Of a DNA stretch of 64,000 nt, positions 1 to 64,000 are shown in pieces. Position 1 is the first letter of the stretch, and each line of letters opens with the position of its first letter. Source of the DNA: Actinomycetospora corticicola (lineage in GTDB: Bacteria > Actinomycetota > Actinomycetes > Mycobacteriales > Pseudonocardiaceae). The stretch lies in NCBI RefSeq assembly GCF_013409505.1, contig NZ_JACCBN010000001.1, positions 1,054,001-1,118,000 of the forward strand, read 5' to 3'. The notes beneath the pieces were generated by a model. The model worked only from the letters and a program-made list of their open reading frames with translations. It had not been told where the DNA came from and searched no databases. The position numbers and the translations under genes are program-made.

Positions 1-1205
1 GCGCGGCCGAGTTCGAGGGGTTCGCTGCGGGTGCCGAGGACGACGGGGAGGATTTGGGCGTCGCAGGCGAGGCGGCGGGCGGTGGCGGGGTCGAGGGGGC
101 GGCCGGTGTCGAATGCGGCGTGGCCGACCTGGCCGCGGAGCCAGTCCAGCGGGATGGTGAGCGCGATCTGGGCGCGGGCGGGGATCGGGAGCCGCTCAGC
201 CCGGTGGGCTCCTGGCGGCGTCGTGGTCGGCGCTGGTGGCGCATCCGATGTGCTGGGGCTCTGGCGTCGGGTCGCTGTGTCGGCGTCCGCGGGCCGACTG
301 CCGACGTCGTTCCCGTCGAGGTCGTCAGGGACGAGTTGCAGGCGGCCGTGGCGGCGGTCGAGGTCGGAGTCCTCGCCGTCGGCTTCGCGGAAGTCCGCGG
401 GGCCGGTCGGCCACGGGTCGGGGTCCTCGTCGGCTTTTGCGCTCCCGCCGGTCGCCTCAGTCCGTGGTTCGGGGTCGTGGGGGTCGATGGGTCCGGTTCC
501 GGTGTGGGCGGCGGCGCAGAGGTCGAGCAGGGCTTCGGCGCGGCGGGCACCGAGGGGGCGGGTGTCGTCGGGGCCGGCGGGTCCGGCGAGGGCGTCGAGG
601 GTTTCGAGGAGCAGTTCGACGTCGGCGGCGCCGTGGATGTGGCCGGTGAAGGCGAGGCTGCCGTCGCGGCGGTGGACGAGCAGCCATTCGTCGTCGGGTT
701 CGTCGGGTTCGCCGGGGGCGATGCCGTCGGGGTCGAGGGTGGCCAGCAGCCGTGCGGCGACGCGTTCGAGGCCGCGCGGGGAGAGCTGTCGGGCGGTCTG
801 CGCGAGGAGGTCCTCGGCGGCGGCGACCTGCTCGGGCTCGATGTCCTCGATCGACCGGACGCGGTCCATCGCGCGCACCAGCACACGGAGGTGTTCCTCG
901 CCGATTGCACCCTCGGCGGCCGCCTGCGCCGAGGCCGGGAGCCGGGGCGGAAGTTCCTGCCCGGAGAGCGCGACCATCTGCAGGGTCTGTTCGGCGTGGC
1001 GGAGCAGGTGGGCGGCGTGGGCGTGGTCGACGCGCCAGAGTTCCTCGAGGAAGCGGCCGAGGTCGCGGTGTCCGGTGGTGGTCCAGGCGGCGGTCTCGGC
1101 GAGGTCGCCGATGGCGGCGAGCAGGGCGTGTTCGGCGAGCCGGGCCGCGGTCATCGCGCCCCGCGCCCGCTCCATCACCGCCTCGTCTGCCGCACCCACG
1201 CTCAC
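1..1205 (-). CDS. DUF222 / 13E12-type HNH endonuclease family protein, 3' end outside window
   Basis: Read on the minus strand from a GTG at 1205, the frame is open to the window edge (about 401 residues). The N-terminal half has the helical DUF222 pattern, including IGEEHLRVLVRAMDRV and a following LLATLDPDG segment. A low-complexity acidic/proline linker follows (about residues 205-320). The visible part ends just before the expected HNH motif (CxxPGC...HH), so the nuclease domain is not seen. Family members are multicopy in actinobacteria and some belong to the LexA regulon; their role is unknown. A TAGACT -10-like box (1213-1218) sits seven bases before the GTG, suggesting a leaderless transcript. 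Long open frames on the opposite strand here are shadows. Confidence 0.85.
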   Translation of the reverse strand, partial: MSVGAADEAVMERARGAMTAARLAEHALLAAIGDLAETAAWTTTGHRDLGRFLEELWRVDHAHAAHLLRHAEQTLQMVALSGQELPPRLPASAQAAAEGAIGEEHLRVLVRAMDRVRSIEDIEPEQVAAAEDLLAQTARQLSPRGLERVAARLLATLDPDGIAPGEPDEPDDEWLLVHRRDGSLAFTGHIHGAADVELLLETLDALAGPAGPDDTRPLGARRAEALLDLCAAAHTGTGPIDPHDPEPRTEATGGSAKADEDPDPWPTGPADFREADGEDSDLDRRHGRLQLVPDDLDGNDVGSRPADADTATRRQSPSTSDAPPAPTTTPPGAHRAERLPIPARAQIALTIPLDWLRGQVGHAAFDTGRPLDPATARRLACDAQILPVVLGTRSEPLELGR

Positions 1206-1249
1206 GTCGATCAGTCTACGGGCCGCTGACCTGGAGGAACATCCGCTGT

Positions 1250-1265
1250 TCGAACGTATGTTCGA
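1250..1265. promoter_or_regulatory. LexA (SOS) box
   Basis: TCGAACGTATGTTCGA is an exact match to the actinobacterial SOS box TCGAAC-N4-GTTCGA. It lies 45 bp upstream of the DUF222 start, and the -10-like TAGACT on the minus strand lies between them. It predicts damage-inducible expression of the DUF222/HNH gene. The neighbouring TetR gene is transcribed towards this site, so it is not the obvious target. Confidence 0.85.
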
Positions 1266-1325
1266 GTAGCGTTCGACAGGCTTGGTCCTGACGATCGGAG
1301 CAACGGCGGCGGTCCGGACACGGTG

Positions 1326-1952
1326 TCAGGGCTTCTCGTGCTCACCTGGCCGGAGGCCACACGCCGGCAGCACCACCGTGTCGACGAGTCGGGCGAGCAG
1401 GTTCACGTCGATCGGCTTGCGCTGCACGATGAGGCGGAACGCGGTCATCGACGGGGTCACGAACGCGATCGTCTCGACGTCCACGTCGTCCCGGACCTCG
1501 CCCCGCTCGATCGCGCGCCGGATGAGCAGCCGCTGCGAGGCGACGAAGGGCTCGACCAGGGCGGTGCCCGCAACCTCGGCCAGCGCCGGATCGGCCGGGA
1601 GCAGCGAGGCCATCCCCGACGCGAGGGCGAGTGTGCGTCGCTCGTCGTCGGGGGTCTGCGGGCGCATGAGAGCGAGGAGGTCGCCGCGCAGGCTGCCGGT
1701 GTCGGGCAGCTCGTCGAGGGTCGGCATCCGGTCGAACTGCGCGACGGCCTGCACGACCAGATCCGACTTCGAGGGCCAGCGGCGGTAGAGCGTCGCCTTG
1801 CCCGCTCCGGCGCGGCGGGCGACCTGGTCCATCGTCATGCGCTCGTAGCCGTGCTCGGCGAGGACCTCGAGCGCCGCCGTCAGGATCGCCGTGTCCCGGC
1901 TCGCGTCGCGGGGGCGACCACCGCGGGCGCGGGGAGCGGAGTCGTCGGTCAT
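1326..1952 (-). CDS. TetR/AcrR family transcriptional regulator
   Basis: 208 aa. N-terminal TetR helix-turn-helix at about residues 12-58 (ILTAALEVLAEHGYERMTMDQVARRAGAGKATLYRRWPSK), then a helical ligand-binding domain. The ATG at 1952 was preferred over an upstream in-frame start because an AGGA-type ribosome site precedes it and the domain begins soon after. It lies downstream of the DUF1761 gene, with a strong hairpin between. The shared promoter region upstream (2484-2514) carries a palindrome that is its likely operator, so autoregulation and control of the divergent hydroxyacyl-CoA dehydrogenase are plausible. The last codons (PGEHEKP) are formed by a copy of a dispersed repeat. Confidence 0.9.
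   Translation of the reverse strand: MTDDSAPRARGGRPRDASRDTAILTAALEVLAEHGYERMTMDQVARRAGAGKATLYRRWPSKSDLVVQAVAQFDRMPTLDELPDTGSLRGDLLALMRPQTPDDERRTLALASGMASLLPADPALAEVAGTALVEPFVASQRLLIRRAIERGEVRDDVDVETIAFVTPSMTAFRLIVQRKPIDVNLLARLVDTVVLPACGLRPGEHEKP
1338..1360 (-). repeat. Dispersed 3'-end repeat, family A, copy 1 (partial)
   Basis: GTGCTCACCTGGCCGGAGGCCAC matches the right half of the long hairpin at 20017-20071 and the element at 3983-4001. Here it forms the last codons of the TetR gene and has no left arm. Confidence 0.7.
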
Positions 1953-1975
1953 CGCGGCCCATCCTCCCGAACGCG

Positions 1976-2006
1976 CCGAGGCCCCGGCACGGAGCCGGGG
2001 CCTCGG
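1976..2006 (-). terminator. Strong hairpin between DUF1761 and tetR
   Basis: A perfect 13-bp GC stem (1976-1988 pairing with 1994-2006) with a 5-base loop ACGGA lies just after the DUF1761 stop codon and before the TetR start. It has no U-tract, as is usual in high-GC actinobacteria. It probably reduces read-through into tetR. Confidence 0.75.
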
Positions 2007-2016
2007 GGCGGTCACC

Positions 2017-2430
2017 TCAGATCAGGACGAGCGCGAGGCTGGTGACCAGGCTCGTCGTCAGGAAGTAGGGCGCGTTGAGCGCGCCGTAGCGCAGGGGGTG
2101 CGGGAAGTTCGGGTTGATCGCGATCTGGAAGGTCATCGCGAGGAGGTAGCCGATCCCGACGACGAGGCCGAAGACCACCGCGTCGGTCGCCGTGCTCAGC
2201 TGCAGTGCGGCCACGAGCACCGCGCTGGTGAGCACCACGACGACGATGCAGACCAGCGGGCCGACGGCGTCGACCGTCCGCTGCTGCGGCGCCGGCTGCC
2301 CCTCCCGACCGAGCACTCGCACGTACTGCTTCGCGGCGACGAGGCCGAACCAGAGACCGCCGAGTCCGATCGAGACCACGGACGCGATCGCGACGGCGAG
2401 CCAGTTGATGTTCGAGAACGCCTGGAGCAC
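2017..2430 (-). CDS. DUF1761 family membrane protein
   Basis: 137 aa with four hydrophobic segments (about residues 8-30, 55-78, 84-105 and 115-136), matching the DUF1761 pattern of a short four-helix membrane protein with an NPNFPHPLRYGALNAPYF stretch. The GTG start at 2430 has an AGAGGA ribosome site seven bases upstream. It is the first gene after a sigma70-like promoter that overlaps the predicted TetR operator, so it is probably the regulator's main target. The function of DUF1761 is unknown. A transport or stress role would be a guess. Confidence 0.85.
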   Translation of the reverse strand: MLQAFSNINWLAVAIASVVSIGLGGLWFGLVAAKQYVRVLGREGQPAPQQRTVDAVGPLVCIVVVVLTSAVLVAALQLSTATDAVVFGLVVGIGYLLAMTFQIAINPNFPHPLRYGALNAPYFLTTSLVTSLALVLI

Positions 2431-2483
2431 GAGGATTCCTCTTCCCCTGGGGCAGCGGGCCGGCGGCGGCTGCTCTGCCAGTA

Positions 2484-2512
2484 ACGATACTGATCGGTTC
2501 CGGAACTGACAA
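2484..2512 (-). promoter_or_regulatory. Sigma70-type promoter for DUF1761-tetR
   Basis: On the minus strand, TTGTCA (2507-2512) and TATCGT (2484-2489) are spaced by 17 bp. This is one of the clearest -35/-10 pairs in the window and is correctly placed about 55 bp upstream of the DUF1761 start. Confidence 0.65.
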
Positions 2513-2514
2513 GT
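2489..2514. promoter_or_regulatory. Probable TetR operator palindrome
   Basis: A 26-bp imperfect palindrome (10 of 13 positions symmetric) is centred on GTTCCGGAAC at 2497-2506. It fills the spacer of the minus-strand promoter and lies about 40 bp before the divergent hydroxyacyl-CoA dehydrogenase. The position suits repression of both directions by the TetR protein encoded at 1326-1952. Confidence 0.6.
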
Positions 2515-2555
2515 CTCGTTCGGCCCGATCCGCGGATCTGCGCCAAGGTCTGCGC

Positions 2556-3410
2556 ATGACGATTCCCGAGAGCGTCGGCGTGATCGGCGGCGGCACGATG
2601 GGCGCGGGCATCGCCCACGTCCTCCTGACGGCGGGTGCCACGCGGGTGGCCGTGGTGGAGAGCGACGACGAGCGCGTGGAGGCGGCCCGATCCGCCGTCG
2701 GGACGAGCCTGCAGGGAGCGGCGGACCGCGGGAAGCTGCCCGAGGGCGAGAGCGTCGAGTCGCTCCTGGAGCGCACGACCTTCGTCGTGGGGGCGGGGGA
2801 GCTGCCGACCGACGCGGGCCTCGTCGTCGAGGCCGTGCCCGAGAAGATCGACCTCAAGCAGCGGATCCTCGGCGAGGTGGCGCAGCGGTGCCCGGACGCC
2901 GTGCTGGCGTCGAACACGTCGTCGTTGTCGGTGGCTGCGATCGGCGCCGAGCTGCCGGCCGACCGCGTCATCGGCATGCACTTCTTCAACCCGGTGCCCG
3001 CACAGAAGCTCGTCGAGCTGATCCGGACCCCGCAGACCGCCGACTCCGTCGTCGAGCAGGCGCGGCAGTGGGTGGGCGACCTCGGCAAGACCCCGATCGT
3101 CGTCGACGACTCCCCGGGCTTCGCGACCTCCCGGCTCGGGCTCGTCGTCGGGCTCGAGGCGATCCGGATGGTCGAGGAGGGCGTGGCGACCGCCGAGGAC
3201 ATCGACACCGGGATGGAGCTCGGCTACCGGTGGCCGATGGGGCCGCTGAAGCTCACCGACGTCGTGGGGCTCGACGTCCGGCTGGCGATCGCCGAGCACC
3301 TCGCGACCGAGCTGGGGGACCGGTTCGCCCCACCGCAGCTCCTGCGCGACAAGGTGGAGCGCGGGGAGCTCGGGCGCAAGAGCGGACAGGGCTTCCACAC
3401 CTGGGAATGA
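2556..3410 (+). CDS. 3-hydroxyacyl-CoA (3-hydroxybutyryl-CoA) dehydrogenase
   Basis: 284 aa, the usual length for the single-function enzyme. It interconverts (S)-3-hydroxyacyl-CoA and 3-oxoacyl-CoA with NAD(H) in the cytoplasm. The Rossmann motif GGGTMGAG is at residues 10-17. SNTSS (about 127) and GMHFFNPVP (about 144) give the catalytic Ser/His region. The C-terminal domain has the DSPGFATSRL and GYRWPMGPLKLTDVVGLD signatures and ends in GRKSGQGFHTW, as in Hbd/PaaH/FadB2 proteins. It is divergent from DUF1761-tetR across a probable TetR operator, so lipid or acyl-CoA-responsive control is likely. Chain-length preference cannot be read from the sequence. Confidence 0.93.
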   Translation: MTIPESVGVIGGGTMGAGIAHVLLTAGATRVAVVESDDERVEAARSAVGTSLQGAADRGKLPEGESVESLLERTTFVVGAGELPTDAGLVVEAVPEKIDLKQRILGEVAQRCPDAVLASNTSSLSVAAIGAELPADRVIGMHFFNPVPAQKLVELIRTPQTADSVVEQARQWVGDLGKTPIVVDDSPGFATSRLGLVVGLEAIRMVEEGVATAEDIDTGMELGYRWPMGPLKLTDVVGLDVRLAIAEHLATELGDRFAPPQLLRDKVERGELGRKSGQGFHTWE

Positions 3411-3437
3411 CCCGCACGGCTGGCTAGCGTCCGGCCC

Positions 3438-3953
3438 ATGACGACGACGGGGCGCCGGCTCGCGCTGGACGTGGAGCCGGCGGTGAACAGCACGGTCGTG
3501 ATGATGACCGTGCTGGCCCTGGCGATCGACCGCGGCGTGTCGGACTTCCGGGACGTCCTGTCGCTGAGCCTCGGCCCGCTCCTCGCCACCTTCGCGGCGC
3601 ACCTGTTCGCGACGACGCTCAAGGCGGTCCACGCCGAGCACGCCCTCCCTTCCCGACGACGGGTGCTCGGGCTGACCGGGCACGCGGCGCAGTACCTGCT
3701 GCCGGGGCTCGGGCCGCTGGCGGTGGTCGCCGTCGTCGCGGGGACGGGCTTCGCCGGAGCGGCGGGTCCGGTGGAGTCGGCGCACATCACGATCGACCTG
3801 AGCTGGATCGCCCTGGTCGTGCTCGGCGGGGTCGGCGGGTGGCGGGCGCTGCGCCGGTGGTGGGGCGCGGTCCTGGGGGCCGTGGGCGCCTTCGGGGTCG
3901 GGTTCGTCGTGCTCCTGCTGCGGGTCCTGCTCGAGGGTGGCTTCGCCACGTGA
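3438..3953 (+). CDS. Hypothetical membrane protein
   Basis: 171 aa, unrecognised. There are hydrophobic segments at about residues 18-32, 44-60, 82-100, 122-136 and 144-165, with a basic loop (LPSRRRVLG) in the middle. It starts 27 bp after the hydroxyacyl-CoA dehydrogenase and may be co-transcribed. The SRRR codons contain one of the TCCCGACGACGGG 13-mers. Its stop codon lies inside a repeat-family hairpin. No function can be assigned. Confidence 0.75.
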   Translation: MTTTGRRLALDVEPAVNSTVVMMTVLALAIDRGVSDFRDVLSLSLGPLLATFAAHLFATTLKAVHAEHALPSRRRVLGLTGHAAQYLLPGLGPLAVVAVVAGTGFAGAAGPVESAHITIDLSWIALVVLGGVGGWRALRRWWGAVLGAVGAFGVGFVVLLLRVLLEGGFAT

Positions 3954-4003
3954 GCAGAAAAGGTCGCAGTAACGACCCTCAGTGCTCACCTGCCGCAGGC
4001 ACA
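3950..4003. repeat. Dispersed 3'-end hairpin, family A, copy 2
   Basis: An outer stem GTGAGCA (3950-3956) / TGCTCAC (3983-3989) and an inner stem GGTCG/CGACC form a hairpin between two convergent genes. The tail CTGCCGCAGGCAC matches the copies at 1338 and 20051. It probably works as a bidirectional terminator. On the minus strand its right half encodes the last residues (PAAGEH) of the isomerase. Confidence 0.75.
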
Positions 4004-4704
4004 TGCTCCAGCGCCACCCACCCCTCGTAGCCCACGGCCCGCAACGACCGTAGCCACCGGGCGAGCGGCAACGACCCCGTCCCCGGGGCGCCCCGGCCGG
4101 GCGCGTCCGCGATCTGCGCGTGCGTGAACTCCGCCCCGCGGGCCGCGATCGCCGCGTCGACGTCCTCGCCGTTGACCGCCAGGTGGTAGAGGTCCGCCAG
4201 GACCCCCGCCCCCACGCCCACCCGCTCGACCAGCGCGAACGCGTCGTTCGTCGTCAGGACCGGGTAGTCGGCCATGGCCGACAACGGCTCGATCAGCAGC
4301 ACCGAGCCCTGCGCCGCGGCCGTCGCACACGCCTCGGCCAGCCGCTCCACCGCCACGTCGGACACCGGGCCCCGGCCGACCAGCGTGTTGTGCATGCGCG
4401 CTCCGAGCCGGCGTCCGATCTCCAGCCCGACCGCGAGCGAGTCGGCGAACTCCGCCGGGCGGTCCCCGACGATCCCGCGCTCACCGGCGGCCATGTCGCC
4501 GCCGAAGAGGTTCATCGCGATCAGCTCGACGCCGGCATCGGTCACGGAGGAGCAGAACGCGTCCACCTCGGCCGCGGCAGGACCTGCCGTCGGGAAGGGC
4601 CACCAGGACTCGACGACGGTGAAGCCGTCCGCGCGGGCGCGCGCGGGCCGCTCGAGCACCGGGACGTCGGGGTACCGGATGGACACGTTCACGGCGAGGC
4701 TCAC
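3979..4704 (-). CDS. Hydroxypyruvate isomerase / sugar phosphate isomerase-epimerase family protein
   Basis: 241 aa from the GTG at 4704. It is a TIM-barrel AP-endonuclease-2-like protein with acidic and histidine metal-site motifs: ELIAMNLFGGDMAAGERG near residue 65, LLIEPLS near 140, LADLYHLAVNGED near 175 and LEHVPA at the end. This fits the hydroxypyruvate isomerase branch (interconversion of hydroxypyruvate and tartronate semialdehyde), but substrate is not certain. Its GTG overlaps the aminotransferase stop as GTGA (4701-4704), so the two are translationally coupled. The pair may handle serine/hydroxypyruvate-type intermediates. Confidence 0.82.
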   Translation of the reverse strand: MSLAVNVSIRYPDVPVLERPARARADGFTVVESWWPFPTAGPAAAEVDAFCSSVTDAGVELIAMNLFGGDMAAGERGIVGDRPAEFADSLAVGLEIGRRLGARMHNTLVGRGPVSDVAVERLAEACATAAAQGSVLLIEPLSAMADYPVLTTNDAFALVERVGVGAGVLADLYHLAVNGEDVDAAIAARGAEFTHAQIADAPGRGAPGTGSLPLARWLRSLRAVGYEGWVALEHVPAAGEH

Positions 4705-5837
4705 GCGCCGAACTCCGTCAGCCGGGTCGCCAGGTCGTCGACGTCGGTGAGGTTGCCGACGCTGAACCGCATCGTCCCGTCGTCGACCGCCTGGAAGTCG
4801 CTGCCCGCCATCACCAGCACGTCCTGGTCGCGGAGGAGGGCCTGCACGACGTCGGGTGTGCGCGACACCGCGCGCGGGTGCCGGACCCAGGCGAAGAACC
4901 CGCCGAGCGCGACGACCTCGAACCCACCCGGCCGCTCGCGCATGGCCGCGGCGAACGCGTCCCGCCGCCCCGCCACCTCGGCCGCCCGCTCGGTCCGCCA
5001 GCCCTGCGCGCGGGTCAGACCGGCCCACGCCGCCTCCTGCCCGACGCGGGGCGCCCCGATGGCGACGCAGTCGAGCAGCTTGAGGGCCTGCCGACGCAGC
5101 GATTCGCCCCCGACGAGCGCGCCGACGCGGTACCCGGCCAACGCGAGGTCCTTGGAGAAGCTGTGCAGCGTGACCACGGTGTCGCGCCAGTCGGCCGCGG
5201 AGTACAGCGTGTGCGGGCCGACCGAGCGGAAGGCGCGGTAGGTCTCGTCGAGGACCAGGGCGAGGTCCCGACGACGGGCGAGGTCGGCGAAGGCCGCGAG
5301 CTCCCCGGGTGGGATGTCGACGCCGCTCGGGTTGCCCGGCGTCACGAGCACGATCGCCCGGGTGCGCGGCGAGACGAGCGCCTCGGCGTCGGCGGCGTGC
5401 GGGGTCAAGGAGGCGTCGGGCTCCACGGTCACCGGCTCGATGCCCCGCATGCGCAGCCACATGGCGTGGTTGAAGTAGGTCGGGCGGGCCACGAGCACCT
5501 CGTCGCCGGGCTCGCAGAGGGCGTCGGCGACCAGGCAGAAGGCCTGGTTGCAGCCGGCCGTGACCACCAGGTCGTCGGCGGTCACGTCCCCGCCGTGGTC
5601 GGCGCGCAGATCCGCGGCGAAGGCCTCCCGCAGGTGGGGCAGTCCGGCCTGCGCGGCGTAGCGCGCGTCCTCGGCGACGGCCGCGACGTGCTCGACGACC
5701 TCCGGGGCGGGCGGGTAGGCGGGTGCGGCGCGGGCGAGGTCGAGCAGGGGTCGGTGGCCGCCCGCCCGGCCCACGCCGTCGTAGGCGGCGGCCATCGGCG
5801 AGTCGACGCCGGCGGCGACGCGGGAGGAGAGGCGCAC
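4701..5837 (-). CDS. PLP-dependent class I/II aminotransferase
   Basis: 378 aa, fold type I. Visible signatures are TAGCNQAFCL (about 97), TPGNPSGVDIP (about 165), LVLDETYRAF (about 193) and the PLP-lysine segment HSFSKDLALAGYRVG (about 224), followed by an FSVGNL arginine-site segment near the C-terminus. The GTG start at 5837 was used. Substrate cannot be read; the class includes aspartate and aromatic aminotransferases. It is coupled by GTGA overlap to the isomerase-like gene downstream and diverges from the BVMO gene. An ARRRD stretch carries the recurrent 13-mer (5266-5278). Confidence 0.88.
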   Translation of the reverse strand: MRLSSRVAAGVDSPMAAAYDGVGRAGGHRPLLDLARAAPAYPPAPEVVEHVAAVAEDARYAAQAGLPHLREAFAADLRADHGGDVTADDLVVTAGCNQAFCLVADALCEPGDEVLVARPTYFNHAMWLRMRGIEPVTVEPDASLTPHAADAEALVSPRTRAIVLVTPGNPSGVDIPPGELAAFADLARRRDLALVLDETYRAFRSVGPHTLYSAADWRDTVVTLHSFSKDLALAGYRVGALVGGESLRRQALKLLDCVAIGAPRVGQEAAWAGLTRAQGWRTERAAEVAGRRDAFAAAMRERPGGFEVVALGGFFAWVRHPRAVSRTPDVVQALLRDQDVLVMAGSDFQAVDDGTMRFSVGNLTDVDDLATRLTEFGA

Positions 5838-5914
5838 GGTCAGGGCGAGCGGAGCGACGGGGTGGTCATGGAGCCAGGATGCCGGGAGCGCGCCCGTGGG
5901 GCACCCTCGAGGAC

Positions 5915-7552
5915 ATGGGCGACGGTGATGGCGGGCACACCGATGTGATCGTGATCGGCGCCGGGTTCTCCGGCCTCTACGCCCTGCACCGGCTGCGCTC
6001 GCGCGGGTTCTCGGTGCAGGTGCTCGAGCAGGCCGACGGGGTCGGCGGCACCTGGTACTGGAACCGGTACCCGGGCGCCCGCTGCGACTCCGAGAGCTAC
6101 TACTACTGCTACTCGTTCGACCCGGAGCTCGAGCAGGAGTGGCGCTGGACGGAGCGCTACCCGGGGCAGGAGGAGATCCGCGGCTATCTCGAGCACGTCG
6201 CCGACCGCTACGACCTGCGCCGCGACATCGCCTTCGGGGTCCGGGTGTCCGAGGCCGCGTGGGACGGCGCGGGCTGGACCGTGACGAGCGAGGACGGGAC
6301 GTCCCGACGATGCCGCTGGCTGGTCACGGCGGTCGGCTGCCTGTCCGCCGCGAACGTGCCGGACATCCCGGGGCTCGCGGACTTCGCGGGGGAGTGGCAC
6401 CACACCGGACGCTGGCCGCACGAGGGCGTGGACGTGTCCGGACGACGGGTCGGGGTGGTCGGGACCGGGTCCACCGGCATCCAGGCGATCCCGGTGCTCG
6501 CCGAGGCGGCGGGGCACCTGACGGTGTTCCAGCGGACGGCGAACTACTCGATCCCCGCTCGGAACGCGCCGCTCTCCGAGGAGGAGATGACGGCGACGAA
6601 GTCCGACTATGCGGCCATCCGGCGGGTGCAGCAGGGCTCGACCAACGGCCACCCCTTCGTCCTGTCCGACGTCGACATCCTGGACCTGCCCGCCGACCAG
6701 CGTCGAGCGCTCTACGACGCCGCCTGGGAACGGGGCGGGCTCCGGTTCCGGGCGGCGGTCAAGGACGTGCTGAGCGACCCCGATGTCAACGCCGACACCA
6801 GCGAGTTCCTCCGCGAGAAGATCCGCGAGACGGTGCACGACCCGGCGACCGCCGAGACGCTGACCCCGCGGGACCACCCCTTCGCCACCAAGCGCCCGCC
6901 GATCGACACCCACTACTTCGAGACCTACAACCGGGAGAACGTGTCCCTGGTCGACGTGAAGGCGGACCCGATCGCGGCGATCACGCCGGACGGGGTGCGG
7001 CTGGAGTCCGGCGCCGAGCACCCCCTCGACGTCCTCGTCTTCGCGACCGGCTTCGACGCCCTCACCGGCCCGCTCCTCTCCTTCGACATCCGAGGACGCG
7101 ACGGGGTGTCGCTGCGCGAGGCGTGGCGGGAGGGTCCACGCACCCACCTCGGCCTCGGCGTCGCCGGCTTCCCCGACCTGTTCACCGTCACCGGACCCGG
7201 CAGCCCGTCGGTGCTCACGAACATGCCGACCGCGATCGAGCAGCACGTGGACTGGATCGCCGATCTCCTGGAGCGGCTGCGCGCGACCGGCGAGCACGCC
7301 GAGCCGACGCCCGAGGCGGAGGCGACGTGGGCGTCCGAGGTGGCCCGGGCGGCGGACGCCACGCTGCTGCCGCAGGCGGCCAGCTCCTGGTACCTGGGCG
7401 CGAACGTGCCCGGGAAGGCGCGGGTGTTCCTGCCCTACGCCGGTGGTTACGCCCGGTACCGCGCCACCTGCGACGACGAGGCCGCGGCGGGCTACCCGGG
7501 CTTCGGTCTGGCGGAGAACCGGACGAACCTCGCGAATCGTCACGCTGTGTAA
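5915..7552 (+). CDS. Type I Baeyer-Villiger monooxygenase (cyclohexanone/phenylacetone monooxygenase type)
   Basis: 545 aa, nearly the same length as CHMO and PAMO. The FAD Rossmann motif GAGFSG is near residue 14, and GGTWYWNRYPGARCD follows. The BVMO fingerprint FAGEWHHTGRWP is at about 158-169, and the NADPH motif GTGSTG near 184. The family inserts oxygen next to a ketone carbonyl to give an ester or lactone, using NADPH and O2. The start at ATG 5915 has GAGG just upstream, and longer in-frame extensions were rejected. It is divergent from the aminotransferase. The ketone substrate is unknown. Confidence 0.93.
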   Translation: MGDGDGGHTDVIVIGAGFSGLYALHRLRSRGFSVQVLEQADGVGGTWYWNRYPGARCDSESYYYCYSFDPELEQEWRWTERYPGQEEIRGYLEHVADRYDLRRDIAFGVRVSEAAWDGAGWTVTSEDGTSRRCRWLVTAVGCLSAANVPDIPGLADFAGEWHHTGRWPHEGVDVSGRRVGVVGTGSTGIQAIPVLAEAAGHLTVFQRTANYSIPARNAPLSEEEMTATKSDYAAIRRVQQGSTNGHPFVLSDVDILDLPADQRRALYDAAWERGGLRFRAAVKDVLSDPDVNADTSEFLREKIRETVHDPATAETLTPRDHPFATKRPPIDTHYFETYNRENVSLVDVKADPIAAITPDGVRLESGAEHPLDVLVFATGFDALTGPLLSFDIRGRDGVSLREAWREGPRTHLGLGVAGFPDLFTVTGPGSPSVLTNMPTAIEQHVDWIADLLERLRATGEHAEPTPEAEATWASEVARAADATLLPQAASSWYLGANVPGKARVFLPYAGGYARYRATCDDEAAAGYPGFGLAENRTNLANRHAV

Positions 7553-7563
7553 CGTAGACACAG
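7545..7563. promoter_or_regulatory. Inverted repeat between BVMO and acyltransferase
   Basis: CTGTGT and ACACAG arms flank AACGTAG, overlapping the BVMO stop codon and lying 20 bp before the acyltransferase start. It resembles an operator rather than a terminator. The binding protein is unknown. Confidence 0.4.
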
Positions 7564-7583
7564 TCTCGACCGACGATCGAGTC

Positions 7584-8213
7584 ATGAGCTGGACCGAGAA
7601 GGTCGTCGGGGAGTTCCGGGTCTCGCCGTGGCGGACGCTCGCGCTGGGCCATCCGGGTCGCATCACGGCGTCCCGGCACTTCCGGGTCTGCCACCGCGAC
7701 CACATCCGTCTCGCGACCCCGAGCGCCCGGCTCCGCCTGGGCACCCACGCCTTCGGCTTCGCGCGCGGCGACGAGGGCGGCCTCCTCCGGCTCGACGGCG
7801 ACCTCGAACTGCGCGGCAACGTGCAGGTCGGGGTGGGCGCCGCCTGGACGGTGGGGGAGGGAGCGACGCTGTCGATCGGCGACCGCACCTACTTCTCCCC
7901 GAGCACCCGCATCGTCGCCATGAACGGCATCACGATCGGCGACGACTGCGCGATCTCCTGGGACGTCCAACTGCTCGACGAGGACTTCCACGAGGTGATC
8001 ATCGACGGGGACGTGCGCCCGACCGGGGCGCCGATCACGATCGGCGACCACGTGTGGATCGGATCCCGCGCGACGGTGCTCAAGGGCTCGGTGATCCCGG
8101 ACGACACCTCGGTCGCCTCCGGAGCCGTCGTCGCGGGGGTGTTCACCGAGCCCGGCACGGTGCTCGCCGGGTGCCCGGCGAAGGTCGTCCGCCGCAACGT
8201 CGTGTGGACGTGA
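7584..8213 (+). CDS. Left-handed beta-helix (hexapeptide repeat) acyltransferase
   Basis: 209 aa. Repeated hexapeptide units run from about residue 75 to 190 (VGVGAAWTVGEGATLSIGD, ITIGDDCAIS, ITIGDHVWIGSRATVLKGS, VASGAVVAGVF) and end in AGCPAKVVRRNV. This is the WbbJ/maltose-acetyltransferase type layout. Such enzymes transfer an acetyl or other acyl group from CoA to a sugar or small acceptor. The ATG at 7584 is 31 bp after the BVMO stop, but the function is not obviously linked. Acceptor unknown. Confidence 0.85.
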   Translation: MSWTEKVVGEFRVSPWRTLALGHPGRITASRHFRVCHRDHIRLATPSARLRLGTHAFGFARGDEGGLLRLDGDLELRGNVQVGVGAAWTVGEGATLSIGDRTYFSPSTRIVAMNGITIGDDCAISWDVQLLDEDFHEVIIDGDVRPTGAPITIGDHVWIGSRATVLKGSVIPDDTSVASGAVVAGVFTEPGTVLAGCPAKVVRRNVVWT

Positions 8214-8231
8214 GGGCGGCGTCCCGACGGT

Positions 8232-8960
8232 TCAGGCGGTGCGGGAGACAGCACGACGGGCGGCGACGACGGTGACCGCCGCGAGGGCGGCGAACGCGGG
8301 GACGGCGGCGACCCCGAGCACGGCGAGCACGGCGGGCTGGTCGGCGACGTAGGCCACGCCCCGGCCCGCGAGGTTCAGCGCGTGCAGGACGGCCCCGGCG
8401 AGGGTCGTCACCGTGTAGACGCGGAGGAGGCGTGCGTGGCTGCGCCAGTCGGCGGGGCCGCCGACGAGGCGGTTGAACAGCGAGCCGGTCACCGGGCGGC
8501 GCAGGAGGGCGGACCCGAGGAACAGCACCCCGAGCACGGCCGGGAGGAGGGTCGGGATCAGGAAGAACGCGCGGGCCTCCCCGGAGAACGCCGCGAGGCC
8601 GGCGCACACCCCGGCGACCGCCAGGCCGACCAGCGCGCCGCGCTGCGGTTCTCGGCGGGCGAGCTGCACGCCGAACGTGACCGGTGCTGCAACGGCCAGG
8701 GCGACGAACGCCCACCCGAGACCGCCGAGGGCATCGGCGACGACGAACGCGGCAGCGGGGGCCGCGGCGAGGAGGATGCCCACGACGCCACCCGAGCGCG
8801 CCAGGGCGTCCCGCATCGCCGAGGCGAGCGTCGTCGCCCCCGCCGTCGTCTCCGTCGTGGCGACCGGCTCGTCGGACCCGCGCTCGAGGGGGACGGCGGC
8901 CGTCGGGTCGAGCGCTGCGATCGGCGTGGGCGACGCGGTGGGGGTGAGGTCGTTCGGCAC
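8232..8960 (-). CDS. DUF3159 family membrane protein
   Basis: 242 aa from the GTG at 8960, chosen for a GGAG ribosome site six bases upstream; a longer frame exists. A disordered Pro/Thr/Ala N-terminus of about 55 residues is followed by four to six hydrophobic helices. LARSGGVVGILLAAAPAAAF, a LIPTLLPAVLG segment and LFNRLVGGPADWR are typical DUF3159 features. The protein is integral to the membrane and of unknown function, common in actinobacteria. It converges with the acyltransferase at its 3' end and diverges from the luciferase-like gene. Confidence 0.85.
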   Translation of the reverse strand: MPNDLTPTASPTPIAALDPTAAVPLERGSDEPVATTETTAGATTLASAMRDALARSGGVVGILLAAAPAAAFVVADALGGLGWAFVALAVAAPVTFGVQLARREPQRGALVGLAVAGVCAGLAAFSGEARAFFLIPTLLPAVLGVLFLGSALLRRPVTGSLFNRLVGGPADWRSHARLLRVYTVTTLAGAVLHALNLAGRGVAYVADQPAVLAVLGVAAVPAFAALAAVTVVAARRAVSRTA

Positions 8961-9163
8961 GGGGAGCTCCGTCCGCTTCGGGTGGTGTGTCCCGTTCACC
9001 GTCGCCGGATCCCTGGGCGACAACCACGGCCTCCCGATCCCCGGCTGGACGGTCCACCCCGGCCAGGAGGGGTCGTCCGCGGGCACCTCGACGTGGCACG
9101 CTCGCACGACGGTGGCGCAGCCCGGCCGTCGCCGGAGCCGACCTCAGCGACGAGGAGGACCCC

Positions 9164-10162
9164 GTGCAGGTGTCCTGTGCCTTCCCGACCGCCCTGAGCA
9201 CGCCCGACGACATCGCGGTGGCCGAGGAGCTCGGCTACGAGCGTGCCTGGATCTACGACACACCCCAGCAGAGCCCCGACGTCTGGATGACCCTGGCGCT
9301 GGCCGCGCAGCGGACGGAGCGGATCGGCCTCGGCCCCGGCGTGCTGGTGCCGAGCCTGCGCCACCCGATGGTCAACGCCGCGGGCACCGCGACCCTCGCC
9401 GCGCTGGCCCCGGGCCGGGTCGCGGTCGCCTTCGGGACCGGGTTCACCGGCCGACGCGCCATGGGACACGGGGCGATCACCTGGTCGTTCATGGACGCCT
9501 ACATCCGGGCCTACCGCGCGCTCCTGGCGGGCGAGGTGATCGAGTGGGAGGGGGCCCGCATGCGGATGCTCCACCCCGACGGCCACGCGCCGGCCCGGCC
9601 GGTCGAGGTCCCGGTCCTCGTCGGCGCCCTCGGGCCGAAGGGCAACAAGGTCGCCAACGAGCTCGGCGACGGCCTGTTCGTGACGCTGCAGCAGCCCGAC
9701 TTCATGACCGAGTACTCCTGGGTGCCCTACCTGGCCTGGGGCACGGTGCTCGACGACGACGAGCCGCAGGACTCCGACCACGCGCGGGTGGCGGCCGGAC
9801 CGGGGTGGGCGCTCGCCTACCACGGCGCCTACGAGTTCGCGGGCGCCGACGCGGTGCGCGAGCTCCCGGGCGGGGCGGCGTGGATGGACGTCGTGGAGCG
9901 GACGTCGCCCGACGAGCGGCACCTCGCGGTGCACGCCGGGCACTGCGTGGAGCTCAACGAGGCCGACCGGGCCGCGTGGGACGCGGGCGGCCACGTGATG
10001 GTGCGCGACGCGACGCTCAGCGGCACCCGCGACGAGGTCCGACGGCGCCTCGCCGAGCTGGGCGCCCGCGGCGTCACCGAGATCGTCTACCAGCCGTGCG
10101 GTCCCGACACCCGCTCGGAGCTGGCGCGGTTCCACGAGGCGGCGGCCGGCGTGGAGTCGTAG
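9164..10162 (+). CDS. LLM class (luciferase-like) flavin-dependent oxidoreductase
   Basis: 332 aa from GTG 9164 with a clear GAGGAGG ribosome site (9152-9158). It is a TIM-barrel bacterial-luciferase-like protein: ELGYERAWIYDTPQQ near residue 23, LALAAQRTERIGLGPGV near 45, RVAVAFGTGFTGRRAMG near 88 and VPVLVGALGPKGNKVANELGDG near 150. It is likely an F420- or FMN-dependent oxidoreductase; the cofactor cannot be decided here. It converges with the alpha/beta hydrolase ten bases downstream. Confidence 0.88.
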   Translation: MQVSCAFPTALSTPDDIAVAEELGYERAWIYDTPQQSPDVWMTLALAAQRTERIGLGPGVLVPSLRHPMVNAAGTATLAALAPGRVAVAFGTGFTGRRAMGHGAITWSFMDAYIRAYRALLAGEVIEWEGARMRMLHPDGHAPARPVEVPVLVGALGPKGNKVANELGDGLFVTLQQPDFMTEYSWVPYLAWGTVLDDDEPQDSDHARVAAGPGWALAYHGAYEFAGADAVRELPGGAAWMDVVERTSPDERHLAVHAGHCVELNEADRAAWDAGGHVMVRDATLSGTRDEVRRRLAELGARGVTEIVYQPCGPDTRSELARFHEAAAGVES

Positions 10163-10171
10163 CTCCCGTCG

Positions 10172-10999
10172 TCAGGACGCCGCGCGACGGGCGTGCTGCT
10201 CGACGAGGCGGGTGAAGATCTCGGGGTACTCGAGGTTGGTCAGGTGCCCCGCGCGGGGGAGCACCGCGAGGTCGGCCACCGGGAGCGTGCGGCGCAGCAT
10301 CAGCGTCGCGTCGATGGCCTCGTCGTCGCGGTCCCCGACGACCAGCAGGGTCGGCACGGTCATCGACACCAGCCGGTCGGTGAGGTCGTAGAGCGACGGC
10401 CGGGACGCCTGGACGCCGCGCATGGTGAGCGCCGCGCCGACCGGGTCGTGCTCGGCGAGGATGCGCAGGTGCTCGTCGTGGGCGTGCTGATCCCGCTCGC
10501 GCAACGGCAGCCGCGCCGGCCGGTTGCCGTAGTCCGCGGCCACGGTGGCCGACCCGTCCCGCTCGTAGGCGTCGGCGAGCGCGAGGGCGTCCGCCCGGAA
10601 GGCCGCGGCGCGCTCCGGCGCCGCCCCGTAGCCGCAGCCCGCGACGACGAGCCCGGCGCAGCGGTCGGGGCGGGTCAGCCCGAGGTGCAGGGTCGCGAAC
10701 CCGCCCATCGAGTTCCCGACGACGAGCGCCTGCTCGATCCCCAGCGCGTCGAGTACCGCGACCGCGTCGGCCACCGCCCGGTCCTGCGAGTAGGCGGCCG
10801 GGTCGGTCGGGACGTCGGAGTGCGGGTAGCCCCGCGCGTCGTAGGTGATGCAGCGGTACCGCTCGGCCAGGAGACCGAACTGCGGCGACCACGAGCGGTG
10901 GTCGCCCCCGAACTCGTGGAGGAACAGGACCGGCGTCCGCTGCGCGGCGTCTCCTCCCGTGTCGTACACGGCCAGGCCGACCCCGTCGTCGGTCGTCAC
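10172..10999 (-). CDS. Alpha/beta hydrolase
   Basis: 275 aa. The oxyanion segment LFLHEFGGDHRSW is near residue 26, the nucleophile elbow GNSMGG at 95-100 (Ser97), and the late histidine in RAGHLTNLE near 250. The layout fits enol-lactone hydrolases and esterases such as 3-oxoadipate enol-lactonase (PcaD-like). The GTG at 10999 overlaps the LysR stop as GTGA (10996-10999), so regulator and enzyme form one transcript and translation is probably coupled. An aromatic or lactone substrate is an inference from this pairing. Confidence 0.88.
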   Translation of the reverse strand: MTTDDGVGLAVYDTGGDAAQRTPVLFLHEFGGDHRSWSPQFGLLAERYRCITYDARGYPHSDVPTDPAAYSQDRAVADAVAVLDALGIEQALVVGNSMGGFATLHLGLTRPDRCAGLVVAGCGYGAAPERAAAFRADALALADAYERDGSATVAADYGNRPARLPLRERDQHAHDEHLRILAEHDPVGAALTMRGVQASRPSLYDLTDRLVSMTVPTLLVVGDRDDEAIDATLMLRRTLPVADLAVLPRAGHLTNLEYPEIFTRLVEQHARRAAS

Positions 11000-11889
11000 G
11001 CGCACGTCGCCGCCACCCCCCTCAACGTCTCCAGGGCGGCGCGGACCGGCGGCGTGTGCGCGGCGGCGTCCCGGAGGACGGCCATGATGGACCGGACGGG
11101 GGTCGGACGCACCACCCGGACGGTGCACAGCCCGGCCGGGAGCGCCCGCGTCCCGAGCACCGGCAGCACCGTCAGGCCGATCCCGGCGTCCACGAAGGCG
11201 ATCGCCGTGGGGTAGTCGGCCGCCTCGACGTGGAACGACGGGGCGAACCCCGCGGCCGTGCAGGCCTCGAGCAGGACGGCCCGGCACGCCCCCTGCGCGG
11301 CGTCGTTGTCGACCCACTGCTCGCCCGCCAGCTCCGCGAGCTCGACCTCCGCGACCCCGGCCAGCCGGTGGGTGCGCGGCACGACGGCGACGTAGGGGTC
11401 GTCGAGCAGGTGGTGGGCGGTGAAGCCGGGCCGCGGCGTCCAGCCCGGCCGCGCCACGGCCACCTGGAGGTCGGGCCGGTGGGCGGGGTCGTCCGGGAGG
11501 TACTCGAGCAACGACAGGTCGAGGCGGACGTCGGGGAACTCGCCGGTCAACCGGGTGACCACGTGCGGCAGCCAGGCCGACCCCGCCGAGGCGAAGTAGC
11601 CGAGGGAGACGGTGCCCGTGCGGCCCGCCCGCAGGTCGGCGACCACCGCCTCGGCCTCGCCGAGCCGGGCCAGGACCGCGTCGGCCTGGTCGGCGAGCGC
11701 CAGCCCGGCCGCCGTGGGACGCAGGCCTCGTCCGACGCGCTCGAAGAGGTTCAGCCCGGTCTCCCGTGCCAGCGCGGTGATGTGCTGGCTGACCGCCGAC
11801 GGCGTGTAGCCGAGGTTGTCGGCGGCCGCGGCCACCGTCCCGCTGGCCACGACCGACCGGAACACGCGCAGCCGCTGGGTGTCGAGCAC
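10996..11889 (-). CDS. LysR family transcriptional regulator
   Basis: 297 aa, the normal LysR length. The winged HTH is at residues 1-62 (LRVFRSVVASGTVAAAADNLGYTPSAVSQHITALARETG), followed by a two-lobed effector domain. It is followed by the overlapping alpha/beta hydrolase gene and divergent from an EamA transporter 83 bp away. LysR proteins often control a divergent neighbour, so the exporter and the hydrolase are both candidate targets. The divergent gap (11890-11972) would hold the LysR site. Confidence 0.92.
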   Translation of the reverse strand: MLDTQRLRVFRSVVASGTVAAAADNLGYTPSAVSQHITALARETGLNLFERVGRGLRPTAAGLALADQADAVLARLGEAEAVVADLRAGRTGTVSLGYFASAGSAWLPHVVTRLTGEFPDVRLDLSLLEYLPDDPAHRPDLQVAVARPGWTPRPGFTAHHLLDDPYVAVVPRTHRLAGVAEVELAELAGEQWVDNDAAQGACRAVLLEACTAAGFAPSFHVEAADYPTAIAFVDAGIGLTVLPVLGTRALPAGLCTVRVVRPTPVRSIMAVLRDAAAHTPPVRAALETLRGVAATCA

Positions 11890-11972
11890 CCGCCGACCGT
11901 ACAGTCACGCTGAATCGTCGTGAAGGACTCTTCGCTGGTGCTTCCCGGTCGAGCGGGCGCAGGCTCGGTGCC

Positions 11973-13016
11973 ATGAGCACCTCGACCGCCCCGACCCGCC
12001 GTCGGGACGACCTCCGCCCGGCGCTCGCCGCGGGGGTCACCGTGCTGCTGTGGGCGTCCGCCTTCGTCGGTGTGCGCAGCGCGGGGCACGACGTCGAGCC
12101 AGGGGCCCTCGCCTTCGGGCGCATGCTGGTCGCGAGCGCGGCCCTCACCGCTGTCGTGCTGTTCCGGGGGCTCCCGACGATGCCGCGCGGACGGCGGCTC
12201 GCCGCCGTCGCGGCCTGGGGCGTCGCCTGGTTCGGCGCCTACAACCTCGCCCTCAACGCCGCCGAGACCCATCTCGACGCGGGCACGACGGCACTGCTCG
12301 TGAACCTGGCCCCGGTGCTCGTCGCACTGCTCGCGGGCCTGTTCCTCGGGGAGGGGTTCCCGCGTCGCCTGCTCGTCGGGGTCGCGATCGCCTTCGGGGG
12401 CGTCGTCCTCATCGCGGTGGCGGGGCCGGGCGGGCGGGCCGACACCGTCGGGGTCGCGCTGGGGCTGACCGCCGCGGTGCTCTACGCCGGGGCCGCGGTC
12501 GCGCAGAAGCGGCTGCTCGCGCACACCGACGCGCTGACGATGACGTGGCTGGGGTCGCTCGCGGGCACGCTGGTCACCGCGCCGTGGGCGCCGTCGCTCG
12601 CCCGCGACCTGTCCGCGGCGCCGACCGGCACCGCGCTCACCGTGGTCTACCTCGGCCTCTTCCCGACCGCGGTCGCGTTCCTGGCCTGGGGCTACGCCCT
12701 GTCCCGCACCACCGCCGGGCGGCTGGCCTCGACCACCTACGCCGTGCCGGCCCTCGTCGTCGCGCTGTCCTGGCTGCTGCTCGCCGAGGTCCCCGCACCG
12801 CTCGCGTTCGTCGGCGGTGCGCTCTGCCTGGTCGGGGTGGCGGTGTCGCGGGGGCGCAGCCGGGCCGCGCGCGACGGTGCCGGATTTCCTGACCCTGGGT
12901 GCAAGCAGCGACGCATTGCGTGCACCCAGGAGGTGCCGGGCTACCCGTGCTCGACCGCCGCCCGGCCGGCCTCGAGCCGGGCGACCGGCACCCGGAACGG
13001 CGAGCAGGACACGTAG
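11973..13016 (+). CDS. EamA/DMT family transporter with unusual C-terminal read-through tail
   Basis: 347 aa. Ten hydrophobic helices in two EamA repeats span residues 15-298, with AETHLDAGTTALLVNLAPVLVALLAGLFLGE in the first repeat and a matching segment in the second. DMT proteins export amino acids or other small metabolites. The family part ends near 12866. The frame then runs about 50 more residues through a hairpin (12894-12930) and into the 3' end of ppdK on the other strand before a TAG at 13016. That tail is not family-like and suggests a lost stop codon. Confidence 0.85.
   Translation: MSTSTAPTRRRDDLRPALAAGVTVLLWASAFVGVRSAGHDVEPGALAFGRMLVASAALTAVVLFRGLPTMPRGRRLAAVAAWGVAWFGAYNLALNAAETHLDAGTTALLVNLAPVLVALLAGLFLGEGFPRRLLVGVAIAFGGVVLIAVAGPGGRADTVGVALGLTAAVLYAGAAVAQKRLLAHTDALTMTWLGSLAGTLVTAPWAPSLARDLSAAPTGTALTVVYLGLFPTAVAFLAWGYALSRTTAGRLASTTYAVPALVVALSWLLLAEVPAPLAFVGGALCLVGVAVSRGRSRAARDGAGFPDPGCKQRRIACTQEVPGYPCSTAARPASSRATGTRNGEQDT
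12894..12930. terminator. Hairpin between convergent EamA gene and ppdK
   Basis: A perfect 10-bp stem CCTGGGTGCA / TGCACCCAGG with a 17-base loop lies between the two convergent genes, 11 bp before the ppdK stop. It is placed as a bidirectional terminator although the EamA frame runs through it. Confidence 0.7.
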
Positions 13017-15616
13017 TCCAGGCCGGCGCGGTGGAAGAAGTGCACCGAGTCGGGGTCGCCGCCGTGCTCGCCGCAGATGCCGAGCTTGAGGCCCGGACGC
13101 ACCTCCCGGCCGCGCCACGAGGCGATCTCGACGAGCTCGCCGACGCCCACCGTGTCGAGGGACTCGAAGGGCGAGACGCCGAAGATGCCGTGGTCGAGGT
13201 AGGCCGAGAAGAACGAGCTCTCCACGTCGTCGCGGGAGAAGCCCCACGTCGTCTGCGTGAGGTCGTTGGTGCCGAACGAGAAGAACTGCGCGACCTCGGC
13301 GATCTGCGCGGCCACCAGCGCGGCGCGGGGCAGCTCGATCATCGTGCCCACCTGGTGCTCGACCGGGGCGCCGTCGACCAGCGACTCCGGCTCCTGCACC
13401 ACCTCGGCGATCTCCGCCGCCACCGCCTGCAGCTCCTGCACGGTGCCGACCAGCGGCACCATGATCTCGGGAAGGACGTTCACGCCCTCCGCGGCCAACG
13501 TCGCCGCGGCCCGGGTGATGGCGCGGATCTGCATGGCGAACAGGCCCGGGACCTGGATGCCGAGGCGGACGCCGCGCAGGCCGAGCATCGGGTTCTGCTC
13601 GTGCAGGCGGCGCACGTTCTCCAGCAGCGCCTCCTGCTCGTCGGTCAGCTCCCCGCGCTCGCGGGCGACCGCGACCTCCACCGACAGCTCGGTGAGGTCG
13701 GGCAGGAACTCGTGCAGCGGCGGATCGAGCAGGCGGATGGTCACCGGGAGCCCGGCCATCGCGCGGTAGAGGGCGGTGAAGTCCTCGATCTGCATCGGCA
13801 GCAGCGCGGCGAGCGCCTTCTCGCGCTCCTCCGGGGTCTCCGCCAGCACCAGGTCCTCCACCAGCGAGCGGCGCTCGCCGAGGAACATGTGCTCCGTGCG
13901 GCACAGCCCGATGCCCTCGGCGCCGAACCGGCGGGCCAGCCCCGCGTCCTCGCCGGTGTCGACGTTGGCGCGGACCTTCATCCGTCGTCGGGCGTCGGCG
14001 TGGGCCATGATCCGGTCGACCGCGACGACGAGCTCGTCGTCGGGATCGATCTCCCCGGTCTCGAGGTAGGACACGACGGGGCTCGCCGACACCGGGATCT
14101 CGCCGAGGTAGACCTCGCCGGACGTGCCGTCGATGGCGATGACGTCGCCCTCCACGACCTCGTGGCCCGACGCCGTCGTGAATTTCTTCCCGCGGACGTC
14201 GACCTCGAGCTCCTCGGCGCCGCAGACCGCGGTCTTGCCCATGCCGCGGGCGACCACGGCGGCGTGCGAGGTCCGCCCGCCACGGCTGGTGAGCACGCCC
14301 TCCGCGGCGATCATGCCGCCGAGGTCGTCGGGGTTCGTCTCGCGCCGCACGAGGATGACCTTCTCGCCGCGCTTGGCCCACGCGATCGCGGTCTCCGAGT
14401 CGAAGACCGCCTCCCCGCCGGCCGCGCCGGGGGAGGCGTTCATCCCCGTCGTCAGGAGCTCCTTCTCCGCGTCCGGGTCGAAGCGGGGGAACATCAGCTG
14501 CGCGAGCTGGTGCCCGGTGACGCGCAGCAACGCCTCGTCGAGGTCGATGAGGCCCTCGTCGACGAGCTGCGTCGCGACGGTGAACGCGGCGGCCGCGGTG
14601 CGCTTGCCGACGCGGGTCTGCAGCATCCAGAGCTTGCCGCGCTCGATGGTGAACTCGATGTCGCAGAGGTCGCGGTAGTGCTGCTCGAGCGTGGTCATGA
14701 TGCCCATGAGCTCGTCGTAGGAGCTCTTGTCGAGGCCCTCGAGGTCGGTCAGCGGGAGCGTGTTGCGGATGCCCGCGACGACGTCCTCGCCCTGGGCGTT
14801 CTGCAGGTAGTCGCCGTAGACCCCGCGGGTTCCCGACGCCGGGTCGCGCGTGAACGCGACGCCGGTGCCGGAGTCCATCCCGAGGTTCCCGAAGACCATC
14901 GAGCAGACCGACACGGCGGTGCCGAGGTCGGCCGGGATGCGCTCCTGGCGGCGGTAGATGTTCGCGCGCTCGGAGTTCCACGAGTCGAACACCGCGCGGA
15001 CGGCGAGGTCGAGCTGCTCGCGCGGCTCCTGCGGGAAGTCCCGCCCGGCGTGCTCGCGGACGAGGCCCTTGTAGGTCTCGACGAGGGCGGCGAGGTCGCC
15101 GGCGTCCAGGTCGAGGTCGTTCTTCGAGCCCTTGGCGGCCTTGGCGGCCTCCAGGGCGTCGTGGAAGTGCTCGGCGTCGATCCCGAGGACGGTCGCGCCG
15201 AACATCTGCACGAGGCGGCGGTAGGAGTCCCAGGCGAACCGGTCGTCGCCGGCCTGCGTGGCGAGGCCGTGCACCGAGGAGTCGTTCAGCCCGACGTTGA
15301 GGACGGTCTCCATCATCCCGGGCATCGAGAACTTCGCCCCGGACCGGACGGAGACCAGCAGCGGGTCGTCGGCCTGGCCGAGGTGCTTGCCCATCGTGGC
15401 CTCGAGGGCGGCGAGGTGCTCGGAGACCTCGTCGGCCATCCCCGCTGGTTCGGCGCCCCCGGCGAGGTACGCGCGGCAGGCGTCGGTGGTGATGACGAAC
15501 CCGGGCGGGACCGGCAGGCCGAGGTTGGTCATCTCGGCGAGGTTCGCCCCCTTGCCGCCCAGCAGGTCGCGCTGGCTCCTGTCGCCCTCGGCGAAGTCGT
15601 ACACGAACTTGGTCAT
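12941..15616 (-). CDS. ppdK: Pyruvate, phosphate dikinase
   Basis: 891 aa from ATG 15616, preceded by GGGAGGG; longer frames were rejected. It converts pyruvate, ATP and phosphate to PEP, AMP and PPi, or the reverse. The N-terminal ATP-grasp domain starts LLGGKGANLAEMTNLGLPVPPGF. The phosphohistidine domain has GGRTSHAAVVARGMGKTA near residue 448. The C-terminal PEP/pyruvate barrel has EGIGLCRTEHMF, MIELPRAAL, FFSFGTNDLTQ and LGICGEHGGDP. It lies back-to-back with the aceE-aceF-lpd operon, so the two diverging units control both directions at the pyruvate node. Confidence 0.97.
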   Translation of the reverse strand: MTKFVYDFAEGDRSQRDLLGGKGANLAEMTNLGLPVPPGFVITTDACRAYLAGGAEPAGMADEVSEHLAALEATMGKHLGQADDPLLVSVRSGAKFSMPGMMETVLNVGLNDSSVHGLATQAGDDRFAWDSYRRLVQMFGATVLGIDAEHFHDALEAAKAAKGSKNDLDLDAGDLAALVETYKGLVREHAGRDFPQEPREQLDLAVRAVFDSWNSERANIYRRQERIPADLGTAVSVCSMVFGNLGMDSGTGVAFTRDPASGTRGVYGDYLQNAQGEDVVAGIRNTLPLTDLEGLDKSSYDELMGIMTTLEQHYRDLCDIEFTIERGKLWMLQTRVGKRTAAAAFTVATQLVDEGLIDLDEALLRVTGHQLAQLMFPRFDPDAEKELLTTGMNASPGAAGGEAVFDSETAIAWAKRGEKVILVRRETNPDDLGGMIAAEGVLTSRGGRTSHAAVVARGMGKTAVCGAEELEVDVRGKKFTTASGHEVVEGDVIAIDGTSGEVYLGEIPVSASPVVSYLETGEIDPDDELVVAVDRIMAHADARRRMKVRANVDTGEDAGLARRFGAEGIGLCRTEHMFLGERRSLVEDLVLAETPEEREKALAALLPMQIEDFTALYRAMAGLPVTIRLLDPPLHEFLPDLTELSVEVAVARERGELTDEQEALLENVRRLHEQNPMLGLRGVRLGIQVPGLFAMQIRAITRAAATLAAEGVNVLPEIMVPLVGTVQELQAVAAEIAEVVQEPESLVDGAPVEHQVGTMIELPRAALVAAQIAEVAQFFSFGTNDLTQTTWGFSRDDVESSFFSAYLDHGIFGVSPFESLDTVGVGELVEIASWRGREVRPGLKLGICGEHGGDPDSVHFFHRAGLDYVSCSPFRVPVARLEAGRAAVEHG

Positions 15617-15899
15617 CGCCCAGCCCTCCCGTGCGCCGACACCACCGGGGAAACCTGACACGTCGAGCGGGCGGAAGCCACCGTGGGAGGAGGAGGACAC
15701 CCCCGTTCGGGAGCGATCCAGTGGTCCCGTCGCCCGACCGCCATGCATCCCACTGTGATCCAACCCGTCGGTAACCCGGTCGAAGCTCAAGGAAGGCTCA
15801 GGCGCGGGTCCGTCCGGCTTCCGTCGTGACGGCGCGCACGGCAGGGTGGGTCGCTCAGGACACCCCTGACCGGCAAGCGATCAACGAGGACTGCTCCGC
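15617..15899. other. Divergent intergenic region, ppdK / aceE
   Basis: 283 bp holding both promoters. I see no convincing -35/-10 pair, no riboswitch-like fold and no long palindrome. GCTCAAGGAAGGCTCAGG near 15785 contains a short imperfect direct repeat. Confidence 0.5.
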
Positions 15900-18632
15900 A
15901 TGCTCTCCGACTCCAGCGACCCGCAGCGCGACCCCGACCCCGAGGGCACCGACGAGTGGCGCGAGGCCCTCGAGTCCGTGCTGGCGGTCGAGGGTCCGCA
16001 GCGCGCCCACGACCTGCTCGACGAGCTGATCGGCCAGGCCCGTCGGGCCGGCGCGCCGGTCCCGTACTCGGCGACCACGCCCTACGTGAACACCATCGCG
16101 GTGGAGGACGAGCCGCCGCACCCGGGGGACCGGGCGGTGGAGCACCGCATCCGCTCGGCGATCCGCTGGAACGCGGTGGCCACCGTGCTGCGCGCGAACA
16201 AGGAGTCCTCGGAGCTCGGCGGGCACATCGCGAGCTTCCAGTCCGCGGCGACGCTCTACGACACCGGCTTCCAGCACTTCTGGCACGCGCCGTCGGAGGA
16301 CCACGGCGGCGACCTGGTGATGATGCAGGGGCACTCCTCGCCCGGCATCTACGCCCGCGCGTTCCTCGAGGGCCGTCTCTCCGAGGAGCAGATGGACGCC
16401 TTCCGGCAGGAGACCGGCGGGAAGGGCCTGTCGTCGTACCCGCACCCGTGGCTGATGCCGGACTTCTGGCAGTTCCCCACGGTGTCGATGGGGCTCGGCC
16501 CGCTCATGGCGATCTACCAGGCGCGCTTCCTCAAGTACCTGCACGGCCGTGACCTCGCGCAGACCGCCGACCGGCACGTGTGGGCCTTCCTCGGCGACGG
16601 CGAGATGGACGAGCCGGAGTCGCTGGGTGCGATCTCGCTGGCCGGGCGCGAGCGTCTCGACAACCTGGTCTTCGTCGTCAACTGCAACCTGCAGCGGCTC
16701 GACGGCCCGGTGCGCGGCAACGGCAAGATCATCCAGGAGCTGGAGGGTCTGTTCCGCGGCGCCGGCTGGAACGTCATCAAGGTGATCTGGGGCAGCCGCT
16801 GGGACGAGCTGCTCAAGCGGGACTCCACCGGCCGGCTCCACCAGCTCATGGAGGAGTGCGTCGACGGCGACTACCAGACCTTCAAGTCCAAGGACGGCGC
16901 CTACGTCCGCGAGCACTTCTTCGGCCGCTACCCGGAGACCGCGGAGCTCGTCGCCGACTGGTCCGACGAGGAGATCTGGGGTCTGACCCGCGGCGGGCAC
17001 GACCCGTCGAAGATCTACGCCGCCTACGCGGCCGCGACGGCCCAGAAGGACCGCCCCACCGTCATCCTGGCCAAGACGGTCAAGGGCTACGGCATGGGCG
17101 AGGCCGGCGAGGGCCAGAACATCTCCCACCAGCAGAAGAAGATGGCGGGCGAGCAGCTCACGATCTTCCGCGACCGCTTCGACCTGCCGATCTCCGACGA
17201 CGAGATCGCCTCGCTGCCCTACCTGAGCTTCGAGCCGGACTCGGAGGAGGCGGTCTACCTCCGCGAGCACCGTGCGGCGCTCGGCGGCTCGCTCCCGCAG
17301 CGCCGGACCCGCTCGGAGTCCCTCGAGGTGCCCGAGCTCTCGGCGTTCGGCGCCCAGCTCGCCGACTCCGGGGACCGGAGGATCTCCACGACGATGGCGT
17401 TCGTGCGCGTGCTCAACACGCTGTTGCGGGACAAGAAGATCGGCAAGCGGGTCGTCCCGATCGTCCCCGACGAGTCCCGCACCTTCGGCATGGAGGGCAT
17501 GTTCCGGCAGTTCGGGATCTTCTCCCGGGTCGGGCAGCTCTACACGCCCGAGGACGAGGGCCAGCTGATGTCCTACCGCGAGGCGGAGAACGGGCAGCTG
17601 CTCCAGGAGGGCATCAACGAGCTCGGCGCGATGTCGTCCTGGATCGCGGCGGCGACGGCGTACTCCACCAGCGACGTCCCGATGATCCCGTTCTACATCT
17701 ACTACTCGATGTTCGGGTTCCAGCGGGTCGGCGACCTCGCCTGGGCGGCCGGGGACCTGCGCGCCCGTGGCTTCCTGCTCGGCGGCACCGCCGGCCGCAC
17801 GACGCTGAACGGCGAGGGCCTCCAGCACGAGGACGGGCACTCGCACCTGTTCTCGTCGGTGATCCCGAACTGCGTGTCCTACGACCCGACCTTCGCCCAC
17901 GAGGTCGCGGTGATCGTCCAGGACGGCCTGCGGCGGATGTACGCCGAGCAGGAGGACGTCTTCTACTACCTGACCCTGATGAACGAGAACTACCACCACC
18001 CGGCGCTGCCGGGCCTGGGCGACGACGCCGCCGAGGCGGCCGCCCGGGAGGGGATCATCAAGGGGCTCTACCTGCTGCAGGAGGGCGCCCCGGCCCCGGC
18101 GAAGCGGTCGCGCTCGAAGGCGTCCGCGAAGCCCCGCGTCCAGCTGATGGGCTCGGGCACGATCCTCAACGAGGTGCTCGCCGCGGCCGAGATGCTCTCC
18201 TCGGACTGGGGGGTCGACGCCGACGTGTGGAGCGCGCCCAGCTTCACCGAGCTGCGCCGCGACGGGATCGACACCGAGCGCTGGAACCTGCTGCACCCGA
18301 CGTCGGAGCCCCGGAAGTCGTGGGTGGAGCAGCAGCTCGAGACGCGACCCGAGGGTCCGGTCGTCGCGGCGACCGACTACATGCGGGCCTTCCCCGACCA
18401 GATCCGCCAGTTCGTCGTCGGGCGCCGCTACGAGGTGCTCGGCACCGACGGGTTCGGGCGCTCCGACTACCGCGCGGCCCTGCGGGACTTCTTCGAGGTC
18501 GACCGCCGCTTCGTCACCGTCGCCGCCCTCCACGCGCTGGCCCGCGACGGGAAGATCGAGGCCTCGGTGGTCGCCGACGCCATCGCGAGATACGAGATCG
18601 ACCCCGAGCGCCCCGCTCCCGCGCACACCTGA
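15900..18632 (+). CDS. aceE: Pyruvate dehydrogenase E1 component, homodimeric type
   Basis: 910 aa. It decarboxylates pyruvate with ThDP and acetylates the E2 lipoyl group. The ThDP/Mg site GDGEMDEPES...NCNLQRLDG is near 232-265. GNGKIIQELEG, WGSRWDELL, FKSKDGAYVREHFFG and RTTLNGEGLQHEDGHSH follow the E. coli/beta-proteobacterial AceE closely. The stand-alone AceE known from corynebacteria and mycobacteria, as I recall it, differs in several of these segments. It heads an operon with aceF and lpd, and 35 bp separate it from aceF. This operon form suggests an old acquisition from a proteobacterium (inference). Confidence 0.96.
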   Translation: MLSDSSDPQRDPDPEGTDEWREALESVLAVEGPQRAHDLLDELIGQARRAGAPVPYSATTPYVNTIAVEDEPPHPGDRAVEHRIRSAIRWNAVATVLRANKESSELGGHIASFQSAATLYDTGFQHFWHAPSEDHGGDLVMMQGHSSPGIYARAFLEGRLSEEQMDAFRQETGGKGLSSYPHPWLMPDFWQFPTVSMGLGPLMAIYQARFLKYLHGRDLAQTADRHVWAFLGDGEMDEPESLGAISLAGRERLDNLVFVVNCNLQRLDGPVRGNGKIIQELEGLFRGAGWNVIKVIWGSRWDELLKRDSTGRLHQLMEECVDGDYQTFKSKDGAYVREHFFGRYPETAELVADWSDEEIWGLTRGGHDPSKIYAAYAAATAQKDRPTVILAKTVKGYGMGEAGEGQNISHQQKKMAGEQLTIFRDRFDLPISDDEIASLPYLSFEPDSEEAVYLREHRAALGGSLPQRRTRSESLEVPELSAFGAQLADSGDRRISTTMAFVRVLNTLLRDKKIGKRVVPIVPDESRTFGMEGMFRQFGIFSRVGQLYTPEDEGQLMSYREAENGQLLQEGINELGAMSSWIAAATAYSTSDVPMIPFYIYYSMFGFQRVGDLAWAAGDLRARGFLLGGTAGRTTLNGEGLQHEDGHSHLFSSVIPNCVSYDPTFAHEVAVIVQDGLRRMYAEQEDVFYYLTLMNENYHHPALPGLGDDAAEAAAREGIIKGLYLLQEGAPAPAKRSRSKASAKPRVQLMGSGTILNEVLAAAEMLSSDWGVDADVWSAPSFTELRRDGIDTERWNLLHPTSEPRKSWVEQQLETRPEGPVVAATDYMRAFPDQIRQFVVGRRYEVLGTDGFGRSDYRAALRDFFEVDRRFVTVAALHALARDGKIEASVVADAIARYEIDPERPAPAHT

Positions 18633-18667
18633 CGCCGCCCGCCCCTGTCTAGCGAGGTCATCCAACG

Positions 18668-20005
18668 ATGTCGGCCCCCGCCGCAACCCAGGTCACCGTC
18701 CCCAACATCGGCGACTTCTCCGACGTGCCGATCATCGAGGTCCACGTCTCGCCCGGCGACACCATCGCCGTCGACGATCCGCTGCTCACCCTCGAGTCCG
18801 ACAAGGCGACGATGGACGTGCCGTCCTCGCAGGCCGGGACCGTCGTCGAGGTGCTGGTGTCGGTGGGCGACGCCGTCAGCGAGGGCACGCCCGTCGTCAT
18901 GCTGGACGCGGGGGAGGGGGAGCCGACCGACGACGGGGACGCCGCCCCCGAGCCCTCCGGCGCCGCGCAGCAGGCCGACACCGAGGCAGCCGCACAGGAG
19001 CCGGACACCGAGCGCCCGTCGTCGAACGGGTCCTCGCGCCCGCCGTCCTCCAACCCCTCGACCGCCACGCCGGCGGCCTCCGAGCTGCCCGCGCACGCCG
19101 GCCCGAGCGTGCGCAAGCTCGCCCGCGAGTTCGGCGTCGACCTCGCGCAGATCACCGCGAGCGGGCCGAAGGGCCGGATCACGAAGGAGGACCTGCTCTC
19201 CTTCGTCCGGGGTGGCGACGGGGCCTCGGCACCGGCCGCGGCCGCGCCGGCGCCCGCCGCGCAGGGCTCGGGCATCCCCGAGATCCCGGCCCAGGACTTC
19301 TCGGTGTTCGGCGAGGTCGAGACGCAGCCGCTCTCGCGGATCACGCGGATCTCCGGGCCGTTCCTGCACCGGTCGTGGCTGAACGTCCCGCACGTCACGC
19401 ACAACGACGACGCGGACATCACCGACACCGACCGCTACCGCAAGGAGCTCGACACCGCCGCGAAGGCCGAGGGTTACCGGGTCACCCTGCTCGCGTTCCT
19501 CATGAAGGCGAGCGTGTCGGCACTCAAGGCGTTCCCGACGGTCAATGCGTCGCTGACCCCGGAGAAGGACGCGCTGATCCTGAAGCGCTACTACCACATC
19601 GGGGTCGCGGTGGACACGCCCGGCGGCCTCGTGGTGCCGGTCATCCGCGACGTCGACCGCAAGGGCATCGTCGAGATCTCGAAGGAGCTCGGCGAGGTCT
19701 CGGCGCGGGCGCGCGAGGGCAAGCTGACCGGGGACGACATGAAGGGCGGCACCTTCACGATCTCCTCGCTCGGCGGGATCGGCGGCACCGCGTTCACCCC
19801 GATCGTCAACGCCCCCGAGGTCGCGATCCTCGGCGTCGTGCGCTCCCGCGTGGCACCGGTGTGGAACGGCACCGAGTTCGAGCCCCGCACGCTGCTGCCG
19901 CTGTGCTTCTCCTACGACCACCGCGTCATCGACGGCGCCCTGGCCGCCCGCTTCACCCGGCACGTCGCCCACACCATGGGCGACGAGCGCCGCCTCCTGC
20001 TGTAG
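18668..20005 (+). CDS. aceF: Dihydrolipoamide acetyltransferase (PDH E2), single lipoyl domain
   Basis: 445 aa. The lipoyl domain is at residues 6-80 with the lipoylated lysine in LESDKATMD (about 45). A Ser/Pro/Glu linker follows, then a peripheral subunit-binding domain at about 147-176 (VRKLAREFGVDLAQITASG), an Ala/Pro linker, and the catalytic domain (about 215-445) with DHRVIDG near 417 and an RRLLL end as in proteobacterial AceF. E2 moves acetyl groups from E1 to CoA and forms the complex core. Only one lipoyl domain is present; E. coli has three. A 19-bp hairpin separates it from lpd. Confidence 0.96.
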   Translation: MSAPAATQVTVPNIGDFSDVPIIEVHVSPGDTIAVDDPLLTLESDKATMDVPSSQAGTVVEVLVSVGDAVSEGTPVVMLDAGEGEPTDDGDAAPEPSGAAQQADTEAAAQEPDTERPSSNGSSRPPSSNPSTATPAASELPAHAGPSVRKLAREFGVDLAQITASGPKGRITKEDLLSFVRGGDGASAPAAAAPAPAAQGSGIPEIPAQDFSVFGEVETQPLSRITRISGPFLHRSWLNVPHVTHNDDADITDTDRYRKELDTAAKAEGYRVTLLAFLMKASVSALKAFPTVNASLTPEKDALILKRYYHIGVAVDTPGGLVVPVIRDVDRKGIVEISKELGEVSARAREGKLTGDDMKGGTFTISSLGGIGGTAFTPIVNAPEVAILGVVRSRVAPVWNGTEFEPRTLLPLCFSYDHRVIDGALAARFTRHVAHTMGDERRLLL

Positions 20006-20073
20006 GTGCCTCCGGCAGGTGAGCAGAAAGTGGGGTTACAGCCCCACTTTCTGCTCACCTGGCCGCAGGCCAC
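20006..20073. repeat. Dispersed 3'-end hairpin, family A, copy 3 (complete)
   Basis: Perfect 19-bp inverted repeat: 20017-20035 pairs with 20042-20060, loop TTACAG. It is flanked by GTGCCTCCGGC and GGCCGCAGGCCAC. It shares GTGAGCAGAAA with 3950 and the right flank with 1338. Lying inside the PDH operon, it could attenuate lpd expression or protect the aceF end of the message. Confidence 0.85.
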
Positions 20074-20096
20074 CACGTCCATCGAAAGGTTCCGGA

Positions 20097-21881
20097 GTGG
20101 CTGACACCGTCGTCGTCGAGGTCCCCGACATCGGCGACTTCACCGACGTCCCCGTCATCGAGATCCACGTCGCCGAGGGCAGCGAGATCGCCCTCGACGA
20201 ACCGCTGCTGACCCTCGAGTCGGACAAGGCGACGATGGACATCCCCGCCGAGGTGGCGGGGACGGTCACCGAGGTGCGGGTCGCGGTCGGCGACCGCATC
20301 TCCCAGGGGACGCCCATCCTCGTCGTCACGCCGGCCGGCGGGGGCGAGGAGTCCGCCACCCCGCCGCCGACGAAGAAGGCCTCGACGCAGACCGAGAAGC
20401 CGGGCGCGAAGGAACGGAACCGCTCCGCGCCGACGCCCGCGTCCGACGGCGACGAGGACCGCCACGTCGGGCTGCTCGTCCTCGGCGCGGGCCCCGGCGG
20501 GTACACCGCGGCGTTCCGGGCGGCCGACCTCGGGCTCGACGTGCTCGTCGTCGACTCCCGCGACCAGCTCGGCGGGGTCTGCCTCAACGTCGGCTGCATC
20601 CCCTCGAAGGCGCTCCTGCACGCGGCGAAGGTGATCGCCGAGACCAAGGAGATGTCCGAGCACGGCGTCTCGTTCGGCGCCCCGCAGATCGACCTCGACA
20701 AGCTCCGCGACTGGAAGGACGGCGTCGTCGGCAAGCTCGTCGGCGGTCTCGCCGGCCTGGCGAAGCAGCGCAAGGTCGCCACCGTGCAGGGCTACGGACG
20801 CTTCGTCTCGCCGCACCGCGTGGAGGTCACCACGGCCGACGGGTCGACGACGACGATCGGGTTCGACCAGGCGATCGTGGCGGCCGGCTCGGAGCCGGTG
20901 CAGCTCCCGTTCGTCCCGCACGACGACCCGCGGGTGCTCGACTCCACCTCCGCGCTCGAGCTCGCCGAGATCCCCGAACGCCTGCTCGTGCTCGGCGGCG
21001 GCATCATCGGCCTGGAGATGGCCACGGTGTACGCGGAGCTCGGCTCGAGGATCACCGTCGTCGAGCTGATGGACCAGATCATCCCGGGGGCCGACAAGGA
21101 CCTCGTCAAGCCGCTGGCCAAGCACATCTCGTCGCGCTACGAGAACGTCTTCCTCTCCACCAAATGCACGGACGTCGAGGCCACGGAGAAGGGCCTCGTC
21201 GTGTCGATGGAGGGGAAGAAGGCCCCGGAGCAGGACACGTTCGACGCCGTGCTCGTGTCGGTCGGGCGCGTGCCGAACGGCAAGGTGATCGGGCTCGACA
21301 CGGCCGGGGTCGACGTGAACGACCGCGGCTTCCTCGCCGTCGACGCGCAGATGCGCACGAACGTCGAGCACATCTTCGCGATCGGCGACATCGTCGGGCA
21401 GCCCATGCTCGCCCACAAGGCGGTGCACGAGGGGAAGGTCGCCGCCGAGGTGGCGGCCGGGAAGCCGAGCGCGTTCGACGCCACGGTGATCCCGTCGGTC
21501 GCCTACACCGACCCCGAGGTCGCCTGGGTCGGCGTCACCGAGAACGAGGCCAAGGCGCAGGGTCTGTCCTACGGGACCGGCACCTTCCCGTGGGCCGCGT
21601 CCGGGCGGTCGCTGTCGCTGGGCCGCTCCGAGGGGTCGACGAAGCTGCTCTTCGACACCGAGACCGACCGCGTCATCGGCGCCGGGATCGTCGGACCGGC
21701 GGCGGGTGACCTCATCACCGAGGCGGCCCTGGCCATCGAGCTGGGCGCCGACGCGGCCGACATCGGGCTCACCATCCACCCGCACCCGACGTTGTCGGAG
21801 ACCGTGGGCATGGCGGCCGAGGCGTTCGAAGGCACCCTGACCGACCTGTACCTGCCCAAGAAGAAGCCGACGAAGGCCTGA
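20097..21881 (+). CDS. lpdA: Dihydrolipoyl dehydrogenase (PDH E3) with N-terminal lipoyl domain
   Basis: 594 aa from GTG 20097 (AAAGG at 20085-20089). Residues 4-76 are a lipoyl domain with the lysine in LESDKATMD (about 42), nearly matching that of AceF. A Lys/Thr/Pro linker leads to a full E3: GAGPGGYTAAFRAA near 130, the redox disulfide GGVCLNVGCIPSK near 160-172, NAD site GGGIIGLEMATVYAELG near 301, and HPHPTLSE near 560. E3 reoxidises dihydrolipoamide with NAD. A lipoyl-E3 fusion is known from Ralstonia PdhL, Neisseria and relatives and is unexpected in an actinobacterium. Confidence 0.96.
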   Translation: MADTVVVEVPDIGDFTDVPVIEIHVAEGSEIALDEPLLTLESDKATMDIPAEVAGTVTEVRVAVGDRISQGTPILVVTPAGGGEESATPPPTKKASTQTEKPGAKERNRSAPTPASDGDEDRHVGLLVLGAGPGGYTAAFRAADLGLDVLVVDSRDQLGGVCLNVGCIPSKALLHAAKVIAETKEMSEHGVSFGAPQIDLDKLRDWKDGVVGKLVGGLAGLAKQRKVATVQGYGRFVSPHRVEVTTADGSTTTIGFDQAIVAAGSEPVQLPFVPHDDPRVLDSTSALELAEIPERLLVLGGGIIGLEMATVYAELGSRITVVELMDQIIPGADKDLVKPLAKHISSRYENVFLSTKCTDVEATEKGLVVSMEGKKAPEQDTFDAVLVSVGRVPNGKVIGLDTAGVDVNDRGFLAVDAQMRTNVEHIFAIGDIVGQPMLAHKAVHEGKVAAEVAAGKPSAFDATVIPSVAYTDPEVAWVGVTENEAKAQGLSYGTGTFPWAASGRSLSLGRSEGSTKLLFDTETDRVIGAGIVGPAAGDLITEAALAIELGADAADIGLTIHPHPTLSETVGMAAEAFEGTLTDLYLPKKKPTKA

Positions 21882-21888
21882 CCCTTCC

Positions 21889-21939
21889 GAGCGAGCGGCA
21901 CTTTCGCGCACATAGATGCTGCGAAAGTGCCGTTCGTTC
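21889..21939. repeat. Dispersed hairpin, family B, copy 1
   Basis: A 19-bp imperfect inverted repeat (17 of 19 paired): 21889-21907 with 21921-21939, core CGGCACTTTCGC/GCGAAAGTGCCG. The loop carries CATAGATGCT. A related element lies at 62326-62378. Its position just after lpd makes it the operon's likely terminator. Confidence 0.8.
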
Positions 21940-21986
21940 CGCCATGGGAGGGCCCGGCGGCCGGGAAACGGCCGCCGGGAACCCGA

Positions 21987-22880
21987 TCAGGCCGACGGCA
22001 CGTCCACCGTCGTCGCCAGGACGGCCGCCTCGCGGGCGTCGCGGCGGTTGTGCTCCAGGAAGTCCGGGGCGGTGCACAGGTAGAGGGTGCGGCCGTCGGC
22101 GCCCCCGAGGCCGCAGGCGTAGACACCGGTGCCGGGCTCCACCGAGTCCACGATCTCGCCGCCCTCGCGCACCCGGACCGCGCGCCCGCCGAGGGCGTCC
22201 GCGACCCACAGGCAGCCCTCCGTGTCGAGCGTCGGCGAGCACCCGTCGGGCGCCACCACCAGCTGGCCACCGAGCACCGTCTCCAGGTCCGACGACGTCG
22301 GCAGTGAGCCGAACGAGGCCCAGTCGCGGCGCGGGCCGAGCGACCCGTCGTCGTGGATGTCGAAGGCGCTGATGCGGTTGCCGAACGTCTCGTCGACCAG
22401 CAGGGTCCCGCCGGCGACGACGCTGCCGTTGGGGAACCACAGGTCGTCCGCCGCCGCGGTGACCGAGCCGTCGGGGTCGACGCGGAACACGGTGGTCGGG
22501 GCGACGGGGGCGCCGCCCATGAGGTCGAAGCCGAAGTTGCCGACCCAGGCCCGGCCGGTCGAGGAGTCGACGACCATGTCGTTGAGCTGCGCGGGGACCT
22601 TCCCGGACAGGTCGGCGTGCGTGACCACGGAGCCGTCGGCCTCGCGGCGCAGGATCCGCCGGTCGCGGGCGGAGACCGCGAGGAGCCTGCCGTCGGGGAG
22701 CCACCCGATGCCGGACGGCTGTGCGGGGATCTCCAGCTCGGTCCGCAGGTCGGAGCCGTCCTCGCGGGCCGACAGGACCCGGTGGGTGTAGAAGTCGACG
22801 AACCAGAGCCGGTCGTCGTGCCAGCGCGGGCACTCGGTGAAGGACATCCCGTCGACGACGGTGCGGATCTCGCGGCTCAC
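21987..22880 (-). CDS. SMP-30/gluconolactonase family protein
   Basis: 297 aa, six-bladed propeller of the SMP-30/LRE type. Visible motifs are TECPRWHDDRLWFVDFY near residue 14, which includes the metal-binding Glu, QPSGIGWLPDGRLL near 53, LNDMVVDSSTGRAWVGNFGF near 97 (Asn/Asp site) and a late VADALGG. The family hydrolyses lactones such as gluconolactone with a divalent metal; specificity is broad and not predictable. It converges with lpd. It is possibly linked to lactone products of the BVMOs, but that is speculation. Confidence 0.88.
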   Translation of the reverse strand: MSREIRTVVDGMSFTECPRWHDDRLWFVDFYTHRVLSAREDGSDLRTELEIPAQPSGIGWLPDGRLLAVSARDRRILRREADGSVVTHADLSGKVPAQLNDMVVDSSTGRAWVGNFGFDLMGGAPVAPTTVFRVDPDGSVTAAADDLWFPNGSVVAGGTLLVDETFGNRISAFDIHDDGSLGPRRDWASFGSLPTSSDLETVLGGQLVVAPDGCSPTLDTEGCLWVADALGGRAVRVREGGEIVDSVEPGTGVYACGLGGADGRTLYLCTAPDFLEHNRRDAREAAVLATTVDVPSA

Positions 22881-22926
22881 GTCTGACCTCCTGGCCTCGG
22901 CGGTGGGGCGGGAGGAACGTACTCGC

Positions 22927-23334
22927 TCAGAACGGGCGACGCCGGTGCCCGAGCGAGCCCATGAGCAGGAAGAGCAGCGGGAACAGCATGAAGCCCGCGC
23001 CGTTCCCGGCGATCACCAGCGCCACCATGCCGACACCCAGCACGATCGGGATCAGCGCCATCGGCCAGACCGCCCGCGCGGGCAGGTGCGGCCGGGCCGG
23101 GACGATCTGCCCGGCCGGGGCGAGGTGCGGCTCCGGGAGATCGGTGAACAGCGCGTCCAGCTCGTCGCGGTAGACCGCCGCCCCCGCGGTGGCCGAGCGG
23201 TCGCTGTACGTGGTCACGTCCAGCCGCCCGGCCTCGAGGTGCTCGTCGAGCGCCTTCATGGCAGCGGTCCGCTCGTCGTGCCCGACCCGCAGGCGGGGCG
23301 TCTCGGCCGGCCGGTCCGCGTGGTCGTCGGTCAT
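22927..23334 (-). CDS. DUF1707 (SHOCT-like) domain membrane protein
   Basis: 135 aa from ATG 23334. Residues 14-68 match DUF1707: RVGHDERTAAMKALDEHLEAGRLDVTTYSDR and ELDALFTDLPEP. Two adjacent hydrophobic helices (about 88-128) follow and a basic end (GHRRRPF). DUF1707 proteins are abundant in actinobacteria; the small N-terminal domain faces the cytoplasm. Function unknown. It lies between the SMP-30 and SDR genes on the same strand. Confidence 0.88.
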   Translation of the reverse strand: MTDDHADRPAETPRLRVGHDERTAAMKALDEHLEAGRLDVTTYSDRSATAGAAVYRDELDALFTDLPEPHLAPAGQIVPARPHLPARAVWPMALIPIVLGVGMVALVIAGNGAGFMLFPLLFLLMGSLGHRRRPF

Positions 23335-23381
23335 GCCTCCATGGTGCGCCCGGATCGGTCCGCGTGCCGTGAGTTCGGCGT

Positions 23382-24101
23382 TCAATTCTGGGCGGTCGGC
23401 CGCACGACGATCTCGCCCACGTCGACCCCGGCCGGCTGCGCCATCGCGTAGGCCACGGCGCGGGCGATCGCGTCCGGCGGCATCGCGATCTCCGCCATCC
23501 GCTCCTGGTACTCCCGACGACGGGCCGGGTCGGCCACCGTGTCGACGAACTCGGTCGCCGTGAACCCGGGGGAGACCGCCGTGACCCGCAGGTGCGGGCC
23601 GGCCTCCTGGCGCAGGCCCTCGCACAGCGTGCGCACCGCGTTCTTCGTGGCCGCGTACACGACCTGGTCCGGCACGATCCGCAGCCCGGAGGTCGAGACG
23701 ATCGCGACGAGGTGCCCGGCGGACTGCGCGCGGAACACCGGCAGCGCGGCGGCCACCCCGTGCAGCACGCCGCGCAGGTTCACGTCGATCATCTCGTCCC
23801 AGTCCTCGACCGTCTGGGTGTCCAGCCCGCCGACGTGGGCGACGCCCGCGTTGGCCACGAACACGTCGAGGCGCCCGAAGGTCGAGACGGCGAGGTCGAC
23901 CAGGGCGGCCACGTCGTCCCGACGACGGACGTCGGTCGCCCGGGTGCGCACCTCGCCCCCGAGCTCGGCCGCGAGGGCGTCCAGCCGGTCGGCCCGGCGG
24001 GCGCCGAGGACCAGTCGGGCGCCCTGCCCGGCGAGCAGCCGGGCGGTCGCCTCCCCGATCCCGCTGCTCGCCCCGGTGATCACGACGACGGGTGACTCCA
24101 C
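23382..24101 (-). CDS. SDR family NAD(P)-dependent oxidoreductase
   Basis: 239 aa from GTG 24101, chosen for a GAGGAG six bases upstream. It is a complete classical SDR: TGASSGIG near residue 9, NAG in FVANAGVAH near 82, catalytic Ser in IVSTSG near 135 and Tyr/Lys in YAATKNA near 148. SPGFT follows. It is a cytoplasmic NAD(P)H-dependent alcohol/ketone reductase of unknown substrate. It diverges from a TetR gene across a 30-bp palindrome (24121-24150), so TetR repression is likely. Its ARRRE codons contain the recurrent 13-mer (23512-23524). Confidence 0.93.
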   Translation of the reverse strand: MESPVVVITGASSGIGEATARLLAGQGARLVLGARRADRLDALAAELGGEVRTRATDVRRRDDVAALVDLAVSTFGRLDVFVANAGVAHVGGLDTQTVEDWDEMIDVNLRGVLHGVAAALPVFRAQSAGHLVAIVSTSGLRIVPDQVVYAATKNAVRTLCEGLRQEAGPHLRVTAVSPGFTATEFVDTVADPARRREYQERMAEIAMPPDAIARAVAYAMAQPAGVDVGEIVVRPTAQN

Positions 24102-24120
24102 GGTGTGCTCCTCATGCGAT

Positions 24121-24150
24121 AGGGCTATCACTCGCTAGAGTAACAGCCCT
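24121..24150. promoter_or_regulatory. TetR operator between SDR and tetR
   Basis: AGGGCTATCACTC (24121-24133) and GAGTAACAGCCCT (24138-24150) are inverted repeats matching at 11 of 13 positions around GCTA. The site lies 20 bp from each of the divergent starts, ideal for repression of both. TAGAGT (24135-24140) could be the -10 box of the regulator. Confidence 0.75.
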
Positions 24151-24171
24151 CTCACATCGCTGGAGGTGTCG

Positions 24172-24765
24172 ATGCCCGGAGGTCCGCGACAGCGGGGGCG
24201 CTACCACCACGGCGACCTCCCCTCGGCTCTGCTCGACGCCGGGCTCGAGCAGCTCGCGACGGCGGGTCCGGCCCGGTTCTCGGTCGCGGAGGTGGCCCGA
24301 CGGGTCGGGGTCAGCACGGCCGCCCCGTACCGGCACTTCACCGACCGCGACGGGTTCCTCGCCGCCGTCGCCGCCCGCGCGGCGGAACGGCTGGCCGCCG
24401 CGGTGTCGGCGGAGTCGACCGCCGATGACCCCCGCGACCGGCTCGCGACGGCCACCGGCGCCTACGCGGCGTTCGTCGCCGAGCACCGCATCGGGTTCGA
24501 CGTCGTCTTCTCGCCGGCCCTGCGCGGGGCCCGGGACGCCGATCTCGCGACGGCGGGACGCGCCGTGATGGCGCTCTTCCTCGAACCCGCCCGGGAGATC
24601 GCCGGGGACCGGGCGCTGGAGCTCACCGAGCAGGTGGTCGCCCTCGCGCACGGGTACGGGACGCTCGACGCCGACGGCTTCCTCACCGCCGACCGGGTCA
24701 CCGCCGATCCCACCGCCGTGCGGGTCCGCCGGGCGGCGCGGGCGCTGATCGACGGCACCCGCTGA
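24172..24765 (+). CDS. TetR/AcrR family transcriptional regulator
   Basis: 197 aa from ATG 24172 (GGAGG at 24162-24166). The N-terminal HTH starts RYHHGDLPSALLDAGLEQLATAGPARFSVAEVARRVGVSTAAPYRHF, a typical TetR with the YRHF helix end. The rest is a helical ligand domain resembling TetR_C_33. It probably represses itself and the divergent SDR through the 24121-24150 palindrome. The last codons (IDGTR) are the first unit of a 17-bp tandem repeat that continues past the stop. Confidence 0.92.
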   Translation: MPGGPRQRGRYHHGDLPSALLDAGLEQLATAGPARFSVAEVARRVGVSTAAPYRHFTDRDGFLAAVAARAAERLAAAVSAESTADDPRDRLATATGAYAAFVAEHRIGFDVVFSPALRGARDADLATAGRAVMALFLEPAREIAGDRALELTEQVVALAHGYGTLDADGFLTADRVTADPTAVRVRRAARALIDGTR

Positions 24766-24818
24766 CCGACGGCACCCGCTGACCGACGGCACCCGCTGAC
24801 CGACGGCACATGCTGACG
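24751..24818 (+). repeat. 17-bp tandem repeat at the tetR stop codon
   Basis: Four head-to-tail units of GACGGCACCCGCTGACC (24751, 24768, 24785, 24802); the first three are identical and the fourth has three changes. Unit 1 contains the end of the TetR gene and its TGA. Each unit carries another TGA in a shifted frame. It looks like recent slippage expansion. Confidence 0.9.
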
Positions 24819-24832
24819 GACGAGCCCGCCGA

Positions 24833-26119
24833 TCAGGGCAACAGCTCGAACCGCTTCGCCTCGTGGCGCAGCTCGTCGCGGTGTTCGGGGGCGGCGATGG
24901 CGATGAGCTCCCGGGCGCGCTGCGCGATCGAGCGCCCGCGCAGCGACGCGACGCCGTACTCGGTGACGACGTGGTCGACGGTGTTCTTCAACGTGGTGAC
25001 GACGCTGCCCGCCGTGAGCTGGGCGCGGATGCGCGAGATCCCCGACGACGTCGCCGCGTGCGTCACGAGGAAGGCGCGTCCGCCGGGGGAGTACATCGCG
25101 CCGCGGGCGAAGTCGGACTGACCGCCGGACGACGACCAGTAGCGGCCGGCGATCGTCTCGCTCGCTGCCTGCCCCATCAGGTCCACCTCGGTCGTCGCGT
25201 TGATCGAGACGAAGTTCGGCTCCTCGGCGACCACCCGCGGGTCGTTGGTCCACTCCACCGGCAGGAACGCGACGTCGGTGCGCCCGTCGAGCCAACGGTG
25301 CATCGCCTCGTCCCCGATCGAGAACGTCGTGACGTGCTCGCCCGGCCGCTGCTTCTTGCGCGCTCCGGTGACGACGCCGAGGTCGACGAGGTGGGCGAGC
25401 CCGCTCGCGAGGCATTCGGTGTGGATGCCGAGGTCGCGGTGGCCGGTCAGGGCCTCCGTGACCGCGCCCGGGGTGCCGCCCACCCCGATCTGCAGGCACG
25501 CACCGTGCGGCACCAGGTCGGCCACGAGGCCGGCGATCGCGTGGTCGGCGGGGGAGGGGTCGCGGTGCCGGACCGGCGGCAGGGCCCGGTCGCTCGCGAT
25601 CCACCCGACGACCTGGTCCGCGCGCAGCAGGTTCTCGCCGCGCGTGAACGGCATCGCCGGGGTGACCTCGAGCAGGAACGGCACCTCGCCGATCATCGAG
25701 GCGACGTAGTCGGCGTTCGTGCCCAGGCTGAACCGTCCCTCGTCGTCGGGACCCGCCGCCGCCGCGAGGACCACGGTGCGCTGCGTGGCCTGGCGGAGGA
25801 GCAGTGGCATCTCGGAGAAGTGGTTGGGCACGAGGTCGCACGTGCCGCGCCGGTAGGCCTCGCGGGAGCCCGGCCCGAGGTAGTAGTCGACGTGGCGCAA
25901 CCGGTCGCCGAACTCCCCGCGGATGTAGGGGCGCTCGACGAACGGGTCCATCCGGTGCACGCGCACCCCGTCGAGGTCGTCGGCGATGGACTCGAGGAGG
26001 TCGAGCAGCGTCTGCGGCTCGCCCTGAGCGATCGGCACGATCACGTCGGCGCCGTCGGGGATCAGCTCGCGGAGCCGCGTGCGGGCCTCGTCGGGGGACA
26101 GCGGTGCGATCACGATCAT
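24833..26119 (-). CDS. Acetyl-CoA hydrolase/transferase family (4-hydroxybutyrate CoA-transferase-like)
   Basis: 428 aa from ATG 26119. Two-domain CoA-transferase family I relatives: VPIAQGEPQTLLDLL near residue 26, LVPNHFSEMPLLLR near 105, LQIGVGGTPGAVTEAL near 207, and a C-terminal TEYGVASLRGRS near 385 as in AbfT/Cat2-type enzymes. Such enzymes move CoA between acetyl-CoA and a short organic acid, or hydrolyse it. Acceptor unknown. It is divergent from the TPR gene at 26202 and converges with tetR. Confidence 0.88.
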   Translation of the reverse strand: MIVIAPLSPDEARTRLRELIPDGADVIVPIAQGEPQTLLDLLESIADDLDGVRVHRMDPFVERPYIRGEFGDRLRHVDYYLGPGSREAYRRGTCDLVPNHFSEMPLLLRQATQRTVVLAAAAGPDDEGRFSLGTNADYVASMIGEVPFLLEVTPAMPFTRGENLLRADQVVGWIASDRALPPVRHRDPSPADHAIAGLVADLVPHGACLQIGVGGTPGAVTEALTGHRDLGIHTECLASGLAHLVDLGVVTGARKKQRPGEHVTTFSIGDEAMHRWLDGRTDVAFLPVEWTNDPRVVAEEPNFVSINATTEVDLMGQAASETIAGRYWSSSGGQSDFARGAMYSPGGRAFLVTHAATSSGISRIRAQLTAGSVVTTLKNTVDHVVTEYGVASLRGRSIAQRARELIAIAAPEHRDELRHEAKRFELLP

Positions 26120-26201
26120 CGACGTACCCCGCCGCGTCCCGGGGGGAACAACGCGGAGCCCGGGGCGGTTCGACGCTTGACGCATCAATCGAGGAGGGGA
26201 C

Positions 26202-26510
26202 ATGGAGGCCACGCTCTGGGACCGGGGCACCTTCCACGCCGAGCTCGGGCAGTGGATCGACGCCGCCCGCGTGCTCGCCGAGCTCGTCGAGGCCGAGCCG
26301 GACGCGTCCGCGGCGCGCCTGCTGCTGGCCCGCGCCTACTACCACTCCGCGCAGCTCTCGCGGGCGGAGGAGCAGGCCCGGCGGCTGGTCGCCGACCGTC
26401 CCGACGACGGGTACGCCCACCTGCTGCTCGGACGCTCGCTCCAGCGGCAGGGCCGCCACGACGAGGCGACCGGGTCGATGCGGATCGCATCCGCGCTCGG
26501 GGCGCGGTGA
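26202..26510 (+). CDS. Small tetratricopeptide repeat protein
   Basis: 102 aa, almost entirely TPR: three helix pairs with GQWIDAARVLAELVEAEPD, LLLARAYYHSAQLSRAEEQARRLV and LLLGRSLQRQGRHDEATGSMRIA. TPRs are protein-protein adaptors. It is one of two related TPR genes around a 59-aa protein (26653-27269). A start at ATG 26202 follows GAGGAGGGGAC. The partner is unknown. Confidence 0.88.
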   Translation: MEATLWDRGTFHAELGQWIDAARVLAELVEAEPDASAARLLLARAYYHSAQLSRAEEQARRLVADRPDDGYAHLLLGRSLQRQGRHDEATGSMRIASALGAR

Positions 26511-26652
26511 TACCCGGTCGCTGGGCCGTGTGAGTGAACGACACGCCGACTCCGGTTGCGCCCTACTCAATGTGATCGATCCGCGTCACGCGGCTGACGT
26601 CCGTCCGTCGTCGGCCGATATCCCGCACGTCGAGCGACGGCGAGGGAGTGGG

Positions 26653-26832
26653 ATGACGCAGGTGGGAGAGCCGTGGGTGGTGGTCCTCTCGGATCCGCAG
26701 ACGGGCGGGATCGAGAGCTTCGGACCCTATTCGCGGGAGGAGGCCGAACGGCTGCGCTACTGGTGCACCGCCGAACTCGACCTCGACGAGCTCGGCGACG
26801 TGCTCGTGCTGGCCGCCCCGATGCGGGCGTGA
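26653..26832 (+). CDS. Small conserved-looking protein of unknown function (59 aa)
   Basis: 59 aa, acidic. WVVVLSDPQTGGIESFGPYSREEAE followed by LDELGDVLVLAAPM suggests a small alpha/beta fold. The ATG at 26653 has a GAGGGAG ribosome site. Its TGA overlaps the GTG of the next TPR gene as GTGA (26829-26832), strong evidence that both are real and translated together. The 142 bp upstream (26511-26652) hold no gene; I see only a weak promoter-like stretch there. Confidence 0.75.
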   Translation: MTQVGEPWVVVLSDPQTGGIESFGPYSREEAERLRYWCTAELDLDELGDVLVLAAPMRA

Positions 26833-27269
26833 TCGCGGTGGGGGAACTGGCGCTGCGGCGCTTCGTGGTGTTCGACGAGGGGGACCGGGCGCCGGCAGGA
26901 CCGGCGGAACCGCCGGCCCGGGCGCCGGAGGTCCCGGAGGACCCCGACGACGGGTGGACGGTCGCCCTGCACCACGGCGAGCGCGGGGAGTGGAGCGAGG
27001 CGGCACGGCTGCTCGGGCCCGTCGTCGAGGACGACCCCTCGACGACGATCCCGCGCATCCTGCTGGTGGAGGCGCTCATGGGGTCGGCCCAGTGGCGCCC
27101 GGCGGCCGCGCACCTGCGGGTGCTGATCGCCGAGCACCCCGCGGACGCCTACGCCCGGGACCTGCTCGAACGCTGCTCGGCTCAGCTCGGGTCCCACTCC
27201 AGGGTGGTGGTGTCGAGCGAGTCGAGCAGGTCGAACCAGGGGCCGGTGCGGGGCAGCTCGAACCGGTAG
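26829..27269 (+). CDS. Tetratricopeptide repeat protein, coupled to the upstream small gene
   Basis: 146 aa from GTG 26829. After a Pro/Ala-rich segment (about 20-45) come TPR-like helix pairs resembling those of the 26202 gene: HHGERGEWSEAARLLGPVVEDDP, LLVEALMGSAQWRPAAAHLRVLIAEHP and AYARDLLERCSAQLG. The last 28 residues (SHSRVV... onward) lie antisense to the end of the acyl-CoA dehydrogenase and look like read-through after loss of a stop. The overlap with the convergent gene is 88 bp. Function unknown. Confidence 0.78.
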   Translation: MIAVGELALRRFVVFDEGDRAPAGPAEPPARAPEVPEDPDDGWTVALHHGERGEWSEAARLLGPVVEDDPSTTIPRILLVEALMGSAQWRPAAAHLRVLIAEHPADAYARDLLERCSAQLGSHSRVVVSSESSRSNQGPVRGSSNR

Positions 27270-28927
27270 AAGTACCGGGCGGCGGCGCGCTTGCCGGTGG
27301 CGAACGCGTCGTCGCGGGAGCCGAGGACGACGAGCTGCTCCAGCCAGATCCACGCCGCGACGACGTGGCCGACGGCCTCGAGGTAGACGCTCGCGTTGGC
27401 GAGCGTGACGTCGGGGTCGCCGGTCGCGTGCAGGGTCGCGGTGGTCTTCTCGATCCGCACCAGGGCGGCCTCGAGGGCGGCGGCGTGCTCGGCGTGCTCG
27501 CCGGCCCGGTCGATCGTCGCGCGGACCGTGCCGAGCAGGAGCTCCAGCCCGGCGCCGCCGCGCATCACGGCCTTGCGACCGAGCAGGTCGATCGCCTGGA
27601 TGCCGTGCGTGCCCTCGTGGATCGGGTTGAGCCGGTTGTCGCGGTAGAACTGCTCCACCGGGAAGTCGCGGGTGTAGCCCGACCCGCCGAGCACCTGGAT
27701 CGCGAGGTCGTTCGCGGCGAGGCACCACTGCGACGGCCAGCTCTTCGCGATCGGGGTCAGGACGTCGAGCAGCAGCGCGGCCTGCGCCCGGGCCCCGTCG
27801 TCGGGATGGGTGTCCTTCTCGTCGACGAGGCGCGAGCAGTAGAGCCCCAGGGCCATGCCGGCCTCGGCGTAGGACTTCTGCGCGAGCAGCATCCGCCTGA
27901 CGTCGGGGTGCCGTGCGATCGGGATCATCGGGGTGGAGACGTCGCGACCCCCGACCGCGCGGCCCTGCGTGCGGGTGAGCGCGTACTCCAGCGAGTGCAG
28001 GTAGCCGGTGACGCCGAGGGCGGTGGCGCCCATCCCGACGCCCACCCGGGCCTCGTTCATCATGTGGAACATGGCGGTGAGCCCGCCGTGCTCGGCGCCG
28101 ACCAGCCAGCCGACGGCCCCCTCGCGCTCGCCGAAGTTCAGCAGCGTGTTGACCGTCCCGCGGTAGCCCATCTTGTGGTTCAGACCGGCGAGCGCGACGT
28201 CGTTGTGCGTCCCGTCGTCGAGGTAGCGGGGCACCGCGATCAGGCTGATGCCCTTCACCCCGGCCGGGCCGCCCGGGATCTTCGCGAGCACCAGGTGGAC
28301 GATGTTGTCGGTCAGCTCGTGCTCGCCGCCCGAGATCCACATCTTGGTGCCGATCACGCGGTAGGAGCCGTCGTCCTGCGGCTCCGCGCGGGTCGTGATG
28401 TCGGCCAGCGACGACCCGGCCTGCGGCTCGGAGAGGCACATCGTCCCGGAGGTGCGGCCCTCCAGCATGCCCGGCACCCACGCCTCGACCTGCTCCGGCG
28501 TGCCGTGCGCGAGGAGCAGGTTGACCGCCGCCGTCGTCAGGAACGGGTAGGAGGCCGTGCCGATGTTGGCGGCCTGGAACCAGGCCAGGGCCGCGCGGGC
28601 GACGGTGAACGGCAGCCCGGTCCCGCCGTGCTCGGCCGGGACGGACGCGGCGATGAACCCGGCCTCGGCGAACGCCTCGATCGCCTCCCTGACCCCGTCC
28701 ACGAGGACGACGCGGCCGTCCGGGCCCTGGTGGGGCTCGGCGAGGTCGGCGGCCCGGTTGTGGGGCTCGAAGCGCTCCGTGGCGATCTGCTCGGCGAGGT
28801 CGAGGACGGCGTCGATCGTCTCGCGGTCGTGCTCGGCGAACGGTGCGCGATCGAGCAGGTCGCCGACGCGCAGCCAGTCGTGGAGGAGGAAGTCCAGGTC
28901 GGCGCGGTCGAGGATCCGGGAGGTCAC
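27182..28927 (-). CDS. Acyl-CoA dehydrogenase with C-terminal extension
   Basis: 581 aa from the GTG at 28927; an ATG at 28969 inside a hairpin is an alternative. It is longer than the usual 380-aa enzyme and of the 580-600-aa class that includes DmdC (methylmercaptopropionyl-CoA dehydrogenase). Motifs are GTMCLSEPQAGSSLADITTRA near 160, GTKMWISGGEHE, QVLGGSGYTRDFPVEQFYRDNRLNPIHEGTHGIQ near 420, then an extra helical domain. It oxidises acyl-CoA to 2-enoyl-CoA with FAD. Substrate is not readable. The 3' end overlaps the TPR gene. Confidence 0.92.
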   Translation of the reverse strand: MTSRILDRADLDFLLHDWLRVGDLLDRAPFAEHDRETIDAVLDLAEQIATERFEPHNRAADLAEPHQGPDGRVVLVDGVREAIEAFAEAGFIAASVPAEHGGTGLPFTVARAALAWFQAANIGTASYPFLTTAAVNLLLAHGTPEQVEAWVPGMLEGRTSGTMCLSEPQAGSSLADITTRAEPQDDGSYRVIGTKMWISGGEHELTDNIVHLVLAKIPGGPAGVKGISLIAVPRYLDDGTHNDVALAGLNHKMGYRGTVNTLLNFGEREGAVGWLVGAEHGGLTAMFHMMNEARVGVGMGATALGVTGYLHSLEYALTRTQGRAVGGRDVSTPMIPIARHPDVRRMLLAQKSYAEAGMALGLYCSRLVDEKDTHPDDGARAQAALLLDVLTPIAKSWPSQWCLAANDLAIQVLGGSGYTRDFPVEQFYRDNRLNPIHEGTHGIQAIDLLGRKAVMRGGAGLELLLGTVRATIDRAGEHAEHAAALEAALVRIEKTTATLHATGDPDVTLANASVYLEAVGHVVAAWIWLEQLVVLGSRDDAFATGKRAAARYFYRFELPRTGPWFDLLDSLDTTTLEWDPS

Positions 28928-28963
28928 CGGTCCATCATGCGCCAGCGTCCGGCCCACCGCCTT

Positions 28964-29030
28964 GATCATTCTCCGGTCGCGGTTCCTGGCGGCCAGGCCC
29001 GGGATCCGCGACCTCTACAAGATCTTGGGA
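28964..29030. repeat. Hairpin repeat, family C, copy 1 (left of DUF559 gene)
   Basis: GGTCGCGG (28975-28982) pairs with CCGCGACC (29006-29013), with an inner palindrome CCTGGCGGCCAGG and outer GATC words. The 38-bp right half (28991-29028) aligns without gaps to 29982-30019 at 29 of 38 positions. The element lies between the acyl-CoA dehydrogenase start and the DUF559 gene. Confidence 0.7.
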
Positions 29031-29062
29031 GCCGTACGCGCCTCCCTGTCGTCCGAGCAGAT

Positions 29063-29956
29063 GTGAAGGTCCAACGTCTGCTCGCGTCCAACCACGGCGT
29101 CATCAGCCTCGCCCAGGCCCGCCGCTGCGGGCTCAGCGACGACCAGATCGCGCGGAAGGTGGCCTCGGGGGAGTGGATCCGGCGCGCCCCGGGCGTGTAC
29201 TTCGCGATCGCCTGGGCGTGGACCCCGGCCGCGCGGGTGCGGGTCGCCGCGGAATGGGTCCGGCCGACGGGAGCGCTGGCGGGTCCGACCGCGGCGTGGT
29301 GGCTCGGGCTCGACATCGAGTCGCCCACGCCGATCAGCGTGGTGGTGCCGAGAGCGTCCTCCCGGCGCCCGCCCGGCGGGGTGCACATGACCCGCCGCGA
29401 CCTCAGGGGCGACCGCGTCGAGCACCGCGGGTTGTGGGTGGTGGCCCGGGCGCTGGCGGTGCTGGACGCGGCGGTCGCACTGGGCCCGCAGGGGCAGGCG
29501 TTCCTGGACCGGGCGTTGCAGCAGAAGCACGTCACGCTCGAGGAACTGCGCGCCATGCAGGCACGGCACCTGGGGCGGCGCGGGTCGCGGACCGCCCACG
29601 AGTTGCTGGTGCGGGCGGGGGACCGGGCCGCGTCCGCGGTCGAGCGGCGCACCGTGGCACTGCTGCGCGGCGCGGCGATCGACGGCTGGGAGGTGAACGT
29701 CGAGGTGGTGCTCGCCGACGGCCGGACCGTCGTGCTCGACCTCGGTTTCCTCGAGCTCAGGATCGCCCTCGAGGTCGACGGGTGGGCCTTCCACACGGAC
29801 CCGTCCCGCTTCGTCGAGGATCGGGCCCGGAAGCGGGCGCTGGTCGCCGACGGGTGGCTGGTCGTCGAGGTGACGTGGGACGACCTGGTCCGCCGGCCCG
29901 AGAAGGTGCTCCACGAGCTGCGTCGCATCATCGCCCTGCGCACCGTCGCTCCATGA
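29063..29956 (+). CDS. AbiEi-type antitoxin domain + DUF559 (Vsr/restriction-endonuclease-like) protein
   Basis: 297 aa. Residues 1-60 are a winged-helix domain of the AbiEi antitoxin type (LLASNHGVISLAQARRCGLSDDQIARKVASGEWIRRAPGVYF). The middle resembles the AbiEi/transcriptional-regulator core. Residues 205-295 are DUF559, a PD-(D/E)xK-like fold with VLDLGFLELRIALEVDGW and FVEDRARKRALVADGWLVVEVTWDDLV. The family is frequent in actinobacteria as single genes; its role (defence, repair or mobility) is unsettled. The start is GTG 29063. The stop overlaps a hairpin. Related hairpins bracket the gene. Confidence 0.85.
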   Translation: MKVQRLLASNHGVISLAQARRCGLSDDQIARKVASGEWIRRAPGVYFAIAWAWTPAARVRVAAEWVRPTGALAGPTAAWWLGLDIESPTPISVVVPRASSRRPPGGVHMTRRDLRGDRVEHRGLWVVARALAVLDAAVALGPQGQAFLDRALQQKHVTLEELRAMQARHLGRRGSRTAHELLVRAGDRAASAVERRTVALLRGAAIDGWEVNVEVVLADGRTVVLDLGFLELRIALEVDGWAFHTDPSRFVEDRARKRALVADGWLVVEVTWDDLVRRPEKVLHELRRIIALRTVAP

Positions 29957-30015
29957 TCACCAGGATGTCGCGGATCCCGACGGCGAGGCCGGGAATCCGC
30001 GACGTCCCGGTGATC
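29955..30015. repeat. Hairpin repeat, family C, copy 2 (right of DUF559 gene)
   Basis: Long imperfect inverted repeat: 29955-29978 pairs with 29991-30015, with GATCACC/GGTGATC at the tips and GTCGCGGAT/ATCCGCGAC inside, loop of 12 bases. It lies between the DUF559 stop and the convergent PucR stop, so it can terminate both. It is a relative of the element at 28964. Confidence 0.8.
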
Positions 30016-30027
30016 TTGGAGCGGCGC

Positions 30028-31326
30028 CTACCGGCCCGCCCCGAGCCAGGCGCACGCCAGCAGCGCCAGCTCCACGTCGAGGCGGTCGCCGTCGACGGGG
30101 CGTCCGCGGATCTCCTTCGCCCGGCGGACCCGGTACTTCACCGTCGACGGGTGCACGCCGAGCTGGCTCGCGGTGGCCGCGTTGCTGCCGCCGGTGGCGA
30201 GGAAGACCCGGAGCGTCTCGCGCAGGCGCGCGCACGTCGCCCCGGGTTCGGCGAGCGGGCCGAGCACCCGTCGCACCCACGCTGTGGCCCCGTCGAGGTC
30301 GGCGCAGAGCAGGGCGACCGCCCCGACCTCGTCGAACAGGGTCACCGCCGGCGCCTCCTCGCCGGCCGCGAGCGTCACCGCGCGGGCCCGCAGCGCCTGC
30401 TCGTGCGTCACGCGGAACCCCTCGACGTCCGCGGCCGGGGCCCCGCACGCCACCCGGACCGGCTCGCCGCCGCGGCGCACCACGGCCGCCACCGTCTCCC
30501 GCGACACCTCGACGACGCCGGGCAGCCACACCCACGCGCTCGTCGTGTCCCAGGGGACGACGAGGGCCCGTCCCTGGGCGTCGAGCGCGAGCGCCAGGGC
30601 GTCGGCGCAGCGCTCGAGCGCGACCAGCGCCGGACCCGCCGTCGGAGGCTCGTCGAGCCAGAGGACCAACCCGAGGTGCTCCCGCCCGAAGCGGTAGCCC
30701 AGGACGGACTCGACGGCGAGGCGTTCGTCGGCACCGTGCGGGCCCCGGCGGTCGAGCACGTCGCGGATGCGGGCGACCCGGATCGCGTGCCGGTTCTCCA
30801 GCCAGCGGTCCCGCTCCGCCTCGTACACGGCGACGACGTGCTGCGAGACGTGGTCGACGTACTCGAAGACGGTCAGCACCACGTGCTGGGACACCGCGGC
30901 GACCGCGTCCCGCTCCACGGCGGCCTCGACACAGGTGAACGCCCACTCCATGAGGTGGGCCTGCCCGAGCCGGTACGCGCGGACCAGCGCGTTCACCGGC
31001 ACCCCGCGCTGCGCGAGCCGCCGGGCGTACTCGACGGCGGCCGGGGGCGCCTCCACCTCGCGGGGCGGCAGGTCGTGCGCGAGCACGTGCAGGATCGTCT
31101 CGACGTTGCCGCCGACGCTCGCGCCGAGCAGGTCGATCAGGCCGGGGTCGCCGCGCAGCTCGTCGATGCGGGCGGCGAGCAGGTCGCGGATCGCGTCCGA
31201 GATCTCGTCCCGGTGGCGCGCGAGACCGGCGGCGACCGCGGCGACCGCGGAGGACCCGTCGTCGGGACGGGGCAGCGTGCCGTGGAGCTCCCGCACCTGA
31301 CCACCGTCCCCTGTGACGCCCGCCAC
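30028..31326 (-). CDS. PucR-type transcriptional regulator
   Basis: 432 aa. An N-terminal helical sensor region (RsbRD/GGDEF-related) covers about residues 25-185, a middle GGDEF-like region (about 190-320) follows, and the C-terminal HTH_30 domain has LRETLRVFLATGGSNAATASQLGVHPSTVKYRVRRAKEI near 365-405. The GTG at 31326 is used; the GTG at 31296 is an alternative. It is divergent from the esterase and EthA-like BVMO genes, which it probably activates. A PDDG stretch carries the 13-mer (31255-31267). Confidence 0.9.
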   Translation of the reverse strand: MAGVTGDGGQVRELHGTLPRPDDGSSAVAAVAAGLARHRDEISDAIRDLLAARIDELRGDPGLIDLLGASVGGNVETILHVLAHDLPPREVEAPPAAVEYARRLAQRGVPVNALVRAYRLGQAHLMEWAFTCVEAAVERDAVAAVSQHVVLTVFEYVDHVSQHVVAVYEAERDRWLENRHAIRVARIRDVLDRRGPHGADERLAVESVLGYRFGREHLGLVLWLDEPPTAGPALVALERCADALALALDAQGRALVVPWDTTSAWVWLPGVVEVSRETVAAVVRRGGEPVRVACGAPAADVEGFRVTHEQALRARAVTLAAGEEAPAVTLFDEVGAVALLCADLDGATAWVRRVLGPLAEPGATCARLRETLRVFLATGGSNAATASQLGVHPSTVKYRVRRAKEIRGRPVDGDRLDVELALLACAWLGAGR

Positions 31327-31442
31327 CCGACGGTAGCCGCCACGGGGCGGACGAACCAGCGCGCGCGGTTCGTCCCCGCGGGACGAAGCGTCGTGCTGTG
31401 TCCTGGGTCACGGTGGAGGTCCCGACGAGACGAGGAGATTCC

Positions 31443-32375
31443 GTGCCCCTGCACCCCGAGGCCCAGGCCCTGCTGGACGCACTGGCCGAGATGGGCAGCC
31501 CGCCGTTCGAGTGCATGACCGTGCCGCAGGCCCGGCAGGCCACGGCCGCGTTCCTGGACCTGCAGCCCCCGGCGGAGGAGGTCGGGACGGTCTCGGACCG
31601 GGCGATCCCCGGCCCGGGCGGCGACATCCCGGTGCGGATCTACGTGCCGTCGGGGGAGAAGGTCCGCGGCGTCCTGCTCTACTTCCACGGCGGCGGCTGG
31701 GTGATCGGCGACCTCGAGACCGTCGACCGGCCGTGCCGCAGCATCGCCAACGCCGCCGACGTGGTGGTCGTGTCGGTGGACTACCGCCTCGCGCCGGAGC
31801 ACCGTCAGCCCGCGGCGTTCGAGGACTGCTACGCCGCGACCACCTGGGTCGCCGAGCACGCCGAGGAGCTGAACGTCGACCCCTCGCGGCTCGCCGTCGG
31901 CGGCGATTCCGCCGGTGGGCACCTCGCCGCGGCCGTCTCCCTGCACGCCCGCGACCACGGCGGCCCCGCGATCGCCTTCCAGTTGCTGATCTACCCGGTG
32001 ACCGACTTCGCGTTCACCACCCCGTCGCACGCCGAGAACGGCGAGGGCTACCTGCTGCAGCGCGCGACGATGCAGTGGTTCTGGGCGCACTACCTGGGCG
32101 CGACCGACCCGGACAAGGACCAGACCGTCTTCCCCGCCCGCGCCGCGACCTTCGCCGACCTGCCGCCCGCCTTCGTCGCGACCGCCGAGTTCGACCCGCT
32201 GCGCGACGAGGGCGAGGCCTACGCCGAGTCGCTGCGCGCGGCCGGCGTCGAGGTCACCAGCACCCGGTACGACGGCATGATCCACGGCTTCCTCTGGACC
32301 CTCGGCGCCACGCCGTCGGGCGCCCGGATGGTCGACGACGGTGTGGCCGCCCTGCGTTCAGCCCTGGAGAGGTGA
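31443..32375 (+). CDS. Alpha/beta hydrolase, hormone-sensitive lipase family (carboxylesterase)
   Basis: 310 aa from GTG 31443 with GAGGAG at 31431-31436. HSL signature HGGGWVIGD (oxyanion hole) near residue 82, nucleophile GDSAGG near 155, acid in EFDPLRDEGE near 255 and His in DGMIHGFLW near 283. It hydrolyses esters of short or medium acids. It is followed six bases later by a BVMO; BVMOs make esters from ketones, so the pair can convert a ketone to an alcohol and an acid. It diverges from the PucR regulator. Confidence 0.94.
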   Translation: MPLHPEAQALLDALAEMGSPPFECMTVPQARQATAAFLDLQPPAEEVGTVSDRAIPGPGGDIPVRIYVPSGEKVRGVLLYFHGGGWVIGDLETVDRPCRSIANAADVVVVSVDYRLAPEHRQPAAFEDCYAATTWVAEHAEELNVDPSRLAVGGDSAGGHLAAAVSLHARDHGGPAIAFQLLIYPVTDFAFTTPSHAENGEGYLLQRATMQWFWAHYLGATDPDKDQTVFPARAATFADLPPAFVATAEFDPLRDEGEAYAESLRAAGVEVTSTRYDGMIHGFLWTLGATPSGARMVDDGVAALRSALER

Positions 32376-32380
32376 GCACG

Positions 32381-33877
32381 ATGACCGTGACCGAGACCCG
32401 TCCCGAGACCACCGGCACCGGGGGAGTCGAGCACGTCGACGTCCTCGTCGTCGGGGCCGGCGTCGCCGGCATCGGCGCCGGACACCACCTGCGCGAGAAC
32501 TTCCCGGAGCGCAGCTTCCTCATCCTCGACGCGCACCCCGACCGCGGCGGGACGTGGTGGACCCACCGGTACCCGGGCGCCCGCTCGGACTCCGACCTGT
32601 TCACCTACGGCTACCGGCACAAGCCGTGGCGCGGCCCGTCGATCGCCGCGTCGGGGGAGATCCTCAGCTACCTGGACGAGGTGATCGAGGAGGACCACCT
32701 CGCCGAGCGCATCCGCTACCAGCACCGGGTCGTGTCCACGAGCTGGTCGTCCGACGACGCCCGCTGGACCGTCGAGGTGCACCGCGAGGACACCGGCGAG
32801 ACCGTGCGGCTGAGCTGCAGCTTCCTCTGGATGTGCCAGGGCTACTACAAGCACGACGAGCCCTACACGCCGGAGTTCCCCGGTCGCGAGCGGTTCACGG
32901 GCCCGGTGCTGCACCCGCAGAGCTGGCCCGAGGACCTGGACTGGACCGGGAAGAAGGTCGTCATCATCGGGTCCGGGGCCACCGCGGCGACGGTGGTGCC
33001 GGCGATGGCGGAGACGGCCGAGCACGTGACGATGCTGCAGCGCACGCCGACGTTCATGATCGCGGCGCCGAAGACCCACGAGCTCGCGATCCAGCTCCGG
33101 GCGCTCGACATCCCGGAGGAGTGGACCTTCGAGATCCTGCGGCGGACCTACATCGAGCAGTTCAACGAGCTGACCCGCCTGTCGCACGATGACCCGGACG
33201 CGGCCCGGCAGTACCTGCTCGACGAGATGCGTCCGCACCTGCCCGAGGGCTTCGACATCGAGAAGCACTTCAGCCCGAGCTACCGCCCGTGGCAGCAGCG
33301 GATCGCCCTGCTCCCGGACGGCGACATGTTCGCGTCGATCAAGGAGGGCCGGGCCTCGGTGGTCACCGACACCATCGAGACGTTCACCGAGACCGGCATC
33401 CAGCTCTCCTCGGGGGAGGTGCTCGAGGCCGACATCATCGTCTCGGCCACCGGCTTCAACCTGTCCTGCTTCGGCGACGTCGCGTTCTCCGTGGACGGGG
33501 AGCCGGTGGACTTCTCGGAACGGGTCACCTGGCGCGGGATCATGATCGACGGCGTGCCGAACATGGCCTTCGTCTTCGGCTACTTCCGGCACTCGTGGAC
33601 GCTGCGGGCGGACCTCATCTCCGACCTGGTGACCCGCCTGCTGCAGCACATGGACTCGCTCGGGGTGCGCTCGGTGACCCCGGTGGCCGGTCCGGACGTC
33701 GAGCTGCGGCCCTGGTCGGACCCGGAGAACTTCAACCCCGGGTACGTCATGCGCTCGCAGGACAAGATGTTCAAGCAGGGCGACCGCGCCCCGTGGACCC
33801 ACATGCACGAGTTCGCCGAGGAGCGGCACACGCTGCCCGCGGCCGATCTCGACGACGGGTCGCTCAAGTACGACTAG
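32381..33877 (+). CDS. Flavin monooxygenase / Baeyer-Villiger monooxygenase, EthA-like
   Basis: 498 aa; EthA of Mycobacterium tuberculosis is 489. GAGVAGIGAGHHL (FAD) is near residue 25, GGTWWTHRYPGARSDSD near 53, the BVMO fingerprint FTGPVLHPQSWP near 172-183 and the NADPH motif GSGATA near 197. The family oxidises ketones, including long-chain ones, and in M. tuberculosis activates thioamide drugs. The ATG at 32381 (GGAGAGG upstream) was chosen over a GTG at 32372 that overlaps the esterase stop. It forms an operon with the esterase. Its stop shares CTAG with the convergent gene. Confidence 0.94.
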   Translation: MTVTETRPETTGTGGVEHVDVLVVGAGVAGIGAGHHLRENFPERSFLILDAHPDRGGTWWTHRYPGARSDSDLFTYGYRHKPWRGPSIAASGEILSYLDEVIEEDHLAERIRYQHRVVSTSWSSDDARWTVEVHREDTGETVRLSCSFLWMCQGYYKHDEPYTPEFPGRERFTGPVLHPQSWPEDLDWTGKKVVIIGSGATAATVVPAMAETAEHVTMLQRTPTFMIAAPKTHELAIQLRALDIPEEWTFEILRRTYIEQFNELTRLSHDDPDAARQYLLDEMRPHLPEGFDIEKHFSPSYRPWQQRIALLPDGDMFASIKEGRASVVTDTIETFTETGIQLSSGEVLEADIIVSATGFNLSCFGDVAFSVDGEPVDFSERVTWRGIMIDGVPNMAFVFGYFRHSWTLRADLISDLVTRLLQHMDSLGVRSVTPVAGPDVELRPWSDPENFNPGYVMRSQDKMFKQGDRAPWTHMHEFAEERHTLPAADLDDGSLKYD

Positions 33878-34215
33878 CTCGACGCCCAGAGCACGAGCCC
33901 GGCCAGCACGAGGCTCGTCGCGAGGGTGAGCCAGCCGCCGAGGGCGTGGGCCAGGGCGCCCCACCCTCCGCGGCGGGCGCCGAGCGCCGCGACGACCACG
34001 GAGCCGAGCACCCCCAGCGCGATCACCACGAGGGCGACGAGTTGGGGGAGCCCGGTGCACAGCAGCGCGGCGCTGCTCGCGGTGCACGAGTCCGCCGCCA
34101 CCGCGATCGGCAGCAGCGCGACCATCCCGACGAGCCCGCCCGCGGCGAGGAGCACGGCCGCGTGCACGGCGGCGAGGGTCACGACGGCGGGGCGGGGCCG
34201 GGTCTCGAGCAGCAT
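33874..34215 (-). CDS. Small hypothetical membrane protein
   Basis: 113 aa with three hydrophobic helices (about residues 11-40, 57-80 and 87-110) and two cysteines in DSCTASSAALLCTG that could form a disulfide outside the membrane. Unrecognised. Its TAG and that of the BVMO share the palindrome CTAG (33874-33877) tail to tail. Confidence 0.7.
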   Translation of the reverse strand: MLLETRPRPAVVTLAAVHAAVLLAAGGLVGMVALLPIAVAADSCTASSAALLCTGLPQLVALVVIALGVLGSVVVAALGARRGGWGALAHALGGWLTLATSLVLAGLVLWASS

Positions 34216-34263
34216 GGTCGGGACCCTGCTCGCGCCGACTCGTCGTCGGGACCGGGGAACTAC

Positions 34264-35049
34264 TCAGGCACCCCGGTAGCGCGGCGGCCGCTTCTCCGCG
34301 AACGCCGCCGGGCCCTCCACGGCGTCGTCGGTGCGCATCACGCCGAGGAACGCGGTGTGCTCGCGCGCCATCGCCGTCTCGTGGTCCAACCCGAGCCCGT
34401 CGAGGACGCGCTCCCGGGCCGCCCGGACCGCGAGCGGACCCTTCGCCGCGATCGACCGGGCCAACGCGCAGGCGGCCGGCACGAGCTCGGCGGGCTCCAC
34501 GACGCGGTTGACCAGCCCGGAGCGGTACGCCTCGGCGGCGTCGATCGGCTCGCCGGAGAGGATCATCTCCATCGCGAGGCCCAGCGGCACGGCCCGCGGC
34601 AGCCGCACGGTGCCGCCGGCGCCCGGGATGATCGCCCACTTCGTCTCGGCGAGCCCGAAGGTCGCGTTCGGCGAGCACAGTCGGATGTCGCAGGCCAGCG
34701 CCATCTCCAGCCCGCCCGCGAGGGCGTGCCCGTTGACGGCCGCGATCAGGGGCTTGTCCCGGGTCGTCGCGGTGAAGCCGCCGAAGTTCCAGGGCGGGTC
34801 CTCCCCGGCGCGGACCGCCTCGCGGTAGGCCGGGATCAGTGTCTTGAGGTCGGCGCCCGCGGAGAACGTGGTGTCCCCGGCGCCGGTCAGCACCGCGACG
34901 AGCCGGGTGTCGTCGGCCTCGAAGTCGGCCACCGCGGCGCCGAGGTCGCGCTGGTGGTCCGGGTCGAGGGCGTTGCGCGCCTCCGGACGGTCGATGGTGA
35001 TGACGACGACGCGGTCGTCCTCGGGATCGGTCGCGACGCGGATCGGCAC
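34264..35049 (-). CDS. Enoyl-CoA hydratase/isomerase (crotonase) family protein
   Basis: 261 aa, normal crotonase length. The CoA and oxyanion region has ITIDRPEARNALD near residue 17 and AGADLKTLIPAY near 63, then KPLIAAVNGHALAGGLEMALACDIRL near 100 with Glu of GGLEMAL, and AETKWAIIPGAGGT near 133. It hydrates 2-enoyl-CoA or isomerises it. It may act after the acyl-CoA dehydrogenase in a catabolic route. It is divergent from the globin gene. Confidence 0.93.
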   Translation of the reverse strand: MPIRVATDPEDDRVVVITIDRPEARNALDPDHQRDLGAAVADFEADDTRLVAVLTGAGDTTFSAGADLKTLIPAYREAVRAGEDPPWNFGGFTATTRDKPLIAAVNGHALAGGLEMALACDIRLCSPNATFGLAETKWAIIPGAGGTVRLPRAVPLGLAMEMILSGEPIDAAEAYRSGLVNRVVEPAELVPAACALARSIAAKGPLAVRAARERVLDGLGLDHETAMAREHTAFLGVMRTDDAVEGPAAFAEKRPPRYRGA

Positions 35050-35125
35050 GGTCGGAGAGCTTCGCGGAGGGCGGCCGCCGGTTCAACGTCTACGGTTGTG
35101 TGCGATCGACTGGGGTGCGATGGTG

Positions 35126-35141
35126 GTGTGGATCACCACAC
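35126..35141. promoter_or_regulatory. Inverted repeat upstream of the truncated globin
   Basis: GTGTGG-ATCA-CCACAC, perfect 6-bp arms, lies 26 bp before the globin ATG. It is positioned as an operator. Nothing in the sequence tells which regulator binds. Confidence 0.5.
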
Positions 35142-35166
35142 GACTCGTGACGGGGGCCACCACCAC

Positions 35167-35589
35167 ATGAGCAGCACCTCACTCTTCGAGCGTCTCGGCG
35201 GGACCTACGCGATCGCGGGCGCCGTCGACGTCCTGGTCGACCGCCTCTTCGAGAACGCCGGGGTCATCGCGAACCCGGCCGTCGCCGAGCACCACGTCGC
35301 GGCCAACGGGCCCGGCTACAAGTTCCTCGTCACGGCCTGGTCGATCGAGGCGGCGGGCGGGCCGAAGTGCTACCCGGGGCTCGACATGATCGCGGCGCAC
35401 ACGAAGCTGCACATCACCGACGAGCAGTTCAACGCCGTGTACTACGAGATCGAGGCGACCCTGCGCTTCCTCGGCGTCCCGGAGCCCGAGACGAAGGAGT
35501 TCATGGCGATCATCGAGCACTACCGGCCCGAGGTGACCCAGCAGCAGAAGGTCGAGCAGGCCGGGACGCTGGAGCCCGCCGTCGCATGA
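35167..35589 (+). CDS. Group I truncated haemoglobin
   Basis: 140 aa. SLFERLGGTYAIAGAVDVLVDRL opens the 2-on-2 globin fold. FLVTAWSIEAAGG follows, and HTKLHITDEQFNAVYYEIEATLRFLGV carries the proximal histidine region. Truncated globins bind O2 or NO with haem and can detoxify NO. The length exceeds the minimal 120 aa by a short C-terminal tail (VTQQQKVEQAGTLEPAVA). It has its own upstream palindrome and lies seven bases before the GrpB-like gene. Confidence 0.87.
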   Translation: MSSTSLFERLGGTYAIAGAVDVLVDRLFENAGVIANPAVAEHHVAANGPGYKFLVTAWSIEAAGGPKCYPGLDMIAAHTKLHITDEQFNAVYYEIEATLRFLGVPEPETKEFMAIIEHYRPEVTQQQKVEQAGTLEPAVA

Positions 35590-35596
35590 TCTCCGC

Positions 35597-36118
35597 GTGA
35601 GCGAGGAGTCGCTCGACGTCGACCTGCAGCGGGCGTCGGCCGCCTGGCCCCGCCCGCTGCGGGTCGACCTCGTCGACCCCGACCCCGCCTGGCCCGAGGA
35701 GGCCGGGCGCTGGAGCGTGCGGCTCGGTCTGCCGGTGCACCACGTCGGCGCGACCGCCGTGCCCGGCCTCCCCGCGGTCCCGCAGATCGACCTGCTGGTC
35801 CTCCTCGACGATCCCGACGACGAGGCGGTGCACGTCGCGCTCGAGGCGCGCGACCTCGTCGATCGCGGCGCTGGCCTCTGGCGCCGTCCCGCTCTTCCCG
35901 ACGACGGGGCGTGCCCGACGGCCGTCGAGGTCCGCCTGCTGCGTCCCGACGACCCGGCCGCCGAGTCCGTGCTCCGGTTCCGGGACCTGCTGCGCACCGA
36001 CCCCCGCGCGGCGGGCCGGTACACCGACGTCCGGCGCGGCCTCACCGGCGAGTACGCCGACCTCGGCATGTACCGCCGTGCGAAGGGGCCCGTCATCGCG
36101 GCGCTGCTGCGGGGCTGA
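35597..36118 (+). CDS. GrpB family (UPF0157-like) protein
   Basis: 173 aa from GTG 35597. HHVGATAVPGLPAVPQIDLLVLL matches the nucleotidyltransferase-fold GrpB motif (usually HVGSTAVPGL-x-K-P-x-ID). Ser to Ala and Lys to Val changes are seen. FRDLLRTDPRAAGRYTDVRRGL and a YRRAKGPVI end complete the family. Function is unproven; some relatives are dephospho-CoA kinase fusions. Its PDDG codons contain the 13-mer (35896-35908). Confidence 0.82.
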   Translation: MSEESLDVDLQRASAAWPRPLRVDLVDPDPAWPEEAGRWSVRLGLPVHHVGATAVPGLPAVPQIDLLVLLDDPDDEAVHVALEARDLVDRGAGLWRRPALPDDGACPTAVEVRLLRPDDPAAESVLRFRDLLRTDPRAAGRYTDVRRGLTGEYADLGMYRRAKGPVIAALLRG

Positions 36119-36143
36119 GCGCTTCCGCGAGGTGCACAGGAGT

Positions 36144-36266
36144 CAGGTCCCGCGGCCACCCGGCGTGCGTGACGTGAACCTCGGCGTCGGGAGGGCGGGT
36201 CGCCTCTCCTCGAGGGTGACGTGGGGCAGGTCCCGCGGCCGCCCGGCGTGCCTGAGGCGAACCTCG
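36144..36266 (+). repeat. Two 40-bp direct repeats upstream of kdp
   Basis: 36144-36183 and 36227-36266 match at 36 of 40 positions, both starting CAGGTCCCGCGGCC and ending GAACCTCG, 83 bp apart. They lie in the 336-bp gap (36119-36454) between the GrpB-like gene and the kdp operon, which has no gene I can support. They may be part of a structured leader or a protein-binding region. Confidence 0.8.
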
Positions 36267-36322
36267 CGACGGCGAGCTGACCCGCCCGGCGTCGTGCGGG
36301 TCACAGGCCGTGTGCGCGGGCC

Positions 36323-36361
36323 GTCAAGAGGACCCGGCGACGCGTCAACGGCGCGTCAACG
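36323..36361 (+). promoter_or_regulatory. Candidate KdpE binding repeats
   Basis: GCGTCAACG occurs twice, 11 bp apart (36342-36350 and 36353-36361), and a third GTCAA lies at 36323, 21 bp before the first. Helical-turn spacing of direct repeats is typical for OmpR/PhoB-type regulators such as KdpE. The site is about 95 bp upstream of the first kdp-operon start. Confidence 0.5.
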
Positions 36362-36454
36362 TCCGGTCCACCGCCGGGCCCCCGACGCAGGGTGGCGTCC
36401 GCACGGCGGCCCGCCCCACCGAAGGGTCGCCCGGACACGGAACGGACGGCGGAC

Positions 36455-36538
36455 GTGGCGGACCTCCTCTACGTGGGCCTGGTGATCGCGATGTTCGCGG
36501 TCCTGGTGCTCGCGGCGCGTGGGCTGGAGCGGTTGTGA
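36455..36538 (+). CDS. 27-aa membrane peptide at the head of the kdp operon
   Basis: GTG 36455 begins MADLLYVGLVIAMFAVLVLA followed by ARGLERL: one transmembrane helix and a basic end. It is too short for standard gene calling. Its TGA overlaps the kdpF GTG as GTGA (36535-36538), so it is very likely translated. I recall similar unnamed peptides before kdpF in other bacteria but cannot verify that here. A role as an extra small Kdp subunit or regulator is inference. Confidence 0.65.
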   Translation: MADLLYVGLVIAMFAVLVLAARGLERL

Positions 36539-36630
36539 GCGGGGTGGCCGGCGACGTCGTCGGCGGGCTCGTCGCGCTCGCCCTGCTGCTCTACCTGGTC
36601 GTGTCCCTGCTGCGCCCCGAGTGGTTCTGA
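36535..36630 (+). CDS. kdpF: Potassium-transporting ATPase subunit KdpF
   Basis: 31 aa, one hydrophobic helix ([17 protein letters not shown]) ending in RPEWF, the usual KdpF finish (x-P-E-x-F). KdpF stabilises the KdpABC complex in the membrane. It starts in a GTGA overlap with the upstream peptide and its TGA overlaps the kdpA ATG (TGATG, 36628-36632). Confidence 0.85.
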
Positions 36631-38317
36631 TGTCGGACACCGCAGCCGGGCTGGTGCAGGTGGTCGTCCTGCTCGTGCTCCTCGCGGCGGCGTGGCGTCC
36701 CCTGGGCGACTGGATGGCACGCGTCTACACGAGCGAGAAGCACTGGCGGGTGGAGCGCATCGTCTACCGGATCGGGCGCGTGGACCCCGACGCCGACCAG
36801 CGTGCGAGCACCTACGCGCTGGCGATCCTCGCGTTCTCCTTCGTCGGGGTGCTGCTCGTCTACCTGATCCAGCGGCTGCAGGGGTTCCTGCCGTTCGACG
36901 CCACGGCGGGCGGCGACGCCAAGGGCGCCGTGGACCCGTCGGTCGCCTTCAACACGGCGATCTCGTTCGTCACCAACACGAACTGGCAGTCGTACGTCCC
37001 CGAGACGACGATGAGCCACGTCTCGAACGCCGCCGCGCTGGCGGTGCAGAACTTCGTGTCGGCCGCGGTCGGGATGGCGGTCGCGGTCGCGCTCGTCCGC
37101 GGCTTCGTCCGCTCGCGCAGCGGCCGGATCGGCAACGCCTGGGTGGACGTCGTCCGCGGCACCGTCCGCGTGCTGCTGCCGATCGCGGCCGTGCTCGCCG
37201 TCGTGCTCGTGGCGTGCGGGGTCGTCATGAGCTTCCGCACCGGCCTCAGCCTGACGGCGGCCGACGGCAGCACCCACGCGGCCGCGATCGGCCCCGTCGC
37301 CTCGCAGGAGGCCATCAAGGAGCTGGGGACCAACGGCGGCGGCATCCTCAACGCCAACTCCGCGCACCCGTTCGAGAACCCGAACGGCGTCTCGAACCTC
37401 CTCGAGATCCTCGCGATCCTGCTCATCCCGGTCTCGTTGACCCGGACCTTCGGGCGCATGGTCGGCGACATGCGCCAGGGCGTCTCGCTCCTCGCCGTCA
37501 TGACGATCCTGTGGGGCGGCATGCTCGCCGTCATCTGGGCCGCCGAGGCGCACGCCCCGGCGGTGACCGGCAGCGGGATGGAGGGCAAGGAGACCCGGTT
37601 CGGGATCCCCTCGTCGGCGTTGTTCGCCGACACCACGACCGGCACCTCGACCGGTGCGGTCAACTCGCTGCACGACTCCTACACCGCGTTCGGCGGCGGC
37701 GGGACCCTGCTCAACATGCTGTTCGGGGAGCTCAGCCCCGGCGGCGTGGGCACCGGGCTCTACTCGATCCTGGTCATCGCGATCATCGCCGTGTTCCTCG
37801 CGGGGCTCATGGTGGGCCGGACCCCGGAGTACCTCGGCAAGTCGCTGGGGCGCCGGGAGGTCACCTGCGCGGCGATCGTCGTGCTCGTGATGCCGGCCCT
37901 GGTGCTGCTCGGCACGGGGGCGGCGGTCGTCCTGCCCGGCACGTCGGACGCGCTGACCAACTCCGGCCCGCACGGCCTGTCCGAGGTGTTCTACGCGTTC
38001 GCCTCCGCGGCCAACAACAACGGCTCGGCGTTCGGCGGCCTCACCGTCACCTCGCCGTTCTTCCAGATCGCGCTGGCCGTGGCGATGCTGTTCGGCCGCC
38101 TCCTGCCGATCCTCGCCGTGATCGCCCTCGCCGGCCTGCTCTCCGCCCAGCCCCGACGGCAGGCGTCGGCCGGGACGCTGCGCACCGGCACGCCGCTCTT
38201 CGCGGGCCTGGTCACCGCGACGGTCCTGCTGGTCAGCGCCATCACCTTCCTGCCCGCCCTGGCCCTCAGCCCGATCGCCGAGGGTCTGACGGCGACCGCC
38301 TCGATCGGAGTTCCGCA

Positions 38318-38321
<4 letters not shown>
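36630..38321 (+). CDS. kdpA: Potassium-transporting ATPase subunit KdpA
   Basis: 563 aa, about ten membrane helices, the K+-binding channel-like subunit. Selectivity-filter-like loops are [15 protein letters not shown] near residue 112, [22 protein letters not shown] near 232, [15 protein letters not shown] near 350 and [14 protein letters not shown] near 455. These are standard KdpA sequences. The ATG at 36630 overlaps the kdpF stop. The product works with KdpB, KdpC and KdpF to import K+ at very low external levels. Confidence 0.97.
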
Positions 38322-40429
<2,108 letters not shown>

Positions 40430-40436
40430 CCACCAC

Positions 40437-41129
40437 ATGACCAGCACTCTGGACCAGAGGTCCGACAATCTCCCCGACGCGACCGAGGAGGCGCCCCGGA
40501 CCCCCGTGCTGCGGGGGCTCGTGCGCCAGCTCGGCCCGGCCCTGCGGCTGATGCTCGTCGCGACCGTCCTGCTCGGCGTCCTCTACCCCGCCGTGATCTG
40601 GGGTGTCTCGCGGCTGCCCGGGCTCGCGGGGCCGGCCGAGGGCTCCGTGTCGGCCTCCGGGTCGTCGTCCCTGATCGGGATCGACCCGGTCCCGGCGAAC
40701 CCCGCCGCCGACCCGTGGTTCCACCTCCGGCCGTCGGCCTCCGCGCCGGAGTCGGCGACGGCGGGCCTCGGCCCGGCCGACCCGTCGACCTCGGGCGGCT
40801 CGAACCTCGCGACGACGGCGGGAGAGCTCGCGCAGGCGGTGGCGCAGCGGCGGGCGGCGATCGCCGCACGGGAGGGCGTGGCCCCGACGGCCGTGCCCGA
40901 CGACGCGGTGACCGCCTCCGCGTCCGGGGTCGACCCCGACATCAGCCCGGCCTACGCCGCCCTGCAGGTGCCGCGGGTGGCCCGGGTGACGGGCCTGCCG
41001 GCCGCGCAGGTCGAGGCCCTCGTCGCGGACGCCACGCACGGACGCGCGCTGGGCGTGCTCGGGGAGCCGACGGTCGACACCTCGGAGCTGAACGCGGCGC
41101 TCGCGGCCACCCGACCGGGGCTCAGGTAG
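40437..41129 (+). CDS. kdpC: Potassium-transporting ATPase subunit KdpC
   Basis: 230 aa. One N-terminal helix (LRLMLVATVLLGVLYPAVIWG, about residues 36-56) anchors a soluble domain. The family motifs WFHLRPSA (normally YFxxRPSA), SGGSNLA, ASGVDPDISPAYAALQVPRVAR and a C-terminal LGEPTVDTSELN are all present. KdpC helps bind ATP to KdpB. It follows kdpB by seven bases. Confidence 0.96.
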   Translation: MTSTLDQRSDNLPDATEEAPRTPVLRGLVRQLGPALRLMLVATVLLGVLYPAVIWGVSRLPGLAGPAEGSVSASGSSSLIGIDPVPANPAADPWFHLRPSASAPESATAGLGPADPSTSGGSNLATTAGELAQAVAQRRAAIAAREGVAPTAVPDDAVTASASGVDPDISPAYAALQVPRVARVTGLPAAQVEALVADATHGRALGVLGEPTVDTSELNAALAATRPGLR

Positions 41130-41153
41130 CCGAGGTCGTCGGGGGGTCGGGCC

Positions 41154-43874
41154 ATGATGGACGACGTGGAGGACACGTCGACGCGGTACGACTCCCGGCC
41201 CGCCGGCCGGGAGTCGGTGCGCAGCGACCCCACCCGTGGTGAGCTGCGCATCCACCTCGGCGCCGCACCCGGCGTCGGGAAGACCTACGCCGCGCTGTGC
41301 GAGGCGCGGCGGCGGCACGCCCGGGGGACCGACGTGGTCGTCGGCCTGGTGGAGACCCACGGGCGGGCCCGGACCGCGGAGCTGCTCGAGGGGCTGGAGG
41401 TGCTGCCGCGGCGCACGGTGGTGCACCGGGGGACCGCGCTGACGGAGCTGGACGTGGACGCCGTCCTCGCGCGGGCGCCCGAGGTGGTCGTCGTCGACGA
41501 GCTGGCGCACTCCAACGCCCCGGGCAGCGTGCACGCCCGGCGCTACGAGGACGTCGAGCAGCTCCTGGCCGCCGGGATCGACGTCATCTCCACGGTGAAC
41601 GTGCAGCACCTGGAGTCCCTGCACGACGTGGTGGAGCGCATCACCGGCACCCGCCAGCAGGAGACCGTGCCCGACGCGGTGGTCCGGGCCGCGGAGCAGG
41701 TCGAGCTCGTCGACATCACGCCCGAGGCGCTGCGCCGGCGCCTCGCGCACGGCAACGTCTACCCGGCCGAGCGGATCGACGCCTCGCTGGCGCACTACTT
41801 CCGCCCCGGCAACCTCATCGCGCTGCGCGAGCTGGCCCTCCTGTGGGTGGCCGACCAGGTGGACGTGGCGCTGCGCCGCTACCGGGCCGACGAGCACATC
41901 GACGAGGTGTGGGAGGCGCGGGAACGCGTGGTCGTCGCGGTCACGGGCGGCCCGGAGAGTCTCACGGTGCTGCGGCGCGCGGCCCGGATCGCGCGGCGGG
42001 CGGGCTCCGCCGACCTGCTCTGCGTGCAGGTGCTGCGCGGCGACGGCGTGGCCACGCGCGACACCGGCCGCGGGCGGGACCTCCGTCGCCTGGCGAAGGA
42101 GGTCGGGGCCTCCTTCCACACCGTGGTGGGCGACGACGTGGCCGCGGCCCTGCTCGACTTCGCCCGGGGCGCCAACGCCACCCAGCTCGTGCTCGGCACG
42201 TCCCGCCGGTCGCGGCTGGCCCGCCTGGCCGACCCCGGGATCGGTTCCCGTGCGGTCGCCGGCTCGGGGTCCATCGACGTGCACCTGGTCCCGCACGTGG
42301 AGGCCCCGGCCGGGGGCGGGACGCCCGCCGACGGCGGGTGGTGGCCGCGCCTGGCGCGGCTCCTCCGTGGGCGGCGCGCGGCCCGGGGGTGGCCCGCGGC
42401 GGTGGTGCTGCCGCTGCTGGCCTGCGGCTTCGGGTGGTCCTTCCCGCTCGTCGGGCTCTCCACCGACACCGTCGCGTTCTTCCTCGCCACGGTGATCACC
42501 GCGATCATCGGCGGTCTGGTCCCGGCGATCGTGGCGGCGCTGTTCGCGGGGGCGCTGCTCAACTACTTCTTCACCCCGCCGCTGCACTCCTTCACGATCG
42601 CCCGCTTCGAGGACCTCGTCGCGGCGACGACGATGTTGGTGATCGCCGTGCTCGTGGCCGCGGTGGTCGACCGCGCCGACCGGCGGGCGGCCCAGGCGGC
42701 ACAGGCCCGGGCCGAGGCCACCCTGCTCACCACGTTCGCGCGCGTGGTCATCTCCCGCTCCGACCCGCTTCCACGGCTCCTGGAACGGGTGCGGGAGGCG
42801 TTCGGGTTCGACTCGGTCGCCGTGCTCGAACGCGGGCCGAAGTCGTCGTGGACCGTGAGCGCCCGGATGCCGGCGGTGCTGCCCGGGGACGATCCGGACC
42901 ACGGAGCGGGCGACGACCGGGACGCCGGCGACCCGGCCGACGCGGACGCCGACGTGGAGATCGACGAGGGGTCCCACCTCGTCGGGCGCGGCCGCACGCT
43001 GACGGCCGCCGAGAACCGGCTGTTCGCCACCGTGGCCGGGCCCGCCCTGCTCGCCCTGCGCAACCGCCGGATCAGCGCCGAGGCGGTCGACGCGGCCCGT
43101 CGGGCGGAGGCGAGCGGGCTGCGCACGGCCCTGCTCTCCGCCGTGGGGCACGACCTGCGCACGCCGCTGTCGGCGATCAAGGCGGCGGTGTCGAGCCTGC
43201 GCGACCCGGACCTCGCGCTCGACCCGGCGGACGCCGAGGAACTGCTCGCCACCGTGGAGGAGTCCGGCGACCGGCTCGTCGCCCTCGTCGACAACCTGCT
43301 GGACTCCTCGCGGCTGGCCACCGGCGCGGTCACCCCGCACCGGACGACGGTCGGCGTCGCCGAGATCGTCGACGCCGCGGTGGCCGCGCTGCCCACCGCG
43401 GAGGTCCGGGACCGCGTGGAGATCGCGCCGCCGGTGCCCGGCGAGTCCGACGAGGTGGTCGCCGACCCGGGGCTGGCCGAGCGCATCGTGGCCAACCTCG
43501 TGGACAACGCGGTGCGCCACGGCGGGGGCGGTCCGGTGTCCCTGCGCACCAGCGCGCACGCGGACCGGGTGGAGCTGCGGGTGGTCGACCGGGGCCCCGG
43601 GATGGCCCGCGACGCGGAGCTGTTCACCGCGTTCCAGCACCTCGGCGACCACGACTCGCACGGGGCGCCGGGCGGTCTGGGTCTCGGGCTGCACGTCGCC
43701 CGGGGCTTCGCGCGCGCCATGGGCGGCACCCTCGATCCGGAGGAGACCCCGGGTGGTGGCCTGACGATGGTGCTGTCCCTGCCGCGGGCCGACGTCCCCC
43801 CGCCGGCCCGGCCGGTGGTCGCGCGGGCCGGGGGAGACGGAGCGGGGCGGAACTCCACCGGGGTGATGGCGTGA
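41154..43874 (+). CDS. kdpD: Sensor histidine kinase KdpD
   Basis: 906 aa. The N-terminal KdpD domain has the Walker motif GAAPGVGKT (36-44) and VVVDELAHSNAPG. A universal-stress-protein-like domain follows (about 258-380), four membrane helices (about 415-510), a GAF region, and the kinase with AVGHDLRTPLSAI (His near 666) and N-box NLVDNAVRHGG near 781. It senses K+ limitation or turgor and phosphorylates KdpE. It starts 24 bp after kdpC. ATG 41154 follows a G-rich ribosome site. Complete length for the family. Confidence 0.96.
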   Translation: MMDDVEDTSTRYDSRPAGRESVRSDPTRGELRIHLGAAPGVGKTYAALCEARRRHARGTDVVVGLVETHGRARTAELLEGLEVLPRRTVVHRGTALTELDVDAVLARAPEVVVVDELAHSNAPGSVHARRYEDVEQLLAAGIDVISTVNVQHLESLHDVVERITGTRQQETVPDAVVRAAEQVELVDITPEALRRRLAHGNVYPAERIDASLAHYFRPGNLIALRELALLWVADQVDVALRRYRADEHIDEVWEARERVVVAVTGGPESLTVLRRAARIARRAGSADLLCVQVLRGDGVATRDTGRGRDLRRLAKEVGASFHTVVGDDVAAALLDFARGANATQLVLGTSRRSRLARLADPGIGSRAVAGSGSIDVHLVPHVEAPAGGGTPADGGWWPRLARLLRGRRAARGWPAAVVLPLLACGFGWSFPLVGLSTDTVAFFLATVITAIIGGLVPAIVAALFAGALLNYFFTPPLHSFTIARFEDLVAATTMLVIAVLVAAVVDRADRRAAQAAQARAEATLLTTFARVVISRSDPLPRLLERVREAFGFDSVAVLERGPKSSWTVSARMPAVLPGDDPDHGAGDDRDAGDPADADADVEIDEGSHLVGRGRTLTAAENRLFATVAGPALLALRNRRISAEAVDAARRAEASGLRTALLSAVGHDLRTPLSAIKAAVSSLRDPDLALDPADAEELLATVEESGDRLVALVDNLLDSSRLATGAVTPHRTTVGVAEIVDAAVAALPTAEVRDRVEIAPPVPGESDEVVADPGLAERIVANLVDNAVRHGGGGPVSLRTSAHADRVELRVVDRGPGMARDAELFTAFQHLGDHDSHGAPGGLGLGLHVARGFARAMGGTLDPEETPGGGLTMVLSLPRADVPPPARPVVARAGGDGAGRNSTGVMA

Positions 43875-44560
43875 GCCGGGTCCTCGTCGTGGACGACGAC
43901 CCCCACCTGCTGCGCACCCTGCGGATCAACCTCACCGCCCACGGTCACACCGTCGTCCCGGTGGCGACCGGGGCGGGCGCCCTGCGCGCGGCGGCGGACC
44001 GGCCCGCACCCGACGTCGTGGTCCTCGATCTCGGGCTGCCCGACATCCCCGGGCTCGAGGTGCTCGAGGGCATCCGCGGGTGGAGCGCGATGCCGGTGAT
44101 CGTGCTGTCCGCCCGCACCGACGCCGGGGACAAGGTGGCCGCGCTGGACGGCGGCGCCGACGACTACGTCACCAAGCCGTTCGGCATGCCGGAGCTGCTC
44201 GCCCGCATCCGGGCCGCGGTCCGCCGTGCGGCGACGGTGGCGTCCGAGGGCGAGCCACGCGTCACCACGCCCGACTTCGAGGTCGACCTCGTGGCGAAGA
44301 AGGTCGTGCGGGACGGTGCCGAGGTGCACCTCTCGCCGACCGAGTGGGGCGTGCTGGAGCACCTCGTCCGGCACCCGGGGATGCTCGTCACCCAGCAACA
44401 GCTGCTGCAGGAGGTGTGGGGACCGCAGTACGGCACCGAGGGGCACTACCTGCGGGTCTACCTCGGGCACCTGCGCCGCAAGCTGGAGCCCGAGCCGTCG
44501 CGACCGCGCTATCTCGTCACCGAGCCGGGCCGCGGCTACCGGTTCGAGCCCGCGGGCTGA
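43871..44560 (+). CDS. kdpE: Response regulator KdpE
   Basis: 229 aa. Receiver domain with VVDDDP acidic pocket, phosphorylated Asp53 in VVLDLGLPD, the Thr/Ser and Lys switch residues in VLSAR and VTKPF, then an OmpR-type winged helix (about 130-226) with LSPTEWGVLEHLVRHPG and YLRVYLGHLRRKLE. GTG 43871 overlaps the kdpD stop as GTGA. It should bind the repeats near 36323-36361 and induce the operon. About 100 bp after its stop I see no gene. Confidence 0.96.
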   Translation: MSRVLVVDDDPHLLRTLRINLTAHGHTVVPVATGAGALRAAADRPAPDVVVLDLGLPDIPGLEVLEGIRGWSAMPVIVLSARTDAGDKVAALDGGADDYVTKPFGMPELLARIRAAVRRAATVASEGEPRVTTPDFEVDLVAKKVVRDGAEVHLSPTEWGVLEHLVRHPGMLVTQQQLLQEVWGPQYGTEGHYLRVYLGHLRRKLEPEPSRPRYLVTEPGRGYRFEPAG

Positions 44561-44663
44561 CCGGAGCAGCGGAGGTGCACGGCCCCGGCCCGTGGCGGGA
44601 CGGACCGGGAGCCGCGCGACCCGACGACCGTGCGGGGGGTGTGTCCGGTCGCCGGGGGTCGGT

Positions 44664-45239
44664 TCAGCCCGGCACGCGGCCGGAGTGCCGGGGGACGGCG
44701 GCCGTGCGGTCCGCAGCCGGCCAGCGCGCGCCGGTCACCCGGTCGGCCGCGTCGGAGAGCAGGAACCGCACGGCGTGGGCGGTGTCCGCCGGGTCCTGGC
44801 CCTCGCCGACCGAGTTCACCCGCACCCCGTCGTCGGCGAGCCAGCGCGCGAGGGCGGAGGCCTGGTCGCTCGCGTCGCCCACGAGCACGACGGCGGCGCG
44901 CCGCGACGCCCGCAACGGTGCCCGGGCGGCGCGCAGCACGGCGACGGTCTCGCTCTCGTCGCGGTCGACGGTCACGACGCCGTCGAGGAGGCCGCGGTCG
45001 GCGACGACCGTGGTGACCACCCGCCGGACCACGTCCGCGCACGCGTCCGGCTCCAGCGGTCGCGCCGAGACGCGACCGAGCGGACCACCGTGCCGACGCG
45101 CCGCCTCGCGGGCGGCGACGTCGTCCTCGTCCACGATCTCCACACCCGCCCCGTCGGCGACGAGTGCGTCGACGATCGCGCGTCCGGTCCCCCCGGCACC
45201 ACCGACGACGAGGAAGACTCGCCCGTCCAGTTCCCCCAT
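44664..45239 (-). CDS. Degenerate SDR-like protein lacking the catalytic motif
   Basis: 191 aa from ATG 45239; classical SDRs are about 250. The Rossmann start is present (VFLVVGGAGGTGRAIVDALVADGAGVEIVD), and the RVNSV strand and a late FLLSDAADRVTG appear. The NAG motif and the whole Ser...Tyr-xxx-Lys section are absent: VVLVGDASDQ runs directly to ALARWLADDGVRVNSV. It can hardly be an oxidoreductase; it may bind a nucleotide or be a decaying gene. The frame is intact. It converges with kdpE. Confidence 0.6.
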   Translation of the reverse strand: MGELDGRVFLVVGGAGGTGRAIVDALVADGAGVEIVDEDDVAAREAARRHGGPLGRVSARPLEPDACADVVRRVVTTVVADRGLLDGVVTVDRDESETVAVLRAARAPLRASRRAAVVLVGDASDQASALARWLADDGVRVNSVGEGQDPADTAHAVRFLLSDAADRVTGARWPAADRTAAVPRHSGRVPG

Positions 45240-45281
45240 GGTCCTGCTCCGTTCCCGCGCGTGGAGGCACGGTCGCGATGC

Positions 45282-45331
45282 GTGAGCAACGGAAGGTAGC
45301 CGCCCGGCATTCGGGTGGCTATGCCGCTCAC
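45282..45331. promoter_or_regulatory. Inverted repeat upstream of the degenerate SDR gene
   Basis: GTGAGC (45282) and GCTCAC (45326) flank TAGCCGCCCG / CGGGTGGCTA (9 of 10 paired, loop GCATT). It lies between the racemase 3' end and the SDR-like start in a 211-bp gap. It may be a terminator for the racemase or an operator. A perfect CCACGATCGTGG lies at 45364-45375. Confidence 0.5.
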
Positions 45332-45450
45332 GCACGTGTTGTCCCCCTGACGCACAGCCTGCCCCACGATCGTGGAGACGGCCGCGCGGACACCGTCTTC
45401 CGGACGAACCGACCGCCGAACCGGGTCGTGTCGAGGTCGCGCCGAGTTCC

Positions 45451-46179
45451 TCAGGGGAAGGGCCAGCCGGACATGTTCTTGGTCCGGGCCGGCGCGAAGG
45501 TCCTCGACCTGGACGTGGACAACCCCAGCCTGACCAGGGCCTCCGCCGTCGTCACGGCGGCCGGCACGCCGTCGACGACGGGGACGCCCGTGCGTCGCGT
45601 GACCGCCTCGGCGAGGCCCGACATCCCCCCGCAGCCGAGGACGATCACCTCGGCGTGGTCGTCCCGGACCGCCGCGGCCGCCTGGGTCGCGACGGCCTCC
45701 GTCGCGCGGACCGGATCCCGCTCGAGCTCGAGGACGCCGAGGCCGCTCGCACGGACCCCGGCGCACCGGCGGTCGAGCCCCGCGAGCAGGAGGCGGTCCT
45801 CGATGAGAGGTACGGTGCGGTCGAGCGAGGTCACCACGGCGTAGCGCCGGCCCAGGAACAGCGCGGTGGTCGCGGCGGCCTCGGTGATGTCGACGACGGG
45901 GACGTCCACCGCCTCCTGCAGCGCCTCCCGGCCGTGCTCGCCGAAGCCCGCCTGCACCACCGCGTCGTAGGGCCCGGGGTGGTGCAGGACCGCGTCCAGC
46001 ACCCCGACCGCGGCGAGGTGGCTCTCGACGTTGCCCTCCACCGACTCCGCGCCGAACCGCGGGGTGAGACCGACGATCTCGGTGCCGGGCGCGGCGACGG
46101 CGCGCGCCTGTACGGCCACGGCCTCGGTGACCGCAGCGGTGGTGTTGACGTTGACGACCAGGATGCGCACGGCCGCCAC
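45451..46179 (-). CDS. Aspartate/glutamate/hydantoin racemase family protein
   Basis: 242 aa. It has the family pattern ILVVNVNTTAAVTEAV near residue 5, VVQAGFGEHGREALQEAVDVPVVDITEAA near 75, and VIVLGCGGMSGLA near 183 with the second catalytic cysteine. The first position, often Cys, is part of AGFGE here, so a one-base mechanism or a different role is possible. Relatives racemise hydantoins or allantoin. It is divergent from an NCS1 permease, consistent with hydantoin, allantoin or related nitrogen-compound use. Confidence 0.83.
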   Translation of the reverse strand: MAAVRILVVNVNTTAAVTEAVAVQARAVAAPGTEIVGLTPRFGAESVEGNVESHLAAVGVLDAVLHHPGPYDAVVQAGFGEHGREALQEAVDVPVVDITEAAATTALFLGRRYAVVTSLDRTVPLIEDRLLLAGLDRRCAGVRASGLGVLELERDPVRATEAVATQAAAAVRDDHAEVIVLGCGGMSGLAEAVTRRTGVPVVDGVPAAVTTAEALVRLGLSTSRSRTFAPARTKNMSGWPFP

Positions 46180-46299
46180 TGTGCTCGTCGCCGCCAGGTC
46201 GATCGTGTGAGCATCTCGTGAACGATCCGGACATCCTCCGTTCGCCGCGTCCCGTGCGACCTAGCGTCCCGGGGGAGACGACCCCGGGGGAGGACCGCG

Positions 46300-47790
46300 A
46301 TGACCGACCAGATGAGCGCAGGTCACGACGACCTGGTGGAGGCCGCCGCCCCTCCCGTCGGGGTCGGCGCCGCGCACGAGGGCTACGACCCGCGGCTGAC
46401 GAACGAGGACCTCGCGCCGCTGCGCGAGCAGACCTGGTCGTCCTACAACTTCTTCGCCTTCTGGATGAGCGACGTCCACTCGGTGGGCGGCTACATCACC
46501 GCCGGGTCGTTGTTCGCCCTCGGCCTCGCGGCGTGGCAGGTCCTGGTGGCGCTGCTCGTCGGCATCGCGATCGTCTACGTCCTCTGCAACCTCGTCGCAC
46601 GGCCCTCGCAGGCCACCGGCACGCCGTACCCGGTCGTCTGCCGGTCGGCCTTCGGCGTGCTCGGCGCGAACGTCCCGGCGATCATCCGTGGTCTGATCGC
46701 GGTCGCCTGGTACGGCATCCAGACCTACCTCGCGTCGGCGTCCCTGGTGATCGTGGCCCTGAAGCTGTGGCCGGGCCTCGCCCCGTACGCCGACGACGCG
46801 ACCGGGTTCACCGGTCTCTCGCTCGTCGGGTGGGTCGCCTTCGCCGTGATGTGGGTGCTGCAGGCCCTCGTCTTCTGGAAGGGCATGGAGGCCATCCGGC
46901 GCTTCATCGACTTCTGCGGTCCCGCGGTCTACGTCGTGATGTTCCTGCTCGCGGGCTACCTCGTCTGGCGGGCCGGTGGCTTCTCCGCCATCGACCTCAA
47001 CCTGTCGGAGAACGTCATCGGCGGGTGGGCCGTGCTCCCGGTCATGGCGACGGCGGTCGCCCTGGTCGTCTCCTACTTCTCGGGTCCGATGCTCAACTAC
47101 GGCGACTTCTCCCGCTACGGGAAGAGCTTCCGGGCGGTGAAGAAGGGCAACGTCCTCGGGCTGCCCGTGAACTTCCTCGTCTTCGCCCTCCTGGTGGTCG
47201 TCACCGCCGCCGCGACCCGGCCGGTGTTCGGAGAACTGATCGACGACCCGGTGGAGACCGTCGCCCGCCTCGACTCGACCACGGCCGTGGTGCTCGGTGC
47301 CCTCACGTTCATGATCGCCACGATCGGCATCAACATCGTGGCCAACTTCGTCTCCCCGGCGTTCGACTTCTCCAACGTCGCACCGCAGCGCATCAGCTGG
47401 CGGACCGGGGGCATGATCGCCGCCGTCGGGTCGGTGCTGCTGACGCCCTGGAACCTGTACTCGAGCCCCGAGGTCATCCACTACACGCTGGACACCCTCG
47501 GCGCGTTCATCGGGCCCCTCTACGGGGTCCTCATCGCCGACTACTTCCTGGTCAGGCGTCGGCGGATCGACGTGGACGCGCTGTACACCCTCGCCCCGGA
47601 CGGGCGCTACTTCTTCCGGGGCGGGTACAACCCGGTGGCGATCGGGGCCACCGCCGTCGGTGCCGTCGGCGCGATGCTGCTGGTGCTGCTCGGCTCGTCG
47701 GACGCGGCCGCCTTCTCGTGGTTCGTCGGGGCCGGGCTCGCCTTCGTGGTGCACCTGGTGGTGAGCCGCCGGGCGGCGGTGACCGCCTGA
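46300..47790 (+). CDS. NCS1 family nucleobase/hydantoin/allantoin permease
   Basis: 496 aa, about twelve membrane helices. NEDLAPLREQTWSSYNFFAFWMSDVHSVGGY is the typical NCS1 N-terminus. PYPVVCRSAFGVLGANVPAIIRG and FSGPMLNYGDFSRY form the substrate region, and LIADYFLVRRRRIDVDALY closes the core. NCS1 proteins import purines, pyrimidines, allantoin or hydantoins with Na+ or H+. Being divergent from a hydantoin-type racemase supports a hydantoin or allantoin substrate. ATG 46300 has GGAGGACC before it. Confidence 0.93.
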   Translation: MTDQMSAGHDDLVEAAAPPVGVGAAHEGYDPRLTNEDLAPLREQTWSSYNFFAFWMSDVHSVGGYITAGSLFALGLAAWQVLVALLVGIAIVYVLCNLVARPSQATGTPYPVVCRSAFGVLGANVPAIIRGLIAVAWYGIQTYLASASLVIVALKLWPGLAPYADDATGFTGLSLVGWVAFAVMWVLQALVFWKGMEAIRRFIDFCGPAVYVVMFLLAGYLVWRAGGFSAIDLNLSENVIGGWAVLPVMATAVALVVSYFSGPMLNYGDFSRYGKSFRAVKKGNVLGLPVNFLVFALLVVVTAAATRPVFGELIDDPVETVARLDSTTAVVLGALTFMIATIGINIVANFVSPAFDFSNVAPQRISWRTGGMIAAVGSVLLTPWNLYSSPEVIHYTLDTLGAFIGPLYGVLIADYFLVRRRRIDVDALYTLAPDGRYFFRGGYNPVAIGATAVGAVGAMLLVLLGSSDAAAFSWFVGAGLAFVVHLVVSRRAAVTA

Positions 47791-47794
47791 CGGG

Positions 47795-48805
47795 TCAGCG
47801 CCCCGGCTCGACGACCACCACCTCGCCGGGCACGGGCGCCGCGGCGAGGGCGGCGGGGGCCTCGTCCAGTCCGACACGGCGGGTGACCAGGCGGGCCGGG
47901 TCGAGCCGACCCGACGTCACGAGCTCCATCAGCGCCGGGTAGTCCGCGGCCGCCATGCCGTGGCTGCCGAGGACGGCGAGCTCGCGGGCGATCATCGCGG
48001 GGACCGGTACGACGGGGGCGGCGGTCAGCAGCCCGACCTGGACCAGCGTCCCCTGCCGCCGCAGGGCGCCCAGACCCGCCGTCAGGGACTCCGGGCGGCC
48101 GGCGGCCTCGATCGCGACGGCGAACCCGCCGTCGCCGGGCAGCTCCGCCGGGTCGAGCGCGTGGACCGCGCCGAGGGCGAGGGCACGTTCGCGGGCGGCG
48201 GGGGCCGGGTCGGCGACGACCACCTCCGCCCCGAGGAGGCCCGCGACCAGCACGGCGGCGAGGCCCACCCCGCCCGCCCCGAGGACGAGCACACGGTCCC
48301 CGGCGCGGACCCGGGCCCGGGCGACGACGGCCCGGTGGGCGGTGGCGACGCGGCACCCGAGCAGGGCCGCGCCGCCGGCGTCGAGGCCCTCCGGCAGCCC
48401 GATGAGATTGGTGTCGGCGTGGCGGAGGGCGACGTACTCGGCGAACGAGCCGTCGTGGGTGAAGCCCGGCTGGGACTGGTCCGGGCACACCTGCGCCTGC
48501 CCGGCGGCGCACTCGGCGCACCGCCCGCAGCCCTCGACGAACGGGGTGAGCACCCGGTCGCCGACCGCGACGCGCCGGACCTCCGGGCCGACGGCCACCA
48601 CCCGCCCGGCCAGCTCGTGGCCCGGGACGAGGGGGAGCACCACCCCGTCGTCGTGCCCCCGCCAGGCGAAGCGGTCGCTGGCACAGAGCCCGGTCGCCTC
48701 GACCGCGACGACCACGCCGTCGGGGTCCGGGGCCGGGTCCGGTCGCTCGACGACGGCGGGCTCGGCCCCGAACTCGGTGATCACCACGGCTCGCACGCCG
48801 GACAT
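47795..48805 (-). CDS. Zinc-dependent medium-chain alcohol dehydrogenase
   Basis: 336 aa MDR enzyme. The catalytic zinc site includes GLCASD near residue 40 and GHELAGRV near 62. The structural zinc lobe CGRCAECAAGQAQVC is near 93. The NAD fold has LGAGGVGLAAVLVAG near 174. It oxidises alcohols or polyols with NAD(P); substrate unknown. Converging with the permease and divergent from the cyclase/ThDP pair, it may join either pathway. Confidence 0.93.
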   Translation of the reverse strand: MSGVRAVVITEFGAEPAVVERPDPAPDPDGVVVAVEATGLCASDRFAWRGHDDGVVLPLVPGHELAGRVVAVGPEVRRVAVGDRVLTPFVEGCGRCAECAAGQAQVCPDQSQPGFTHDGSFAEYVALRHADTNLIGLPEGLDAGGAALLGCRVATAHRAVVARARVRAGDRVLVLGAGGVGLAAVLVAGLLGAEVVVADPAPAARERALALGAVHALDPAELPGDGGFAVAIEAAGRPESLTAGLGALRRQGTLVQVGLLTAAPVVPVPAMIARELAVLGSHGMAAADYPALMELVTSGRLDPARLVTRRVGLDEAPAALAAAPVPGEVVVVEPGR

Positions 48806-48866
48806 TGTCGGGGGTCGGTGGCAGCATCACGCGCGTCGAGGAGCCCACCGTCGCGAGGAGCCGCCC

Positions 48867-49643
48867 GTGTCCGTCCTGTCCGCGTTCGCCGACGCGCTGC
48901 GCTCCGGAGCGGTGGAGGTCGTCGACCTCACCACGCCGCTGCAGTCCTCGACGCCGATCCTGGAGCTGCCGGAGCCGTTCGCGAACACCTCGCGCTTCCG
49001 GCTCGAGGAGCTCTCGCGCTACGACGACCGCGGGCCCGCCTGGTACTGGAACGACATCCACACGGGCGAGCACACGGGCACGCACCTCGACGCCCCCAAC
49101 CACTGGGTCACCGGGCGGGACGGGCCCGACGTCTCCCAGGTGCCGATGCGGACCCTCGTCGCGCCCGTCGTCGTGATCGATCGGACCGCCGAGGTGGCCG
49201 CCGACCCCGACTTCCTGCTCGAGGTGTCCGATCTCGAGGCGTGGCAGGCCGAGCACGGTCCGCTGCCCGACGGCGGATGGCTGCTCTACCGCACCGGCTG
49301 GGAGGCCCGCGGCGGGACGCAGGAGGAGTTCGCCAACGCGGACGAGGCCGGCCCGCACACGCCGGGCGTGTCCGCGGCGTGCGCGCGCTGGATCGCCGAG
49401 GAGTCCCCGCTCGCCGGGTTCGGGGTGGAGACGGTCGGCACCGACGCCGGTGCCGCCGGCGGGTTCGACCCGCCGTTCTCCTGCCACCACTTCCTCATGG
49501 GCGCGCACAAGTGGGGCTTGACCAGCCTGCGCAACCTCGGCCGGGTCCCGACGACGGGCGCGGTGCTGGTGGTCTCCCCGCTCCCGATCGTCGGCGGTTC
49601 CGGGTCGCCCGCGCGGGTCCTGGCGCTGGTCGAGCGCGCGTGA
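48867..49643 (+). CDS. Cyclase family protein (kynurenine formamidase-like)
   Basis: 258 aa from GTG 48867 with GAGGAG six bases upstream. The metal-binding signature HTGTHLDAPNHW is at about 70-81. DLTTPLQSSTPILELPEP opens the fold, and VGTDAGAAGGF with SCHHFLMGAHKWGLTSLRNL closes the active site. The family covers metal-dependent amide or lactone hydrolases (KynB, isatin hydrolase). Its TGA overlaps the next gene's GTG (49640-49643), so it acts with the ThDP enzyme. Substrate unknown. Confidence 0.9.
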   Translation: MSVLSAFADALRSGAVEVVDLTTPLQSSTPILELPEPFANTSRFRLEELSRYDDRGPAWYWNDIHTGEHTGTHLDAPNHWVTGRDGPDVSQVPMRTLVAPVVVIDRTAEVAADPDFLLEVSDLEAWQAEHGPLPDGGWLLYRTGWEARGGTQEEFANADEAGPHTPGVSAACARWIAEESPLAGFGVETVGTDAGAAGGFDPPFSCHHFLMGAHKWGLTSLRNLGRVPTTGAVLVVSPLPIVGGSGSPARVLALVERA

Positions 49644-51253
49644 GCACGGTCGCGGAGCAGGTGGGGACGCTGCTGGCCGACCTCGGGGTCGGGCACGCCT
49701 TCGGGGTGGTCGGCAGCGGGAACCTGCACGTCACGAACGCGCTGCGGGCCGGCGGGGTCGCCTACACCGCGGCCCGGCACGAGGGCGGGGCCGCGACGAT
49801 GGCCGACGCCTACGCCCGCACCTCCGGCGAGGTCGGGGTGCTGACGGTGCACCAGGGGTGCGGGCTGACCAACGCGCTCACGGGGATCACGGAGGCCGCG
49901 AAGTCGCGCACGCCGCTGCTGGTGCTGGCCGCCGACGTCGCGGGCCACCACGTGCGGTCGAACTTCCGGGTCGACCAGGACGCCCTGGCCCGGGCGGTCG
50001 GCGCCGTGCCCGAGCGGGTGCACTCCGCGGCCTCGGCGGCGGCCGACGTCGTGCGCGCGTACGGGACCTGCCGCGACCAGCGGCGCACCGTGGTGCTGAA
50101 CCTCCCGCTCGACGTCCAGGCGGCGCCCGCGGTCGACGCTCCGGTGCCCGCGCGGACGACGTGGGGACCGCCCTCGCCGGACGCGGACGCGGTGGTCGAC
50201 CTCGCCGGGCTCCTCGACACCGCGGAGCGGCCGGTCTTCGTGGCGGGCCGGGGTGCGCGCGGGGCCCGCGCGGAGCTGGAGGCGCTGGCCGACCGGTGCG
50301 GCGCGCTGCTGGCCACGTCGGCGGTGGCGCACGGGCTCTTCACCGGATCGCCGTGGTCGGTCGGCATCTCCGGGGGGTTCGCCACGCCGCTGGCCGCGGA
50401 GCTGATCGCCGACGCCGACGTCGTCGTGGCCTGGGGCGCCTCGCTGACCGCGTGGACCACCCGGCACGGCGAGCTGACCGCCGGGGCCACGCTCGTGCAG
50501 GTCGACGACACCCCCGAGGCACTCGGTGCCCAACGCCCGGTCGCGCTGGGGGTGCTCGGCGACGTGGCGGCCACCGCGCGGGAGGCGCTCACCGTCACCG
50601 ACGCCCAGGAGGGCTACCGCACCGCCGACGTCGCGGCGCGGCTGCGGAGCGAGGGGCGGCACGCCGCGCCCCCGGAGGTCGTGGGGGAGCGGATCGACCC
50701 GCGCGTCCTGTCCGCCGCGCTCGACGACCTCCTGCCGGCCGAACGCACCGTCGCCGTCGACTCCGGGAACTTCATGGGCTACCCGGCGGGCTACCTGCAG
50801 GTCCCCGACGAGGCGGGTTTCTGCCTCACCCAGGGGTTCCAGTCGATCGGTCTCGGCCTGTCGACGGCGATCGGCGCGGCCGTGGCGCGCCCCGACCGCG
50901 TCGCGGTCGCCGCCTGCGGGGACGGCGGGTTCCTCATGGGTGTCTCCGAGCTGGAGACCGCGGTCCGCCTCGGCCTCGGGCTCGTGGTCGTGGTGTACGA
51001 CGACGCCGGGTACGGCGCCGAGTTCCACCACTTCACCGACGCCGACCAGAGCACGGTGCGCTTCCCCGACACCGACCTCGCGGCGCTGGCGCGCGGATAC
51101 GGGTGCGACGGCGCGGTGGTCCGGTCGACGGCCGATCTCGCCACCCTGCGGGACTGGCTCGCCGGGCCGCGCGACCGGCCGCTGCTCCTCGACGCGAAGG
51201 TGATCGCCGACGAGCCGTCCTGGTGGCTCGCGGAGGCGTTCCGGGGCCACTGA
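49640..51253 (+). CDS. Thiamine-diphosphate-dependent enzyme (acetolactate synthase/decarboxylase-like)
   Basis: 537 aa. The ThDP activating Glu lies in ARHEGGAATMADAYAR near residue 47. A central nucleotide-fold domain follows, and the C-terminal ThDP/Mg motif GDGGFLMGVSELETAVRLGLGLVVVVYDDAGYG is near 427-459. It resembles benzoylformate decarboxylase/ALS relatives of unknown substrate. The overlap with the cyclase gene implies a joint pathway: the cyclase may open a ring or amide and this enzyme may decarboxylate or ligate a 2-oxo acid. The last helix WWLAEAF is typical. Confidence 0.9.
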   Translation: MSTVAEQVGTLLADLGVGHAFGVVGSGNLHVTNALRAGGVAYTAARHEGGAATMADAYARTSGEVGVLTVHQGCGLTNALTGITEAAKSRTPLLVLAADVAGHHVRSNFRVDQDALARAVGAVPERVHSAASAAADVVRAYGTCRDQRRTVVLNLPLDVQAAPAVDAPVPARTTWGPPSPDADAVVDLAGLLDTAERPVFVAGRGARGARAELEALADRCGALLATSAVAHGLFTGSPWSVGISGGFATPLAAELIADADVVVAWGASLTAWTTRHGELTAGATLVQVDDTPEALGAQRPVALGVLGDVAATAREALTVTDAQEGYRTADVAARLRSEGRHAAPPEVVGERIDPRVLSAALDDLLPAERTVAVDSGNFMGYPAGYLQVPDEAGFCLTQGFQSIGLGLSTAIGAAVARPDRVAVAACGDGGFLMGVSELETAVRLGLGLVVVVYDDAGYGAEFHHFTDADQSTVRFPDTDLAALARGYGCDGAVVRSTADLATLRDWLAGPRDRPLLLDAKVIADEPSWWLAEAFRGH

Positions 51254-51368
51254 GTGGCGCAATGAGAGGAGACGGACACGGTGCGGCGCCGCGGGGTCCG
51301 GTGGCCGAGCCCGGGTGGCCCCTGTATCAAGTTCTCATGCCGATCCTGATCGAGACCACGGTCATCCG

Positions 51369-52253
51369 GTGAGCGCCCCGACCCGCGCGAACGTCGAGAT
51401 GACGATCCACGGGAGGCGGCTCCGACGCGACCGCGCCCTCATCATGGCGATCGTCAACCGGACGCCGAACTCCTTCTACGACCACGGCTCCACCTGGCGG
51501 CCCGCCGCCGCGGAGGCCGCCGTCGAGCGGGCCGTGGCGCAGGGAGCCGACGTCGTGGACCTCGGCGGCGTGCCCGCGAGCCCCGGGCCGGAGGTCACCG
51601 TCGCGGAGGAGATCGACCGCGTGCGCCCGACGCTCGTCTGGGCCCGCGAGCGGTTCCCGGAGCTGACGATCTCCATCGACACCTATCGCGCCGAGGCCGC
51701 CGAGGCGCTGCTCGCGGCCGGCGCGGACCTGGTGAACGACAGCTGGGCGGGCTGGGACGAGGACATCCTCCCGGTCACCGCCCGCTACGGGGCCGGGTAC
51801 GTCGCCGCGCACACCGGCGGGCTGACCCCGCGCACCGACCCGGAGAAGCCGGTCTACGACGACGTGATGGGCGACGTCGTGGACTTCACCGTGACGCTCG
51901 CGCAGCGCGCGGTCGAGGCCGGGGTGCCGGCGGACGGCATCCTGCTCGACCCCACGATCGACTTCGGCAAGAACACCCTGCAGAGCCTCGAGGTGCTGCG
52001 TGCGCTGCCGCGGCTGATCGACACCGGGTGGCCGGTGCTGCTCGCGATGAGCAACAAGGGCGTGGTGGGGGAGACCCTCGACGTCCCGCTCGACGGCCGC
52101 CTGACCGGCACGCTCGCCGCGACCGCGCTGTGCGCGCAGATGGGCGTCGCGATGGTCCGTGCCCACCAGGTGGAGGAGACCCGCCAGACCCTGGAGATGG
52201 TCGCGAGCGTGCTGGGCCACCGCCCGCCGTCGCGCGCCGAGAGGTGGATGTAG
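51369..52253 (+). CDS. folP: Dihydropteroate synthase homologue, FolP2-like
   Basis: 294 aa from GTG 51369. MAIVNRTPNSFYDHG, VDLGGVPASPGP, ISIDTYR, DLVNDSW, DPTIDFGKNT and the SNKGVVGETL segment define the DHPS barrel. The wording is closer to actinobacterial FolP2 than to FolP1; M. tuberculosis FolP2 lacks DHPS activity, so the reaction here is uncertain. The 115 bp before it (51254-51368) hold nothing I can name. TAG overlaps the next GTG by one base (TAGTG, 52251-52255). Confidence 0.88.
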   Translation: MSAPTRANVEMTIHGRRLRRDRALIMAIVNRTPNSFYDHGSTWRPAAAEAAVERAVAQGADVVDLGGVPASPGPEVTVAEEIDRVRPTLVWARERFPELTISIDTYRAEAAEALLAAGADLVNDSWAGWDEDILPVTARYGAGYVAAHTGGLTPRTDPEKPVYDDVMGDVVDFTVTLAQRAVEAGVPADGILLDPTIDFGKNTLQSLEVLRALPRLIDTGWPVLLAMSNKGVVGETLDVPLDGRLTGTLAATALCAQMGVAMVRAHQVEETRQTLEMVASVLGHRPPSRAERWM

Positions 52254-53002
52254 TGCACCAGGTGTGGCCGCTGCCGGCGGGGGAGCTCTCGGCCGGGCAG
52301 CTGGAGGAGCTGTACACCTATCCGCAGCACGACGGCGGGTGGGTGACCGTCAACTTCGTCAGCTCCCTCGACGGCGGGATCGAGATCGACGGGACGAGCC
52401 GGGGGCTCTCCTCCGACGCCGACCGGAAGGTCTTCGGACTCGGCCACGACCTCGCCGACGTCGTGCTGCTCGCCTCCGGCACGGCGGTCGCCGAGGAGTA
52501 CCCGGGCCTGCGGCCCGAGGGGGAGTCGGCCCGTCGTCGGGAACGGCACGGGCTGGCCGAGGTGCCGCCGCTCGCCGTCGTGACCTCCGGGTCGCTGCCG
52601 GCGGACGCGCCGAGCATCGTCGACGTCCTGGTGCCGACGATCGTGATCACGTGCGCGTCCGCGCCGGCCGAGAAGCAGCAGGCGTGGAAGGACGCAGGCG
52701 CGGAGGTGCTCGTCGCCGGTGACGACGACGTCGACCTGGTCGACGCGGTGCGGCAGCTCGCCGAGCGCGGTCTGCGGCGGATCGACTGCGAGGGCGGCCC
52801 GGGCCTGACCGGCAAGCTCCTCGCCGCCGACCTCGTCGACGAGATGCGGATCAACTTCGTGCCCACCGCCGTCGCCGGGCAGGCGGGCCGGGTGGCCCGC
52901 ACCGACGACCCGCTGGACTCGCCACGCGGGTTCACCGTCGACTCGTTGCTGGTCGAGGACTCGACGATCCTCGTCCGGTACCTGCGCGCCCGCTCCGCGT
53001 GA
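52253..53002 (+). CDS. RibD C-terminal-like (pyrimidine/pterin) reductase family protein
   Basis: 249 aa, a DHFR-fold RibD_C protein: WVTVNFVSSLDGGIEIDGTSRGLSSDADRKVFGLGHDLADVVLLASGTAVAEEYPGL near residue 24, and RRIDCEGGPGLTGKLLAADLVDEMRINFVP near 178. Relatives reduce ribosylamino-pyrimidines in riboflavin synthesis or related pteridines. It directly follows and overlaps the DHPS homologue, suggesting a shared pterin or flavin-type step. SARRRE carries the 13-mer (52530-52542). Confidence 0.86.
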   Translation: MHQVWPLPAGELSAGQLEELYTYPQHDGGWVTVNFVSSLDGGIEIDGTSRGLSSDADRKVFGLGHDLADVVLLASGTAVAEEYPGLRPEGESARRRERHGLAEVPPLAVVTSGSLPADAPSIVDVLVPTIVITCASAPAEKQQAWKDAGAEVLVAGDDDVDLVDAVRQLAERGLRRIDCEGGPGLTGKLLAADLVDEMRINFVPTAVAGQAGRVARTDDPLDSPRGFTVDSLLVEDSTILVRYLRARSA

Positions 53003-53103
53003 GGGGAACCCTCGAGCCGTAAGAGCGCTCGAATCCTCCCCTCACGATCCGCTCGCCACCATTCCGGCCCACGGTGTCGGACCCCTCTGTCACCATCGTG
53101 ATC

Positions 53104-54075
53104 ATGACGACGGGGGTGGCACAGCGGCGCGGGGTGGAGGTCCTCGCCGTCGTGCTCGTGGTCGCACTCGGGCTGCGGGTGCTCGGGGTCGACCCGCTGG
53201 TCACGCCGCAGCTGCGGGTGGGGGCGACCGTCTTCGTCGCGGTCGTCGTGCAGGCGCTGCCGTTCCTGGTGCTGGGCGTCCTGCTGTCCGGTGTCCTCAC
53301 CGCCTACGTCTCGCCGGCGGCGCTGCGGTGGGTGCTGCCCGCCCGGACGGGGGCGGCGGTCCCGGTCGCGGTGGCCGCCGGGGTGGCGCTGCCGGGCTGC
53401 GAGTGCGCGTCGGTGCCGGTGGCCCGGCGCCTCGTCGGGCGCGGGGTGCCCGACGCGGTGGCGCTGGCCTTCCTGCTCGCCGCGCCCGCGGTGAACCCGA
53501 TCGTCCTCGTCGCCACCGCCGTCGCCTTCCCCGGTGCCCCGGAGATGGTGGCGGCCCGCTTCCTCGGCTCCTTCCTGACGGCGAGCGTGGTCGGGTGGGT
53601 CTGGGCCCGTGCGGGTCGCGCGGAGTGGATGGCCGAGCGGGTCCGGCGGGTCCCCGCGGCGGGTGCCGGTCCCCGCTGGCGGGTCGCGGCCGCCACCGCG
53701 CGGCACGACCTGGTGGACGCGGGCGGTTTCCTCGTGCTGGGCGGCCTCGTGGCGGCGGTGCTCACGACGGTCGTGCCGGAACGCTGGGTGGCCGGTCTCG
53801 GCGAGCAGGTGGTGCTCGCCGTGCTCGTCATGGCCGTGCTCGCCGTGGTGATGTCGTTGTGCAGCGAGGGCGACGCGTTCGTCGCCGCCTCCCTGTCGGC
53901 GCTGCCGCTGCTCCCGCGCCTGGTGTTCCTCGTGGTCGGGCCGGCCGTCGACCTGAAGCTGATCGCCCTGCAGGCGGGCACCTTCGGGCGCGGCTTCGCC
54001 GCCCGGTTCGCGCCGTTGACCTTCGTGGTCGCGGTGCTGTGCGGCGTCGGCGCGGGCCTGGTGGTGGGGCTGTGA
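53104..54075 (+). CDS. Permease, DUF318/YraQ-like
   Basis: 323 aa from ATG 53104; a GTG at 53074 gives ten more residues. Two sets of four helices with the conserved LPGCECASVPVARRLVGRGVP near residue 96 and VMSLCSEGDAFVAASL near 250. The paired cysteine motifs are typical of this permease family, whose members include ArsP and YcgR-like proteins. It forms a unit with the TIGR03943-like gene 34 bp downstream. The cargo, possibly a metal, is not known. Confidence 0.88.
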   Translation: MTTGVAQRRGVEVLAVVLVVALGLRVLGVDPLVTPQLRVGATVFVAVVVQALPFLVLGVLLSGVLTAYVSPAALRWVLPARTGAAVPVAVAAGVALPGCECASVPVARRLVGRGVPDAVALAFLLAAPAVNPIVLVATAVAFPGAPEMVAARFLGSFLTASVVGWVWARAGRAEWMAERVRRVPAAGAGPRWRVAAATARHDLVDAGGFLVLGGLVAAVLTTVVPERWVAGLGEQVVLAVLVMAVLAVVMSLCSEGDAFVAASLSALPLLPRLVFLVVGPAVDLKLIALQAGTFGRGFAARFAPLTFVVAVLCGVGAGLVVGL

Positions 54076-54109
54076 CGCCGGGAGACGCAGCGGAGCGGAG
54101 CTCGACCCG

Positions 54110-54844
54110 ATGACGCGCGAGGTGCGCAACGCGCTGCTGGTGTTCGTCGGCGCGGTGCTGGTGCTCATCGTGGTCGACGGCACGGTCCTGCACTACGTCC
54201 GTCCCGGGATGGCGCCGCTCGTGGCGGTGTCGGGCGCGGTGCTGATCGGGCTGGCCCTGCTCGACGTGGCGCGGGACCTGCGGTGCCCGGGCCCCGGGGA
54301 CGGGGCGGACGACGAGGACGAGCACGACCACGGTTCCGGCCGGTCGGCGTGGCTGCTGCTCGTCCCGGTGCTCGTCGTGCTGCTGGCCGCGCCGCCGTCG
54401 CTGGGGTCGGACGCGGTGGACCTCGCCGGGTCGCGCACCGTCGCCGTGGGCCGGGTCCCCGAGGAGCCGTTGCCGCCGGGGGAGGCGCCGGCGGTCCCGG
54501 TGGTCGACCTCGTGGCCCGGGCCGCGGCCACGGCGGACGGCGGCGCCCTGGCCGGTCGCGACGTCACGCTCACCGGGTTCGTCGTGCCGGCGCGGGACGG
54601 ACGGGGGCTCGACCTGGCGCGGTTGGTGATCTCCTGCTGCGCGGCCGACGCGAGCCCGGTGCGGGTCCACCTGGACGACCCGCGCGCCCTGGTCGGGGCG
54701 CCGGGAACGACGGGCGACCGGTGGGTCGACGCCCGGATCCGGCTCGTGCCGGGCACCGCCACGCGGGGGACCGGGTTCGTCCCCACCGTCACGGTCGTCG
54801 ACGCGCGCGAGGTCGCCGAACCCTCGCCCGCATACGAGTACTGA
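54110..54844 (+). CDS. TIGR03943-like permease partner protein
   Basis: 244 aa. Helices near residues 8-28, 32-50 and 78-95 enclose a DDEDEHDHG metal-binding-like stretch (about 64-72). The soluble C-terminal half has LTGFVVPARDGRGLDLARLVISCCAADASPVRVHL and ends in AREVAEPSPAYEY. This is the usual partner of DUF318 permeases (YcgQ type). The acidic-histidine loop and CC pair point to a divalent metal, which is inference. Confidence 0.86.
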   Translation: MTREVRNALLVFVGAVLVLIVVDGTVLHYVRPGMAPLVAVSGAVLIGLALLDVARDLRCPGPGDGADDEDEHDHGSGRSAWLLLVPVLVVLLAAPPSLGSDAVDLAGSRTVAVGRVPEEPLPPGEAPAVPVVDLVARAAATADGGALAGRDVTLTGFVVPARDGRGLDLARLVISCCAADASPVRVHLDDPRALVGAPGTTGDRWVDARIRLVPGTATRGTGFVPTVTVVDAREVAEPSPAYEY

Positions 54845-54935
54845 GCATCCGACGTTCGTCGGCGCGTCGATCGGGGTACCTCGCGGCGGCTCCGACCTCC
54901 GTCACCCGTTCCCACGGGTGGACGGGCGCAGAGGG

Positions 54936-54965
54936 CGGCCCGGGTCGCGTCGTCGTCCCGGGCCG
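54936..54965. terminator. Bidirectional terminator-like hairpin
   Basis: Perfect 9-bp stem CGGCCCGGG / CCCGGGCCG with a 12-base loop between the convergent TIGR03943-like gene and the 58-aa gene. A second small hairpin CCGAC-GTTC-GTCGG lies close to 54849. Confidence 0.7.
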
Positions 54966-54979
54966 TTCGCGTCCCGGGG

Positions 54980-55156
54980 TCAGCGTCGCGGCGGGGGCGC
55001 GCAGATGCAGCCCCGCGTCCACACCCCGACCTGGGTGGCGGTGCAGAACCGCCGCCCGAGCGCGTCGTGCTCGGACCACGGGTGGGGGCACATGGCGCAG
55101 GTCGGGTCCGTGGTGGCGCGGGCGCCGTCGGAGCGGGGCGGGCGCTCGGCGCTCAC
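54980..55156 (-). CDS. 58-aa cysteine-rich protein, RGCICA type
   Basis: 58 aa from GTG 55156. Five cysteines: CAMCPHPWSEHDALG, FCTATQVG and RGCICAPP. I recall similar actinobacterial peptides with CxxC-H...RGC(I/V)C patterns; they look like small zinc-binding proteins of unknown role. Its GTG overlaps the DUF5994 stop (GTGA, 55153-55156), so the two are co-translated. Confidence 0.7.
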   Translation of the reverse strand: MSAERPPRSDGARATTDPTCAMCPHPWSEHDALGRRFCTATQVGVWTRGCICAPPPRR

Positions 55157-55572
55157 CGGGGGAGCTCCGCGCCGGCCAGGAGCTCGGTAGGGGAGTGCCG
55201 TTCGGCCGGGTCGGCCGCCGCGCTCATCACCGACTCGGCGGTCGCTCCCGACGTGGTCGCGGGAACGACCAGCAGGACCAGCCGGAGGCCCGTCGGTCCC
55301 GTCAGGGTCACGGTGTGGGGGACGGTCGAGCGGAAGCCCTCGAGCCGGACCTGGCCGTGCGGGAGCCGTCGCGGCGCGGGCCCCCAGTCGTCGAGCCGGT
55401 AGGCGACCCGGGCCACCGGGCCCGCACCCGGCTCGAGGTCGGCCAGCAGCGGGGGCAGCTCGGCGGACAGGTCGTCGGACCGGGGCCACCAGGCGCCGTC
55501 GACGGTGCCGGTCACTGGTCCGGCGGCCTTGAGCCGGAGACGTGTGGTCGTGGTGTTCGGGGCCGGGCTCAC
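55153..55572 (-). CDS. DUF5994 family protein
   Basis: 139 aa from GTG 55572 (GGGAG seven bases upstream). TRLRLKAAGPVTGTVDGAWWPRSDDLSAELPPLLADL, VARVAYRLDDWGPAPRRLP and VRLEGFRSTVPHTVTL, then LVVPATTSGATAES, match DUF5994, an actinobacterial family of unknown function. It lies head-to-head with the metallo-hydrolase and is coupled to the 58-aa cysteine-rich protein. Confidence 0.85.
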   Translation of the reverse strand: MSPAPNTTTTRLRLKAAGPVTGTVDGAWWPRSDDLSAELPPLLADLEPGAGPVARVAYRLDDWGPAPRRLPHGQVRLEGFRSTVPHTVTLTGPTGLRLVLLVVPATTSGATAESVMSAAADPAERHSPTELLAGAELPR

Positions 55573-55719
55573 GCCGGCACTCCCGTCTCCGGTCGGACGA
55601 CCGGGCGAGGACTGCGCCGACGACGACCGCGGCTCGTACGCCGCCGTGCAGGAAACCCCCGGTGACCGCCACCGTACGCGCTCCTCACCTGCGCGGACCC
55701 GTGTGCCAGGGTCATCCGC

Positions 55720-56388
55720 GTGCCTCCCGCGCTGCAGCCGGTCGCCGACGGGGTCCTCCTCGGCGCGCTGTTCCCCCGCCACCTGTTCAACACCGTCGTC
55801 CTGGAGGGCCCGGCCGGTGACGTCGTGATCGACGCCGGGTTCCCGTGGTCGGGGAAGCGTCTGGCGGGTCTCCTGCAGGGCCGTGACGTCGTGGAGCACG
55901 CCGTCACCCACGCGCACGGAGATCACGTCGGGTCGTCGGCCTGGCTGTGCGCCCACACCGGCGCCACCCTCTCGATGAGCGCCGTCGAGGCCGACGGCTT
56001 CGAGCACGGGAGCGTGGCCTGGCACTCCGGCGCGATCGGCCGGATCGGCGTCGCCCCGTTGGCGCGGCGGCGTCGGACCGTCGACCGCCGTCTCGAGCCG
56101 GGGGACACGGTCGCCGGGTTCGAGGTGCTCGCCCAGCCCGGACACAGCCCCGGCCTCCTCGCCTTCTGGCGGGCGGCCGACCGGCTCCTGGTCGTGGGCG
56201 ACGGACCGATCAACGTCTCCACCGACCCGGGCGCGCCGCGCTGGCTCCCCCTGCCGGCCGGCCTGCACCACGACCCGGCCGCCACCGCGGCGTCGCGGCG
56301 GCGGATGGCGGCCCTGGAGCCGGCCCTCGTCGTCTCCACGCACGGCCATCCCGTCCGCGGCGACCGTTGGGCCGCGGCCGGCTGCTGA
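55720..56388 (+). CDS. Metallo-beta-lactamase fold hydrolase
   Basis: 222 aa. The MBL metal motif HAHGDHVG is near residue 64-71, LAQPGHSPGLLAFW near 145, and VVGDGPINVSTDP near 165, then a final STHGHPVRG. It is a di-metal hydrolase, possibly a thioesterase or lactonase; substrate is not readable. GTG 55720 is used. The DUF1330-like gene follows after 29 bp. Confidence 0.87.
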   Translation: MPPALQPVADGVLLGALFPRHLFNTVVLEGPAGDVVIDAGFPWSGKRLAGLLQGRDVVEHAVTHAHGDHVGSSAWLCAHTGATLSMSAVEADGFEHGSVAWHSGAIGRIGVAPLARRRRTVDRRLEPGDTVAGFEVLAQPGHSPGLLAFWRAADRLLVVGDGPINVSTDPGAPRWLPLPAGLHHDPAATAASRRRMAALEPALVVSTHGHPVRGDRWAAAGC

Positions 56389-56417
56389 GGCGGGGTCGTC
56401 GTGGGACGCTCGCGCCC

Positions 56418-56747
56418 ATGAGCGCCGTCTACGCCCTGAACCTCTTCGACCTCGCGCCGAACGACGACTACAAGGCCTACTCGAAGCGGTCGGTCGCGGC
56501 CGTCGGCGCGCACGGCGGCCGGGTCGTGGCGCTGGGCCGGCTCAGCGAGGACTCCCCGTCGAGCGGCGGCACGCCCCGCCAGGTGATGGTGCTCGTGGAG
56601 TGGCCGTCCGCGGAGGCGTTCCAGGCGTTCAAGGACGACCCCGACCACACGGACCTCCACCCGCTGCGCGAGGGCGGCACCGAGAACTACCTGTGGTGGG
56701 CCTACGACCGGCTCGAGGACCTGCGGCCCGTGCTCAACGACCGCTGA
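56418..56747 (+). CDS. DUF1330-like dimeric alpha-beta barrel protein
   Basis: 109 aa. AVYALNLFDLAPNDDYKAYSKRSVAAVGAHGGRVVALG, then VMVLVEWPSAEAFQAFKDDPDHTDLHPLREGG, is the ferredoxin-like barrel seen in DUF1330 and related monooxygenase-like families. Function unknown. It follows the metallo-hydrolase on the same strand and converges with the small acidic gene. Confidence 0.75.
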   Translation: MSAVYALNLFDLAPNDDYKAYSKRSVAAVGAHGGRVVALGRLSEDSPSSGGTPRQVMVLVEWPSAEAFQAFKDDPDHTDLHPLREGGTENYLWWAYDRLEDLRPVLNDR

Positions 56748-56769
56748 GCCCGGACCGCGGCCCGACCCG

Positions 56770-56907
56770 TCACTGCTCCTCGGTCTCCCGCTTCTCCACC
56801 TGCGCGGACATCGAGAGCTCCGACTCCGACTCCGCCGACTCCTCGGGGATCTCAGTGTGCCCGATGCCCTCCGGCTCGTCGTCGTTCTTCCCGGCAGCGT
56901 TCGGCAT
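56770..56907 (-). CDS. Small acidic hypothetical protein (45 aa)
   Basis: 45 aa, ATG 56907 to TGA 56770. It is strongly acidic and disordered-looking: NDDEPEGIGHTEIPEESAESESE followed by EKRETEEQ. No Cys or Trp. The ribosome site is weak (GGGGA at 12 bases). Composition and the tidy fit in the gap suggest a real gene, but evidence is limited. The next 113 bp to trkH hold its promoter and that of trkH. Confidence 0.5.
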   Translation of the reverse strand: MPNAAGKNDDEPEGIGHTEIPEESAESESELSMSAQVEKRETEEQ

Positions 56908-57020
56908 GGCGTGTCCGTTCCCCTGCGTCCGCGCCGACCGGTCCGGTCGGCGACAGCGTCGGGTTGCCGGGTCGGCGAGATCAGGAAACGGCCGATCTCG
57001 GCGCGTGCGAGACTCCCGCC

Positions 57021-58349
57021 ATGGCGACCAGGGCGGGGAACCCCGCCGTCGTCATCGCGGCAGCGTTCGCCGGGGGCGTCGCCGCAGGCACCGGGCTGCT
57101 CATGCTGCCCGCCGCGACGGCGGCGCCGGAGGGGTCCACCTTCCTCGACGCGCTGTTCACGGCGACGTCCGCGGTGTGCGTGACGGGCCTGACCACCGTC
57201 GACACCGGCACGCACTGGTCGCCGTTCGGGCACGTCGTCCTCGCCGCCCTCATGCAGGTGGGCGGGTTGAGCATCATGACCGTGGCGTCCCTGCTCGTCG
57301 TGCTGGTCTCGCGCCGGCTCGGCCTGCGGGCCCGGCTCGTGGCGCAGGCCCAGTCCGGCAGCCTCGACCTGAGCGACGTCCGCCGGGTGCTGCTCAACGT
57401 CGTCCTGTTCAGCCTCGCCGGGGAGGCCCTCACCGCTCTCGTCCTGGGGCTCCGGCTGGGACTGGGCTACGACGTCGGCGCGGTGACCGCGGTGTGGGAG
57501 GGCCTCTTCCACGCGGTGTCGGCGTTCAACAACGGCGGCTTCGTGCTCTGGCCCGACGGGATGGCCGGCTTCGCGGGCGACCCGTGGATGCTCCTGCCGG
57601 TCGCCCTCGCCGTCATCGTCGGCGGGCTCGGCTTCCCGGTGATCTTCGAGCTCGTCCGCTCGCACCGCCCGCGCACGTGGTCGGTGACCACCCGGATCAC
57701 GGTGGTCACCTCCGCCGCGCTGCTCGTCGTCGGCACCGTGCTGTACACGGCGATGGAGTACGGCAACCCGGCCACCCTCGGACCGATGGGCGTGGCCGAC
57801 AAGCTCCTCGCGGGTTTCTTCTCGTCGGTCATGCCGCGCAGCGGCGGCTTCTCGGCCGTCGACGTCGGGTCCATGACGCCGGAGAGCTGGCTGGTCACCG
57901 ACGTCCTCATGTTCATCGGCGGGGGCAGCGCGAGCACGGCGGGCGGCATCAAGGTGACGACCTTCGGCCTGCTCGCGCTCGTGCTGTGGGCCGAGATGCG
58001 CAGCGAGGCCGACGTCGACGTCGGGCCGCGCCGCATCCCGGAGGCCAACCAGCGGCAGGCCCTGGCCGTCGCGCTGCTCGGCCTCGGGCTCGCCGTGGTG
58101 GCCACCTTCGTGCTCTCGGGCGTGACCCCGCACCCGACCGAGCGCGTCGTGTTCGAGGTGCTCTCGGCCCTGGGTACGGTCGGGCTCACGACGGGGATCA
58201 CGACCGATCTGCCGGACGTCGCGGAGATCCTGCTCGTGGTGCTCATGTTCGTCGGCCGGCTCGGGCCCCTCGCCCTCGCCTCGGCGCTCGCCCTGCGGGA
58301 GCGGCCGCGGCGCTACCGGCGGCCCGAGGAGAGGACGATCATTGGGTGA
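57021..58349 (+). CDS. trkH: TrkH/KtrB family potassium uptake channel subunit
   Basis: 442 aa with four M1-P-M2 repeats. The filter glycines lie in VCVTGLTTVD, SAFNNGGF, MPRSGGFSAVD and GTVGLTTGI, as in TrkH/KtrB. About eight helices plus pores. It imports K+, with gating by the RCK subunit encoded next. The short form is KtrB-like. Its TGA overlaps the TrkA gene's TTG start by eight bases. It complements the Kdp pump encoded at 36.5-44.5 kb. Confidence 0.95.
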   Translation: MATRAGNPAVVIAAAFAGGVAAGTGLLMLPAATAAPEGSTFLDALFTATSAVCVTGLTTVDTGTHWSPFGHVVLAALMQVGGLSIMTVASLLVVLVSRRLGLRARLVAQAQSGSLDLSDVRRVLLNVVLFSLAGEALTALVLGLRLGLGYDVGAVTAVWEGLFHAVSAFNNGGFVLWPDGMAGFAGDPWMLLPVALAVIVGGLGFPVIFELVRSHRPRTWSVTTRITVVTSAALLVVGTVLYTAMEYGNPATLGPMGVADKLLAGFFSSVMPRSGGFSAVDVGSMTPESWLVTDVLMFIGGGSASTAGGIKVTTFGLLALVLWAEMRSEADVDVGPRRIPEANQRQALAVALLGLGLAVVATFVLSGVTPHPTERVVFEVLSALGTVGLTTGITTDLPDVAEILLVVLMFVGRLGPLALASALALRERPRRYRRPEERTIIG

Positions 58350-59001
58350 CGCGCACGAGCCGGTGGTCGTCGTGGGGTTGGGGCGCTTCGGCGCGGCGAT
58401 CGCCCTCGAGCTGTCGCGGCAGGGCACCGAGGTGCTCGCGATCGACTCCTCGCGCGACGTCGTGCAGGCCGTGTCCCGCGAGCTGAGCCACGTGGTGACG
58501 GCGGACTGCACCGACCTCGAGACCCTGCGCCAGCTCGGCGTGGGCGACTACCGCCGGGCCGTCGTCGCGATCGGGGACCACCTCGAGGACAGCATCCTGG
58601 TGACCTCCCTGCTGGTGGACCTCGAGGTGCCCGACATCTGGGCGCGGGCGATCAGCGCCCACCACGGCCGCATCCTCGAGCGCATCGGCGCGCACCACGT
58701 CGTGTTCCCCGAGCAGGACATGGGCCAGCGCGTCGCCCACCTCGTCTCCGGCACGGCGCTGGACTACCTCCGGCTCGACGACGGGTGCGCCCTGGCCAAG
58801 CTCCGCCCGCCGCGCGGCCTCATCGACGTCCCGCTGGGGAGTTCGGAGATCAAGGACCGGTACGACGTCACGGTCGTCTCGATCAAGCGCCGGGACGAGG
58901 AGTTCATCTCCGCCACGTCCGACACCGTGGTGCGCAAGGGCGACATCGTGCTGGTGGTGGGCCGCGACGAGGACGTCGAGCGGCTCCTCGAGGACTCCTG
59001 A
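58342..59001 (+). CDS. trkA: TrkA/KtrA family RCK gating subunit
   Basis: 219 aa from TTG 58342 with GAGGAGAGG upstream. The RCK_N Rossmann domain has VVVVGLGRFGAAIALELSRQG and DSSRDVV (NAD/ATP), then an RCK_C domain from about 135. A single RCK pair is the KtrA/CeoB layout. It binds nucleotide and opens the TrkH pore. The overlap with trkH ensures equal synthesis. Confidence 0.94.
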   Translation: MGDAHEPVVVVGLGRFGAAIALELSRQGTEVLAIDSSRDVVQAVSRELSHVVTADCTDLETLRQLGVGDYRRAVVAIGDHLEDSILVTSLLVDLEVPDIWARAISAHHGRILERIGAHHVVFPEQDMGQRVAHLVSGTALDYLRLDDGCALAKLRPPRGLIDVPLGSSEIKDRYDVTVVSIKRRDEEFISATSDTVVRKGDIVLVVGRDEDVERLLEDS

Positions 59002-59004
59002 CCC

Positions 59005-59775
59005 TCAGCGGGGCACGCGGATCAGCACCTCGCCGTGGGGCAGGGAGAACCAGCCGTCGGGGTGGGCGGCCCAGTGCCGCCAGCCCGCGGCGACGTCGGC
59101 CAGTTCCTCGCGGGTGGCGAACCCGCCCGCGACCGCCCGCTCGGCGATCGTGGAGTCGACGATCCGCTCGGCCCACTGCCCGCCCCACCACGCCCGTTCC
59201 TCCGGCGTCGCGTGGCACCAGATCGACGCGCTCGGCGTGACGTCCCCCGCACCCGCGGCGTGTGCCCAGGCCAGCACGCGGCGGCCCGCGTCGGGCTCGG
59301 TCCCGTGGGCCCGGGCGACCCCGCGGTAGATCGCGAGCCAGCGGTCGAGCCGCGGGTCGTGCGGGTACAGCACCACCCCGGCGTAGTCGCAGTCGCGGAC
59401 GGCGACCAGCCCACCCGGCGCCGTCACCCGGATCATCTCGCGCAGGGCGGCCACCGGGTCGGTGAGGTGGAGCAGCACCTGGTGGGCGTGGACCACGTCG
59501 AACGGTCCGTCGGGCAGCGCGGACACGTCGCCGACCCGCGCGTCGACCCCGAGCGCCCGGGCCTTCTCCACCACTCCGGGGTCGCTGTCGATCCCGAGGA
59601 CCGAGCCGACCCGCGTCGCCAGGTCCGCGGTGATCGTGCCGGGACCGCACCCGACGTCGAGAACCCGCATGTCCGCCCGCAGGTGCGGTGCGAGGTAGGC
59701 GGCCGAGTTGTCGACGGTGCGCCACGTCTGCGAGCGCAGGACGCTCGCGGCGTGGCCCTGGGAGTACGCGGTCAC
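59005..59775 (-). CDS. Class I SAM-dependent methyltransferase
   Basis: 256 aa from GTG 59775; a GTG six bases upstream would add two residues. SAM site [16 protein letters not shown] near residue 39, acidic LGIDSDP near 62, and [30 protein letters not shown] near 92-120, as in UbiE/Methyltransf_11 proteins. The acceptor is unknown. It converges with trkA three bases away and is divergent from selO. Confidence 0.9.
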
Positions 59776-59812
59776 GCCGCACACGCTGTCACGTCCGCGT
59801 AGCGTCGGAGCG

Positions 59813-61192
59813 GTGAGTACCGCCGTCTCGCTGCTCGAGCACACCTACGCCGATGCCGTTCCCGGCCTCGTCGCGAACTGGACCGCCGCGCCGGCGCCGC
59901 ACCCGTCACCGCTGGTCGTCAACGACGACCTCGCGGTCGAGCTGGGGCTCGACCCCCGGCAGCTGCGGGAGTCCGGCCTGCTCACCGGCACCGTCGGCGA
60001 GGGTGTCCAGCCGGTGGCGATGGTGTACTCCGGCCACCAGTTCGGGATGTACCAGCCGCGGCTCGGCGACGGGCGCGCGCTGCTGCTGGGGGAGATCGTC
60101 GACCCGCAGGGCCGGCGGCACGACCTGCACCTCAAGGGCTCCGGGCGCACCCCGTTCGCGCGCGGCGGCGACGGGAAGGCCGCGCTCGGCCCGATGCTGC
60201 GCGAGTACCTCATGGGCGAGGCGATGCACGCCCTCGGCGTCCCCACCAGCCGCGGCCTCGCGGTCTCGACGACCGGCGAGGACGTCCCGCGCGACACCGG
60301 GCTCCTGCCCGGCGCCGTGCTCGCGCGCGTCGCCTCGAGTCACATCCGGGTCGGCACGTTCCAGTACGCGGCGGCCAACGGCGGACCCGACGTCGTGCGG
60401 GCGCTCGCCGACCACGCGATCGCGCGGCACCACCCCGAGGCGACCGGCTACCTCGACTTCTACCGCCGCGTGGTGCACGCGCAGGCCGAGCTGATCGCGC
60501 GCTGGATGCTCGTCGGCTTCATCCACGGCGTGATGAACACCGACAACACCACCATCTCCGGCGAGACGATCGACTACGGCCCCTGCGCGTTCATGGACCG
60601 GTACGACCCGCAGACGGTGTTCAGCTCGATCGACCACGCCGGGCGCTACGCGTACTCCCACCAGCCGCCGATCGCCCGGTGGAACCTCGCGCGCCTCGGC
60701 GAGGCGCTGCTCCCGCTGATCGACGAGAACCAGGACGCCGCCATCGAGCAGGCGACCGCGGTGGTGCAGGAGTTCGGCGACGTGTACGAGCGCCACTTCC
60801 AGGCCGGCATGGCCGCGAAGCTCGGGCTGCGCGAGCCGGACCCGGACCTGGTCGCCGACCTGCTCGCCCTGCTGCACGCCCAGCAGGTCGACTGGACCGG
60901 CTTCTTCCGCGCGGAGGACCCGCGGGACCTCTTCCTCGACCGCGAGGCCTACGACGCCTGGGCCGCACGGTGGCACCCGGAGCTGGACCGGGACAGCAGG
61001 AACGGGGTCAACCCGGTCTACGTGCCCCGCAACCACCTCGTGGACGAGGCGCTGACCGCCGCCGAGGGCGGCGACCTCGGGCCGGTCCAGGAGATCCTCG
61101 AGGTCGTGTCCCGGCCGTTCACGGTCCAGCCGGGCCGGGAGCGCTACACCGAGCCCGGCACGGGGCCGTTCGTCACGTACTGCGGGACCTGA
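59813..61192 (+). CDS. selO: SelO/YdiU family protein adenylyltransferase
   Basis: 459 aa from GTG 59813. Pseudokinase that AMPylates proteins in redox control. [24 protein letters not shown] is near residue 72, [26 protein letters not shown] near 106, and the ATP/metal site [22 protein letters not shown] near 240. The C-terminus FVTYCGT has a Cys at about the position of selenocysteine in vertebrate SELO. The 3' end overlaps the MFS gene by 20 bp. Confidence 0.95.
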
Positions 61193-62312
61193 CGAGGCCG
61201 ACGCCGACGACGCCGCACAGCAGGCCGAACGCCGCCAGCAGGACCGGCAGGCCGAGCGCCGTCACCAGGGACCCGACGACGATCGGCGCGCCCACGGCAC
61301 CGAGGGCGCCGACCACCATCGCGGCCGACAGCGCGCGGCCCGGGTCGGAGGTCGCCACGCTCCCCGTCCAGACGGCGAGCGTGGCCGCCCCGACCATGTA
61401 GGGCGCGGCGAACACCACCGCGGCCAGCAGCGCGATCACCGGCGACCGTTCGCCCAGGGCCAGGAGCAGCAGGGCCACCCCGATCGTCAGCAGGCAGCAG
61501 GCCGCGACCCGTGGCGGCCCGATCCGGGCGGTCATCGCGCCGGTGAACAGGCCCGCGAGGCCGAGCACGCCGATGATCACGAACAGCAGGGGCCGGACGC
61601 CCGCCGACAGGCCGGCGCGGGTGGCGACGTCGGCGCTGTAGGTGAAGGCCACCGCCGTCCCGGCCTGGTAGACGATCGCGTACAGGGCGGGTGCGCGGAG
61701 CGCCCGCCACGGCATCGGGCGGCGGTCGGCGACCGGGGTGGGCGGGACGGCGGGCACCCAGCGCAGGTTGAGCAGGGCCGCGAGCGTGGAGCACACGGCC
61801 ACCGCGGCCCAGGCCGCCCGCCAGGTCGTCGCGGCGGCGACCGCCACGATCGCGACCAGCACCAGGCCCCCGCACGTCCCGGTGCTGATGATCGAGAGCA
61901 GGCGGGGTCGGCGTTCGCGGGCGACGAGGGCCGCGGCGAGGTCCGAGTACGGCGCCCACACCCAGCCCGCGGCGCTCCCGGCGAGCACGGCCCCGACCGC
62001 GAGGACGCCGGGCGACGGCGCCAGCACCACGATCAGCGCGCCCAGCGCCCCACAGACACCGCCGACCGTCGTCGGGGTGCGCGGTCCGCGGCGGGCCGCC
62101 AGGAGCGGCGCGCCGACGATCCCGGCGAGAAAGCCCGCGAACGTCCCGCCGGCGATGAGCCCGAGGACGGCCTCCGGCACCCCCGTCGTCGAGAGCCCGG
62201 GGTCGACGCGGAGGTCCGGCAGCGTGAGCCCGAAGCAGAACCGGCCCATGCCGAAGGCGACCCCCACGACGGCCGCCCCGGCGATGGCCACCCGCGTCTC
62301 CGTCGTCCGCAC
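61173..62312 (-). CDS. MFS transporter, YbfB/YjiJ type
   Basis: 379 aa from GTG 62312, about twelve helices in two sets. [17 protein letters not shown] near residue 18 is typical of YbfB/YjiJ proteins. The loop [22 protein letters not shown] separates halves. Cargo unknown. Longer upstream frame was rejected. It is followed by overlap with the selO end. Upstream lies a family-B hairpin. Confidence 0.88.
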
Positions 62313-62325
62313 GCGATCACCCTGT

Positions 62326-62378
62326 CGAGCGAGCGGCCCGTTCGCAGCATCTATGGGCGTGAGAGTGCCGTTCGCTCG
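62326..62378. repeat. Dispersed hairpin, family B, copy 2
   Basis: CGAGCGAGCGGC (62326-62337) and GCCGTTCGCTCG (62367-62378) pair at 11 of 12. Between them TCGCAGCATCTATG matches copy 1 at 21889 (reverse strand). The right arm and part of the loop code for the end of YibE/F. Confidence 0.75.
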
Positions 62379-63805
62379 GAATCCGCCGTCCCGGAGCGGG
62401 CCACGACCGCCGCGACCAGCGTCGTCACCGGCACGGCCGCGACGATGCCGATCGACCCGACGAGGGTGCGCAGCACCTCCTGGGCCACGTCCTCGGCGGT
62501 CAACAGGTCGCCGACCCCGCGCCCGGAGAGCGTGAACAGCAGCAGGAGGGGCAGCGCCGCACCCGCGTAGGCGAGCACGAGCGTGTTCACCGCCGAGGCC
62601 ACGTGGTCGCGCCCCACGCGCATCGCCGCCGCGTAGAGCTCCCGCGTTCCCGACGACGGGTCGGCGCGGTGGAGCTCCCAGACGGTCGAGGTCTGGGTGA
62701 CCGTGACGTCGTCGAGCACCCCGAGGGCGCCGATGATCAGTCCGGCGAGCAGGAGCCCGCGGGCGTCGATCCCGGCGCCAAGCACGCCGATCAGCTCCGT
62801 GGACGCGTCGTCCAGTCCGGTCAGCCGAGTGAGCCCGCCGAACACCAGCGCGAGCACGCCGATGAGGCCGAGCGAGACGACCGTGCCCAAGGCCGCGGTC
62901 GCGGTCCGTGCGGAGAAGCCGTGGATCGTCGGGAACACCACCGCCACGATCAGTCCGGATGCGACGAGCGCCACCGGCACGGGGGAGGACCCGGTGAGCA
63001 GCGCCGGGAGCACGAACAGGCCGAGCACGAGCAGCGTGATGCCGAGGGCGCCCAGCGCGGCGAGCCCCTGCCAGCGCCCGAGCAGCACGACCGCGAGCGC
63101 GAACACCCCCGCGAGCAGCAGCAGCGACCCGCCGCGCTGCCGGTCCACCACCTGGTAGCCCGAGGCGTCGGCCGGGTCGCCCCCGGACCACGCGACCACG
63201 ACGGCGTCCCCGTCGGCGAACCGGGGCGTCGCGGGCCCGCCGGGCAGCAGGGTGTCGATCGTGCGGCCCGACGCGGGGCCCTCGTCGAGGCGGACCTGCA
63301 GCGGGAAGCAGCCGGTGCCGGCCTCGACGGCGAGGGTCGGGTCGGAGCAGTCGGCCTCGGCGCCCGCGCGCACGACGGTGCCGTCGAGCGGCTGCGTGGC
63401 CACCGCGGCGGCCGCTCCGCTCGTGGTCCCGGCGGCCGACCCCGCGGCCGCGGCGTGGCTGCCGTCGAGGACCGCCCGGTACTCCGAGGGCGACGGCGCG
63501 AGCAGCACCAGCCCCACGAGCACGGCCAGCCCGCAGGGCACGAGCAGCACGGCCAGCAGGCGCCGGACGGTCGTCCCGACGGCGGGTGCAGGGCCGTGCC
63601 CGTGTCCGTGGCCGTGACCGCCCTCTCCGCGCGCCGCACCCCGCCGCGCCGGCGCGGCGGCCCGTCGTCGGGCCCCGGACCGGGACCGCCGAGCCGGGCG
63701 AGGGGCACCCCCGCCCGGTCCCGGTGCGCGGGCGGGCCGGCCGGTCGTCCCGGGGGTGGGCCGCTGCGCGGGGATCGGCGCCGTCACCGGGTCGTCGATG
63801 TCCAT
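62351..63805 (-). CDS. YibE/F family membrane protein with His-rich N-terminus
   Basis: 484 aa. A disordered basic Pro/Arg N-terminus (1-60) holds HGHGHGHG near residue 64, one helix (about 85-103), an outer domain with two cysteines (ADCSDPTLAVEAGTGC), then seven or eight helices with LGVLDDVTVTQTSTVWELHRADPS and RVGRDHVASAVNTLVLAYAGAALPLLLLF as in YibE/F. The His tract suggests metal binding; it lies 17 bp after a metal ATPase gene. Its last codons, ERTALSRP, are formed by the family-B repeat. PSSG carries the 13-mer (62648-62660). Confidence 0.92.
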   Translation of the reverse strand: MDIDDPVTAPIPAQRPTPGTTGRPARAPGPGGGAPRPARRSRSGARRRAAAPARRGAARGEGGHGHGHGHGPAPAVGTTVRRLLAVLLVPCGLAVLVGLVLLAPSPSEYRAVLDGSHAAAAGSAAGTTSGAAAAVATQPLDGTVVRAGAEADCSDPTLAVEAGTGCFPLQVRLDEGPASGRTIDTLLPGGPATPRFADGDAVVVAWSGGDPADASGYQVVDRQRGGSLLLLAGVFALAVVLLGRWQGLAALGALGITLLVLGLFVLPALLTGSSPVPVALVASGLIVAVVFPTIHGFSARTATAALGTVVSLGLIGVLALVFGGLTRLTGLDDASTELIGVLGAGIDARGLLLAGLIIGALGVLDDVTVTQTSTVWELHRADPSSGTRELYAAAMRVGRDHVASAVNTLVLAYAGAALPLLLLFTLSGRGVGDLLTAEDVAQEVLRTLVGSIGIVAAVPVTTLVAAVVARSGTADSERTALSRP

Positions 63806-63821
63806 CGGCGTCCAGTGTCCG

Positions 63822-64000
63822 CTATGTCCCGGACGGCTCGAGCTGGTAGCGGATCATCCGCGACGAGTTGGCGACCACCGCCACCGACGAGGCGTTGTGC
63901 AGGATCGCGGCGACGACGGGGGAGAGCGCCCCACCGGCGGAGACGACCAGCCCGACCGCGTTGACCGCGATCGACATGCCGTAGTTCTGCCGGATCACGC
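63822..64000 (-). CDS. Heavy-metal P-type ATPase, C-terminal fragment
   Basis: Only the last 59 residues are in the window. IRQNYGMSIAVNAVGLVVSAGGALSPVVAAILHNASSVAVVANSSRMIRY matches the end of heavy-metal-transporting P1B ATPases (last two helices with N-P-V-like and HNxSS motifs). The metal is not predictable from this part. It is immediately followed by yibE/F in the same direction, so the two probably form one operon. Confidence 0.82.
   Translation of the reverse strand, partial: VIRQNYGMSIAVNAVGLVVSAGGALSPVVAAILHNASSVAVVANSSRMIRYQLEPSGT

Follow-up and report, generated by a model that had tools for sequence, protein, structure and literature searches.

Why does one 13-bp word recur inside genes, in several reading frames, along a stretch of the Actinomycetospora corticicola chromosome? 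The window, the whole 64-kb stretch of DNA that was analysed, contains TCCCGACGACGGG in ten exact copies, counting both strands, together with 20 copies that carry one mismatch. The initial annotation had listed nine exact and four near copies; the nine are real, but the copy at 26399 had been overlooked and the one placed at 49556 begins at 49546, and the near copies are all among the 20. Copies with no or one mismatch thus number 30, against a mean of 1.32 and a largest count of 6 in 100 dinucleotide shuffles. An Rfam scan of the window gave no match.

All ten exact copies lie inside genes according to our own gene prediction, occupying three frames of the coding strand and two of the opposite strand, and the peptides at these positions differ, as had been pointed out before. 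On the coding strand we find 3651..3663 (+; gene 3438-3953, SRRRV), whose orthologues in A. chiangmaiensis, A. soli, and A. termitidis are without the site; 26399..26411 (+; gene 26202-26510, RPDDG), kept in A. soli and differing by one change in NBRC 106378; 27794..27806 (-; acyl-CoA dehydrogenase gene 27182-28969, HPDDG), kept in NBRC 106378 and A. chiangmaiensis and changed in five others; 31255..31267 (-; PucR-type regulator gene 30028-31296, RPDDG), kept in NBRC 106378 and changed in three others; 35896..35908 (+; gene 35597-36118, LPDDG), kept in A. termitidis and changed in three others; and 49546..49558 (+; gene 48867-49643, VPTTG). Opposite to the coding strand are 5266..5278 (+; gene 4701-5837, -, ARRRD), 23512..23524 (+; gene 23382-24101, -, ARRRE), which A. 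soli keeps and three other relatives lack in a poorly aligned region, 52530..52542 (-; gene 52253-53002, +, ARRRE), and 62648..62660 (+; gene 62351-63550, -, DPSSG).

Degenerate copies are interspersed with these: TCCTGACGGCGGG at 2623..2635 (+) in a 3-hydroxyacyl-CoA dehydrogenase gene, TCGTGACGCCGGG at 5335..5347 (-), TCCGGACGACGGG at 6437..6449 (+), TCCAGACGTCGGG at 9275..9287 (-), TCACGACGGCGGG at 34179..34191 (+), TCGTGACGTCGGG at 47910..47922 (-), TCATGACGACGGG at 53102..53114 (+), and TCTCGACGTCGGG at 59650..59662 (-). Several variants occur twice, namely TCCTGACGACGGG at 10165..10177 (-), outside predicted genes, and at 14445..14457 (-) in a PEP-utilising enzyme gene; TCCCGACGGCGGG at 11995..12007 (-) and, outside predicted genes, at 63574..63586 (+); TCCCGACGCCGGG at 14831..14843 (+) and 41268..41280 (-); TCACGACGACGGG at 24080..24092 (+) and 49164..49176 (-); TCGCGACGGCGGG at 24254..24266 and 24545..24557 (both +); and TCTCGACGACGGG at 33847..33859 (+) and 62182..62194 (-).

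The word is almost equally abundant on both strands of the genome, with 668 exact copies in 6.17 Mb (331/337), about hundredfold above chance, and none of the reversed control. Its degenerate form TCNNGACGNCGGG, which specifies ten positions, reaches 2,551 copies (1273/1278), or 0.41 per kb. Among 226 sites, 188 are coding, 29 intergenic, and 9 partly in genes, according to our gene prediction. The simplest explanation would be chance, codon usage, repeated peptides, or an assembly artefact, since the word is GC-rich, the window has 74% GC, and in a 478-kb region a single frame, reading P-D-D-G, accounts for 31 of the 60 exact copies within genes. Nevertheless, when codons were shuffled within the 454 predicted genes of this region, the 60 copies dropped to a mean of 1.28 (maximum 5), or 1.42 (maximum 3) when the shuffle also respected the identity of the following amino acid (60 runs of each kind). 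The codon-preserving shuffle and the count in the rest of the genome were the two results that the initial annotation had named as able to refute its observation, and the excess stands in both (60 against 1.3-1.4; 668 against 0). In addition, ten congeners have only 0-12 exact copies at a nearly equal GC content (73.6% in the non-enriched DNA sampled, against 74.0%, the low-GC stretch L001 being left out), and enrichment is also seen in drafts of about 30-70 contigs, with sites conserved across species. Chance, codon usage, and repeated peptides are therefore ruled out by the shuffles and the congener counts, and an assembly artefact by the enriched drafts; we regard this whole class of explanations as negligible. 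Restriction avoidance, also suggested initially, is disfavoured as well, because avoidance depletes words rather than enriching them.

TCCCGACGACGGG is the consensus of a site of roughly 14 bp. An EM-refined weight matrix (computed without L001) drifted to another, palindromic model and was dropped in favour of fixed-pattern counts. C2, G5-A6-C7-G8, and C10 are almost invariant, and the remaining positions tolerate change, the outer ones to a graded extent. In 818 kb (excluding L001, L108, L109, and two clipped stretches), the G12A variant of the ten-position core is found 102 times against 31.3 expected, and G13A 41 times against 9.9. The four near copies of the initial annotation are such tolerated variants, G12A at 14033..14045, 25739..25751, and 34239..34251 (all -) and G13A at 23917..23929 (+). 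The strict positions, C..GACG.C, are asymmetric, and the consensus as a whole is only near-palindromic, about CSTTCCCGACGRCGGGTSSG. In the same 818 kb, the excess of the ten-position core amounts to about 361 perfect and about 386 one-off copies by our sum. A separate count for the 13-mer sums to 62 exact and 133 one-off copies; the large majority of perfect over singly mismatched copies that marks a strong consensus of the uptake-signal type is absent.

Comparison with relatives indicates that the sites are conserved as DNA. Third codon positions at sites differ from A. chiangmaiensis at 41 of 417 positions, 30% of the codon-matched expectation of 135.4 (z -10.8), from A. soli at 42 of 290 (98.6 expected), and from A. 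termitidis at 50 of 190 (71.2 expected), gapped positions being omitted. Decoys with one strict base changed remain near background, with 44 changes at 203 third positions against 58.9 expected. A. chiangmaiensis keeps 75 of 124 whole sites, compared with 39% of the 821 sites used as controls (a control permutation was retained only if at least five of its sites aligned, leaving 63, 44, and 25 of 150 for the three relatives). Just 2 of 21 aligned A. corticicola sites are present in A. endophytica. The initial annotation had placed selection or copying at the level of the DNA and not of the protein, and had proposed synonymous-site conservation as a check; this conservation and the codon shuffles both bear it out.

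Copying as inserted units is another matter, and it is disfavoured by the alignments. Gaps of at least 10 bases were found at 1/133, 0/90, and 0/58 sites against the three relatives (1/281 in total), and new sites differ from their counterparts by substitutions. Gaps of any length occur at 9/133, 7/90, and 6/58 sites, compared with about 3% of random 13-mers, short gaps being somewhat commoner at sites; sites gapped in a relative were counted separately and kept out of the whole-site, parsimony, and substitution analyses. Four-species parsimony gives 12 gains and 2 losses in A. corticicola, 3 and 5 in A. chiangmaiensis, and 1 and 4 in A. soli, and the 16 polarised substitutions at 22 sites comprise eight substitution types at seven motif positions. 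Copies thus arise in place, via varied substitutions. REP/BIME and other small dispersed repeats also form many short near-palindromic copies; however, they are inserted elements and mainly intergenic, whereas 188 of our 226 sites lie wholly within predicted genes. Together, the enrichment, the synonymous conservation, and the in-place origin indicate that a force acting at the DNA level maintains a word resembling a binding site.

The pattern of strict and tolerant positions, similar to that of a binding site, and the near-background divergence of the strict-base decoys lead us to infer that a sequence-specific DNA-binding protein of this clade reads the site. Our preferred reading, to which we give a probability of roughly 0.38, is that TCCCGACGACGGG is a tag for self-DNA that spreads through a drive similar to that of uptake signals. 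The putative reader protein would give preference to DNA with a site when DNA is imported, transferred, or recombined, site-carrying fragments would replace homologous alleles without the site, and the word would then accumulate by molecular drive, as proposed for uptake sequences.

The distribution of the word is narrow. In 18 Actinomycetospora genomes, TCNNGACGNCGGG counts fall into three tiers, 1,845-2,551 copies in five genomes, 332-597 in three, and 83-164 in ten, and no enrichment was found in a sample of 190 genomes from other genera of the family and 395 further genomes of the phylum. The suggestion of a lineage-specific iterated oligomer therefore agrees with our data, enrichment being limited, among the genomes searched, to part of this genus. 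No related dialect resembling TCCCGACGACGGG was detected in 413 kb sampled from the non-enriched congeners. The top pooled words of these congeners probably stem from aceE stretches common to several loci, or from a clustered repeat.

The initial annotation had compared the word to HIP1, and the comparison holds for its behaviour but not for its structure. HIP1 and the alternate HIPs are lineage-specific, highly iterated words of unsettled function that can be lost and gained quickly and are accompanied by cognate methyltransferases; some genomes show preferences that reach into the flanks (PMC4390886). If TCCCGACGACGGG were of this kind, methylation-guided or other biased repair would turn near-matches into the motif, which would have no present function. 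As with HIP1, the long word is enriched (TC..GACG.CGGG at 28 times the level of non-enriched congeners) and the core GACG.C is not (0.95 times, L001 again being left out). Nevertheless, the eight types of substitution at seven positions do not correspond to one repair-favoured change, and the m5C methyltransferase family PF00145, the one family examined, does not follow the enrichment, being present in 2/8 enriched and 4/10 other genomes. The HIPs are also palindromic, HIP1 having 8 bp, whereas TCCCGACGACGGG has 13-14 bp or more and its strict positions C2, G5, A6, C7, G8, and C10 are asymmetric. We consider a HIP1-like origin improbable. All methyltransferase sites known to us are shorter than the length specified here.

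The asymmetric strict core could also point to an oriented signal, read one-way by a motor similar to FtsK or RecBCD. KOPS, Chi, and the TraB recognition repeats are likewise short asymmetric words on chromosomes or plasmids, KOPS and Chi being 8 bp long and strongly strand-biased. In the sampled stretches, with the origin set by dnaA, the leading strand carries slightly more sites than the lagging strand (214 against 178 in the degenerate form, 66 against 48 among exact copies). This surplus is not significant (p 0.077) and falls far short of the strong bias of KOPS or Chi, and gene orientation may account for some of it (107 sites in the same and 81 in the opposite direction). Moreover, the words just named are oriented or lie on mobile elements, whereas TCCCGACGACGGG is chromosome-wide and near strand-balanced (331/337 and 1273/1278, replichores pooled). 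An oriented segregation or recombination signal is disfavoured by this near-equal strand use, and we consider a translocase or recombinase signal very improbable.

A close rival to the self-DNA tag is a chromosome-organising protein, such as a clade-specific nucleoid-associated, condensation, or segregation protein, for which weak direct selection at each site would keep a binding density; the initial annotation had suggested both an uptake-like and a chromosome-organising role. The relaxed consensus resembles the binding sites of intracellular proteins, which PMC1626085 contrasts with uptake signals. The near-palindromic form, the strong synonymous conservation, and the dispersed, nearly orientation-neutral occurrence in coding and intergenic DNA also favour this reading. 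On the other hand, density shows no significant pattern with distance from the origin (rho 0.12, p 0.43, 43 stretches), even if the six stretches less than 1 Mb from it have 0.29 sites per kb compared with 0.44-0.60 elsewhere. Spacing is close to Poisson; in one 478-kb region, neighbours less than 1 kb apart are fewer (70) than at random (85.4, sd 5.6), a deficit of mixed sign once five species are pooled. Ten sister species dispense with the word, and no chromosome-organising protein known to us has filled genes with thousands of copies of a word of 13-14 bp. We judge this explanation possible but somewhat unlikely.

The self-DNA tag finds its nearest parallels in the DUS of Neisseriaceae and the USS of Pasteurellaceae. 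These are clade-specific and dispersed in hundreds to thousands of copies, in genes and on both strands, arise in place by point mutation, and have a short strict core within a longer preferred word (PMC3630211, PMC1626085). The high copy number, dispersal, and orientation neutrality of TCCCGACGACGGG, in and between genes, and its point-mutational origin correspond to this description. There are also differences, since TCCCGACGACGGG belongs to another phylum, has no similar dialect in the sister species sampled, and is less dense than DUS and USS, which are close to 1 per kb. The consensus of uptake signals is strong, perfect copies far outnumbering those with a single mismatch, and their spacing is said to be somewhat regular (PMC1626085), unlike the relaxed consensus and near-Poisson spacing observed here.

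The uptake machinery gives a mixed picture. ComEC is present in 16/18 Actinomycetospora genomes, and none of the 15 with a completeness of 90% or more lacks it. At each of the three loci examined, a ComEA-like protein (SLBB and helix-hairpin-helix) is encoded immediately upstream. Since ComEC is common to enriched and non-enriched species, it cannot explain the distribution of the word. The type IV pilin family PF07963 (N_methyl) was found in 0/18 genomes, as was TadE (PF07811), although the TadE model matched only 1/14 control genomes. Membership of the DUS/USS class is disfavoured by how relaxed the consensus is and by the failure to recognise any pilin. Divergence shows no dip in the flanks (beyond 7 bp), and third positions do not diverge less between species near sites, which leaves no trace of site-linked exchange among these species. 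Transformation has, to our knowledge, not been reported for Actinomycetospora, and a loose literature search brought up no paper naming the genus.

In its fullest form, which we advance tentatively and as rather doubtful, the self-DNA tag would be the first self-DNA recognition code of Actinomycetota: a 14-bp tag with thousands of copies in the genes of one Actinomycetospora clade, still being written in the A. corticicola lineage, with a reader that belongs to a new recogniser class and is not a type IV pilin, and with present-day sister species that represent three stages of its build-up. In the literature consulted here, comparable signals are known from Neisseriaceae, Pasteurellaceae, and cyanobacteria, and our literature search found neither a comparable signal for Actinomycetota nor the word TCCCGACGACGGG itself. 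Since one genus spans the background, intermediate, and high tiers, the start and spread of uptake-like words, by drive or by selection, become testable on real stages, and the strict core with its decoy control provides a ready bait for the candidate reader protein. Site content was uncorrelated with the division into core and accessory DNA, and the viral contigs carrying the 14-mer have one match each among the at least 80 matches listed (120 stretches).

We establish the iterated 13-mer as a lineage-specific, binding-site-like word that is kept at the DNA level, with a putative reader protein. The initial annotation had counted nine exact copies in the window; there are in fact 10, one of the listed coordinates needing correction, and 20 further copies with one mismatch, against a mean of 1.32 (maximum 6) for both kinds together in 100 dinucleotide shuffles of the window. 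The whole genome, a single contig of 6,166,488 bp, holds 331 and 337 exact copies on its two strands, and the word read backwards, used as a control, does not occur in it. A 464-kb sample of this genome contains 62 exact copies, where an order-4 Markov model predicts 0.6. The uninterrupted 478-kb region surrounding the window holds 68, 60 in predicted genes and 8 intergenic; shuffling synonymous codons within each of the 454 predicted genes gave a mean of 1.28 (maximum 5, 60 shuffles), and when the shuffle was conditioned on the residue that follows, the mean was 1.42 (maximum 3), against the 60 observed. The excess withstood both the codon-preserving shuffle and the genome-wide count, the refutation tests proposed at the outset.

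The same 464 kb contain 133 one-mismatch copies (about 15 expected), whose mismatches fall mainly at positions 1, 3, 4, 9, 11, 12, and 13 and almost never (3/133) at positions 2, 5, 6, 7, 8, and 10. The preferred extended form, about CSTTCCCGACGRCGGGTSSG, is near-palindromic, but the strict contacts are C..GACG.C. TC..GACG.CGGG occurs 379 times in 818 kb, against 18.5 scaled from the non-enriched congeners. By itself the core shows no enrichment, GACG.C standing at 0.95 times and TC..GACG.CGGG at 28 times the congeners' level. Judging from the sequences, such a graded position profile would be expected of a site bound by a sequence-specific protein.

The closest relatives of one window protein (85-95% identity) are found in Actinomycetospora sp. 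NBRC 106378, A. soli, A. chiangmaiensis, a MAG, TBRC 11914, A. termitidis, and A. endophytica, and on this basis we assign the window's genome to Actinomycetospora (family Pseudonocardiaceae). Among 18 genomes of the genus, exact copies number 668 in the window's genome, 577 in A. chiangmaiensis, 516 in A. soli, 446 in NBRC 106378, 396 in A. termitidis, 96 in A. endophytica, 82 in TBRC 11914, 40 in the MAG (59% complete), and 0-12 in each of the other ten. The degenerate form TCNNGACGNCGGG separates three tiers: five genomes with 2,551, 1,959, 1,930, 1,883, and 1,845 sites, three with 597, 528, and 332 (the MAG), and ten with 83-164, the reversed controls totalling 13-41 per genome. A finished assembly is not the cause of the enrichment, because each of the other four in the high tier is a draft assembly of about 30-70 contigs. 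Ranked by AceE bit score, the high tier stands closest to the window's genome, and next come the two genomes of the middle tier for which a full orthologue was found; the MAG has a partial 54% match only. No more than 8 exact copies were found in any of 190 genomes from other genera of the family, and no more than 7 in any of 395 further genomes sampled from the phylum.

Constraint was measured by comparing third-codon-position changes inside sites with codon-matched positions. Such changes number 41/417 against A. chiangmaiensis (135.4 predicted, z -10.8), 42/290 against A. soli (98.6 predicted), and 50/190 against A. termitidis (71.2 predicted); against A. endophytica (29/86, 35.3 predicted) the deficit is not significant. 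Decoys, in which one strict base is changed, lie nearer background than true sites, yet keep a mild deficit against A. chiangmaiensis (44/203, 58.9 predicted, z -2.5), and tolerated one-offs show a similar ratio with a firmer deficit (121/629, 173.8 predicted, z -5.0). Divergence is near the genome average at codon positions 1 and 2 within sites and flat from 7 bp outward (0.235-0.278). Whole sites are retained in 75/124 cases in A. chiangmaiensis, 44/83 in A. soli, and 23/52 in A. termitidis, against 39% of 821, 38% of 505, and 29% of 237 control sites, respectively (63, 44, and 25 of 150 permuted patterns, those with at least 5 aligned sites). Binding of the sites by a chromosome-organising protein would explain this conservation together with the relaxed consensus, but it predicts no particular drive; we consider it a close rival of the uptake-like drive discussed below, somewhat less probable than the latter.

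Strand use is balanced genome-wide. With the origin set at dnaA (4.537 Mb), the leading:lagging ratio in the sampled stretches is 214:178 (p 0.077), or 66:48 for exact copies, and an oriented signal appears very improbable. Reading frames are unevenly used, P-D-D-G being the commonest peptide, and all six frame-orientation classes are represented; spacing is near random. Sites are sparser close to dnaA (4.54 Mb), at 0.29 per kb in six stretches no more than 1 Mb away against 0.44-0.60 elsewhere, which more conserved genes near the origin may explain; over 43 stretches, no significant trend with distance was found. Within the first 20 kb of the contig, GC content drops to about 59-60% (genome 74%) in two blocks, at about 2-8 kb and 14-20 kb, possibly two neighbouring ribosomal RNA operons; the two 5-kb segments below 66% GC have no site.

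Compared with three relatives, gaps of at least 10 bases occur at only 1/133, 0/90, and 0/58 sites, and the sites are therefore not inserted units; gaps of any length (9/133, 7/90, and 6/58) are somewhat commoner than at random 13-mers (about 3%). At 22 gap-free sites present in the window's genome and absent from both A. chiangmaiensis and A. soli, 16 polarisable substitutions affect 7 positions of the motif and are of 8 types. A HIP1-like repair process as the source of the word seems improbable. Four-species patterns (n=56) give 12 gains and 2 losses in the window's lineage, 3 and 5 in A. chiangmaiensis, and 1 and 4 in A. soli; because of the 12 gains against 2 losses, the build-up in the window's lineage looks recent, on small numbers and rough parsimony. 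With A. endophytica, the window's genome shares just 2 of the 21 sites that align.

We tentatively favour an uptake-like drive (probability roughly 0.4), which would account for clade restriction, strand neutrality, origin by point mutation, and recent growth, and would require no site-by-site selection across about 2,400 sites. The relaxed consensus, a feature that PMC1626085 contrasts with uptake signals, counts against it, as do the missing pilins: no N_methyl pilin and no TadE was found in the 18 genomes, although the silence of TadE is weak since its model matched only 1 of 14 control genomes. According to PMC4322843, transformation of Micrococcus luteus, which has a comEA/EC locus, requires Flp/Tad pili, and thus DNA import exists in actinobacteria. 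ComEC is present in 16/18 genomes, the two exceptions being incomplete, and in three loci examined, two from enriched genomes and one from a non-enriched genome, a ComEA-like protein (SLBB and helix-hairpin-helix domains) is encoded immediately upstream. These competence genes, the first candidates for the reading function, are so widespread that they leave the tiers unexplained. PF00145, an m5C methyltransferase family, occurs in 2/8 enriched and 4/10 other genomes. Literature searches found neither the 13-mer nor any iterated words, uptake sequences, or motifs for this group.

Two non-enriched genomes, G205 and G118, carry a REP-like palindromic repeat on AGCGAGGGACGCC, which, unlike the window's word, is clustered: at about 4873-5080 of stretch L115 (units 85 bp apart), and at about 14257-14400 of L121 and 3864-3990 of L133 (roughly 30-105 bp apart). 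Single copies also stand in stretches L129 and L190. The window itself encodes pyruvate dehydrogenase E1, E2, and lipoyl-bearing E3 at 15900-21881 (Pfam). Relatives of its E1 at 85-96% identity occur in 10/17 congeners; five have only homologues of about 54%, incomplete G203 a partial 54% match, and in incomplete G206 a 54% homologue is accompanied by two fragments (82 and 90%). In some members of the genus, the window-type E1 gene seems to have been replaced or lost.
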